A DNA stretch of 64,000 bases from Amphirosellinia nigrospora. Lineage: Eukaryota > Ascomycota > Sordariomycetes > Xylariales > Xylariaceae. How positions within the stretch are numbered: position 1 is the stretch's first letter; every line of letters begins with the position of its first letter. The notes beneath the pieces were generated by a model, which saw only the letters and a list, made by a program, of their open reading frames with translations, did not search any database and was not told where the DNA came from. Below, piece by piece: positions 1-64,000 of this stretch. The stretch is taken from positions 11,691,569 through 11,755,568 of the forward strand of contig SCHM01000002.1 of the NCBI GenBank assembly GCA_004123355.1, read 5' to 3'. Made by a program: the position numbers and the translations under genes.

Positions 1-763
1 CGTTGAATGCGAATATCATCCGAAAGTCTACTGAGGTCATAATGTTAAATAAATCGGTTGTTCTATTTTCTTTAGGAAGATTCAAATGTAGCGGCAGGCT
101 AGTTTCAAATTTGACCACGCCTGCATCAAGAATTTCGCTACGGCCGATCTGCGCATTGCTAGCGATGGATGCAATGTCGATACGGCCATCAAAGGATAAG
201 ATGGCCTGCATGAATGGCTCGAATGCCAGGAGAGCAATGACTACAGCTGCCCCTATTGCCACCCAGTGACTACCACGAATCGCTTGTAAGCTCGACGTAT
301 CTAAGGCGATCGGTCATCATCGAACTCACCAAACTTCAACCCAAATGATTAGCCAAAAGCTCCCCCAAGGTCCGCGGCTCGCATCATCAAATCGATCAAA
401 CGCGAGTAGGCGATCGGGACGTTTTCGGAACCAGTTCCATTTGGCTTGCCCAATGCACGAGCTGATTGCGAATCCTAGAAGCACCTGAGTAAGTGCCGCT
501 AGAATCGAGACAACAGTATTCGGAGACACAGGCGCTGCCCAGCTTGATAAGCGCATTCCGTCTATCTTAGCCATGAGGATGGCCAGAGCTGTGATTGTAA
601 TCCAGCTCAATACTAGTGCAATGTATTCCAAAAACCAGTTTGACCCACGACTCGACAATGTAGTCAGTGGTGAAGGTGAAGGAACGGGGCTCAACTATAA
701 GGACTCGGCACCATTATCCGAGGGGGCGGCGGAAAAGCTTGATGCAGCAGATTCATCGGGCAT
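1..763 (-). pseudogene. DUF3176-family membrane protein, partial (runs off the left edge), likely broken
   Basis: The minus-strand frame carries the DUF3176 signature: W-F-L-E near the start, two hydrophobic segments, 'QAKWNWF', and the hallmark 'FDDASRGPWGSF' around 380-420. After an interruption near 300-330, a second stretch encodes 'HWVAIGAAVVIALLAFEPF' and stays open to the window edge, as the family continues with a membrane segment and an 'EPF' motif. The best start is the ATG at 763, which gives 'MPDESAASSFSAAPSDNG'. A TAG at 695-697 then interrupts the frame, and CAG to TAG is a RIP-type change. The gap at about 300-330 has GTGAGT and TTAG ends but would be a 29-nt intron out of frame, so a small deletion is more likely. 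The family is fungal and of unknown function. Family call fairly sure; state of the gene less so. Confidence 0.75.
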
Positions 764-1474
764 TGCCGCGGCTTCAAATTAACTTTGAGAGTCGGAATCT
801 ATTTGGGTTTGAGCCGATGATGCTATCTTACAATAGCTCGGCGCCATGGGAGATTTGTCGATTAATGCGAATAAAGGCAAACTTTTTGCAACGGCGGTTG
901 ACTGTAAGATTGTATTTGGGTAACAAAGACGAGAGATTTCTCTATGAATATCCATGGGGGAAGACATAGCTGAGCAGATATTTGAAGTCGTATTGGCCCC
1001 CGCTCTATTGTAGGATTAAGCCCCAAATTCAACCCATAAGGCTCCCTAACCACAAAAAGTAGATTTCCTATTCGTACGCCGTAAAGTGTTGTTTAGCACT
1101 ACTAGGAGTTTATCAAGCAGGCTTTTGTGCAACAAGAGCAATATGCTTGTAAGGAGTATATTCCTGAAAAAAACAAACAACATAGATATCGGTATAAAAC
1201 ATTGCTGCTTTAGCCGGTTCTCTAAGGAAAGTCTCTACTAGCCTAGTTCTGCCTATTATATAGTTGAGGCTACCGCGTTAAAAAGCGCGTGCGGTTGTAC
1301 AGGCGCCCTATTTAAAACGCTTTGTAATATGTTTATATAGCCCACATGCTTTGCCCCCCTAAGTTAGTAGGTCGCTAAAGTTTACGGAAATACTTAACTT
1401 CCACTAAGAAGTTGCAGGATTAATCATTGTATCGCTATTTTCATTGAGGAAAAACATCATACATCATGGCGGTC
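764..1474. other. Intergenic, no gene seen
   Basis: About 710 bases between two minus-strand genes, moderately AT-rich. Short open frames on both strands show no recognisable motif and overlap one another. It would hold the 5' region of the DUF3176 gene and the 3' end of the HET gene. No repeat or RNA gene recognised. Confidence 0.5.
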
Positions 1475-3449
1475 TCAGAACACCTGAGCTGGTTCCCCAT
1501 CTCCTTCCATGGTAATTGAGGTCCCGGGTAAGGCCCCAACCCCTATTCTTTCGTACCTCGCATCAGACCCGAACCCAACTTTCCGAGCTACAATTAGAAC
1601 GTAATGAATGCGAGAACCATCAACCCCTGCTTTCATCCTCCGTCTCCCAACAATCACACATTTCACTACTCGATTATCGGGTCTCTCTCCTCTGTCATAT
1701 ACGATGCGACTGTCCGCCGATACCAAGAAATCCCGCACAATTACCTTGAGGTCGATCCTTTCATTTCTACTCGTAGTATACCACGCTGTGTTGGAGCTAT
1801 GGTTCGGGCGCGATAGTGAGGTCAAGACTGGGCTCTGAGGGCTCCAGGGTGAGCGAACTTCTCTCTCTTCCCATTCGATCTCGCCAAACGGTAGGTCCAT
1901 GAAACTGATTGCGCCCTCGTACGCCATCCATGACCATGACGGTACCTGGTATTTCTGCGACTTCGGGAACTGTATGGGCTTCATGACTTGTGGTCCCAGC
2001 GTGACGTCGCGTTGCCAGAGGAGGCCGCGACCGAAATAACGGGTGAACACGCCATATCCGCCCTGAGTGTCGAACGCGCGGATGAGTCGCTGTTCTAACC
2101 CGGCGATTGCTAGCGGCCTGTCGTAGATTCTGGTAAACTGTAGCCGGGAATATTGCTCGTATAGGAGCTCGTAGAGGCGGATTCGGCCACCTTTCGATGA
2201 ATCTGTGGCTACCTTCGGGAATTTCGGATCGCCAAGCAAAGCAGCTTGGTTGCTAGAAAAGATTGTCAGCTATGAAATTTAGTCGGAATAACAGAGTAGG
2301 GGTATTGTGCCCACTTTCTCATTCTTGTGAGAGTCTCACAACGTACACCCTCTCCACACTCCCAGTAGTTTCTGATTCTCAGCAAAGTATATGGTTCGTC
2401 GCGCAAGCGCTCTTTCTTGAAGAACCCAACCTCTTTGTTGAGTGATCCGTCGATTACATCTCGTTGGAAATTGTCAATTGACCTGCATATGTAAATCGGA
2501 CTCTTTTCGGGTCGTTCCAGCTTCACCACTTTCCTGTCCGGTCTGGTACCGAGGAACCCGCTTGATGACCCCTTTGCGCGAGTTGCTGCTATCACGCAGT
2601 ACGCCGTTGAAAATACGGTCTCCATGTGCGCTGCTTCCTCGTTAAAGTCGCCGTCTTCACCCTGTATAATACAGAGTGAGTCAATCCAGAGGTACCGCAC
2701 GCCAAGCTCCCGTGTTACCTGGATAGCGTTCCTCAAAGTTTCAGGAAGGATATATGTGTCTATTCCAGCTTTGTGACTCTCAATATTCTGCCGGGTAGGC
2801 AATAATGCTTGTGTTCTTCTATATTCCCCATGGGTGGGACAATGCGATATATCTGAATTGGAGGATATGACTTGCTTGCTTTTGCTCACTTTCTAGAAGC
2901 CAATCTTGGATGCGTTTTTATCCCCAACATCAATCAATCTAGTCGGAAGTCTGAATGTCGTTGACTTTACTGAGTCTGCATGACAACTTGGATGATTAGT
3001 GTCACAATCTCTAGCCATTGCCGCATGATCTCGAAATAGGCTGGACTCGAAATATCTGCGAGATTTGGTCGCCCAATCGGGATCTTTTGCCCCTGGATAT
3101 CGAAATATTCATTTTTGACTACAAGGAAATATCAGCTCCTGGGTGTTCAAGTGCATACTCGGCTTATACTCACGGGGCATCCGGTAGATGCCAAGGTCAG
3201 GCGGGCCCCCTTTATACTTGCCTAGCCCACCTTGAACTCTCCATATCTCTGAAGTGCCTACGTTTTCCATATTACACATGCTGAGAAGTACTTCGCAGAG
3301 TGCACATGAGTCGATCTCGATTTCAGGAGAGAAAGTTCTTCCCTTGTAAATAGCCCCAGACTTTCGAAGTCACAAGATAGGCAGCGTTCGCAAATTGAGT
3401 TTGTGCTTTTGGCAATGCATTCTGTGATAAATCCTTTGCTTCCCACCAT
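1475..3449 (-). pseudogene. HET-domain (heterokaryon incompatibility) protein, degraded
   Basis: The order of conserved HET blocks is clear. It starts with an N-terminal 'CERCLSCDFESLGLF' (3258-3449), then 'CDTNHPSC', 'LPTRLIDVG', 'ISHCPT', 'LRNAIQVTRELGVRYLWID' followed by 'SLCIIQ', then 'YWECGEGVRCETLTRM'. The C-terminal part has 'LYEQYSRLQFTRIYDRPLAI' and 'PSWSWMAYEG'. Two introns fit: 3119-3173 (GTGAGT..GCTGAT..TTGTAG) and 2253-2314 (GTGGGC..GCTGAC..TTCTAG). The second joins the exons into an in-frame 'RMRNNQAALLGDPKFP', as in intact family members. Several conserved blocks lie in different frames and a stop lies upstream of the HET core, so I count about four breaks and call it a pseudogene. 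HET proteins trigger cell death on fusion of unlike hyphae; they often lie in fast-evolving regions. Next to it are DUF3176 and kinase relics on the same strand. Confidence 0.88.
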
Positions 3450-4262
3450 AGATGAAGCTATTGCTGTGTCTTCCGAGAATTCCCAAGTATTATCTAGCTA
3501 AGAACAATTAGTTTTAGCCTAGAGGATTCATACGATCTCTTACATTCTAGACATGGTCCGAGTCAGTTGGTGTATTCTACCATCTCCATATAAATAAGTT
3601 AAGAAGCGAAGCTTACCACCTATTAAGTTGACGCAACAAGGGGTCAGTGTACGTCGCTTAATGTTTGTCCACAGTTTGCTTACATGCTATGTTTTACCGT
3701 TAGCGGGGAGTTTTTTCGGTATTGCAAGAAACTTACTCTCTATTATGTATAAATCGGCGTCCTAGTTAGTATGCGACTCAACCAGTGATCTGAAAGATTT
3801 GTTTATTATCTCACTTACGTACTATGACCGCGTCAACCTCTTGATTCACACATTCTCGGGTGATGTCAGCTTACTGTCTTGAACACCAATCCGGTCACTA
3901 ATTAGCAAGTTGTCAATAATAATTTAAAAGACGATGTTCCACATACATTCTATGAGAGATTGGTTTGTCAGCCATAGCATCAATTGTATAGTCTCAGGAT
4001 ATCAGTGAACTTACAAGTGCCCGTTGTGATGACCCATTCCTCGAGGGAACCTCAATCCCTAAGAGACTTTGCGACCGTGCAGTGTTCTGTTGAGGACAAT
4101 TTTCATTGCGCGCGTATAGTGGTGACGGGACTTTAACATTCCTCCGATCCGTGCCTGTGAAAAGGTATTTGTTGTCAACTTTAGCGTTTCTTGATATTTC
4201 CTATTTCTCTATACAATTCCCTAGAGGTCGCGCGATACTCTGTCTCTCGAGGCTTCGATTTA
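3450..4262. other. Intergenic, no gene seen
   Basis: About 800 bases, AT-leaning, with no frame holding a recognisable domain. It separates the HET relic from the 3' end of the broken kinase. No repeats or RNA genes recognised. Confidence 0.5.
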
Positions 4263-6070
4263 CTAGGGATTGGCACAACGGAGTTTGTTCTTCACTAATT
4301 CGAGTAGCTGACGGAATGCGGTGTATGCCTGGCATTCCGGGTCTTTCTCCAGCATCTCCATAATCCAATGCGATGCGATATCGCTTACGTTAGCAATAAG
4401 CTCGGAGCCACCGTTAGTTGGCTGGCTCTTAGCTGTGAAGTACAGAGTCTGTCGGAATAGTCTTTAAGACGACTGCGTTCACGATAGAATTCGCCAAGGC
4501 CGTTTGAACCGTATAGGAGCCATATGATTGACTCTAGAATGATACATCCCATTGACCATACATCGTAGCGGCGAGACCTGGGCTCTGCCCTGTTGGTAAC
4601 AACTTCTGGTGCTTCGTAGTGTAGAGTGGTGTGGGTTGTCGATGTGGGTTGATGACGATTCTCTGTAGCGAATTGATGCTGCTTGGCCAGTCCAAGGTCG
4701 GCTATCTTCAAAGTTCCGATCCATGTTGAGTCTTTGAAGATGAGAATATTCTCGGGCTTTATATCCCATGACGCCAGTGCTTGACGTCACCATCCCTGTC
4801 CTCTTCAAGGACGATCCTGGGCATATGAACTACGTCTGATTGTATCCCGCTACCAGAACCTGTGTTGCTTGAATAAGGTTGAAGTGTATCGGCATTATCG
4901 ACATCAAGTCTTGAGCTTGATAGTCTGTGGCCACTATTTGACGAAGCTCTATTATTTATGTTCGCTTCTGCGAGCCCTGTGGCTGTTTGCGAATTAGTTC
5001 CGTGTAGCTTTTGTAGAGCACCAGCAAGGCCATAGAGCTGGTCTAAATATTCCCCAACTCGCTGCCTATTGAGTTCAAGATGCACATCGCTGGGCCCGTC
5101 CCAGAGGTGTCGAAGGTACCGCCATTTGCCCATTCCAACATGATGTAGTGCTCTAGGGCAACTAATATCAGCCAAAAGTTAGGACAAGCTATAGAAAATG
5201 ACACCAAGCCCAGTTCTAGTGAGAAAATAGGAATAGAAGATATTCTGAGCAATACTAACTTTGACCCCATTTGAACGCAGCAATAGGGTTGATCAAATGT
5301 TGTCTTCTAGCTCCCTTATCTCTTCCAACGCATTTATTTCTTGCTTCCACGCTTTCTCTACATTGTAGTCTGCTTCTTTCGGAAGGTGTTGAAGCTCCTT
5401 GAGAGCAACACTTAAGCCGTCGCCTCCGTTCTGTTCGAAGATCAGTACGTCTTGAAGAAAGAATGCATGATTTCTCGCGATGGTGTACCAGATCGTGCCC
5501 TTTTGATGCGCTGCATGGACTTTTACGTGGAAAACCTTGCTAAAGTGACCACTGAGTGTGTTGGGGCTTTCTGATATGAATGGAAGGACTGTTTCTTTTG
5601 GAAGCCCCTTTTTGAACTGTTGAAGACTGTGTTCTTGAACACGGGCGCACAGAAAGTCCACTGTATACGACGGAAATTATGAAAGTTATTGTGACTCCAC
5701 TCTTTCGTATGGAAAGAATCCAAGCTGGATGATGAGCGCAATCTATCTTGCCTTTTTCGCGTGTAAATGAGCATTTTAGAGCAAGTGCATCGAAAGACAC
5801 TATCTGGATGCATACACCGGCCGGGCTTGGTGATGTCTTAACAGGGAGACGCTTATCTGTGAACCCATTACTTTGGAAATTTTTGGCCACTTCTACTAGC
5901 TCAGGCCCGTTATGTCGATGGAGAGTAACGCGGTTAAGAAAACCTGATTGCTTTTCTCTTTGATGAGAAGTTATGAGATCTTCGGACGCTGCAGGCAGCA
6001 GACGATGAAAGTCTATTCTGCTCAACTATCTCTAGCAATGAGCTTTCCGGGAGGAATCCGCCCCGAAGTC
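4263..6070 (-). pseudogene. Protein kinase of the fungal HET-neighbour type, broken
   Basis: Kinase blocks appear in order on the minus strand. They are an N-terminal 'FLPESSLLEIVEQNRL', then 'FSKVFHVKVHA', 'VALKELQHL' (lysine of the N-lobe), 'YIMLEWANGG' with 'LRHLWDGP', a serine/asparagine-rich insert, 'RHG' plus 'DIKPENIL' (catalytic loop), 'KIADLGLAK' (DFG position) and 'YEAPEV' (APE). 'SRRYDVWSMGCIILE' follows, and a tail 'SHWIMEMLEKDPECQ' ends at TAG 4263-4265. An intron probably lies near 5,170-5,265. Pieces fall in different frames: the slips are near 'NGG/TLRHL' (about 5,115), the catalytic loop (about 4,770), 'YSDRL' (about 4,450) and after 'LEDNI' (about 5,295). So at least four frameshifts. 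It is a clear paralogue of the plus-strand kinase at 7,906-9,577. N-terminal limit uncertain. Confidence 0.85.
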
Positions 6071-7905
6071 GCTTTCAATTCTACGGTCATTGATTTTTTT
6101 TTGAACCTTTCGTGGATAACCCTCTTCGTTGGGGGCAGCTCGGTATAGGTAATGTAACCCCGCGAATGATTGATTATAGTCGATAAACAAACATTGGCAT
6201 GTACACCCTAGGAAACAAACAAGGATAAATGTGAGTTGGGCAGATTGGTAAGGCTCAAACAAGAAATTGCACAAGTGTCGAGGCTGATTCCATTGAAGGC
6301 TTCATCAAATTCCATCCTCGAGGGAGCGGAAATTGTCACATGGACGGGCTACCCCGCGCCCCGGTCTACTTTTTACATATCAGACAAACCCCAATACGTA
6401 ATTCAACATCAGTTAAGAGATACCGCTTACCTAGATAGACAACAATCATTTGCAGTCTGCATATTGCATACTGCATTGGGCATTTAATACTATAACAGGC
6501 GAGGGTGGGTACCTATATCCTCGCGTGTAAGAGCCAAGCCTCCAGAGCCAAAGAACAGTGACATATGGCGGATATGCAGCACGATACTACTTATCAAGAT
6601 AGTGAGTAAGATAGCATAAAAAAATACGCCGGCTGTAATAATCAGCCCAAAAGAGCCTCATGTGGAGGGGGATGCAACCCAAAGCCAAAGTCTTACACCC
6701 CAGCCAGCTCGATATGGCGCGATCAGGTCGACCGTGCCTCAAGCGAGACCAATCCATACCTAGTGATTAAAGGTGAACTCATTGGATGGATTGAGTGGTC
6801 TAGTCATCTGCTCCAAGCTTGCTGCAGTAGATACTACCAGGCAGATAAATGCACCTATTCAATAAATTGCCAGGATCGCCATCACCGAAATATACGTGTC
6901 GTGCGTCTGGAAACCGGGTCATTGATTGGGTATGTCTTGAGTGTGGCTACCATTTGTACTACCTACTAAGTAGGCAGTGAGTACTGTTGGGGCAGGTCGG
7001 AACTCCGCGTTGGCCCGTCGCGGAGAGAAGATGGTGTATATGATTCAACTCGGTAAATAAACTGCACGAACAAAAAAATCCAGATATATATCTATATTTC
7101 TATTTCTCTCTAGCATAGATGCTAATACTCCAACCTAGTCAACCAATCATATCATTGTGGAATGGTAAGTAATACTAAGGCTAGTCAATATAACAGCATT
7201 GTGCCGAAAGAAGTCAAACCATGTCAATTGTATTGCCGAAAAGAAATCCCTAACACCCATTGTTATCGATGACGTTCTGATCTCGTCAGCCCATGTCCAG
7301 CTCTTGGTCAGCTAGGAAGACGATTCAGCCCCCACCCTGTTATATGATATGGTGTAGTGACGGAGGGCCTATCTGCTCAACCCATATAGTACTGCGACGC
7401 TCATAAAGTCGGAGATCGCGGAGCTGGTGCAGGGTAATTATTTGGGATTAGTTCTAGCCTTAGCCACGGCAGCGCTTGCTTACCATGCATATCGACTGTG
7501 CTGGCCGTAGTGCATCATCTATCAGCCAACGCAGTACCTTAAGAGGCGACTCCGGATGCTGACCATTTCTCCAAGACGGGCAGGGCGCTGGGATGATATG
7601 TATGCTACACACCAGGGAGGCCTACATGTTCCAGATCAGCCCGATCAAGGCAGAGTACCAAGGCAGCCGTTAGGAGTGCTCTTTGGTTGCCCGGTGTGAG
7701 CGCGATGGCGCTGACGAGGGGTGGTTCGCGCCCAGCTAATATGCTAGTAGGGTAGGCTTCTTTTACTGGTATAAGGGGAGCCTCGCGAATACCCTCACTC
7801 TTCCGGCAACGATCCTTTTCACTTTTCATAATACCTGCCGTATTAACACGCGAGTGTCTCCCTCGCCCCAAGCACCCCCAAGCACCCACTCTACCGAATC
7901 CAGCA
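6071..7905. other. Intergenic between two divergent kinases, no gene seen
   Basis: About 1.8 kb between the 5' ends of the two divergently oriented kinase genes, so it should hold both promoters. Frames up to 94 codons exist (for example 7,605-7,889 minus) but show no family motif and overlap the leader of the plus-strand kinase. Nothing else recognised. Confidence 0.5.
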
Positions 7906-9577
7906 ATGAATTCCTCAACCAGGCGATCATCAGGGTCGTCGTCCCAGTCTTCAGGTTCATCTAGCCACGAATCTCTACAATTGTCAAGTCAATCGTCTCA
8001 TCATTCGATCCCATCCTTTGATGATATTAAAACACCGGCTGGCTTATATAACTGCCTCAAGTCACGGCTCGTCAAGTGCGACAAGAAAGATGGAACGAAA
8101 TTTTCTCATTTATCATTCCTGCCACTAGACGCTCTGAAAGACATAGTTACTGAGAAGACTATCAACCCTCAATCACCAAGTAGCTGGTTTTTCATTCCGT
8201 GGTTTTTTGGACCCAAGGATCCCTCAGGGGTGGTCAAACAAGCGAAGAAGGTGTTCGCGATCCTTGGGTTCTTTGAAAAGCCACACCTCATCTGGCATTT
8301 ATTTGAGGAGGGACTTAAAGATGAGCATCTCCCCCTCGCAAGACTGAATGGCATTGAAGATTCTCAGACCTTGGTTTCCCGTGATGGTAATAAGAAGTTC
8401 ACGACGTTTTCAAAACAAGAAAGCCGTTTGGACGCTGATAGCTTCCTCCGTAACCAATGGCGCGTCCTCGCCCCAATTTTCACCACACTGGGCGAAGAAA
8501 CTGGGGTAGAAAGGGATTACTGCCTTCATACGAATAATCCTTTGCCATTCTTTGATATTACAAAGATGCCGTCAGCCCATAGACGAAACCCTGTCTATAG
8601 AGGCACGCTTCACGGAGCGCACATAGTGAGTATCCATCTCAGCTATTTTCTGTTCTATTACTTCATCGCGCGCTAACGTGTTCTCAAGGAACCAAGGTCA
8701 ACTAGGGATATTGAGGTTGCTATCAAAGAATACGACGAAGAGGAAGAGTTCGAAAAAGAGAGGGGTAACTTGATAAACATCCAGAAACTCAACCATCTAC
8801 ATCTAATTCGACATATTTCCACTATCAAACAAGGCGAATCTTATTACGTCATATTTCCTTGGGCCAATGGAGGAAATCTCTCTGATTTCTGGAATTCCCC
8901 CAGGAACAGAAGTTTGAACCTCTTCTCACCTGGAGCCTTCAGCAGATGCTCGGTCTCGCTGATGCGCTGTTCGCCTTACATCATAAGTTAGATATCCAAA
9001 ATCGAGATGGTACCCACTGCCGACACGGTGACCTAAAGCCTGAGAATATCCTCCACTTCAAGGAATCAAGTGAATACGGGACCTTGGTCATCGCAGATGT
9101 TGGTGTATCTAAAGTTCACGCAAAGGCGACGTACCTACGAGATGATCCGACACAGACAAAAGCCACTACGCCATGCTACGAGGCCCCGGAAGCTGAAAAT
9201 GACACCAAACGTTCAAGAAGATACGACATGTGGTCACTTGGATGCATATTCATGGAGTTCATCATCTGGCTATTGGATGGCCACGAGGAGATTGAGAGAT
9301 TCAGAAAGCAGCGCAGAGGTGATGATGACCCATCTGCCGCGAAGGCAAAGTTCTATCAGCGTATTGGTTCGAACCCACCAATAGTCCACCCAGTTGTGAC
9401 TGGCAGGCTCCAGACACTGCAGAAAATCCTCGATATAGCAGTGAGCTAGTGTCTCTAGTCAAGCTGATTGCCGAATACCTTATCGTGGTTGATCCCGAAA
9501 AACGTGCAACGGCAAGGGTATTGAATGACAAGCTCGGGAAAATAGTTGATCAAAGAATGGGAAAGGACCCTGGCTAG
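7906..9577 (+). pseudogene. Protein kinase, nearly whole, with one intron and two apparent frame slips
   Basis: Starts at ATG 7906 with a serine-rich leader. Exon 1 (240 codons) ends at 8625. The intron 8626-8688 is classic (GTGAGT, branch CTAAC at 8672-8676, CAAG end) and phase 0. Exon 2 opens with 'VAIKEYDEEEEFEKE' (ATP-binding lysine), 'YYVIFPWANGGNLSDFW' (hinge), then 'CRHGDLKPENIL' (catalytic loop), 'ADVGVSK' (DFG position), 'CYEAPEAE' (APE) and 'RRYDMWSLGCIFMEF'. The tail is 'LVKLIAEYLIVVDPEKRATA', with stop TAG at 9575-9577. The frame shifts twice, near 8,900-8,925 and near 9,380-9,400, each with clean continuation in the new frame. These are single-base indels in a young pseudogene, or assembly errors. 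Serine/threonine kinase of the type commonly found beside HET genes; substrate unknown. Confidence 0.85.
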
Positions 9578-11725
9578 ATCATGGAGAGTTTCGGGCAGCT
9601 TCCGAGGGCCTGCCCCGCTCGGCCATGTGATGTCGGCTGCGGATGATGGCGTTAGATCCGGTCTTACTATGTACTTATATTCCCACTCGTTTCAGGTTAA
9701 TACAAACTTCGTACCCAATCAAGCTCCACCGTATAGAGTGCTTCTCCCCATTGGGAAGGGCTTATGCTCTGATCGCTGACTAGTGTGGTGTTGATACTGC
9801 AGGATGCCTCCCGAATTGATGAGTTGTTCTATCACCCCATGCATGTGGTGTGTGGATGACAGGAGGGGTTACATTCCACTCCCTGTCGAGTGGCGATGTG
9901 ATTCTCACAGGCCTCGGCACTCTCAGATTTTTTGAGGATGTAGCAAGACTGAGTAAGAGACATGAGAAAGGGTAGAATAGAGTCAATTAAAATTGCTGTT
10001 ATCGGTTGAATTATTGGCTGGATGGGTAACTACATGATCTTCGCTGAGGTAGGAGTGTAGAGCGTTATTCAGCCTGTACATAATTCTCGGCAATCTAGTC
10101 TGGTTTGCACTGCTGCACGATACTCCCGGGAAAGAGGGGAACCCAGGGGAACACTAGGGTAAACCATGTGGGCGCACATCAGCACTTAGACTAGGTAGTT
10201 GTTTAATAGGCAAGAGAATACCTAAGTATGTCAAAACAAGCACTTTCGTAAGTGGATATCAACCCAAGAACAGTTAATCGTAGGGTTCATGTATGAAATC
10301 GCGCATGCGTCCAACTAGCTCTGGGTTTAAGGATCCACAACGGACTTATAGTATGTATAGAATGGGTACAAGGAGGCCAAAACACAGAGTTGCACTTAGC
10401 AATTGAGCGAAGAAGGTCATACGATGGAACCATTATTCGTTGGTTTTTTTCGCGCTCAACGCCAACGGCAATGAGTCACCGTGTAATACGCAACGCGTTC
10501 GAGATCAGCAGACGATGAGCAAGCCACAATGCCATGTTAGTAAGCAGCCTAGTACGATCCGAGAAACATCGAAGGGAGCACGTTCCAGACACAATAAGGA
10601 TGATTGGCCAGAATTATCAAACAAGATTATAAACCGCTTACAATGCCTCGCCCATTCGCAGCAGACAGGATCATGCAGCGCATATAGGATGATAAAGGTG
10701 TAAATTTAGGGGCAGTGCTGTGATGGTACGTACACTCAAGATACCCCGCTGCCCCGCGTTGGTAGGCTCGCTAACAAAGTTGGCCCGGACTCTAGTTTAC
10801 GCATGTCCCCCGGTAGCATTCGCCGAACCACTAGGCAGTCCGCGCTAGACTCCACCAGACGACTAGGGTCCCCGCAAAATACCACTGGCCCCACCCCACC
10901 CGGTCCCCGCAAACCACTATCAAGCCACGATTTAAAGTTTAGACCAGTGGCAAGCCACACGAACCGCTAGCAGGGGTTTGTTTCAGAACGCACAGTACGA
11001 AGCCACACACACCCCATTACATAAGAGCGCCTTTACAACGCTCGCCGCATCAAGTCTTACCTGGTGACGCAGTTGGAGAGCTTTCGTAGCTAAAGCCCGC
11101 CATCCTTTAACTCTAAACAAAGACCCTAACATAAAGCAAACAGTATATCTCCCTATCAATTAATTATAACACAGTTTACTGTACAGTGGTTTACTAAACG
11201 CATAGAGTTGGTGGGTGCCATCATGTCCTTAAATTGGTGCACAGTTGGCCGATCGCTAGATGCGACCTGGTTAATTAAGGATTAATAGCCCATAGCGAGC
11301 CTCAATCCAGGAGTGGGCTTTTATTTTACCTACACCCTAATGAGCAAACAGGATAAAACGCAAAAGAGTGGCTGTATGGAACATCGAATACACCATAACA
11401 CATGCGTTTTAATATTACCTAGGTGCTACAACTTTAAGGACGTAACAAAGTAAGCTTAATATATTCAGTATGTTATTCTACCGATCGGAGCGTATCCTAA
11501 ACCGTAGGCGCGCTTCGCTTGTCACTATTATTACTGCCCTTTCCGATAGTGTTGGCTTCCTCTCGTTTATGTTATGTGCTGTTCACTAAGAGCAGCACCA
11601 TTCGTCGCCCCTTAAGGGAAATTGAAGCTATTGTTCGTACAATTCAAGCATGCTTTTGCAAGAAGTATCCCTCGTACACGTAACACCTTAACGAGACCAT
11701 ATAACGCGTGTCTAGGCCGACTAGG
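9578..11725. other. Long intergenic stretch, no gene seen
   Basis: About 2.1 kb between the kinase and the MFS relic. Frames at 10,440-10,703 (plus) and 10,736-10,960 (minus) show no family features. The part at 10,740-10,980 is GC-richer and contains a 24-base sequence (10,825-10,848) also found, with three G/A differences, at 63,493-63,516. It may therefore be a piece of a dispersed repeat. Confidence 0.5.
10825..10848. repeat. 24-bp match to a sequence near the right edge
   Basis: The sequence from GAACC to GCGCTAG here matches 63,493-63,516 at 21 of 24 positions. All three differences are G/A transitions, the kind RIP would give. Both lie in GC-richer patches with 'ACCACTGG'-like words nearby, so they may be fragments of the same small repeat family. 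Confidence 0.5.
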
Positions 11726-12725
11726 ATGAGCAATAGGAGCGAAGACGAAAAGCCCTGCGACAGCGTGATGGCTGCGGTCGCGGAGGGCGGGCCTCTTGTA
11801 GCGGATACTGAGAAGTCGATTTCTGAAAGAGAAACACGATAGACTTAGACAATAAGATGAGGGCCGTGAAACTGCTCGTGCTTCATTCTTCTATATGTCT
11901 CGTTCAATTCATGGCAGGCTTGGCGAGTCCGTAGCCATCCATACCAGCTAAGACGGGCTTCTTGCTAGACGAAGCCATAGGCAAATAACGGGTGATTGAC
12001 TATAAGTGAAAGAGGACTTTAGCTTAATCGCAACGTCCATTCTCGTTATTATTACCAAATTTCGATCGGTTAAAAATGTAGGCTAGTACGGTTCGGCATA
12101 CATGATAGCTTTGCACTTCACACGCCTATCCTCTCAGAACCAAATAACCGGGTGCTAACCATCTGTAGATGCGGTAGCCAGTCGCTTGCCGGCAAGACCT
12201 TCACGCTGTTCTCCCGAAAAATAGCCCATTAGTCTGCCTGTTCATCTTCCTGCTCGGGAATCTCGTCTACCCGCTCATCACCGGGCGAGTCGTCGCGGGG
12301 CTCGGGGCCTCCGGTGTCTTCGCGGGAAGCTTCGTGGTCCTAACCACCGTTATTCCGCTGCATCGGCGCGCCGTCTATCTCGGCAGCGTCGCGGTCGTGC
12401 TCGCATTAGCCAGCATCGTCGGCCCTCCTATCGGTGGCGCTCTGACGGAATACATCACGTGGCGATAGTGGTTTTACATCATACTCCCCATCGGCGGACT
12501 AGCTGGTGCGCTGCTTTTCCTCGTAGTGTACTTCAAACCGGCGCCTACTAACAAGTGCCAATTTTGAGCAAGATTAAGAGCCTCGATGGATTGAGATTTG
12601 TGCTGTTCGCAGGGGCTATCATTATGTTGCCCCTGGCGCTCTAATGTGGCGGTGCCGACAATAGGTTTCCGTAGAACTCCTCTATCATTATCGGACTCCT
12701 CGTTGGATCTACATTACACGTATGT
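11726..12725 (+). pseudogene. MFS drug-transporter-like relic, RIP-type damage
   Basis: A likely start ATG at 11726 gives a charged N-terminal tail 'MSNRSEDEKPCDSV' with 'ADTEKSISERE', typical of cytosolic tails of fungal MFS efflux proteins, before a TAG at 11,840. A membrane-like stretch 'LVLHSSICLVQFMAGL' follows near 11,875-11,925. The clear part is 12,180-12,720: 'GKTFTLFSRK', 'LFIFLLGNLV', 'GRVVAGLGASGVFAGSFVVL', 'LASIVGPPIGGALTEYITWR' and 'WFYIILPIGGLAGALLFLV', then 'LDGLRFVLFAGAIIMLPLAL'. These match transmembrane segments 3-7 of the 14-TM DHA2-like group, including the 'GP.GG' motif and 'WRW.FYINLPIGG'. At least three stops sit where TGG or CAA/CAG is expected, all explained by C-to-T/G-to-A changes. 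One frame shift near 12,220. The C-terminal half is missing. Substrate cannot be told. Confidence 0.8.
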
Positions 12726-12756
12726 TACCTACTGTTAGATTAAGCACTAACTAGCG

Positions 12757-12778
12757 ATCTAGTAATATATTACTAGAT
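12757..12778. repeat. Perfect 22-bp palindrome
   Basis: ATCTAGTAATA is followed directly by its reverse complement TATTACTAGAT. It lies between the MFS relic and the shared 59-bp motif. No function assigned. Confidence 0.8.
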
Positions 12779-12785
12779 AGATCAC

Positions 12786-12844
12786 CCTAACAAGGATTCC
12801 CAGCCCAGATCGAGTCGACCAGATTGAAGGGTCGGGCTATTATT
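12786..12844. repeat. 59-bp non-coding motif shared with 63,297-63,355
   Basis: About 53 of 59 bases match the copy at 63,297-63,355, including the core 'CCCAGCCCAGATCGAGTCG' in both. It begins 21 bases beyond the stop codon of the nuclease-like gene at 12,865-14,306. The other copy lies 253 bases upstream of the second nuclease-like gene. It is probably a fragment of a dispersed repeat or of a duplicated segment. Confidence 0.75.
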
Positions 12845-12864
12845 ACCGAGGCCCCATCCTTTTA

Positions 12865-14306
12865 CTACTGCCCCAATTGTAATATAGACTTCTGATACCA
12901 CGGCCAATATGTCCCACGTATCCATGCTGCGATGTGCCGCAGAGCATGGATAATCTGAAAAACACCAAGGACCGAGTCAGTTTTCCCAATAGCCTGCCCA
13001 AGCCATAATACCTGAGAGTATCAGTTAGCATAAAACTAGTAGGCAGTTAGTTAACATGGGTTAATGTTGTAAAGACGTACCGTCTGCTTGCCGGACTTCG
13101 TAGTGGCTACAAAAGACCACTCATGACCTTGGATGATGAGGGCTGGGAGAAATGGTATAAGTGGCTGCGTGGCATCTCTCTCGATATCTACCAGACTCTC
13201 TAGTAGAGCCCACTGCGCAGCTTGCCATACACCGAGCTGGACCTGCGCCTCTTTAAATCCTTCGCCGGGCTTCTTAGACTCGGCACTGAGAACAACAGGC
13301 CATTGCCTTAACGGGAAATAGTCGGTATGGTTAATACTACAGTCTAGCTGCGTCCGCAATTCGTCGACCTTAACAAGATCCTCATTCTGGGGCTCGACGA
13401 AGATGCAATAATCAACCAGCTTAGAGCCGCGTGGGTTACCCTTTAATCTCGCTGTTGTACAAGGCATAGCATGAACGCGAATCTGATGCTCTTGGACTTC
13501 AGGATCGATTTTTGGATTATCGGACATAGCTCCTAGTGCTAATTGAAACACGGGCCAATGAACAAGAGTATTCCATGTCGCCTCTGTATGCCCGCGTTAA
13601 AGCACTGGTTTGCTTCGGAGAATACCTCTATAACACGGTCTAGAGACAGCCTTAAGTCAGGGGCAGCCGTAATGTCGGTGCCGCTATTGCCGGTCGTCGC
13701 AGTGTCGGTCGTCGCATTGTCGGTCGTCGCAGTGTCGGTCGTCGCAATGTCGGTCGTCGTGTTGTCGGCTGCCGTATTTCGAAATGTTGTAGGGCGGAAG
13801 TTATATAAGTTGCCGTCCCATTTTGCACGTATCTCAATTTCGGATTTCAAATAGGCCGGTACAATCCCAACACGTTCTTGAAAACGGTCCAATATTTCTA
13901 ACACAGTTTTAAGCTCTGCCGGCATTCGGGGATCAGTCATGTTGATCTGCGCTACAACAACTGGGTTGTTCGCGATTTCGAGCATGGCTAGGCGTTTAGT
14001 TGGGGAAACCCTGGAAGTGCCCGATGAAGGGCTGCCCGTCCTTTCCGAGGCTGACCAGGCATTGGTCCTCCCTCTTCCCCTCGGCGTGCGATCAACGTCT
14101 GGTTCATCTTCGGTGCTATTTTGATCGAACCGGCGTCGTTTATTAGGAAGTAGTAATACGCTAGGGTCGGGAATGGTGTCCAGTATAGAAGAGCTCGGCG
14201 TTGGAACCTGTTGTTGTTTGCGCTTCCGGGTCTTAGGCAGCCGCTGCGCCCTGGCGTCGGTCGAAACTCGCGGCTCGACACCTTCAAGCCACGAAATAAT
14301 GTTCAT
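12865..14306 (-). pseudogene. PD-(D/E)XK nuclease-like protein (fungal family), one frame slip
   Basis: Start ATG 14304-14306 gives 'MNIISWLEGVEP', a basic and low-complexity N-terminal half with 'RKRKQQQ' and 'PNKRRRF', then 'ECF/CFNAG' and 'TEATWNTLVHWPVFQLAL'. The nuclease half carries 'KLVDYCIF' (acidic residue), 'VLSAESKKPG' (E-x-K) and 'EAQVQLGVWQAAQW'. An intron at 13012-13080 (GTACGT, branch TAAC, CTCAG) joins 'SGKQT' to 'VLWLGQAIGKTDSVLGVFQI', ending at TAG 12865-12867 after 'YWPWYQKSILQLGQ'. One base is out of register near 13,590, between 'CFNAG' and 'TEATWN', so the gene is split in two frames. Everything else is clean, so this could be a recent break or an assembly error. Paralogue of the intact gene at 61,516-63,044. 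The family is expanded in filamentous fungi; its biological role is unknown to me. Confidence 0.85.
13676..13780. repeat. 15-bp tandem array inside the nuclease-like gene
   Basis: Five clean units of CGGTCGTCGCANTGT run from 13,691 to 13,765, with a degenerate unit on each side. On the coding strand they give a Thr/Ala/Asp repeat ('TATTD' type) in the low-complexity N-terminal half. The unit length is a multiple of three, so copy-number change would not shift the frame. Confidence 0.85.
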
Positions 14307-14857
14307 AACATCGAGAATTAGGAATGAGAACTGGTGCTAATAGGAGAGAAATATACAGTCTTCGGATCGAAGTTCGATTTCATTGGAGTAAATTGTTGAA
14401 TCTGGGCAGGTGCCAGTATTAGTTGGGTGCCCGGGCAACCAGTGGCAGGTATCAAACTAATTGGTGGGGTTATACTTACTATCCACCTCCGCCAGGTACC
14501 GCGCTAGGCAAGCCTAAACAAGGAATACCTACGGAGTACCCACACTAGTATTATAGGCTCGACAGGGACTGCGCGCAGTTGGAGCTACGTACTTCTAACT
14601 AGTGTTCTGACGGCCCTGCCCGGGGAGTCTTTCTGTACCCAATTCATCAAACGTTTCGCATACAATCAACTTTCCTAGTTGCAATGCGTAGGTAAGGGGA
14701 CCTAGTGCCCCCTAGGGCACTAGGGTCACCCTATGGCTATTATACAGTCTAAGGAAACGCCCTGCAGGACGTCGCCGGTTATACAGCCGCCCTACCCAAA
14801 ACGCCCTACAACTGATTCCGGTACCACCCGCGCGCACGGGCCGCGCCCGCCCCCCTT
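14307..14857. other. Intergenic, GC-richer boundary before the AT-rich block
   Basis: Upstream region of the nuclease-like gene. It contains a perfect hairpin at 14,701-14,724 and a GC-rich run at 14,820-14,860. No coding frame recognised. Confidence 0.5.
14701..14724. repeat. Perfect hairpin, 10-bp stem, 4-base loop
   Basis: CCTAGTGCCC, loop CCTA, GGGCACTAGG. It lies about 250 bp outside the AT-rich block. A similar 10-bp hairpin stands about 150 bp outside the right end of the block (57,344-57,366). Confidence 0.75.
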
Positions 14858-14975
14858 AGCAAGCTACGCGCTAGCACTCGTACGCAAGCTACGCCCGACC
14901 TAAAAAACGTGTTAGCAAGCTACAGGGCTCTTACCCAACGTGTTAGCAAGCTATAAAAACGTATTAGCAAGCTAT
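14858..14975 (+). repeat. Five copies of (A)GCAAGCTAY at the edge of the AT-rich block
   Basis: The word recurs at 14,858, then about 14,891, 14,912, 14,942 and 14,966, three of them preceded by ACGTGTT or ACGTATT. From left to right the copies and their surroundings lose C and G (GCTACGCG, GCTACGCC, GCTACAGG, GCTATAAA, GCTATACT), so the array records the onset of RIP-like mutation across about 100 bp. Confidence 0.7.
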
Positions 14976-16143
14976 ACTATAAAAACTTTACCGCTTTAGT
15001 TTTAGAAGTTATATAAAAACTAGATTATATATTTAAGTGTTATATAAAATCTGTCGCAGCTATTTATATTGCTTATAATAATAAACTTATATTATTATAC
15101 TATTAGTTAGAATAAAATAATTAATTTTTATTTTTTATTAAAAAAGTAGCTTTACTAGCTACTAGCGCTAAATAAAAGGTTTAAGCTAGCGGCTAAAAAA
15201 AACTAAAATATTAAAACTTTTAGTATATAATAAGTATAACTTTTATTATTGCGTAAAAATCTATTTTTTTTAATAACTAGTATAAAAACATACGTTTTTT
15301 GTTTTTAAGCTAAATATTTATAAGCTAAATATGTTTATTATAACTATTTATATTATATAGCATAATATAAAATAATTTATTATACTAAATAAATATAAAT
15401 TATTATTTTGCTAGTTATTATAAAATAGTTTTAATAAGTATACTTTAGTTAATGTTATATATAAGCTTTCGGTTTTAGGCTATATAATATTATATATAAG
15501 TTTTATATATAAGCGATTAGTTAAGTCGAAAGTAGCTAACTATATATAGCAAAAGCTAAACGTTATTTATTTAAAACGTACTAATATATTATAAAGCTTA
15601 TAAAAATAAAAAATATAAATATTTATTATTATACGGAAAATTAATAAAGTTATTTCTATAAGCTTTATATAATTATTTAACTATATATAAAAAGTTTTTT
15701 TATTATAGTTAGATCTATATATTTAAATCCTTATTTTTTAGCATAATAAGTAATTATTTTTTTTAATTTAGCAAGCTGCTATATTAAATATTAGCGTTTT
15801 AAGATAATTCGAAACAATATTTAAGCATTTTGTATATTCTAACGCTAAAAAAGCGGAAATAAAATAATAGTTAATATAACGGTTCTTTAGTTTATAAGTA
15901 TATATATACGAAAATATCGAAAGCTATAAGCTTTAATAAAAGCTATTAAATTTGACTGCTTTTTCCGGCGTATAAAATAATAATATAAGCTAAATATATA
16001 GGGCGTTTTTTAATTTTAAAAAGCTAATATTAGGTCGTTATTAAAGCTTTTTTTTTTTTTATAAAGTTTTTGCTTTTATTTACTGCTATTTAGTATAATA
16101 TTTTTTTATGCGTAATAATATTAATAGCGGCAATATAATTACT
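14976..16143. other. AT-rich flank of the transposon pile, no gene
   Basis: About 1.2 kb of RIP-like AT-rich DNA outside the outermost element. It is the old target region: its last bases (16,123-16,148) include AATAGCGGCA..TGCCGC, and the matching target continues at 57,200 on the other side. It may be a remnant of a still older repeat, but no structure is visible. Confidence 0.5.
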
Positions 16144-16148
16144 GCCGC

Positions 16149-16430
16149 TGTTATAATTATAATATTATTTACGTACGGAGTTAATATATTAGTTTTAACT
16201 ACGTACGATAGCTAATTATTAATTATAATATTAATTATTTATATAATAAAGTCGGGCTAGTATATTTGTTCGATTTAGTTATATAATATACTATAGTAGA
16301 ATTTTTTTTATATAAAGAAATTCTCCGCACGAAAGCTTAGCTTTTATACGAATAGTTAAAAAAATAAATTAATATATATTAATATTTATTTTATATTATT
16401 ATATATTATATATTTTTTAGCTATTTAATA
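16149..16430 (-). repeat. E1-outer 3' LTR
   Basis: About 282 bp, homologous to five other E1 LTR copies in the window. It keeps the intact TG at 16,149-16,150 next to the duplication GCCGC. The inner end is altered (TTAATA where less mutated copies have TTAACA). Confidence 0.8.
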
Positions 16431-16988
16431 TTAATTAATATTTTAAAAAATATAAATTAGCAAAATAAAAATAAAATTTAAACTTGATTATATAAGCTAC
16501 GTTTTTTATATCGTACTTTAGTTTTTTTAGTATTATAAAAAAAAAAATTAATTATTAATATATTTCGGTATTATATTTTTATACAAAAATTTAATTAATA
16601 ATGTATAATTATATTATTTTTTAATTATTATTATATAAACTACGTAAAAATTCGTAATATAATTTAATAACTTTTTATCCGCAATATTTTTAAATATAAT
16701 AAAAAATAATAATTAATCGTATAATAGCTAATATAAACAAACGTATAAAAACGTTATATTTTCGAAAAAGCAGCTAAAGCAACTTTTTATTTTTTTAGCT
16801 AATATTCTATATAATAGTATAGCTAAAAAATTGTTTAAAAAACCGATATATTTTTAAGTTTATATAAAAAACTATCAATTTTTATATATATAAAAATACT
16901 TTATAAAACTTTAAAATAATTATTATAAATAAATTAATATATAAATAATAAATTTATATATAAAATATAATTATATTTTATATAATAT

Positions 16989-18784
16989 ACTATATAACTA
17001 TCCTAGCTATATAACTATTTTAGCTTTTTTTAATTTTTATACAATTATTATTTTTTCTTTTATATTTTAATAACTAATAATAATACTATTATATAAAAAA
17101 AAGATTTATAGCTTGCTTTATAGGCTATAAAACATAATAAAAATTTAACTTTTTAGCGCGCTATAAAAATCTATAATATTTTTTATATAACTTTTATTAT
17201 TCGCTAGGCCGGAATTTTTCTAAAGCTTTAAATACGTTTATTAAAATACTAATTATTAAAATTCGAAAAAAAATTAATCGTACGATATATATTTAACCTA
17301 AATTCGCAAAAATTTTTATTTAAATTAAATAATATTAAAAATATAATTAATTAATTATTACGTAAATATAATATATTATTTATTAAAATTAATTAAGCTT
17401 TAAATTTTATATAACGATTATTTAATTTTTAAACGTATTTTAACTATTAAATTAATTATTAACGAATTTTATACGAAAATTTTAATAAATATTAAAAATA
17501 GTTTAAGCTTATATAAAACGTAATTATAGCTAAAAATATTTACGAAATAAATATTTATAATTTTAATAAAATAATAATTAAATATTATTTAAAATAATTA
17601 TAATATTATATAAACGTTATAAATAACTAAAAATTATTTAATAAAAATTAAAAATAAATAATTATTATTTATATTATTTATTATATAGCTATTTTATTTT
17701 GCTATATTATTTTAGCTAGGTTAATTTATTTATTATTTTAATATAAAAATAGCTATTTATTAACCGATTAAAAAATTAAAATAATAAAAATAGCTAAACT
17801 ATAACAAAAAAAATTTAAATTAAATTAAACATTTTAATTATTATATAATACGTTATATAAAGTTTTTTATTATTTTTAATTTTAAATAGCTATAAAAATT
17901 ATTATTTTATTAAATTTAAATTATATATTAAAAATATAAAATTATTACTTTTTATATATTTATTTATTTATTATATAAACTTTAGTTTTTAAATATTAAT
18001 TATTTTAATTTTTTAAAATAATTATACGGTAAATAAATCGATAAATTAGCTTAAATTTATATTATTTATATTAAAAAAAAAATTCTTTACGTTATTTTTA
18101 TATATAATAACGCTATAATAATATTAAAAAATATTAAAAAAAGCTTTTAAAAAGCTAGCTTTATTTTATACGATTTAAAATATATTATTTTATAATTTTT
18201 ATTTAAAAATTTAACTAAAATACTTTTAAAATTATCTAATAAACTTTAAATTTAAAAGTTATAAATATTTTATAATATAAAAATACTAAATTATAGTATT
18301 AAATATAAAATATAATATTAAATAGTTTTTTATAGTTATTTTAAATATAATTAATTTAATTATAAAAAAATAAATATATTAAAATATTAAATTATATTAT
18401 TTTAATTTAAAATAGCCGAACTTTAAATAAATAATTAAAATAAGCATTATTATACGAAAAATAAACGGATCTAAATTAAAAAATATCTATTATAAAAAAA
18501 ATAAAATTAAAAAACTAAAAAAGCTATTAAAAACTAAATAAATAATAAAATATAATTAAATAATCGTTATACGAAAAAAATATTATAAATAAACAATGCT
18601 ATAAAATTTATAGCAAACCTAAATATAATATACGTATATATAAAACAAAATAAAAACATTTAGCAAAAGTAATTCCGATTAAATTTAATTAATTTTTTAT
18701 ATTATAGTTAAATTATTTTAATTATTCGTACAAAAATGCTAAAAAATAGCTAGAATAGTTATATAACCAGGATAGTTATATAAT
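16989..18784. mobile_element. Tc1/mariner (Fot1/pogo-like) DNA transposon copy 1
   Basis: About 1.8 kb inserted in E1-outer: the sequence on either side is continuous in copy B (junction at about 21,003). Terminal inverted repeats are visible: the left end ACTATATAACTATCC and the right end's complement share ACTATATAACTATCC-like and TATATAACTATTYTAGC blocks with transition differences. The interior matches copies 2 and 3. The TIR sequence differs from copies 2 and 3, which suggests a sister subfamily. Length, inverted repeats and a TA-rich target fit Tc1/mariner of the Fot1/pogo kind. No transposase frame survives. Confidence 0.7.
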
Positions 18785-21700
18785 ATATTAACTTAAAAGA
18801 TTTTTAAAAAATATTAGCAAAAAATTTCGAAATAATAAAACCTAAAATATTTAATAAAATCGATATTTAAATTATTAAAAAGATTTATAATATTTTTTAT
18901 ATAAAAAACGTTTTAAATTAAAAACTTATAAAACGGTTAAAAAAAACTATATTATATAATTTATAAAAAGTAAATATATTTTAGCGTATAAATTTTAAAT
19001 TTTTATATAACTATTTTAAATAATATTTACGTTTTTTACGTTAAATTAATAACTTTAAAGTTAGCAAAATTTTTTTATATAATAAAGCAACTTTACGATT
19101 TTTTTTTTTAAATAAAAAAACAAACAAAAAAAAAATAAAAAAATAAATAAAAAATAGCCGCAAAATAACCTATATATATAACTAAAAGCTAGCTTTTTAA
19201 CTTTAAATAAAAAAATATTATATAAAATAAAATATTAAAAATAAAGTTCTAAAAACTTTTTATAACTATTAAACGTTATTTATTATTTATTTTAATTAAT
19301 AATTTATTTTTCGTACGAAAAAAATATATTATATTTTTAATATATAATAAAATATTTAGTTTTTTAAAATCTTTTTTAAATTTTAAAACAACTTATTTAT
19401 TATATAATATTAAATATAAAAGTATTTTTATTTAAAATTTAAATCTTTTTTATATATAATATTTAAAACGGAGTTATATTATTTATAAAATATTAAATTT
19501 TTTTAAAAATTTAGCAAAAAAAAAAAATTATTTTAAAAAGCTATACGATTTATTTTATAATAAAATATAATAGTTTATCGATTATTATTATAAGTTCGAA
19601 ATTATAAAAAACTAGTTTTATATTATATTTTTATAATATAGATTAATTATATAAAAATTATTATATATATATATTAGCTTTAATTATATATAAAAAAAAC
19701 GTATAATATTATAAATATATATTTTAATATAATTATAAACTATAATTAATATTAAACCGATTAAACTAATATTATTTTTATATAAATATATAAATAAAAA
19801 AAAAATTTATTTTTATACGAAATATTAAAAGTTATAATTAATAAGCTATTTAAAGTTTAAAAAATATTTAAAGCAAAATATTTAAAAAAAAATTTATTTA
19901 AATATAACTATTATATACCCGTATAAAATATTTTAAAATTCGAAATAATATTTATTTTTAAAAACTTACGTATAAAAGATTTTTTTTAAACTTTTATTTA
20001 TATTTTTAGGTTAAAAAAAACTTAATAATTTAGCATTTTATATAAAAAATAAAAAATTTTTACTATATAAATCGATAATATAATTAAATTAACCGTTATT
20101 TCGTATAATATAAAAATATTATATAATATTTTAAAAATTTTTAAAAATAATATATTAGTTAAAATTATATATATTATAATTATAATATTATTTACGTATA
20201 AAGTTAATATATTAATATTAACTATTATATAATAGCTAATTATTAATTATAATATTAGCTGTTTATATAATAAAGTTAAGCTAATATGTCTGCCCGATTT
20301 AGTTATATAATATATAGTAAAATTTTTTTATATAAAAAATTCTCCGTACGAAAGCTTAGCTTTTATACGAATAGTTAAAAAAAATAAATTAATATATATT
20401 AATATTTATTTTATTATTATTATATATAATATTATATTTTTTAACTATTTAATATTAATTAATATTTTTAGCTAAAAAATATAAATTAATAAAAATAAAA
20501 ATAAAATTTAAACTTAGTTATATAAGCTATATTTTTTATATTATTTTAGTTTTTTTAATATTATATTAATAAAAAAAGAATTAATTATTTTAATATATTT
20601 TAATATTATATTTTTATATAAAAGTTTAATTAATAATATATAATTATATTATTTTTAATTATTATTATATAAATTATATAAAAGTTCGTAATATAATTTA
20701 ATAATTTTTTATTATAATATTTTTAAATATAATAAATAATAATAATTATATAATAATTAATATAAATAAACGTATAAAAACGCTATATTTTCGAAAAAAT
20801 AGTTAAAATAATTTTTTATTTTTTTAACTAATATTTTATAATAATATAGCTAAAAAAATCGCTTAAAAAATTAATATATTTTTAAATTTTATATAAAAAA
20901 CTATTAATTTTTATATATAAAAATATTTTATAAAACTTTAAAAAATTATTATAAAATAAATTAATATATAAATAGTATTTATATATAAAATATAATTATA
21001 TTTATATAATTTAAAAAACTTTTAAAAAATATTAATAAAAAACTTTAAAATAATAAAACTTAAAATATTTAATAAAATTAATATTTAAATTATTAAAAAA
21101 TTTATAATATTTTTTATATAAAAATATTTTAAATTAAAAATTTATAAAATAATTAAAAAAAAACTATATTATATAATTTATAAAAAATAAATATATTTAA
21201 CGTATAAATTTTAAATTTTATATAATTATTTTAAATAATTTATATTTTTTATATTAAATTAATAATTTTAAAATTAATAAAGTTTTTTTATATAATAAAC
21301 AATTTTATAATTTTTTTTTTAAATAAAAAAATAAATAAAAAAAAAATAAAAAATAAATAAAAAAATAGCTATAAAATAACCTATATATATAACTAAAAGC
21401 TAGCTTTTTAATTTTAAATAATAAAACATTATATAAAAATAAAATATTAAAAAAAGTTTTAAAAACTTTTTATAACTATTAAACATTATTTATTATTTAT
21501 TTTAATTAATAATTTATTTTTTATATAAATAAAAAATATATTATATTTTTAACGTATAATAAAATATTTAGTTTTTTAAAATCTTTTTTAAACTTTAAAA
21601 CAATTTATTTATTATATAATATTAAATATAAAAATATTTTTATTTAAAATTTAAATTTTTTTTACGTATAATATTTAAAATAAAGCTTTTATTTATAAAA

Positions 21701-24700
21701 TATTAAATTTTTTTAAAAATTTAGCAAAAAAAAAAAATTTATTTTAAAAAGCTATATAATTTATTTTATAATAAAATATAATAGTTCGTTAATTATTATT
21801 AAAAGCTTAAAATTATAAAAATTAATTTTATATTATATTTTTATAATATTAATAATTATAAAAAATTATTATATATATTATATTAGCTTTAATTATATAT
21901 AAAAAAAATATATAATATTATAAACTTATATTTTAATATAATTATAAACTATAATTAATATTAAACTAATTAAACTAATATTATTTTTATATAAATATAT
22001 AAATAAAAAAAAAACTTATTTTTATATAAAATATTAAAAGTTATAATTAATAAATTATTTAAAGCTTAAAAAATATTTAAAATAAAATATTTAAAAAAAA
22101 TTTATTTAAATATAATTATTATATATATATAAAAATATTTTAAAATTTAAAATAATATTTATTTTTTAAAAACTTACGTACGAAAAATTTTTTTTAAACT
22201 TTTATTTATATTTTTAAATTAAAAAAAACCTAATAATTTAATATTTCGTATAAAAAATAAAAAATTTTATTATATAAATTAATAATATAATTAAATTAAC
22301 TATTATTTTATATAATATAAAAATATTATATAATATTTTAAAAATTTTTAAAAATAATATATTAGCTAAAATTATATAAATAATTATTTTTTAAAAAACT
22401 TACGTATAAATAAAAAATATTTTATTTACTAAAAAAAAAATACTAATTAATTAATTATATTTTTTAAAAAAAGTTTTGCGCGAAAAATTAATATTTTAAT
22501 ATATAAAATAATATTCGAAAATAAATTAATTTTAAAAAATTTTTAACTTATTTAACTAAATATAAAAACTATTTAAATATATATAATAAAAAAAAAAAAA
22601 ATTTAAATATATAAAATAAAAACATTATATAATATATTATAATAATATATTTATATATTATATAAAAAAAAAATATTTAATTAATAATTATAAATTAATT
22701 ATTTAATTTATTTATATTTAATAATTAATATTATATAAAATATTAAAATATTATTTAAAATATAAAAGCTTCGAAATTTTTTACTATAAAAAAATTATAA
22801 ATAAAAATTTATATATAAAAAAACTTAAAATTAAAAATATTTAAACTTTTAAAATAGCTAAAATAAACTTTAATAAAATTATATAATAATTTTAATTAAT
22901 ATAATAAAAATTAATAATTAAATTAGCTATATAATATTTTATATTTTAAATATTTTTATTTTATTTTTATTTTTTTTAAAAAATATAAACCGTTTAAAAA
23001 AATATTTAATAATATAAAAAATATTATTATATAAAAAAATAAAAATAATATTTTTATTATATATAAATAAAGCTATTTATTTTTTAATATTAGCCTGTAT
23101 TAAATAATTAGCTATTTTATAAAAACTAAACTATATTATTTATATAAATAGTTCGGATATTTTTATATAAAAAATTATATAAATATATTTTATATAAAAT
23201 ATAAAACTAAACAATTTATTTTAAAAAAATCTAGAAATTTTATTATTATTATTAAATATATAATAAAGCTTTATAGCAATTTAAATTTATAATTAAAAAT
23301 AATTATAAATTTAATTACGAAATAATTATAATATATATAAATAAATAATTAAAATATATTATATATTATTAATATTATTATATTATTTTAAATAATAATT
23401 TTTTAAAATTAATATTTATATAAAATATATAAAAAATATTATATAAATATTAGATTAATATTTATTAAAAACTTTTTAATAATATTATATATAATTTTAA
23501 AATAAATTTTTTATTAAATAAATTTAAAAAATATATAAAATAATTAATATATAATATTATAAAATATTTATCGAAACATATTAAATAATAAATAAAATAA
23601 AATAAATATATAAATTATTTAAATATATATATATATTTTTCGGGAAAAAATTAATATATATATAAATAATAAATTAATTTTATAAATAATAATAAAAATA
23701 TTAAATAATATTATTAGATTTAATAGTTTTATATTAATTTTTTTATTTTTAAAGTTTATTTTTATATTAATAAAAAGTTTTTTTATTTTTTTTATTATAT
23801 AAAAAATAATAGCTATTTAAAAAATAATAAAAATATTATATAAAAACTATATAAAAGTTAAAATTAGTTATACGATTAATAAATAAAATAAATTATTTTT
23901 ATATAATATATTTATATTTTTTTTTTAAAATAAAATTTTAATATAAAAAAATAAAATAAAATAAAAAAAACCGTATAAAATTAAAACAATTAAAAAATTA
24001 AATATAATTATAGTTTCGATTAATAAACTAATATATTTTTAATATATATAAATTAAACTATATTATTATATAAAAAATATTTAAGCGGATAATTTAAATT
24101 AAAATAATATATAATTTATATAGCTAATAATTATTAAAAAAAAATATAATTAGCTAAAAAAAAAAATTTAGTTTTATTATTATAATGTTTAAATATATTT
24201 ATTATATAATATTTAAATACTATAAACTTTTTTAATAAAAAAAAATAAACTTTTAAATTAATAATTAAACTATATAAATAAAATTATTATAACTTTTAAT
24301 AAACTATTTAAAAAATCGGACGTAATAAAAATTAATAAATTTATTATATAAAACGTTTTTAAATTTATTATATATAATTTAAATATTTATAAAAAAAATA
24401 TATTTTTAAGTTTTATTTCGTATAAAAAATTAAAAAAAAACTATAAAATTATACGAAAAATTTAAATTTATTATATAAAAATATATAATATTAAAAAAAT
24501 ATTATTTTAATTTAATTATTAACGATTTAATAAATAAATTAAAAATTAATTTTAATATTTAGTTTTATTTTTATATAAAATTTTAAATTTTATATAAACT
24601 TAAAAATATTATTTAAGTTTATATTTAGTTAAAAAATAAACTATTATATAATATTTATATTTATTTATTTTTAAAGCTAAAAAAAAAATATTTTTTAAAA

Positions 24701-26740
24701 ACTATTTTATATATTATATAACTTTTATATAGTTTAATTAAATTTAAATTATATTAGTTTAAAATATATTATTAATATTATTAAAAAAAACTTAAAATAT
24801 AAATATTTATATATAATTTATATTATTAGTTATATATAATAGTTTAAATATTTTTAAAATAATTAAAATATAAAAAATAATACGTTAAATTTTATTATTT
24901 TAAACTTTTTATTATGCAAAAAAAAAAAACTTAAATAAATAAAACTTTATATAAAGTTTAAAAAAATTTTATTTTTTAAATATTTTTTCGAATTTAATAA
25001 TAAAAAATTTTTTATATAAATAAAATATTATAATAATTTAAAAAACTAAACTAAAAATTTAGCTAAAATTAATTTTTATACGAAAAAATTTATTTAAGCT
25101 TATATTTTTTAATAAGCTAAAAAAATATATATTAATAATATATATTAATTTAAAACTATATATAATTTTACTATTATAGCTTAAATTATTAAGCTATAAA
25201 TATATAATATTAAAATATTAAATAAATAAATTAAATAATAAAAAAATAACTTATTAAAAAAGCTTACGTTTATTTTTTTCGATTTTTATTATACGAAGTT
25301 TTTTATTTTTATAAATAAATTATTTATAAATAATATAAATATAATTTTATAGTTTAAATTTATTATTATATTTATAATTAAAGCTTATATAAAAAATATA
25401 ATAAATTTAAAATTTAAAATCGAAAATAATATTATATATTAAAATTTAAATAAATATAAAAAATTACGCAAAATATTTTAGCTAACGAATTATATAATAT
25501 AATTAGCAGTTTTAATAATATTATTATTTTTTATATAATATTTTAAAAAATTATAAAAATATTTAATTTATTTTTAATATTTATTATTTTATATTTAGAT
25601 TTTAAATCGTTATATAACTATTTAATTAAGCTAAAAATAATTTAAAAAAAAAATTAATAATAAATATTATATTTTTTTAAAATTATAAAAAAAAAAAAAT
25701 CTTTAAAATATAATAAATTAATAATAAAAATAACCTAGCTAATATATTTATTAAATATATATTAAACTAAACATTAAAAACTTTAGTTTTTACGAATAAA
25801 TTATTTATATAAATCGAAATATTTATTAAAAAACCGTAAAAAATACGCTTATATAATAAATAGCAACTAAATATATATAAAAGCGATATATTACGTATAA
25901 ATATTTAAAAAAGCGGATATTATATATAAATAGTAAAAAACTTAAAAATTATAATAAAAATAATAACTAAAATTTATACTTTAAAAAACAATGTATATAA
26001 TTAATTTTTATCTTTTTTCTTTCCCCTTTTTAAACTTAAACTATATATAGTAAAAATAATAAACATTATGCGATATTAGTTAAACGGAGTACTTTAATAA
26101 TTAATATAACTGCTATATAAACTGTTTTAATATAAAACGACAATTTAGCTATAATTTTAAATAAAAATCGTATAAAAATTTTTTTTAATATATAAACTTC
26201 GCTTATATATTAGTAAAAATAATAATTAATAATACCTAGAAATAATATTATATAAAAAAATAAAAACGATTATATTTTTTTTATTTTATTATATAATAAA
26301 ATAAATTAGCTAAAATATATACTAGAAATTATTTATATAAATAAATAAATAAAAATATATATACGTTTATATATAACGTTAATATAAAGGTTTTATAGGC
26401 CCGACTTTTAGTAAAAAAGCTATAAACTTTAGTAGCGCTACTATTTTTTAAACATATAAAATTTTAAAACTATATAATACTATTAAAAACAAAAAACGTA
26501 AAACGTAAATAAAAACTTTAATAAAATTAATAAGTTTTATAGCAGTTATTATTTAATTAATTTTATTTTAATTATTTATTAATATAATATTTAAAAAAAC
26601 TTAAAAAATTTTATATAATAATAATAATAGCGGTAATAATAATAATATTATTACTAATATTATTAATACTATATTTATTTATAATAATTATTAAACTTAA
26701 TATTATATAAGTTTACGAAATTAATTAAAACATATATACG

Positions 26741-26742
<2 letters not shown>

Positions 26743-26775
<33 letters not shown>
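26743..26775. repeat. (AT)n microsatellite in E1-B, mirrored in D
   Basis: An unbroken AT run. Its counterpart in copy D is at about 27,553-27,586, and a third (shorter, interrupted) is in E1-outer at about 56,497-56,530. It therefore belongs to the E1 interior near the 5' LTR. Confidence 0.7.
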
Positions 26776-26777
<2 letters not shown>

Positions 26778-26874
26778 TATAAATATATGCGCGTAAAAAA
26801 AAAAAAAAATAAAAAAATAAAAAAATAATATAAAAATAACTTAACCTACGTATAATAGCAATAAATATAAAAGC

Positions 26875-27548
26875 TGTTAAGTAGCTAAGGGGTACGATAT
26901 TGTACGTAATAATAAATAAGATAAATATTAGTATATATCGATTTATTTTTTTTAACTATTTGTATAAAAGCTAGGCTTTCGTGCAGAAAATTTTTTTTAT
27001 ATAAAAAAAATTTTACTGCAATATATTATACGACCGAATTAAGCGGATATATTAGCCCGATTTTATTATATAAATAACTAATATTATAATTAATAATTAG
27101 CTATTATATATAATTAATACTGATATATTAACTTTATATGTAAATAATATTATAATTATAATATTAGCTTTTTTTTTTTTAGCTATAGCGTATTTTTGTA
27201 CGATTGCTTTTTTTAATATAAAAAATCTAAACGTAAAAAAAATATTAAATATATTATATAATAAATATATAAATAAAAAAACACCTAATAATATATTAAA
27301 TTATTATTTTTTAAAATATTTAATATTTATATAACCGTACATAAAAAAAAAAGTTAGCAAATATAAATAAAAAAGCTAATTTATATATAACTATTATATA
27401 TAATTTTTTTATTTAATTTATTTAAATATTTTAAAAAATTAAATAATACGTTGTTTTTATATTTACTATTATTATATATAAGTTAGGTTATTTTTATATT
27501 GCTTTTTTATTTTTATTTTTTTTTTTTTTTTTTATACGCGTATATTTA

Positions 27549-27587
<39 letters not shown>

Positions 27588-30500
27588 TTCGTACGTATAT
27601 TTTAACTAATTTTATAAACTTATATAATATTAAATCTAATAATCGTTATATAATAAATATAATATTAATAATAATATTAATATAAATAATATAACAATAT
27701 TAATAATATTAATAATAATATTATATATTATTATTATTATTATTATTATACGTAAAACTTTTTAAGTTTTTTTAAATATTATACTAATAAACAATTAAAG
27801 CAAAATCGCTATTAATATTAATAATAGCTATTATAAAACCTATTAACTTTATCGAGGTTTTTTATTTATATTTTACGTTTTTTGCTTTTAATAATATTAT
27901 ATAATTTTAAAACTTTATACGTTTAAAAAATAATAGCGCTACTAAAGTTTATAGCTTTTTTACTAAAAATTAAACTTATAAAGCTTTTATACTAATATTA
28001 TATATAAATATATATATATTTTTATTTATTTTATATAAATAATTTTAATATATATTTTAGCTAATTTGTTTTATTATATAATAAAACGAAAAAAATATAA
28101 TTATTTTTATTTTTTCGTATAATATTATTTTTAAATATTATTAATTATTATTTTTACCGATATATAAACAAAATTCGTACGTTAAAAAAATATTTTTATA
28201 CGATTTTTATTTAAAATCGCAATTAAATCGTTATTTTATATTAAAACAATTTACGCAGTAATTATATTAATTATTAAAATATTTTATTTATTTAATATTA
28301 TATAATACTAAGTTTTTAAAACGGCGTTTATAGCGTTTATATATAGCGATTATATAATGTTTATTATTTTTACTATATATAGTTTAAGTTTAAAAAAAAA
28401 ATAAAAAATAAAAAATTAATTATACGTATTATTTTTTAAAATATAAATTTTAATTATTATTTTTGCTATAATTTTTTAACTTTTTTACTATTTATATATA
28501 ATATTTATTTTTTTAAATATTTATATATAATATATTATTTTTATATATGCCCGGCTATTATTTATTATATAAATATATTTTTTATAATTTTTTAATAAAT
28601 ATTTTAATTTATATAAATAGCTTATTTATAAAAACTAAAGTTTTAATGCTTAGTTTAATATATATTTAATAAATATATTAGCTAAATTATTTTTATTATT
28701 AATTTATTATATTTTAAAGATTTTTTCTTTTTTTATATAACTTTTAAAAAATATAATATTTATTATTAATTTTTTTTTTTAAATTATTTTTAGCTTAATT
28801 AAATAATTATATAATAATTTAAAATTTAAATATAAAATAACTAATATTAAAAATAAATTAAATATTTTTATAATTTTTTAAAATATTATATAAAAAATAA
28901 TAATATTATTAAAACTATTAATTATATTATATAATTTGCTAGCTAAAATATTTCGCGTAATTTTTTATATTTATTTAAATTTTAATATATAATATTATTT
29001 TTAATTTTAAAATTTAAATTTATTATATTTTTATATAAACTTTAATTATAAATATAATAATAAATTTAAACTATAAAATTATATTTATATTATTTACGAA
29101 TAATTTATTTATAAAAATAAAAAGCTTTATATAATAAAAATTAAAAAAAATAAACATAAGTTTTTTTAATAGGTTATTTTTTACTATTTAATTTATTTAT
29201 TTAATATTTTAATATTATATAATTATAGCTTAATAATTTAAGCTATAATAATAAAATTATATATAACTTTAAATTAATATATATTATTAATATATATTTT
29301 TTAGTTTATTAAAAAATATAAGTTTAAATAAATTTTTTTATAAAAATTAACTTTAGCTAAATTTTTAGTTTAGTTTTTTTAAATTATTATAATATTTTAT
29401 TCGTATAAAAAAATTTTTTACTATTAAACTTAAATAAATATTTAAAAATAAAATTTTTTTAAACTTTATACGAAATTTTGCTTATTTAAGTTTTTTTTTT
29501 CGCGTAATAAAAAGTTTAGCGTAATAAAGTTTAATATATTATTTATTTATATTTTAATTATTTTAAAAATATTTAAACTATTATATATAACTAATAAATA
29601 TAAATTATATATAAATATTTATATTTTAAATTTTTTTTAATAATATTAATAATATATTTTAAATTAATATAGTTTAAATTTAGCTAAACTATATAAAAAT
29701 TATATAATATATAAAATAGTTTTTAAAAAATATTTTTTTTTTAGCTTTAAAAATAAATAAATATAAATATTATATAATAATTTATTTTTTAATTAAATAT
29801 AAGCTTAAATAATATTTTTAAGCTTATATAAAATTTTAAAGTTTTATATAAAAATAAAACTAAATATTAAAATTATTTATTAGTTTATTTATTAAATCGT
29901 TAGCAATTAAATTAAAATAATATTTTTTTAATATTATTATATTTTTATATAATAAGTTTAAACTTTTTATATAATTTTATAGTTTTTTTTTTAATTTTTT
30001 ATATAAAGCAAAATTTAAAAATATATTTTTTTTTATAAATATTTAAATTATATATAATAAATTTAAAAACGTTTCGTATAATAAATTTATTAATTTTATT
30101 ATATTTAACTTTTTAAATAGTTTATTAAAAATTATAATAATTTTATTTATATATAGCTTAATTATTAGCTTAAAAGCTTGCTTTTTTTTTTTATTAAAAA
30201 AATTTATAATATTTAAATATTATATAATAAATATATTTAAATATTATATAATAATAAAGCTAAGTTTTTTTTTTTAGCTAATTATATTTTTTTTAATAAT
30301 TATTAATTAATAAATTATATATTATTTTAATTTAAATTATTTATTAAAATATTTTTCGTATAATAATATAGCTTAATTTATATATATTAAAAATATATTA
30401 ATTTATTAATTAAAGCTACAATTATATTTAATTTTTTAATTATTTTAATTTTATATAGTTTTTTTATTTTATTTTTTTTTTTATATTAAAACTTCGCTTT

Positions 30501-33500
30501 AAAAAAAAATATAAATATATTATAAAAATAGTTTATTTCGTTTATTAATCGTATAATTAATTTCGATTTTTATATAGTTTTTATATAGTATTTTTATTAT
30601 TTTTTAAATAGCTACCGCTTTTCGTATAATAAAAAAAAAATAAAAAAACTTTTTATTAATATAAAAATAAACTCCGAAAATAAAAAAAATTAATATAAAA
30701 CTATTAAGTTTTAATATTATTTAATATTTTTATTATTATTTATAAAATTAATTTATTATTTATTTATATATCGATTTTTTTTTAAAAAATATTATATATA
30801 CGTTTAAATAGTTTATATATTTATTTTATTTTATTTATTATTTAATATACTTTAATAAATATTTATAATATTATACGCTAGTTATATATTTTTATTTGTT
30901 TAATATAATAAATTTTATTTAAAATTATATATAATATTATTAAAAAATTCTTAATAAATATTAATTTAATATTTATATAATATTTTTTATACGTTTTATA
31001 TAATATTAATTTTAAAAAATTTAAAATAATATAATAACGTTATAATATATAATATATTTTAATTTATATTTATATAATATTTATTAAGTTATTTTTAATT
31101 ATAAATTTAAATATTTTTAATTATAAATTTAAATCGCTATAAACTTTATATATATTTAATAATAATAAAATTTTTAGATTTTTTTTAAAATAAATTATTC
31201 GATTTTATATTTTGCGTAAAATAATATTTTATATAATTTTTTATATAAAAATATTTAAATTGTTATATAAACAATATAGTTTAATTTTTATAAAATAGCT
31301 AGCTATTTTATATAAGCTAATATTAAAAAATAAATAGCTTTATTTATATATAATAAAAATATTGCTTTTTATTTTTTAATAATAATATTTTTTATATTAT
31401 TAAATATACTTTTAAATAGTTTATATTTTTTAAAAAAAATAAAAATAAAATAAAAATATTTAAAATATAAAATATTATATAATTAATTTAATTATTAATT
31501 TTTATTATATTAACCGAAATTATTATATAGTTTTTATTAAAGTTTATTTTAGCTATTTTAAAAGTTTAAATAATTTTAGTTTTTAAGTTTTTTTATATAT
31601 AAACTTTTATTTATAGTTTTTTATAATAAAAAATTTTAAAGCTTTTATATTTTAAATAATATTTTAATATTTTATATAATATTAATTATTAAATATAAAT
31701 AAATTAAATAATTAGTTTATAATTATTAATTAAATATTTTTTTTTATTATATAATATATAAATATATTATTTATAATATATTATATAACGTTTTTATTTT
31801 ATATATTTAAATTTTTTTTTTTATATATATTTAAATAATTTTTATATTTAGTTAAATAAATTAAAAATTTTTCGGAATTAGTTTATTTTCGAATATTATT
31901 TCGTATATATTAAAATATTAGTTTTTTATACGAAACTTTTTTAAAAAATATAATTAATTAATTAATATTTTTTTTTTTAATAAATAAAATATTTTTTATT
32001 CGTATATAAATTTTTTAAAAAATAATTATTTATATAATTTTAGCTAATATATTATTTTTAAAAATTTTTAAAATATTATATAATATTTTATATTATATAA
32101 ATAATAATTAATTTAATTATATTATTAATTTATATAATAAAAATTTTTTATTTTTTATATAAATATTAAATTATTAAGTTTTTTTTAACTTAAAAATATA
32201 AATAAAATTTAAAAAAAATTTTTATATATAAATTTTTAAAAAATAAATATATTTTAAATTTAAAATATTTTTATATATATATATAATAGTTATATTTAAA
32301 TAAATTTTTTTTAAATATTTTATTTTAAATATTTTTTAAGCTTTAAATAATTTATTAATTATAATTTTAATATTTTATATAAAAATAAGTTTTTTTTTAT
32401 TTATATATTTATATAAAATAATATTAATTTAATTAGTTTAATATTAATTATAGTTTATAATTATATTAAAATATAAATTTATAATATTATATGTTTTTTT
32501 TTATATATAATTAAAACTAATATAATATATAATAATTTTTTATATAATTAATTAATATTATAAAAAATAAATATAAAATTAATTTTTTATAATTTTAAGC
32601 TTTTAATAATAATTAATAAACTATTATATTTTATTATAAAATAAATTATATAGTTTTTTGGAATAATTTTTTTTTTTTATTAAGTTTTTAAAAAAATTTA
32701 ATATTTTATAAATAAAATAGCTTTATTTTAAATATTATACGTAAAAAAATTTAAATTTTAAATAAAATATTTTTATATTTAATATTATATAATAAATAAA
32801 TTATTTTAAAGTTTAAAAAAAATTTTAAAAAATTAAATATTTTATTATATATTAAAAATATAATATATTTTTTTTTATAAAAATAAATTATTAACTAAAA
32901 TAAATAATAAATAATATTTAATAATTATAAAAAGTTTTTAAAATTTTACTTTTAATATTTTATTTTTATATAATATTTTATTATTTAAAGTTAAAAAGCT
33001 AGCTTTTAATTATATATATAAATTATTTTATAGCTATTTTTTTTATTTTTTTTTTTTTTTTTTTATTTGTTTTTTTATTTAAAAAAAAAAATTATAAAAT
33101 TATTTTATCGTACAAAAAACTTTATTAATTTTAAAATTATTAATTTAATATAAAAACATAAATATTATTTAAAATAATTATATAAAAATTTAAAATCCGT
33201 ACGCTAAAATATTTTGCTTTTTAAATTATATAATATAGTTTTTTTTTAACTATTTTATAAGTTTTTAATTTAAAATATTTTTATATAAAAAACGTTATAA
33301 ATTTTTTAATAATTTAAATATCGATTTTATTAAATATTTTAAGTTTTATTATTTTAAAGTTTTTATTAATATTTTTTAAAAATTTTTAAATTATATAAAA
33401 TATAATTATATTTTATATATAAATATATATTTACGCGTTAATTTATTTTATAGTAATTATTTTAAAGTTTTATAAAATATTTTTATATATAAAAGTTAAT

Positions 33501-34236
33501 AGTTTTTTATATAAAATTTAAAAATATATTAGTTTTTTAAGCGATTTTTTTAGCTATACTATTATATAAAATATTAGCTAAAAAAATAAAAATTATTTTA
33601 GCTATTTTTTTAAAAATATAACGTTTTTATATATTTAGCTATATTAGCTATTATATAATTAATTATTATTATTTATTATATTCGAAAATATTATAAATAA
33701 AAAAATTATTAAATTATATTATAAATTTTTATATAGTTCGTATATAATAATTAAAAAATAATATAATTATATATTATTAATTAAATTTTATATAAAATAT
33801 AGTATTAAAATATTAAAATAATTAATTTTTTTTTTTATTAATATAATACTAAAAAAACTAAAATATAATATAAAAACGTAGTTTATATAACTAAGTTTAA
33901 ATTCCGTTTTTTTTTTTACTAATTTATATTTTTTAGCTAAAAATATTAATTAATATTAAATAGCTAAAAAGTATAATATTATATATAATAATAAATAAAA
34001 TAAATATTAATATATATCGATTTATTTTTTTTAACTATTTATATAAAAGTTAAACTTTCGTATAAAAATTTTTTATATAAAAAAATTTTGCTACAATATA
34101 CTATATAACTAAATTAGGCGGATATATTAGCTTAATTTATTATATAACAACTAATATTATAATTAATAATTAATTATTATATACAATTAATACCGATATA
34201 TTAACTCCGTACGTAAATAATATTATAATTATAATA
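26875..34236 (+). mobile_element. E1-D: complete-length third E1 copy, inserted in B in the opposite direction
   Basis: 7.36 kb. The 5' LTR is 26,875-27,163 (starts TGTTAAGTAGCTAAGGGG), and the 3' LTR is 33,954-34,236 (same start altered to TATTAAATAGCTAAAAAG by C/G-to-T/A changes). An exact duplication AAAGC stands at 26,870-26,874 and 34,237-34,241. The insertion point is about 280 bp inside B from B's 5' LTR. Because D runs against B, the stretch 20.2-34.2 kb reads as a 14 kb inverted repeat centred near 27.2 kb. Structurally whole, but all coding frames are destroyed. Confidence 0.85.
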
Positions 34237-34583
34237 AAAGCAATATATTATTTAATTTTTTAAAATATTTAAATAAATTAAATAAAAAATTACGTATAAT
34301 AATAATATATAAGTTAGCTTTTTTATTTATATTTATTAACTTTTTTTTTACGTACGGTTATATAAATATTAAATATTTTAAAAAAATAATAATTTAATAT
34401 ATTATCGGGCGTTTTTTATTTATATACTTATTTTATAATATATTTAATATTTTTTTACGTTTAGATTTTTTATTAAAAAAATAATCGTATAAAAATATAT
34501 TATAGCTAAAAAAAAAAACTAATATTATAATTATAATATTATTTCTATATAAAATTAATATATTAATATTAATTATTATAATA

Positions 34584-34876
34584 GTTACGGATCTACAAGC
34601 TCTAGTGGCTATGCCCTATTACTAGCCATAGCACCCGTAATCTCTATTTGTAATAACTACTACTCATAATAAATACGTGACTGCTATTTATAGTAAATAT
34701 AGTTATAATGAATAAAAGCAGGCATTAATAGTAAATATAGCTGCTTTATGCGAGTATTTAAGCAGCTATTTATACTATAAATTTAAACCTTTTTTTTTTT
34801 TTTATTTTATTTATAGATTTATATATAATATATATATATACTAAAGCTTTGTTTTTTCGAATATATAAAGCGTAAT
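34584..34876 (+). repeat. E2 left LTR
   Basis: About 293 bp. It retains more G and C than anything around it (for example GCTCTAGTGGCTATGCCC), whereas the right LTR has the same positions changed to A/T. Confidence 0.75.
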
Positions 34877-37800
34877 TATTTATAAATTATTTAAAATATT
34901 ATAAATATTAGGATTACTTTTATAATATTTTTTAATTAAACTAAATAACTAATTTAACCTAAAAATATTAAAATGTTTTTAAAAAAAATTAAAATATAAG
35001 CATATACGGCCGTATATACTAAAGCTTTTATTAATATTTTAAACTTGCTTGTTTTAAATATTTAAAATAATAAGCTTTTTATAATAAAACTTTAGTAAAT
35101 AATAAAAAATATTTATTTTAGCTCTTTTAACTATATAAAACTATAATAGCGGGCCGTAAAAACTAATTATTTTAATTAATTTAATATAATAATTTTATAA
35201 TATTATTAATAATTATATATTTAAAAAATAAAAATTTAATATAAACGTTATTAGCTTTAATTAAATAATTTAATATTTAACTAGCAATTATATAAAACTA
35301 AAATAAAAAGCGCTAAGCTAGCTTTTACTTTAAATTAATAATATTATAATAAAATAATTTAGCCTAGCTTTAATAAAAATATAAATTAAACTAATATAAA
35401 TAATATATATAAAATTTTACTGCTATTTTTTAAAAATAAAAATATACGCTTTTTTAATAATAGTTTATTATTATTTTACTACTAATTTATATATATTCGC
35501 TAAAAAATTAAATAATAAAATAAAGTTTTATTTAACTAAACAAAAAAATAAAATAAAATTATTATTTTTTATAATAAAATATATATTATATTAATATATA
35601 CTATTAATATTTTTTAACTTATAACTAAAAAATTTTAATTAATAATAAACTAACTAATAAACTATTAATTAATTATTAAATAAACTATAAAAAATAACTA
35701 AATAATATAATTATACTTAAAATAACCTAAATATTTTAAACTAATAAATAATTAATTTACTAAATTATTATAAATAACCTTGTTTTATTAAATAATAAAA
35801 AAAAATAGCTAATATATAACTAAAATATTAATATTTATTTTTATAATAATATAATTAAAATAAACTTAAATTTAAAATATAAATTCGAGCTATATAAAAT
35901 TATTTTAAATTTAACGTTAATTAGTTTTATAATAATATAACTAAAATAGCTAATATTAAAATTTATATTAAAAGCTATATAGCTAATAATTTTTTTTTTT
36001 ATTTTTTATTTAATTATTTTATATATTTATTAATTTAAAAGCTATTTTAAAATATTTTAAAAAAATATTATAATATTAACTATAATAAAAAACTAAAGCC
36101 GATTTTTAATTATTTAGTTTTAATTAATATATTAGCTAAATTTTTTAAATTTTAAAACTATTTTTATTTATTTAACTAGTAAAATTAAATTTAATAAAAC
36201 TAAATAAAAAAAAAATTTAAAAATAAACTATTTTTTCGATTAATAACCGAAGCTATATTAAAATATTTAAAAAAAATATTAATTTAATATTTATATAAAA
36301 TTTATTTTTAAATAGTTTATTATTTAATAATAACCGATTATAAATAAAATAAAATTTATAAAAAAAAAACATAAAAGTTTGCTATTATAATTTTTATTTT
36401 TTTTTTTTTATTTTTATTTAAATAATTTTTTATTTTATTCTAAAACTAAATAATAATAATAATAATAATTTTGTTTAACTATTTAAGCTTAATATTAATA
36501 AAATATAATAATTAATTTTCAATAGTAAATATTTTAATTATTATTAATAAAAATATATTTTAAAAAAATGTTTTTTAAAAAATTAAACTTTAATAAATAA
36601 AAAAGCTTAAGTTGCTATTATTTTAGCTATATATAATATATCGGATATTAAGCCGGCTAATACGTAAAAAAATAAACTTATAATAAATATAAAAAAAAAA
36701 AATAACTTTAAAAAAATAGCTTTTTTTTTAAAAAAAATATTTTTAAAAAATATTATTATTAAAATAAATTTAATAAAAAAATATTTAAATAGAAAACTTT
36801 TATTATATATTTATATTTTATATAATAATAGATTTTTTTTAACTATAAATAATTTTTTTAAAAATATAAGAATAAATATATATAAGCGTAAACTAATAAT
36901 TTGCGGAAAAAATTATTAAACTATTTAACTTTATTATTATTATAGATTTTTTTGCTAAAAAGTTATAAAATAATAATAAAAACGGAAAAAATATTAATTA
37001 AGCTTTTTTATTATTATTAAAAATATATAAAAAACTTTTAAAAATAAACTTATAATTATTATCGATTTAATTTAATATAATTTTAAATAAACTATAATTT
37101 AAATATTATAATATTTTGCTAAATTATTAATAAAACTATTTAATATTTTTACTTTAGTTATTTTTTAATTATAATATAAAATACTATTTAATAATAAAAT
37201 AAATATATAGTATAATATTTTGCTTATTAATTTAATATTAATTAATAAAATTATAACTTTAAAATTAAAAAAACGTAGCGTTAATAATAATAAAAAATAA
37301 AATAATATTTAAATAATATAAAACTAAAAATATTTATTTTAAAGCATAATAATTTAGTATAAAAAAATTTCGATAAAATAAAATAAACGATATTTAACTA
37401 GCTTTTATTAAAACTTATTTTAAAAACATAAACTATATTTTTTCGCGAAAAATATAACCTCGATTTTTATTTAAAAGTTTAATAAAAAAGCTTTTATTAT
37501 ATAAATAAAACAGTTTAATTAGTATAAAAAAAATTAATAACTAAAATATTTAGTTTAAATACGATTATTTTTAATATAATAATAAAAAAAAACCGGGTAA
37601 AAAACGTTTATATTACTAGTATTAATAAAATCGATAAAATAATCGGAAGATTAAAAAAAATAAAAACGATTTTTCGGAAAAAAAAATAAAAAATTAAAAT
37701 AAAAAACATAAAAAAAATACTTAAAAAATATTAAAACTTAGTATACATTTTTAGCCGAATAAACTTTAATATATTATTATTATACTACTTATAAATAAAC

Positions 37801-40800
37801 TATAAAATAAAGTTTATTAAAAGTAAATTTAAAGCTAATTTAAGCTATAGTTTTTTATATAAATATTATTAAATAAATTAAAAACTATATAAGAATTTTA
37901 GTTAAAAATTTATATAAAAACTTTATTAAGCTTAATAATGTTTTATATAATATATTTATTTTATTTATAAAAAAAACAAATAGTAGGTTTTATTTTTATA
38001 TAATTATTATAAGCTAAACAAATTACGAAAAAAACTAATATTTGCTTTTTTTTTAAAAAAACCTTAGCCTATATTATTAAAGCGAAAATTTTTACTTAAT
38101 TTAATATATAATAATATTTAATTATATTTATATATTATTCGGAAATAAAAATTATATAACGTTTTATATAAAAATAATATATATTAATCGTTAGTATTAT
38201 TGTTTAGTTTATTAACAGATTTTTAACGTTTTAGTAATATATTAATAATATATTATTTAATTTTTTAAACGATTTTTATAGCGTATATTTAATAATATTA
38301 TTATTTATTCGGAAATAATAAAAAAATATATTATTTATATACATTATATATTAAAACAACTAATTTAAGCCGGATTATAAATTAACTTAAAAAAGTTTAA
38401 ATTTTATATTATTAAAACTAAATTTTTAAGCTATATTATTAATACTAAAAAATTCGAATAAATTTTGCTAAAATTAACGCCGTATTAAAATAAAAGATTT
38501 TTATATTAATTAAAAATATATAATCTTTTTTAGAATTTTATAACTTTTATTATAACTTTATCAATACTTAAAGTTATTATTATACTTTTAAACCGATTTA
38601 TATAAAAAGCGTACTTTTTATATAAATTAAAAAATATAAAAATTATTTTATTAATTTAAAAAAGCTTTAATATATTTTTTTTTTAAAATATTTTAATTAT
38701 AACTTATTAACAAAAGTTAAAACCGATTTTTTTAATAGCGTTAGTTTTAGCGTACTATTATAATTATATAATAAAACTAATATTTTATAGCGTATTTTTA
38801 AAAATTTTATAATATTAAATTAAACTATAGTAATTTTATAATAAAAATTACTAATAGTTATATTATATTTTAAAAAATAAAACCGAGCTAATTAGTAGCC
38901 GCGATAAGTTTTTTTTATATTTATTAATAATTAAATATTAAAGTTTTTTAACGAAAAATAATATTTTAATTTAAAATAAGCTAAATAAGTTAATTTTTTT
39001 TTAAAATATAATTTTTTAATATTATATTATTTTAAAAAAAATAATATATTAGCTAATATTTTATTACAAAAACAAAAAAACGATATAAAAAGCTAAAAAA
39101 AAAGCGTAATATTTTTATATATTTTAGCCGGTAAATAATATAGTACGATTAATTTTTATAAATAAAATTATATTAAATAAGTTTTATTAAAATACGCGAT
39201 AAACTAAATATTTTTATAAAATTATAATTAATCGAGCAAATTTTTAAAAAAAATATAAAAACGTAAATATAAAAATTTATTATTAATAAATAAAAAATAA
39301 TAAGCTAAAAACTTATAAAAGCTAAAAAAAATTAACTATATTTTATAAACGTTTAATTATTTTTAATTTTTTATATTTAAAATATATTTTATTAAAAAAT
39401 ATATTATAAAATGTTTATTATATATTTTAATAAAAATAAAATACGTAAACTAGTTATTAACATTATTAATAGCTTAAGCTAAATAAAAATTACGATTATT
39501 ATACTAAACTATATAAAATATAAACTTATTAAAGTATTTAAAAATAAAATTTTAATAAACTTATACTTTTTTTAATATTTAAACGTATATAGCGCTACTT
39601 TATTATTAATTTTAAACAAATATTTAAAAATAAATATAAATATAATAACGTATTAATTATAATAAATTATTTAAGTAAACAAATATAAATTATTTTTATT
39701 ATAAAAATAACTATAAAAAACGCTATTAAAATATATTATAAAAGATTTTTTAAGTTTTCGGGTATTTATAACCGTAATATTAAACTACGAATTTAGTTTA
39801 TTTCCGCTTTTATAAATAAGCTATATAAGCTAATAAGTATAAAATATACGCTAGCTATTATAAAATATTATAAAACTATAAAACAAATAGAAATTATAAA
39901 TAAATATATTAATTAAAAATTATAATTATATAAATTATTATTAAAATAACTAGTTTAAACGTATATTTATAATAAATTATATTTAAATATTAATTTTTTA
40001 TACTTTAATAAATTATTGTTTATAAAATTAAAATAAGTTTTTTAATATTATTTAATTTTAACTAAAAAAATCGGACTATAAAAAAAAGCTATAAAAGCTT
40101 TTTAAAAAAAAAAAAACAATTCGAACAAATATACAAAAAAAATAAAAAAATAGCATAGTTCGTCGAATTAGCTAAAAAAAACTTATAATATATTTAAAAA
40201 TAATATACTAATTAAACTAATAAATTAACGTAAACTTAATTTTAACGTAAAAATTATATATTAATTTTAAAAAAAAATAGTCTTAAAAAATAAACTATTT
40301 ATTAAATAATAAACTTTTTTATAATATAATAAAAGTTTAAAATATATAAAAAAACAGAAATATTTTTATATTAAACGTTTTATAACTTAAAAAATATTAA
40401 ACTTATTATATAAATTAACTAAAAAATATTTAAATAACCTATTATTAAATTAAAAAATAAAAAAAAAAAAAAAATAATAAACTTAAAAGTAAAAAAAGTT
40501 TATTATCGAAAAAATATAAATATTTTAATTTTATTATCGGAAATTATAGTATTAATAAACTAAAAAAGTTAGAACTTTAATAATATATAATACTTAATAA
40601 AAAATTTTAAAAATAATATAAAAATACTAAAGGATTTTTATAATATAAACTTTAATTTAATTAAACTTTTAGTAAAATTATAAATATAGCTAAAAGCGGC
40701 GTAAAAAAACAAATTTAATAAGCTATATTTAAATAATAATAAAGCTATAATATAAAAAAAAAAATAACGCAAAAAAAACGCGTAAATAAAAAGAATATAT

Positions 40801-40997
40801 AATATTATATATATTTAAATATTATATTAAGCAGAAAAAACTTTAAACAATATAAAAAAAGCTAATATAATAATTTAATAATATAAAGGCTTTATAAAAA
40901 ATTATATTAGTAAAAACCTGAAAGCGATTTTTTTTTTCGCTAAAAAATAATTACGATTTTAACCCTAGTTAAATTACTTTTTTTTTCAAAAAAAGTA

Positions 40998-41289
40998 ATT
41001 ATAGATCTACAAGCTTTAATAGCTATACCTTACTACTAGCTATAGCACTTATAATCTTTACTTATAATAACTACTATTCGTAATAAATATATAATTATTA
41101 TTTGTAGTAAATATAGTTATAATAAATAAAAGCAAGCATTAGCAGTAAATATAGCTACTTTATACAAATATTTAAACAGCTGCTTATATTATAGATTAGA
41201 TTTTCTTTTTTTCTTATTTATTTATAAATTTTATATACAATATACTATATATATTAAAGCTTTATTTCTTTAAGTGTGTAAAGCGTAAC
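40998..41289 (+). repeat. E2 right LTR
   Basis: About 292 bp, homologous to 34,584-34,876 along its whole length, with mostly transition differences. It ends GCGTAAC before TATAATA. Confidence 0.75.
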
Positions 41290-41621
41290 TATAATAATTA
41301 ATTATTAATTATAATATTAGCTATTATATAATAAAATAAAGCTAATATATTTATTTAATTTAGTTATATAGTATATTATAGTAGAATTTTTTTTGTATAA
41401 AAAAATTTTCCGTATAAAAGCTTAGCTTTTGTATAAATAGTTAAAAAAAATAAATCGATATATATTAATATTTATTTTATTTATTATTGCGTACAATATT
41501 ATACTTTTTAGCTATTTAATATATAAGCTATTTAAACGTATATATAATATTTTTTAGAAAAAAGATCGATATATATATAAATAATAAATTAATTTTATAA
41601 ATAATAATAAAAATTAAATAA

Positions 41622-43452
41622 ATATAATATATAAATATTTTATATATATAAATATCCTGTATACTTTTTTATTTTTATACTTTTTATTTTTATTTTTAAA
41701 TATTTTAACAACTAATAATAGCGCCGTTATATAAAAAAAAATAATTTATAGTTTATATTATAAACTATAAAACGTAATAAAAAATTATTATTATAATATG
41801 CTATAAAAATTTATAACGTTTTTAATCGATTTTTTATATATATTATAATAAAATTTTTTTAAATAAACTAAATAACTAATAATATATAAATTATTAAAAT
41901 TCGAAAAAAAATTAATTATATAATATATATTTAATTTAAATATATAAAAATTTCCGTTTAAATTAAATAATATTAAAAATATAGCTAATTAACTATTATA
42001 TAACATAATTATTATTTATTAAATTAATTAAGCTTTAAACTTTATATAATAATTATTTAATTTTTAAACGTATTTTAACTACCGAATTAATTATTAGCGA
42101 ATTTTATATAAAATCCTAATAAATTTAAAAATAGTTTAAACTTATATAAAATATAATTATAACTAAAAATATTTAAAAAAAATATTTATAATTTTAACGA
42201 AATAAAGTTTATAATAAACTAAATATTATTTAAAATAGTTATAATATTATATAAATATTATAAATAACTAAAAACTATTTAATAAAATAATTAAAAATAA
42301 ATAACTATTATTTACGCTATTTTATTATATAATTATTTTTTTTATTATATTATTTTTTAGCTAAATTAATTTATTTATTATTTAATATAAAAATAATTAT
42401 TTATTAACTAATTAAAAAATTAAAATAATAAAAAACAACTAAACTATAAACGAAAAAAGTTTAAATTAAATTAAATATTTCGATAATTATATAATACGTT
42501 ATATAAAAATATTTATTATTTTTTAATTTTAAATAGCTATAAAAATTATTATTTTATCGAATTTAAATTATACGCTAAAAAATATAATATTTACTTTTAT
42601 ATATTTATTTATTTATTATATAAATTTTAGCTTTTAAATATTAATTATTTTAATTTTTTAAATAATTATATAATAAAAAATTAATAAATTAGCTTAAATT
42701 TATATTATATTATAAAAAAAAAAATTTTTTTATTATTTTTTATTATATATAAAGCTATAATAATACTAAAAAATATTAAAAAAAGTTTTCGAAAAACTAG
42801 CTTTATTTTATACGATTTAATATATATTATTTTATAATTTCCGCCTAAAAATTTAACTAAAACGCTTTTAAAATTATTTAATAAACTTTAAATTTAAAAT
42901 TATAAATATTTTATAACGCAAAAAATATTAAATTATAAACTTAATATATTAAATTAAAAATTATATAATATTAAAATAGCTTTTTTATAATTATTTTAAA
43001 TATAATTAATTTAATCGTAAAAAAAATAAACATATTAAAATATTAAGTTATACTATTTTAATTTAAAATAACTAAACTTTAAAAAACAAATTATAACTAA
43101 ACTAACATTATTATATAAAAAACAAATAAATTTAAATTAAAAAAATATTTACTATATAAAAAAAATAAAATTAAAAACTAAAAAAGCTATTAAAAGCTAA
43201 ATAAATAATAAAATATAATTAAATAATTATTATACGAAAAAAATATTATAAATAAACAATACTATAAAATTTATAGCAAGCTTAAATATAATACGTATAT
43301 ATATATAAAACAAAATAAAAACATTTAACGAAAGTAATTCTAATTAGTTTTAATTAATTTTTTATATTATTATTAAGTTATATTAATTGTTCGTACAAAA
43401 TATAAAAAAATATACAAAATGCTTATATATATAAAATGCTTATATATTATGT
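41622..43452. mobile_element. Tc1/mariner (Fot1/pogo-like) DNA transposon copy 2
   Basis: About 1.83 kb in E1-outer. The left end (ATATAATATATAAATATT...) and the complement of the right end (ACATAATATATAAGCATT...) pair over about 60 bp, almost all differences being transitions. TA flanks the right end, and TA plus one A the left end. Interior homologous to copies 1 and 3. No transposase frame survives. Confidence 0.75.
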
Positions 43453-43926
43453 TACTATTAAACTTAATAATTTTATACTAATTTTTTTATTTTTAGAACT
43501 TATTTTTATATTAATAAAAAGTTTTTTTATTTTTTTTTATTATATAAAAAATAATAACTATTTAAAAATAATAAAAAATTATATAAAAATTATAAAAAGT
43601 TAAAATTAATCGCGTAATTAATAAATAAATAAATTATTTTCGTATAATATATTTATATTTTTTTTTAAAATAAAGTTTTAATATAAAAAAAAAAATAAAA
43701 TAAAAAAACCGTATAAAATTAAAACAATCGAAAAATTCAATATAATTATAGCTTCGATTAATAAATTAATATATTTTTAATATATATAAATTAAACTATA
43801 TTATTATACGAAAATATTTAAATAAATAATTTAAATTAAAATATATAATTTATATAGCTAATAGTTACTAAAAAAATATAGCCGGCTAAAAAAAAAAAAT
43901 TTAGCCCTATTATTATATAACGTTTA

Positions 43927-44130
43927 TAATAAAACCTTTAAAAGGTTTATATTACTAGTAGTTTTTTTACGCGGAGTATAAAAGGAACTATTTAATAATA
44001 CCTATATTTAAATAAATAGCTAGCATATTATTAGTTAAAGAATTTATTATTAGATCTATTATATAGATCTAATAATAAATTCTTTTTTTTTAAATTAAGC
44101 TTTATTTTATAACCTATAATATTTTTTTTA
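43927..44130. repeat. E4 left LTR
   Basis: About 204 bp, homologous to 51,925-52,123. It contains a perfect 21-bp-stem hairpin at 44,039-44,083. Confidence 0.75.
44039..44083. repeat. 21-bp perfect stem, 3-base loop, in the E4 LTR
   Basis: The left arm AGAATTTATTATTAGATCTA(T) is followed by TAT and its exact reverse complement. The right LTR keeps the same layout with a few mismatches (about 52,027-52,073), so it was part of the original element. Confidence 0.85.
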
Positions 44131-47100
44131 AAATAATACTTTATTACGTAGTTTTATTATAATATTAAACTATACTAAAAACTATTTATTTTTAAATTTT
44201 TTAAAGTTAAAATATAAATTTTTTTAGCAGCAATTAGCGCATAATTTATATATATTTATTAATTAAAACAAATATTACGCTTAACGTTAATTTATTTTAT
44301 ACTTTTATTTATATTTTTTATAAAACTTTTAAATAAACTAATTATTTAGCTTTAAAAAAGCTTAATAAAATATTTTTATATTTTAAATATTAATTTTTAT
44401 AATATAGCTAAAATTATTATAAAGTTATAAACGTTATAATTTTTACTAATTAATTATTCTAAATATTCTAGTTTACTATAAAGTTTTTAAACGTTTAGTT
44501 TATTATTAAAATTTATAAATATACTCCTACTATTAAAATATAATTATAAATTATATATATTTTATTTTTTTTATTTATATATAATTTATTTTTATTTAAG
44601 TTATTATTTACAATATTATATAAAAATAATAAATCGTAAAACTAATATAATAATAATTTTTTTTATATATTTAATTACTTGTTAAATTAAACGCTAGATT
44701 TATTATTAAAGAATTTTATTTAAAAATATTTTTTTTTAATTTTTAGCATAATAATTATTAAAATAAACATTATTATTATTAATATAACCTTATTAAAACG
44801 CTTATAAATTATTTAATAATATAATTTAAAAAGTTAAAATAAAATAAAAAAAATAAAATTAACGCAAAATAACTAAAGCTAAAACTAATATTAATAAAGC
44901 TTAATTAGCAATAATAAATTAAAAATTTATAAAGTTTTCGTTTAAAAACTAAACTAATATTTAAAATTTAATATAAAAACTATAAATATATTTTAAAATA
45001 ATAATAAAATAATAATTTTAAGCAAAAATAAATTAAACTAAATATAAAAAAACTATAAAAAATATTAAATAAATTAATAATAAATTCGATTTTATTATAT
45101 AAATAAATTAAAATTTTAGCGCTTTATAAAGTTCTAAAAAATTAATATTATATTTTTATTAATATTTTACTTTTAACTATATTAGATTAATAAGCTTTTT
45201 ATAGCATAGCGATTAATTTAAATAATATAGCTATAAATAAAAAAAATAATAATAATGCTCTTGCTTTTATTTTAAATATAACAAACGTAGCAATAATACT
45301 TTTGCCCCTGCTTTTTTTTATTGCTTTAAAAGTAATACAAAAAATAAAAATATTTTTTAATTAAAATAAACAATAATAATAATAATAATATAATAAAATA
45401 ACAATATAAAATAAATAACTTAATTAATTTAAATTTATTAAGCAATAAAACTAGCTTTAGTAATTAACTATAATAATAAATATATTATTATAAAATTTTA
45501 TTTTAATATTTATAGTAAAAAATATTTATAAAATTAAACGTAAAAACATTAAAGTTTTAAACTTTAATTAAAACAATTTAAAAATAAAAAAATCGTTATA
45601 AATAAAAAAAATATTATTTATATAAATATATATATTTTCTTAATATATTTAAGCTATATATAAGTTTAATAATATAAAATTATTAAATAGTAGCTAAATT
45701 TTAAAACTATTTAATTATTTTTTTATAAGTTTTACTTTTTTATAATAAAATAATAAAATTAAGCTTATTAATTATTTATTAGCAAAATAAACTTAAGTTT
45801 AATATTTAAAAAGCTAAAAAACGTTTTAAATACGCTTTAAATATATTATAAAAAAATTCTTTAAAAATAACTTTTTTTTATTTAATATAATATAAAACAA
45901 AAATATTTTATTTAATTTATTTAATATAAACTATAATATACTTATAAAAATAAAACTTTAATATAAATAATTCTAATTAGCAAATATTATAAAAACATTT
46001 ATAATTAATAAGCTAAAATAATTATTAATTATATCCGTTTATTAAAAAAAAATATATTAAATAATATATAAAAAAAAATTAATAAAGCGCGCTATAAATT
46101 AAAATAAAAATAAAATATAAATTTTTAAATATTAAACTTTTTTATAACTACTTAAAATAATAATAAAAACTTTTAGAATTTATTTTAAATATATAATTAT
46201 AGATATTTTAATTATTATTAATTAAAAAATAAATATTAATTTTGCTATAAATTTATTATTTTTTTAATAATAAATATAATAAATAATAATAATTATAAAT
46301 AAAATTATAGCTATTATAAAAAAAATAATAAAAAAATACTTATAAAAAAAAAAATATAATAATAAATAAAAAACGTAATAATAATATTATAATAATAATT
46401 AAAACCGTAGTTATAACTATAACCGTAGCTATAACTATAGCTATAACTATAGTAATAATTATAAATTTATTATAATAAAAAATATAATAGTTATTATAGC
46501 GTATATTAAGCTAATAATATACGTTTAAATAAAAAAAATCTAAATATAATATTAATAAAAATTTAAAATATAATACTTTTTATATATATTTAGTTTAGCT
46601 TTTATTTATTTAAATATATAAAAAGTATAAATTATTTAATATTTTTATTTATATATATAAAAATATAAACTATATTTTATTAAATATATAGTATATTTAA
46701 TATTTTTTTATTTATCGCTTTTAAATAATATATATAAATATTATTTAAATACTATTTTTATAAAATAAACTTTTTTAAATTTAACTAATATAAATTAGCT
46801 AAAAAAATATAATTAAAAAATAAAATACTTTTAATAATAATTTATTATTTATAAAAATAATTAACAAAATCTTTAAGTCGGAAATTTATATTTAAAACGT
46901 TAAACGTAAACGCGTATAATAAAACTTTATATTTAAACTATATATATTTTCGCTTTATATATATATTTTGCTAATTAATTAAAATATAAAAATTATATAT
47001 CAATTTAAATATAAATAAAACTATAATTAATAATAAATATTTTAATACGTTAAAATATATAATAAAAAACGCGAAAGTTAAATAATTACTATTAAAAATA

Positions 47101-49599
47101 AGCGCGTAAAAATAACGCGTTAAATAAAATTTAAATTTTTTACTTAAAAATTAATAATAATAAATAACTTAAAATTATAAAATAAAAAAAAAAATTAATT
47201 ATAAATAAAAAACTATAGCTAAATATACTAATTAATAATAATTCTTTATTTTTATAAAGCTATTATTAATTATTTTAAAAATTTATTTTTTTATAATTTT
47301 AATAATTTTTTATTAATTTTAAAGTTTTAATTTATAATTATAAATATATATAAAAAGTTATTAATATATATATACTATTATAGCTAATAAAAATTATATT
47401 ATAAATTAAATATAAACTATTACCCGTTAATTATAACTTTATTTATAGCAGTATATAAAAATATAATAAATATTATAATAAACGTAAAAACTTTTAAAAT
47501 TATTTTAGTTATTAATATTACGAATACTTTAATTAAAATAAACAAAAATACTAAAATAAAACAAATTATAAAATTATAATAATAATATATATATTAGCTT
47601 ATAAAAATTAGCTATAAAAACTTTAGCTATTATAATATTATTTTAATAATATTATTAACTAAAATAATTAGCTTAAAATTTTAGCTATTTTAAATTTATT
47701 TATTATTATAATATTAAATTTAATATAACGCTAATTATTATAACTTTATAATTAATATAATATTAATAAAACTAATATTATAAATAAATTAGTTAATTTT
47801 ATAATTGCTTTATAATAACGTTTAATAAAACTAATAATTATATTATTAGCTTTACGTAAAAATAATATTTTTATTTTAGTTATTAATATTACTAACGTTT
47901 AACTTTTAAATATTTTTTTTATTATATATATATAATTTTATTATAAATATTAAAATTGCGCCGCTATTAAAAAAACTATATATATTAATACTAAAAAAGC
48001 TTTTTAAACTTAAGCTTTTAAAAATATATTTATTTTAAATTAAAAAGCTTATAGATTTTTAAAAATATATTAATAATAATATTTATATTTATATTAAAAA
48101 AACTTTTAAAATAGCTAAGTTTATTAAAATTATTAAAGCTTATAATATTTAAATAAATAAAAATAAAATTAATATTTTTAAAATAAAGCAGCTAAAGATT
48201 TTTTTTATTAATAATTAATAAAAAAAAACTAAATATAAAAAATTTTTAGCCGAAAAAAAAAAATATTTTAATAAAACTTATAATAACTTTATAAATAAAT
48301 TATATAATTTAAAAATAATAAAACTATATTTTCGTATATTTTATATTTATTACTTAAAAAAAAATTTATAATATAAATAAAAACTAAATAATTATTAATT
48401 TATAATAATTTAATAAAATTATTATTTTTAATAGCTATTTTTTTTTTTATAAAATAAAAATCGGAAGTTTTATAAAAAAGCTTATATATTTTACGTTAAT
48501 ATAACTAGTTTTTTTATTAATTTCTAGTTTATTTTAACTATAAAATAAATTTATTATTATTAGCTTTTATAGTATAAAATAATTTAATATAATATTAATA
48601 AAATATATAAATTCTTTTAATTATATTTAAAAATATATAAATAATTTTTTTTTTTATTTTTATTTTTATTATTATTTTATTAATAATATTATTATTTTTT
48701 TAATATATTTAAAAAATATATATAGTATTAAATATTATTTTTAGTTTATTTTAGTTAAAAAATATTATATATTAAAAAGTTTTTTATTAATTTTTTTTAT
48801 AAAACTTTTCGGATTTTATATTAATACTTTAAAAATATTACTATTATTAAGCGCGTATAAATATTTAAATAGTTTATATTTTTTAAAAACTTTTAAACTT
48901 TTAAATAATATTTTAATATAAATAAATTCTTTTATAATTTTTTTTTTATTATATAATTAACCAAGCTTTTATAAAAACGTAAAATAGCTTTATTTATTAA
49001 AATCGCTAAAAAAAAAAATAATAAATAATAACCTAAGTTATTATAAATATTATATATAAACTATATATTTATAATTTTATACTAGCTAAAATAGCTTTTT
49101 TAATATTATTTAAAACGTTATTTATTTTAAAACTATGTTTTATTATTATAACCTAATTATATTTTATATTTATAAATTAATAATATTTCGAACGAAATTT
49201 CGGCGTTATAATTTTTTATATTAAACTAAATTTTAATAAAAACCGGGCGAACTTATACTTTTTAATAATATAACTAATTTATATTTAAATTAATATTTAT
49301 TTATAAGCCGAAATTAAATATAGCTTTTTTAAACAAAAAATAATATATTTTATATAAACTATAAAAAAGCTTTATATTTAATTTATTCGAATAAACATTA
49401 TATAATATTTTAATAAATTATTTAGCTATAAAAAATATATTAATATTAGTGTACTTTATAGCTTAATAAAGGATTAAACTAGTGCGTATATAAGTAAACA
49501 TATTAAAATAGTTTTAAAAAATCTTATAAATTAAGTTTAACTATAAATCTAGTTTATAATTTTATGTTTATATATATATACGTATATAGAATAAATTAA

Positions 49600-49775
49600 C
49601 CCCTTAGGGCTAATAAAGCCCTAAGCTTGTTTACGGCTTAAGTATACCCGAGCTTACTAATACGTTCTATATGCTCTGTTTTTTTTTTAAGCAAGCTAGC
49701 TAGCTGGCGTGTTTTAGTTTTACTTAAGCAGGCTAGCAAGGCTGGCGTGCTCAGGTTAAAGTGGGCTACTCTATT
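49600..49775. other. GC-richer island inside E4
   Basis: About 175 bp with normal base composition in an otherwise A/T-only element. It holds a perfect hairpin, TTAGGGCT-AATAA-AGCCCTAA (49,604-49,624), and two direct copies of a roughly 25-bp motif TTAAGCA(A/G)GCTAGC...GGCGTG (49,687-49,711 and 49,724-49,749). No coding frame. It may be sequence that was single-copy and so escaped RIP. Confidence 0.6.
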
Positions 49776-51924
49776 ATAAATATATTAACTAAATTTTATT
49801 AAATACTTTATTATTAATAAAATAAATAATCGGCTTATTAATTTATCGGTATATTTATTATAATATAACTTTTAAATATTTTATTTATTAAAATATTTTA
49901 ATTATATTTTAAATATATTAAATTAATTTATTATAATATAAAAATACGGTCGACCTAAAAAATAAATTAAAATAGTTATAAAAATATAAATTAAACTTTA
50001 TATAAATATAATAAAATATATTATAAAAATAATAATAAATATATATTTAAACGTAATTTCGAACTAAAATATAAAGCAGATTTTAATATAAAAAAATTCT
50101 AAACAAACTTTATTAAAACTAATTTTATAAACTACGCAATAATAAAAACGCTATTATTTTTTTAAAGCTAAATACTTATTTTTATTATAAACGGTTTAAT
50201 TATAACAAATATAAAAAAATTAAATAATTTTACGTTTTATATATAATACGTAAATAAATATATATTATATATAACAAAAATATTATTTTAAACCTAACTA
50301 TATAATAAAAGCTTTAAAACTATATTTAATTTATAAAAAGTTATAATACGTTAAAAAATACTATAAATATTACTTAAAATTAATATTAATCGTAATAATA
50401 AACAAAAACTAATAAATAGCTTACGTTTAATTAAACCTAAAAATATATTATTAATATAAATAATCGCAATTAATTTTATTTTATTATTATTTTTAGTTAA
50501 ATTATAAAATACTTATAATAATTAAAAAGCTTTAATATATATAATTATATAATAATATTTTTTATTATATATTAAATAAACGTTTATAATTTTTAATAAT
50601 ATAAAATATATTGCTAAAATAAATAATAGTTTAATTAAATAATTATTTTAAATAATTAAAATATTTTAAAAAAATTATTTTTAATCGTAATTATAAGTTT
50701 ACTTTTAATTTTAAAAAAATATAAAAAATACTAAATATTAAATTATTAATAATTATTATATATATTTATAAAAAAATAATTTATCCGAAAAAAAAAACTA
50801 AATAATTAAAATTATAATACGTTTTTTATAATTATATATACTTTAAGTCGAACTAGCTTAATATAATCCCCGTTTTATAATAAAACTTTAATTTTATATT
50901 TTTATAAACTATATAATTTATCCTATAAAATAATTATTTAAGTTTAAACTTTTTAGTTTTTTAATATATTTATAAGCTAAATAAATATATATAATTTTAA
51001 AAATAAAATTTTTATATAATTATTTATAATAAAAGCTAAATTAGCTATAAATTTTATTGCTATTATAGCAAAAAAACATTTTAATAATAAATATTAAATA
51101 TTAAATTTAAACTAAATAATAAAGTTTTTTTGCTTATATAATAGCTATTATTTATTCGGCAAGTTTTTTAAAAAATATTCGTAATAATAAGTTAAACTTT
51201 AAATTATTAAGCGCAAAGTTAGTAATTTAGCTTATAAATTAAACTTTTTAAATATTATTATATATACTTTATTATTTTATTGCGTATTATACTATATAAA
51301 AAATAAAAACTTTTAAGCGAATAATATTATTATTAAAGTTTATTAAAACTAATTAATATTTTAATAATAATATAAAAACAATATTTACGAAATTAAAGTT
51401 ATATTTAAATATTATTTTAACTAAAAAAAAATAATTTTAACTATTTAATTAAATAAAAAAAATAAAATTATAAGTATAACCGTTAATATTTACGTATTAT
51501 TTTTAATATTTATAAAAATTTATTAATAATATTAGTTTAAATATAGTTTTTGCTTTATATTACTAAAAAGAAAAGTTTTCTATAAAACTATTTATATTTA
51601 AACTTATATTTAAACAACTAAAATAAAAAATAACATTTTTATAATAAGCTACGCAAAATAATTAATATTTTAGCTTTAGCGTTAATATAATTTTAGCACT
51701 AATTTTTATTAACCCTTTTATTATTAAGTTACTATATTTAAATACTTATAAATAATTTTACTTTTCGTTAAAGCTTTAAGTTATAATATTTATAAATAAA
51801 ATAATAAAAAAAATAAAATAAGCAAAAATATTATTTAATATTATATAAAAAGAATTATAATTATAGTATAATTTAGCTAAATCGATCTATTAAGTTAGCA
51901 AAAACTTTTTTATATTTAGTATTT

Positions 51925-52123
51925 TAATAAAACTTTAAAAAGTTTATATATTAATAGCTTTTTTACGCGGAGCGCAAAAAAAAATTACCTAATAATATTA
52001 TATCTAAATAAATAGCTAGCACACTACTAGTTAAAAATCTATTATTAGATCTACTATATAAATTTAATAATAGATTTTTTTCTTTAAATTAAGCTTTACT
52101 TTATAACCTATAATATTCTTTTA
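51925..52123. repeat. E4 right LTR
   Basis: About 199 bp. Same order of words as the left LTR, including ACGCGGAG and a slightly decayed version of the hairpin. Followed by GTTTA. Confidence 0.75.
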
Positions 52124-54180
52124 GTTTAAATATATTTATTATATAATATTTAAATATTATAAACTTTTTAATAAAAAAAAAAAAAACACTTTTAAATTAA
52201 TAATTAAACTATATATAAATAAATTATTATAACTTTTAATAAACCGTTTAAAAAATTAAACGTAATAAAAATTAATAAACTTATATATAAAGCGTTTTTA
52301 AATTTATTATATATAATTTAAATATTTATAAAAAAAATATATTTTAAGTTTTATTTTATATAAAAAATTAAAAAAAAACTATAAATTATATAAAAAGTTT
52401 AAATTTATTATATAAATATAATAATATCGAAAAAATATTATTTTAATTTAATCGTTAATAATTTAATAAATAATTAATAATTAATTTTAATATTAGTTTT
52501 ATTTTTATATAAATTTAAAGCTTTATATAAATTTAAAATATTATTTAAGCTTATATTTAATTAAAAAAACTATCGTATAATTTATTTATTTATTTTTAAA
52601 ACTAAAAAAAAATATTTTTTAAAAACTATTTTATATATTATAATTTTTATAGTTTAATTAAATTAACTATATTAGTTTAAAATATTATTAATATTATTAA
52701 AAAAAATTAAATATAAATATTTATATATAATTTATATTTATTAATTATATATAATAGTTTAAATATTTTTAAAATAATTAAATATAAATAAATAATATAT
52801 TAAGCTTTATATATTAGATTTTTTATTATACGAAAAAAAAAAACTTAAATAAATAAAACTTCGCGTAAAATTTAAAAAACTTTATTTTTTAAATATTTAT
52901 TTAAGTTTAATAGCAAAAAATTTTTTTATATAAATAAAATTATAATATTTAAAAAAACTAAAACTAAAAATTTAGCTAAAATTAACTTTTATATAAAAAA
53001 TTTATTTAAGCTTATATTTTTTAATAAACTAAAAAAATATATATTAATAATATATATTAATTTAAAACTATATATAATTTTATTTTATAGTTTAAATTAT
53101 TAAGCTATAATTATATAATATTAAAATATTAAATAAATAAATTAAATAATAAAAAATAATTTATTAAAAAAACTTATATTTATTTTTTTCGATTTTTATT
53201 ATATAAAGTTTTTTATTTTTATAAATAAATTATTCGCGAATAATATAAATATAATTTTATAGCTTAAATTTATTATTATATTTATAATTAAAGCTTATAT
53301 AAAAAATATAATAAACTTAAACTTTAAAATTAAAAATAATATTATATATTAAAATTAAATAAATATAAAAAATTACGCGAAATATTTTAGCTAATAAATT
53401 ATATAATATATATTAATAGTTTTAATATTATTATTTTTATATAATATTTTAAAAATTATAAAATATTTAATTTATTTTTAATATTTATTATTTTATATTT
53501 AGATTTTAAATTATTAATATTATTTAGTTAAACTAAAATAATTTAAAAAAAAAATTAATAATAATATTATATTTTTTTAAAAATTATATAAAAAAAAAAA
53601 ATTTTTAAAATATAATAAATTAATAATAAAAATAATCTAGCTAATATATTATTAAACGTATATTAAACTAAATATTAAAACTTTAGTTTTATAAACAAAC
53701 TATTTATATAAATTAAAATATTTATTAAAAACTATAAAAAGTACGCTTATATAATATAGCAGCTAAATATATATAAAACAATATATTATATATAAATATT
53801 TAAAAAATAATATTATATATAAATAGTAAAAAAATTAAAAAATTATAGTAAAAATAACGATTAAAATTTATACTTTAAAAATAACGCGTATAATTAATTT
53901 TTTATTTTTTTTTTTCTTTTTTAAACTTAAACTATATAATAAAAATAATAAATATTATACAATCGCTATATTAAACGCTATAATGCTATTTTAAAACCTA
54001 ATATTATATAATATTAATTAAATAGAATATTTAATAATAATATAATTATTATATAAACTATTTTAATATAAATAATAATTAATTATAATTTTAAATAAAA
54101 ATTATATAATATTTTTTTTAACGTATAAACTTCGTTTATATTTAATAAAATATAATTAATAATATTAAAAAATAATATTA

Positions 54181-55997
54181 ATATAATATATAAATATTTT
54201 ATATATAAATCCTGTATATTTTTCTATTTTTATACTTTTTATTTTTATTTCTAAATATTTTAACAACTAATAATAACGCTATTATATAAAAAAACAATTT
54301 ATAGCTTATATTACGAGCTATAAAACGTAATAAAAAATTATCGTTATAATATATTATAAAATTTATAATGTTTTTTAATTGATTTTTATATATATTACGA
54401 TAAAATTTTATTTAAATAAACTAAATAATTAATAATATATAAATTATTAGAATTCGAAAAAAAATTAATCGTATAATATATATTTAATTTAAATATACGA
54501 AAATTTCCGCTTAAATTAAATAATATTAAAAATATAATTAATTAATTATTATATAAATATAACGTATTATTTATTAAAATTAATTAAGCTTTAAACTTTA
54601 TAATAATTATTTAATTTTTAAACGTATTTTAACTATTAAATTAATTATTAGCAAATTTTATATAAAATCTTAATAAATATTAAAAATAGTTTAAGTTTAT
54701 ATAAAACGTAATTATAGCTAAAAATATTTAAAAAAAAATATTTATAATTTTAACGAAATAAAATTTATAATAGCTAAATATTGTTTAAAATAATTATAAC
54801 GTTATATAAACGTTATAAATAATTAAAAGCTATTTAATAAAATAATTAAAAATAAATAATTATTATTATATTATTTTATTATATAGCTATTTTATTTTAT
54901 TATATATTATTTTAACCGGATTAATTTATTTATTATTTTAATATAAAAATAACCGTTTATTAACCGATTAAAAAATTAAAATAATAAAAATAACTAAACT
55001 ATAAACGAAAAAAATCTAAATTAAATTAAATATTTCAATAATTATATAACGTATTATATAAAAAATATTTACTACTTTTTAATTTTAAATAGCTATAAAG
55101 TTATTATTTTATTAAATTTAAATTATACGCTAAAAAATATAATATTATTATTTTTTATATATTTGTTTTTTATTATATAAACTTTAGCTTTTAAATATTA
55201 ATTATTTTAGTTTTTTAAAATAGTTATATAATAATAAAATTAATAAATTAGCTTAAGTTTATATTATTTATATTAAAAAAAAAATTTTTTTATATTATTT
55301 TTATTATATAAAATTATAATAATATTAAAAAATATTAAAAAAACTTTCGAAAAACTAGCTTTATTTTATACGATTTAATATATATTATTTTATAACTTTT
55401 GCTTAAAATTTAACTAAAACGCTTTTAAAATTATCCGATAAATTTTAGATTTAAAAATTATAAATATTTTATAATATAAAAAATATTAATTATAAGCTTA
55501 ATATATTAAATTAAAATCGTATAATATTAAAACAGCTTTTTTATAATTGTTTTAAATATAATTAATTTAATTATAAAAAAATAAATATATTAAAATATTA
55601 AGTTATATTATTTTAATTTAAAATAGCTAAATTTTAAAAAATAAATTATAAACTAAGCTAATATTATTAATAAAAAATAACGGATTTAAGTTAAAAAACA
55701 CTTATTATATAAAAAAAACAAAATTAAAAACTAAAAAAGCTATTAAAAGCTAAATAAATAATAAATATAATTAAATAATTATTATATAAAAAAAATATTA
55801 TAAATAAATAATATTATAAAATTTATAATAAGCTTAAATATAATATACGTATATTAAAATAAAATAAAATATCTAGCGAAAATAATTCCAATTAGTTTTA
55901 ATTAATTTTTTATATTATTAAAATTATATTAATTATTCGTACAAAAGTGCAAAAAAGTGTGCAAAATGTTTATATATAAAATACTTATATATTACAT
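54181..55997. mobile_element. Tc1/mariner (Fot1/pogo-like) DNA transposon copy 3
   Basis: 1,817 bp with TA directly on both sides (54,179-54,180 and 55,998-55,999). The terminal inverted repeats begin AT(A/G)TAATATATAA(A/G)TATTTTA and run to about 35-60 bp with transition differences. The interior is homologous to copies 1 and 2. The E1 sequence outside is continuous in copy B near 26,255. No transposase frame survives. Confidence 0.8.
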
Positions 55998-56911
55998 TAT
56001 ATAAAAAATAAAATAATTGTATTTTTTTGTTTATTATATAATAAAATAAATTAACTAAAATATATATATATTTATATATAACGCTAGTATAAAATTTATA
56101 AGTTTAATTTTTAATAAAAAAGCTATAAACTTTAATAGTACTGCTATTTTTTAAACGTACGAAGTTTTAAAACTATATAATACTATTAAAAATAAAAAGC
56201 GTAAAATATAAGCAAAAACTCTAATAAATAATAAGTTTTATAGCAGCTATTATTAATATTAATAATAATTTTACTTTAATTGTTTATTAATATAATATTT
56301 AAAAAAACTCGATAAACTTTATATATAATAATAAAATAATATAATAATAATAATAATATTACTATTAATATTATTAATATTATTAATATTATTAATATTA
56401 TTATTAATATTATTACTAATATTATACTTATTATATAACGATTATTAAATTTAATATTATATAAGTTTATAAAATTAGTTAAAATATATATATAAAAATA
56501 TATATACGTATATATATATATATATATATAAATATAAATATATACGCGTAAAAAAAGAAAAAAAAAAAAAAAACAGAAAATAGTATAAAATAACTTAATT
56601 TATATATAATAATAATAAATATAAAACAACGTATTATTTAATTATTTAAAATATTTAAACAAATTAAACAAAAAAATTATATAATAATTACGTATAAGTT
56701 AGCTTTTTTATCCGTATTTATTAATTTTTTTTTTTATATATAATTATATAAACATTAAATATTTTAAAAAAAATAATTTAATATATTTCGGGCGTTTTTT
56801 TATTTATATATTTATTATATAATATATTTAATATTTTTTTTATATTTAAATTTTTTATATTAAAAAAACAATTATATAAAAGTACGCTATAACTAAAAAA
56901 AAAAAAACTAA

Positions 56912-57199
56912 TATTATAATTATAGTATTATTTACGTATAAAATTAATATATTAGTTTTAATTATATATAATAACTAATTATTAACTATAATATTAACTA
57001 TTCGTATAATAAAGTTAAGCTAGTATATTTGCCCGATTTAGTTATATAATATATTGCGGTAAAATTTTTTTTATATAAAAGAATTTTCTATACAAAAGCC
57101 TAGCTTTCGTACAAATAGTTAAAAAAAATAAATCGATATATACTAGTATTTATTTTATTTATTATTACGTACGATATTGTACCCCTTAGCTACTTAACA
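56912..57199 (-). repeat. E1-outer 5' LTR
   Basis: About 288 bp. Its outer end, reading AGCTACTTAACA on the plus strand, is the least mutated E1 LTR end together with the one at 26,875. It is followed by GCCGC, matching the duplication on the far left. Confidence 0.8.
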
Positions 57200-57204
57200 G
57201 CCGC

Positions 57205-57361
57205 GCTATTTATTATTAATAATAGCTATACTATTTTTTTAGTACGAAATTTTAGGCGCCCTGGCCAAGATAATAGCCCGTTCAACGTACCCAGATTTAA
57301 TAAAAAAAGGAAAATTAAAGTAAACGTAAGTATAGTTCGAACTGCTAGCACTAGTTTAGTG
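57205..57361. other. Right boundary of the AT-rich block
   Basis: About 150 bp in which base composition returns to normal. It begins with GCTATTTATTATTAATAATAGC, the continuation of the E1-outer target, and ends in the hairpin 57,344-57,366. No gene. Confidence 0.5.
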
Positions 57362-57366
57362 CTAGC
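57344..57366. repeat. Perfect hairpin, 10-bp stem, 3-base loop
   Basis: GCTAGCACTA, loop GTT, TAGTGCTAGC. It overlaps the last codons of the chitinase relic on the minus strand and could act as a 3'-end structure, but this is a guess. Confidence 0.7.
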
Positions 57367-60300
57367 TGGTTAGCGCTCCGTACTTACTTTTTTCGTGGTA
57401 TAGCGAATTTCCGCCGTCGGTAACCTAGCTTTCGATGTTGTATACTTCGAACGCGTAATAGAACACCGAGTCCTAGAACTTGTAGTCGGCCTTCGGTGTT
57501 GGCGTCGGTTTTATTGTTGTTATCGTCGTCGTTGTGGATTTCGTTGTTGTTGTACTGGTGGTGAGACCGAAGGCGCTGCTAATGAGGACATTTCGAAAGA
57601 GAAGAGGGAGGTCAGATCGGCAGCGTCTACTAGAGCCGTAGGAAGGTACTCGTCGTAGATGTAGTCGAAGTTAGCCGAACAGGTGGCCATATAGTCACCA
57701 TCATCATCGCCGTCGTCGCCGTCATCGCCATCGCCATCACCACCGTTACCATGACGCCTGGAGGGCAAAATGGACATCCGGGATTGCAGAATTGCCTGCC
57801 TAGATTTACGGGAGATGCATCAGTCCTCTCTATTGTGTGTCATGAAGAAAAGCCAAGTTTCACGTACAGGGTGTGCCGCACCCGGGCAACCAGCTGCTGC
57901 AGTAGGTCCCGGCTTATCTCCCGATGTCCAAGAGGGCTTCTTGGAGTTGAGCATTGAATCTGTGGTCCCGAACTCGGCGTGGTTGTCGGATGGGTGTTGG
58001 GTGTAACGTTATAAAAGCCGGAGGCAGAGTAGTCTGCCCCTGACGGTGGTCCTTCCGCCAGCGTCTCCGTTGCTGTAGGTGGTACGTAAGTCTCGGATCC
58101 CCAGATAATAGGAGGGCCACCAGTACTAGTCGAGGTTTCTGTCGCTCCGATAATGCTGGTGGTGCCACTGATGACTCTGTTTGCAGGATTACTTCTGGTA
58201 CATTCCTCTACCTGCCCCGTAAAGAAGCACCTTCGAATCCGTTGAGATAATGGAAGAACTTACGGAGTGACTATTATAGTAAATGGAGATGGCTGCACCG
58301 AGCTTGTCAAGGTTATGATTCCCGTTGTTTTGTCTGTATCAAGGCTCACGCCCCAGACCGGAATAGCAGTAGTCGTTACTTTCCATTCACATTGTCATGT
58401 CAGCAAGTATTAGCTAGATTGGAATAAAAGCAAGTGGCAACCTACCAGTGGGGATCGAAAGAACAGTGAACCACGATACCCAGACGTGGCCAGGGTATGT
58501 CGAGGTGGAATCATCGGCGAGCGTAGTTGTCAGTGTGGTTAGGCTTGAATACGATACCGTCGTGGTCCAAGGATCAAAGGTGATTGTGGTAGGGGTAGCC
58601 AGCGGTTTAGGAGGCCAGACCAGTGTGGCACCTGGTGGCGCAGATATAAAAGGGGTCGCGGAGTTCTAGATCCCCGGATCAATGTACGAGGCAGCATCCC
58701 AGAGAGACTCGGCGGAGGGGTTTTGGTCAAGAAACTGTTTGATCTCGTAGTCTGCTATGTAGCCAGCAGTGTTGGTATAGGGCCCCGGCCACTACAACGA
58801 TTGTAGTCAGTGCTTACTGAAACAGGCTAGTATGAAGCTCCGTATATAAATGTTGTCTGCGGACTCTTGACATATTTCAAGAGTTCTTAGGTTAATACTA
58901 GAAAGGGGGAATTACAACTCTAAAAGTTACTCACAGCACCTAAATCTGGACCGGTAAAAGTACACTGCTCTGTCCAGCAGCTGGCAGTTGTCATCTCAAA
59001 GGAACGACCATAGCTACTTGTACCTACCGCGATCATATTTGAGGGCACACCAGCCTTGGTTATCATAGAGAGCTCGTTAATAGACTCAGTAAGGTTTATG
59101 TGTGACCTAAGACAGTTACCCAGTCCTTACGCAGAAGACGGGCAGCCCGGATCAGCATACTGGTTGGCATAATCCCATTGGCCATGGAGATCATAGGTCA
59201 TGAATACGATGTAATCAACGACGAGACTGAGTGCTTGAATCGGAAAGTGCTGGAGATACCAGAAAGACGCAGGGGCGGTTATGGAAACAGTCCTCCCTGC
59301 CGGCATCTGCTGCTTCAGCTGGTCTAGCAGTAAGAAATAACCCACGGAGTCCGCTTCGGATCTAGGGGTATGCCCGGGATATGTCTGGCTCAGGAGGGTA
59401 CTCCCAGTCCTAGTCCACAACATCCAAGTTAAACTTGTTCAAAAAGTTGATGACATTTGTAATGACAGTCTGACGGGCTACCGCAGAAGCGGCCAGGTTT
59501 CTGAAAATCGTGTATGTGTTAGGATCCGTGGAGAAAGTCCACCCGCCGAATGATATAATTTTCTTGGCGCCGACAGTGCCAACGAACAGAGGGAACTGGC
59601 TTGACATATCGCTCATATTGATAGAGTAGTCCGGATTAAGGGTGAGAAAAGAAGTGGATATGTGTGTATCTGCTAGGGGTGATGCTGCTGGAAGACATAC
59701 GTAGGCAAGGGCGGTGCCAATCGAAGCCTTCGAAGTAAGCGATCTTCAGTGTTCTGCCGGGGCACTGCTGGTGATGATGTTGGTACCGCAGTTGGAGATG
59801 CAGCCGTTGCTCCTAGGAGCAGCTGTGCGTGGAGCCCTAGTACTTGAATTGGAAGGGTGCAAAAGTCGGCAGTCGTGCTGCACTGGCCCCAGATGTTGCA
59901 GCACGCATTCAGGGCGCACTCGTTAAGCGTACTTATATCTGTATCAGGTAGTGCTTTCGCCGTGTCGTTCACCTGTGGTCCGCAGACGGCGTTGGGTACA
60001 GTAGCGGGCATTGGGGATAGCCGGTGTTGAGGCAGATGTAGTATCCGGCATAGAGAGTTTCACAGCCGTTCCATCCCCAGATGTTTTTGTTGTAGGCGGC
60101 AATGTCGGCGTTAGTATTGTTATTAGCGGCTGCGATGGATGAGCATGAGTCGCCTGTCTTGACTAAGTATGAAGCACAATAGCCTTGACCGTTAGGCTTG
60201 GGTGTAAAATCAGGTAGAGTCCCTATGCTACAACAAACATGTTGACCAGCGGCCAGACTGCTACATAAGCTACTACCAGGATTGTATTGCGTAAACTGGG

Positions 60301-61243
60301 CCGGCGTGATGCCACATTCTGATGCCAGTGACGCACAAGAATCGCCTGAGACCACCTGCACGGTGGTGCAAGCGGTATCACGCATATAAAGCGGTCCGCG
60401 CCCAGCATATTGGGCAATATAAACGCTGGAGTTGCTGCTCGAATTGTGTGTCAAATTCGGAGATCCAAGGTAGGAGATGCTCTGCCAATCCGGGGTGATT
60501 GAGCCTGAGGTAACGCAGCTATTGTTCCTCCAGGTTTGGATTCCATTCTGTACGGTGGCGATATCACCCTGCGAGGTGGCTATGATTCCAAGAGAGTATC
60601 GGGCAGACACATTGCTGCATGATTGGACGAAGAGGGTCTCTGCGACATTGCTATCCGTCTTAATTTTGGCGCTCAGCGTTCCAAGGACAGACGCGAGCAC
60701 GCCTTGGCCGACAAGAGCGGCTCCAGCATACACGCCCACGACGATATCCTGGAAGTAGGCGAAGCTAATTGCCTCGTTACAGGATGTTTCGGACAGTGTT
60801 AAATAAGCTGTAAGTTAATCCAGAGTGACCCTCAATTTGTCCACATACGTGGTAGGCAGGGTGCCTGAAGTGCCTAGATCAAGAGATGCTACTATTTTCG
60901 TCCCTGATGAGCTGGAGATGCACACGGAGCAGCAGAGTCGGGACTTGAGTTTTTCAAGCCGGTACCAAGCACTCGAGTCAAGGCCTGCACTGGTACAATG
61001 AGATGGGCATAGAGGTCTGCCCTGACGGTGAAGCCGAGAGGTGTAATCCCCAGCCAGCACAGCAGCTCATGTAGTAGCCAGATCCAGGGAAATACCGGCT
61101 ACGGGCCCATCTGTAGTACTGATTGAAAGCGAGTTGATGATATCATTTACAGTAGACTTGATCTCAGCACGATCTTCGACAGACGCGAAAACTATCCAGG
61201 CAGACATGAAGCCAAAGGCTAGCGTCTCCGGAACTCTCCGCAT
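57362..61243 (-). pseudogene. LysM + chitin-binding + GH18 chitinase (fungal subgroup C type), broken
   Basis: The probable start ATG at 61243 has a hydrophobic segment. In order on the minus strand follow 'PLCPSHCTSAGLDSSAWY' (about 61,010), a spacer, and LysM 1 'VQVVSGDSCASLASECGITP' (about 60,340). LysM 2 is 'YLVKTGDSCSSIAAANNN', then chitin-binding type 1 'NACCNIWGQCS'. GH18 runs from 'KIAYFEGFDWHRPCL' (about 59,720) through 'ISFGGWTFST', 'LDVVD' + 'DWEYPPEPD' (catalytic DxxDxDxE region), 'VFMTYDLHGQWDYAN' and 'VGTSSYGRSFEM'. A Thr/Pro-rich tail and a C-terminal 'VYNIES..VTDGG' and 'YGALTS' block end at TAG 57362-57364. The domain order is that of large secreted chitin-degrading enzymes. 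At least six in-frame stops are visible, one inside the catalytic motif (about 59,414) and two in the last 50 codons; several suit TGG/CAG-to-TAG. There are also frame changes, some of which may be introns. Not functional as it stands. Confidence 0.85.
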
Positions 61244-61515
61244 ATTGAAATTGATAGGAAATGAGTCGATAAAATCAATGGTTGAGAACGACGATCAGCC
61301 GCGGACTGGCTGAACAGAGAAAATAGGGAGAGGAAGAATCACCATACTATAATATCATTAAAGGAAAGACAGTTGGAAAGTAATCTGGGCATTTCTGGAC
61401 TTTCAAGAAAACAGTACAAAGATCCTTCCTGGCAGTCTCATATGAAGCCTTTTTACGCATGCACTGTTAATAGATCAATCGAAGCCGGATTCGCAAGATC
61501 TATGCATATGGGGTA
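61244..61515. other. Intergenic, no gene seen
   Basis: About 270 bp between the 5' end of the chitinase relic and the 3' end of the nuclease-like gene. Nothing recognised. Confidence 0.5.
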
Positions 61516-63044
61516 TTAATCATTATCTAAAATATGTGTCTTAAACCAGGGTATGTAGGTATCACTTGCCCATTCTGTGAGCCGCCTTATGCCAGCAACA
61601 ACAGAATATGTCTCCAAGCACGTCTGTGTTGAGCCAAACTGGCGGTCAGCCCACAACTTGGTCTTCCGATCTTCATACGTAGAAAGAACCAGATGCCAGC
61701 GATGTCCTTGTACAATAACGCCTGGGATGAAGCCAAGCTTGGATATGACTGAAAGAACCTTGGCCTCGTTGTCGTTGTACGCGTCTCGCCGCTCATCTTC
61801 CTGCCCTTCTCCTTGCTTGTCTTTCTGCGCCCGAGACGTGTTTAGGCTACTGTCCCCAGCTTGCTCTTGATTCTTGATGTATTGCCTTCGCAACTTGTCG
61901 GCCACAGCCCACCGCAGGAATGCCCATTGCGCAGCGTGCCAGATGCCAATCTGAAGCTGCGCGGCCTCCCAGTGCACACCGGGCTTCTTAGTCTCGATGC
62001 TTAACACCAGCGGCCGCGCGCTAACAGGGTAGAAGTCGGTGTGGTTGACAGTACCCGTGGGAGTGAGGCGGCTGAATTCGAGAATCTTGGCGTATAGGTC
62101 TTCGTCTTGGGACGGCGCGTGATATATGCATATGTCAATCATCTTGCCCGGTGAATATCTGGGTTTCCAGACAGGATGTAGGCGGGCGGTAGTGCTGTTT
62201 CAATTAATCAGGTTGTACTCCCAAGACAGTAGCCTCCTTAGGACAGTGTAGTATAATGAACATACCAGATCATAGCATCGAACCCATCGCGCAGCTGTCC
62301 TTGTTCGTCCTCTAACACAAGCTCTAATAGACGTGCATGGACAGAGCAGTTCCAACTAACTTCCTCGTGGTTATATTGTTGACATTCGTTCGCTTTCTTA
62401 CATATTCTTTCGACTTCTTGAAACGTAGGGATGCGACCAGGCAATTGCGCATCTGCCTCCTCGTCCTCGGCACACTTGAAAGCATATCTCCACAAACGCG
62501 GCATAGGGTCACGGGCGTTGACAGTCTCCGTAATGCTCGCCTTGAGGCTATGTGGCAGGATATCCTGGTTGCTTCCAATCTCTGTCATGGTGCTGACAAG
62601 TTCTCGGGCGGCGGGTGGCAGCGCATTCAGGTCGAGGGCGTTGAATTCAAGGATGGGTTCGTACAGTCGGAGCTTCAACATCTGCTTCTTTGGCGATGAT
62701 GCATGCGACGAGGCATGCGACGGTGTTGTCGAGGTTATTGATGGCGTTGGGCTGGCGTTGCCGGCATGAAGCGGAGGAATCGAGCCAGTCGGAATGCCGG
62801 GGCGAGGTGTGCTGTCGGGGTCTGCGGCACTGATGCGGCGTTTCTTCGGTGTCGATGGCATCGTCTCTTGAGGGTGACCGGGGCCCTTTGTCAGAGATCC
62901 AACCGAGGCGGGAGGGCTTGTGAGTTGTTGTTGTTGCTGTCGCTTTCTTTTCTTCGTTGTTGTCGGAGGCAGGCTGATATCTTCGGCTACATTTTCAGGC
63001 AGACTGTAGATCCAAGAAGCAATGAGGGCATCGCGATCGCTCAT
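61516..63044 (-). CDS. PD-(D/E)XK nuclease-like protein, intact (485 aa)
   Basis: Start ATG 63042-63044 gives 'MSDRDALIASWIYSLPENV'. The intron 62195-62265 (GTATGT, branch CTGAT, ACAG) joins exons in frame as 'DAMI-CTTARLHPVWKPRY', and the total is 1,458 nt with one stop. Residues 1-140 are low-complexity and basic ('KKRKRQQQQQ', 'PKKRRIS'), likely a nuclear localisation signal. The C-terminal half carries the nuclease-like core: 'MIDICIYHAP' (D280), 'VNHTDFYPVSARPLVLSIETK' region with E327-x-K329, then 'EAAQLQIGIWHAAQW' and 'PGVIVQGHRWHLVLSTYE'. The same blocks occur in the gene at 12,865-14,306. It belongs to the large fungal PD-(D/E)XK nuclease-like group; substrate and role are not known to me. 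It is the only clearly intact gene of the window, although it lies next to a RIP-damaged gene. Confidence 0.9.
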
Positions 63045-63258
63045 GGCGAACGAGTTGTGGCAGGTCTCTGTCTTGGGGTGACTGGAATCTCGGAAGGTTG
63101 GTGCATGTTGTTGGCGATTGAGTGACGGTGCTCTAAGGCTGTAGTAGATTAGGTAGTGGGGATATGTTAACCTAGCAACCGTAGGGCAGAAGTGGGGGTG
63201 GGAGCTAACGTACAGTAACTCCTAAAACGCGCATTAGCTTGCAGCAGTAGCCTAGCCA

Positions 63259-63383
63259 AGCGTTGGGCCTTTATTCGCTCAAATTATTAGCGCGCTCCTA
63301 ACCAGTATTCCCAGCCCAGATCGAGTCGACCGGATTGAAGCGTCGGGCCCTTATTCGCTTAAATTATTAACGCGCCCCTACCC
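63259..63383. repeat. 45-bp direct repeat, two copies 80 bp apart
   Basis: AAGCGTYGGGCCYTTATTCG..AATTATTARCGCGCYCCTA occurs at 63,259-63,303 and 63,339-63,383. Most differences are C/T or G/A transitions. Confidence 0.75.
63297..63355. repeat. 59-bp motif shared with 12,786-12,844
   Basis: Matches about 53 of 59 bases. It lies between and overlaps the two 45-bp repeats upstream of the intact nuclease-like gene. Confidence 0.75.
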
Positions 63384-63442
63384 GTCCAGTCGATCTAATT
63401 AATAATTAAACAATATAATTAAATCGACTAGCCTACCCGTCC
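63377..63442. repeat. Tiny insert with inverted ends and 11-bp flanking direct repeats
   Basis: CCTACCCGTCC stands at 63,377-63,387 and again at 63,432-63,442. The 44 bp between them begin AGTCGATCTAATTA and end TAATTAAATCGACTAG, so the ends are inverted repeats of 14 bp with one mismatch. The layout is that of a miniature inverted-repeat element with a target duplication, though 11 bp is long for a TSD. Confidence 0.55.
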
Positions 63443-63455
63443 GTGGCTGGACCAC

Positions 63456-63532
63456 TGCAGTGGTTTTCCCAAGTCCCCATGTATACTTCTAAGAACCGCT
63501 GGGCGGTCCGCGCTAGGCCCACAAAACCACTG
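63456..63532. repeat. 77-bp segment with 10-bp terminal inverted repeats
   Basis: CAGTGGTTTT (63,456-63,465) pairs with AAAACCACTG (63,523-63,532). Just inside or outside are CCAAGTCC and GGACTTGG, also inverted, and CCACTGCAGTGG at the left end is itself a palindrome. The CAGTGG-type end recalls hAT-like small elements, but no clear target duplication was found. Confidence 0.5.
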
Positions 63533-63885
63533 GACTTGGCGTCACGCTAGCGACCCGCTGCAAAGTCTAGTCCCGCGCTAACGGCTCCTGAGTACAACCG
63601 CGTTGCTGCGACCACTTCGCGTCTCCCGACAACAACCATTGGTCTACCCCTCACGCTCACGACCTCACCACGACTTTCCCACAACCAAATGGATGCGACT
63701 ATAGTTCTCGCGTGGCTAACCGACGTGGTCTCGAGTTTGCCATCTCCGTCTTTCGGCTCGCACCCTCCGCCTTCCCTGCCGCGGCCGTCGTCGCGTGCAT
63801 CACTGGCACGACGAAACCAACACCTACGGAAAACAAGCGGTCATCTTCCCCCGCCGCCTTTACGCGCGACGATCAGGCACCGAAA

Positions 63886-64000
63886 ATGCCTCCGCGGCGA
63901 CGAAGCCCGAGAAAAAAGGTGGCGACAGCAGGGGAAGATGAAGAGGCAGCTGTAGCTGAGGAGCCATTACAACTCGGTCGTATGAGTGCTGCCCTTGATA
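63886..64000 (+). CDS. Possible N-terminus of an unidentified protein, cut by the window edge
   Basis: From ATG 63886 the frame reads 'MPPRRRSPRKKVATAGEDEE' then 'AAVAEEPLQLGRMSAALD' to the edge without a stop. Basic then acidic composition is like many fungal nuclear proteins. The same frame is open well upstream, so the true start is uncertain. No family recognised. Confidence 0.3.
   Translation, partial: MPPRRRSPRKKVATAGEDEEAAVAEEPLQLGRMSAALD

Follow-up and report, generated by a model that had tools for sequence, protein, structure and literature searches.

The question raised by this locus is whether an extremely AT-rich block of about 41 kb, lying within a window (the whole stretch of DNA analysed here, 64,000 nucleotides) from a presumably fungal host, can be traced back to one founding insertion. 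Nested blocks of dead transposons are a well-known kind of structure, and the opinion of the first-pass annotation that isochore-like AT blocks in fungi are seldom resolved to one founder was not supported, since 35 nested clusters verified by target-site duplication (TSD), the largest of 47 kb, were tabulated for Mycosphaerella graminicola (Dhillon et al. 2014, PMC4522978, Table 4). The locus offers a clean worked example of how one insertion can give rise to a block of such extreme AT content.

The base composition of the block was dominated by a signature of the type left by repeat-induced point mutation (RIP). The ratio (CpA+TpG)/(ApC+GpT) was 0.10-0.30 in 11 element stretches, whereas the two host flanks gave 1.15 and 1.13, CpA and TpG were depleted, the differences from copy to copy were mostly transitions, and the GC content of the stack was about 9%, all of which points to RIP as the probable agent of the C-to-T change. 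Mapping was carried out with a comparison in which C is read as T and G as A (RY comparison), which is blind to RIP mutations and recovers element borders and junctions from RIP-mutated DNA. The RY self-comparison yielded collinear stretches, many of them at 97-100% RY identity, and the block fell onto one element of 7,362 bp, designated E1, whose uninterrupted copy E1-c served as reference. The three copies E1-a, E1-b and E1-c displayed 99.3-99.6% RY identity versus 90-91% raw identity (5,758 columns), as expected for near-identical copies mutated by transitions.

The outermost of these copies, E1-a, was recovered as a series of plus-strand pieces running collinearly on E1-c from 1 to 7,362: 16,149-16,988 (E1 1-849; RY identity 0.989, with borders good to about 15 bases), 18,813-20,171 (E1 867-2,206; 0.995), 41,522-41,619 (E1 3,420-3,518; 0.99), 43,478-43,926 (E1 3,544-3,999; 0.996), 52,124-54,200 (E1 about 4,000-6,139; 0.993, measured on 52,141-54,200) and 56,008-57,199 (E1 6,127-7,362; 0.996). 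Only E1 positions of about 2,207-3,419 were absent. The paired LTRs, in direct orientation, occupied 16,149-16,430 (5′) and 56,912-57,199 (3′), beginning with TGTT and ending with AACA, respectively, and thus preserving the TG...CA termini; at the remaining E1 LTR ends TA stood in place of TG or CA, as RIP would produce. It was verified that each outer LTR is immediately adjoined on its outer side by GCCGC (16,144-16,148 and 57,200-57,204), as had been pointed out in the annotation. This motif occurred five times on the plus strand between about 14,900 and 57,400, both outer flanks included, and, by our own arithmetic, a chance match at the exact second position would be expected with a probability of ~1e-4 to 1e-3. 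The alignment of the two outer LTRs gave 230 identical columns, 51 transitions, one transversion and few indels, and both carried the private transversion TTAGTTTTAA, at a place where TATTAA stands in the four remaining E1 LTR segments; the outer two belong to one family, as the annotation had assumed. Except for the roughly 1.2 kb missing at E1-b, the E1-a pieces make up one complete element with its TSD.

The presence of several E1 copies in the block, one of which (E1-b) has unmatched flanks, might suggest that the outer LTRs derive from two separate E1 insertions and that the block grew by chance adjacent insertion or rearrangement. Such an origin is highly improbable, being contradicted by the GCCGC match at the exact outer LTR ends, by the private transversion common to them and by the collinear order of the pieces. 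It was also considered that the nested arrangement could be partly an artefact of assembly, given that similar long repeats assemble poorly and that the missing 1.2 kb could represent a collapse; this too is quite unlikely, because copies differing by about 9-10% would be placed by long reads, and misassembly would not be expected to yield four matching flank pairs. The sequence features described here thus make it very probable that 16,149-57,199 represents one founding E1 insertion with later elements nested inside, in which the E1-b junction is the exception to a pure insertion history. In this sense, the proposal of the annotation that a single E1 and its nested elements fill the block was borne out by the collinear map, and it holds only if 1.2 kb were lost at E1-b.

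E1-a was interrupted by three elements with terminal inverted repeats (M1-M3), by the 8.2-kb LTR element E4 and by the second E1 copy, E1-b, which was itself interrupted by E1-c and by the 6.7-kb LTR element X. The first part of E1-b (E1 1 to about 6,780 on the RY map against E1-c) spanned 20,172-26,874 on the plus strand and was followed by E1-c, a complete 7,362-bp E1 in inverted orientation (26,875-34,236, minus strand) with the TSD AAAGC on both sides. The RY map placed the continuation of E1-b and the start of its 3′ LTR at 34,237-34,582 and the end of this LTR at 41,291-41,521, both on the plus strand. Between them lay X (34,583-41,290), inserted within the 3′ LTR of E1-b and delimited by LTRs of about 300 bp of the form AGTTACG...CGTAACT, with a TSD read as ATAAT. 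At this border the duplication is readable also as 6-7 bases. E4 (43,927-52,123) presented an LTR pair and the TSD GTTTA on both sides; the interiors of X and E4, about 15 kb of the 41 kb, were assigned by LTR pairs and flanks. Matching flanks were therefore present in four of the five LTR elements (E1-a GCCGC, E1-c AAAGC, X ATAAT and E4 GTTTA), although in such AT-rich DNA less weight attaches to the duplications ATAAT and GTTTA than to GCCGC or AAAGC. Of the labels used in the annotation, B appears to correspond to E1-b, E2 to E1-c, D to X, and E4 to the element at 43.9-52.1 kb.

The inverted-repeat elements are putative Tc1/mariner-type transposons. In M1 (16,989-18,812, boundaries good to a few bases) the alignment of the repeats covered 16,983-17,044 and 18,790-18,726 with no transversions, in M3 (54,201-56,007) it covered 54,179-54,235 and 55,999-55,939, likewise with none, and in M2 (41,620-43,477) it contained one transversion. 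M2 and M3 differed by 17 transversions over 1,840 aligned columns, and M1 by 48 from M3 and 55 from M2. Flanking TA was seen by eye at M1 and M3, and at M2 with one extra base, TA being very common in this DNA.

Which element interrupts which gives a partial order of insertions: E1-a is older than M1-M3, E4 and E1-b, and E1-b is older than E1-c and X. To this extent the order of arrival read in the annotation was upheld, but not its division into two time tiers. Dating of the layers by LTR divergence was rejected, the E1 LTR pairs presenting one (E1-a), four (E1-b) and two (E1-c) transversions. The count of four in E1-b is, on our reading, partly an alignment artefact; the LTR alignments of E4 and X contained three transversions each, of which we place none and one, respectively, within the LTRs and the others in the flanks.

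The history by insertion alone fails at E1-b, where the flanks are unequal (ATATA and TATAA) and E1-a lacks about 1.2 kb (E1 about 2,207-3,419) exactly at the site of E1-b, between 20,171 and 41,522, so that the five-base TSD was present in two of the three E1 copies only (E1-a and E1-c), and the simple insertion supposed in the annotation does not fit these flanks. As a tentative reading that fits the sequence well, E1-b may be a chimera: two E1 copies, each of which had entered the outer E1, would have crossed over with one another. In plants, LTR elements without TSDs are made by unequal recombination, according to the introduction of PMC7251063; like those elements, E1-b is intact with unmatched flanks, whereas the recombination proposed here is deduced, and in RIP-mutated copies. 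Of the assignable private transversions on either side of E1 position 4,000 (up to it/beyond it), E1-b had 1/10, E1-a 7/6 and E1-c 4/4, and this skew of E1-b gave P values of 0.016 (binomial), 0.023 (Fisher) and 0.034 (permutation), which are post hoc, uncorrected and based on small numbers. It is also conceivable, if somewhat doubtful, that E1-b is a simple insertion in which flank deletion or integration damage took away one of the TSDs together with 1.2 kb of E1-a. This would require one event fewer and, both LTR termini of E1-b being intact, a loss on one side of E1-a only, but the deletion would have had to stop exactly at an LTR end, and the clustering of the assignable private transversions of E1-b in its 3′ part speaks against it. 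Seven further transversions between E1-b and E1-c in E1 2,207-3,419, unassignable since E1-a is missing there, limit the test of the chimera, as the 3′ skew would fade if they belonged to E1-b. The junction is relevant to the question of whether recombination between copies can precede their divergence by RIP; if E1-b were indeed a chimera, homologous copies would have crossed over before RIP made them too different, and the junction would physically record the time between insertion and RIP.

In the very probable history outlined here, a putative 7.36-kb LTR retrotransposon, E1-a, inserted once, duplicating the 5-bp target GCCGC, and M1-M3 and E4 later entered it. More E1 copies also inserted; two of like orientation may have undergone a recombination that took out about 1.2 kb of E1-a and left behind a single full-length E1-b whose flanks do not match. 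E1-b received the inverted E1-c, plus X in its 3′ LTR, and RIP, through C-to-T changes on either strand with a preference for CpA, probably drove the stack to about 9% GC.

Besides the elements assigned above, RIP-marked AT-rich DNA spanned from about 14,960 to about 57,252, wider than the outer LTR pair. The segment to the left, Z (14,960-16,143), had an abrupt left edge and, over 14,981-16,143, a GC content of 17.8%, a TpA/ApT of 1.38 and a (CpA+TpG)/(ApC+GpT) of 0.33. Since this RIP-marked DNA extends about 1.2 kb to the left of the outer LTR, E1-a may not be the first component of the block, and the claim that the outer E1 started the whole AT-rich region was not supported: Z may predate E1-a or result from RIP leakage. 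There is somewhat less than an even chance that Z is an older repeat and the true start of the block, into which E1-a inserted at a point some 50 bp short of the right end of Z. The strongly RIP-marked DNA on both sides of E1-a (1.2 kb on the left and about 48 bp on the right) and the abrupt edge agree with this, as does an 11-bp direct repeat, AGCTATACTAT, near both edges (14,970 and 57,224), for which a Markov control gave P 0.013. Against an older repeat, the edge zones of this control were picked after the repeat was seen, and 60-mers drawn from Z gave P 0.053; no terminal repeat and no Pfam match were recognised in Z and no second copy of it within the window, AT-richness goes on in a patch past the right edge (28% GC at 57,300-57,349), and RIP in single-copy DNA was reported for Cladosporium fulvum in PMC9453070. 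A kinship of Z with other elements of the block was discarded, a loose alignment being no better than shuffled controls and a 40-mer comparison likewise.

With stops written as X, Pfam returned no families in the three plus frames of two E1-a pieces, of X and of E4, nor in the six frames of M1 and of Z. Purine three-base periodicity gave no clear coding signal (largest value 3.5, without control), no tRNA was found in the window, and no Rfam match was obtained there at gathering thresholds. A 27-base pattern of the X LTR had no exact match among prokaryote genomes or viral contigs, which is what DNA of fungal origin would be expected to show.

As in the M. graminicola clusters described in PMC4522978, the base is one LTR element flanked by a short TSD, which carries later nested elements and a lowered GC content; unlike them, the present block combines an E1 inverted within an E1, inverted-repeat transposons and loss of the base element at one nested site. 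It resembles the AT-isochores of Leptosphaeria maculans, as presented in PMC4210507, in being a mosaic of RIP-degraded, truncated elements, LTR retrotransposons for the most part, between GC-equilibrated gene regions, with about 9% GC rather than 33.9%. Interspersed RIP-marked AT-rich blocks also divide the gene regions of Trichoderma reesei, in which, in the account of PMC5496416, almost all transposons are fragmented or rearranged relics, whereas here whole elements are still outlined. Within the block, depletion was uneven: at E1 860-2,210 the GC content of E1-a exceeded that of E1-b and E1-c (9.5% versus 4.6% and 4.3%), but at E1 4,000-6,050 it was the lowest of the three (6.3% versus 8.2% and 7.0%), which indicates that RIP depletion does not track age, and a 190-bp stretch of E4 escaped it, with 39.8% GC and an index of 0.71.

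The two LTRs that close the AT-rich block of 41 kb (16,149-57,199) belong, by their alignment, to one family, E1, and are very probably the two ends of one element, the split outer copy E1-a. This reading results from the presence of GCCGC directly outside both LTRs (the motif occurs five times on the + strand of ~14,900-57,400, these two sites included), the TG that begins the LTR at 16,149 and the CA that closes the one ending at 57,199, and from the scarcity of transversions between them (51 transitions, one transversion and a few indels). Moreover, alignment of the six E1 LTR segments, a check proposed by the first-pass annotation, grouped the outer two through a transversion missing from the other four, and the annotation's claim of a single family with the same five flanking bases was borne out. 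Read by eye over 16119-16148 and 57200-57220, the target appears palindrome-like: AATAGCGGCA ... TGCCGCGCTATT.

The pieces of E1-a were placed on the coordinates of E1-c, an uninterrupted minus-strand copy of 7,362 bp (26,875-34,236) flanked by AAAGC, and follow in order as 1-849, 867-2206, 3420-3518, 3544-3999, ~4000-6139 and 6127-7362, with borders good to ~15 bases. Between them lie M1, a second E1 copy (E1-b, itself filled with further elements), M2, E4 and M3. M1-M3 carry terminal inverted repeats and occupy TA-like sites, TA being a weak sign in DNA so AT-rich, and E4 is an LTR element flanked by GTTTA. E1-c splits E1-b, and so does X, an LTR element that sits in the 3′ LTR of E1-b and is flanked by ATAAT; the border of X is also readable as a 6-7 base duplication. 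The interiors of E4 and X (~15 kb) were assigned solely through bracketing, and no protein domains were recognised in the three + frames translated for each of E4, X and two E1-a pieces. Since the earlier element is interrupted by the later, E1-a is older than M1-M3, E4 and E1-b, and E1-b is older than E1-c and X. To this extent the arrival order proposed previously stands, but its two time tiers are not supported: there is no mutual order for M1-M3, E4 and E1-b, nor for E1-c and X. Ordering the layers by LTR divergence or GC depth was rejected: divergence is too small, and the GC of E1-a, about twice that of E1-b and E1-c at E1 860-2210, is lower than theirs at 4000-6050, so that GC depth is no guide to layer order and mutation load does not track age.

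The claim that the whole block arose from one insertion followed by simple nesting agrees with the collinear E1-a pieces and the GCCGC ends, but fails at E1-b, whose flanks (ATATA and TATAA) do not match and where E1-a halts at E1 position 2206 and restarts at 3420, with 2207-3419 absent. The flanks differ by transversions, which RIP therefore does not explain; these and indels stay visible in a RIP-blind comparison, in which C is read as T and G as A (purine/pyrimidine alphabet). Two same-direction E1 insertions within E1-a could have recombined, and the crossover would leave one full-length E1 with unmatched flanks and the intervening sequence lost; intact elements lacking a target-site duplication (TSD) are listed among unequal-recombination products in the introduction of a plant-element study (PMC7251063). 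Across 4,123 clean columns of the three-way comparison (1,869 up to E1 position 4000 and 2,254 beyond), private transversions numbered 13 in E1-a, 11 in E1-b and 8 in E1-c, divided at 4000 as 7/6, 1/10 and 4/4, respectively. The skew in E1-b (binomial 0.016, Fisher 0.023, permutation 0.034) depends on a cut chosen post hoc, with uncorrected P values, and seven further differences between E1-b and E1-c within 2207-3419 are not assignable to either copy because E1-a is absent there. For these reasons, a chimeric E1-b produced by crossover is suggestive only. If the seven differences are E1-b's own, the skew fades. The junction may instead have arisen by deletion of a flank.

Composition points to RIP as the agent of the block's mutations, given the depletion of CpA and TpG (0.23 and 0.18 of expectation, vs 1.02 each in the left flank). 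This signature, together with a HET-domain gene in the flank, points to a fungal host. GC is 3-17% per kilobase against 47.6 and 51.3% in the flanks, and the 11 element stretches that were measured have (CpA+TpG)/(ApC+GpT) values of 0.10-0.30, compared with 1.15 and 1.13 for the flanks. One stretch of 190 bp within E4 (49600-49790; index 0.71, GC 39.8%) is an exception and may be a short inserted segment spared by RIP; by eye, it holds a near-repeat of ~37 bp.

RIP-marked DNA extends wider than the outer E1. On the left, ~1.2 kb from ~14,960 (Z) is clearly marked (indices 0.33 and 1.38) and has an abrupt left edge, while on the right low GC stops ~48 bp beyond the TSD, with one more 50-bp stretch (57300-57349) at 28% GC. 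Z may be an older repeat into which E1-a inserted, and an 11-bp direct repeat close to both edges would suit such an insertion, with weak significance (P 0.013 and 0.053 under two controls, zones picked post hoc). Alternatively, RIP may have leaked into Z, as has been reported for single-copy sequence in Cladosporium fulvum (PMC9453070). At the left edge, TTAGCAAGCTA occurs four times (14856-14974), with the last copy located where the mutated sequence begins.

It had also been proposed that AT blocks in fungi are seldom traced to one founding insertion. This is not borne out by structures already described: the account of M. graminicola counts 78 nested clusters, 7.5-63 kb in size. In 49 of them the base element is of the LTR type, TSDs were verified for 35 of these 49, and a figure legend describes one of 47 kb with TSD TGGAA (PMC4522978). 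L. maculans isochores are presented as patchworks of truncated elements that RIP has degraded (PMC4210507). What is particular to this block is its very low GC together with the E1-b junction.

Beyond the block, PDDEXK_12 (PD-(D/E)XK nuclease-like) proteins are encoded on both sides in the same orientation, at 13051-13551 (-; E value 9.6e-40) and 61516-63044 (-; 1.6e-47 and 4e-14). The ORF adjoining the left gene (13542-14306) gave no domain match, and the flanking ORFs 2266-2889, 8946-9449 and 59969-60739 include a HET-domain protein, a protein kinase fragment and a LysM-domain protein.
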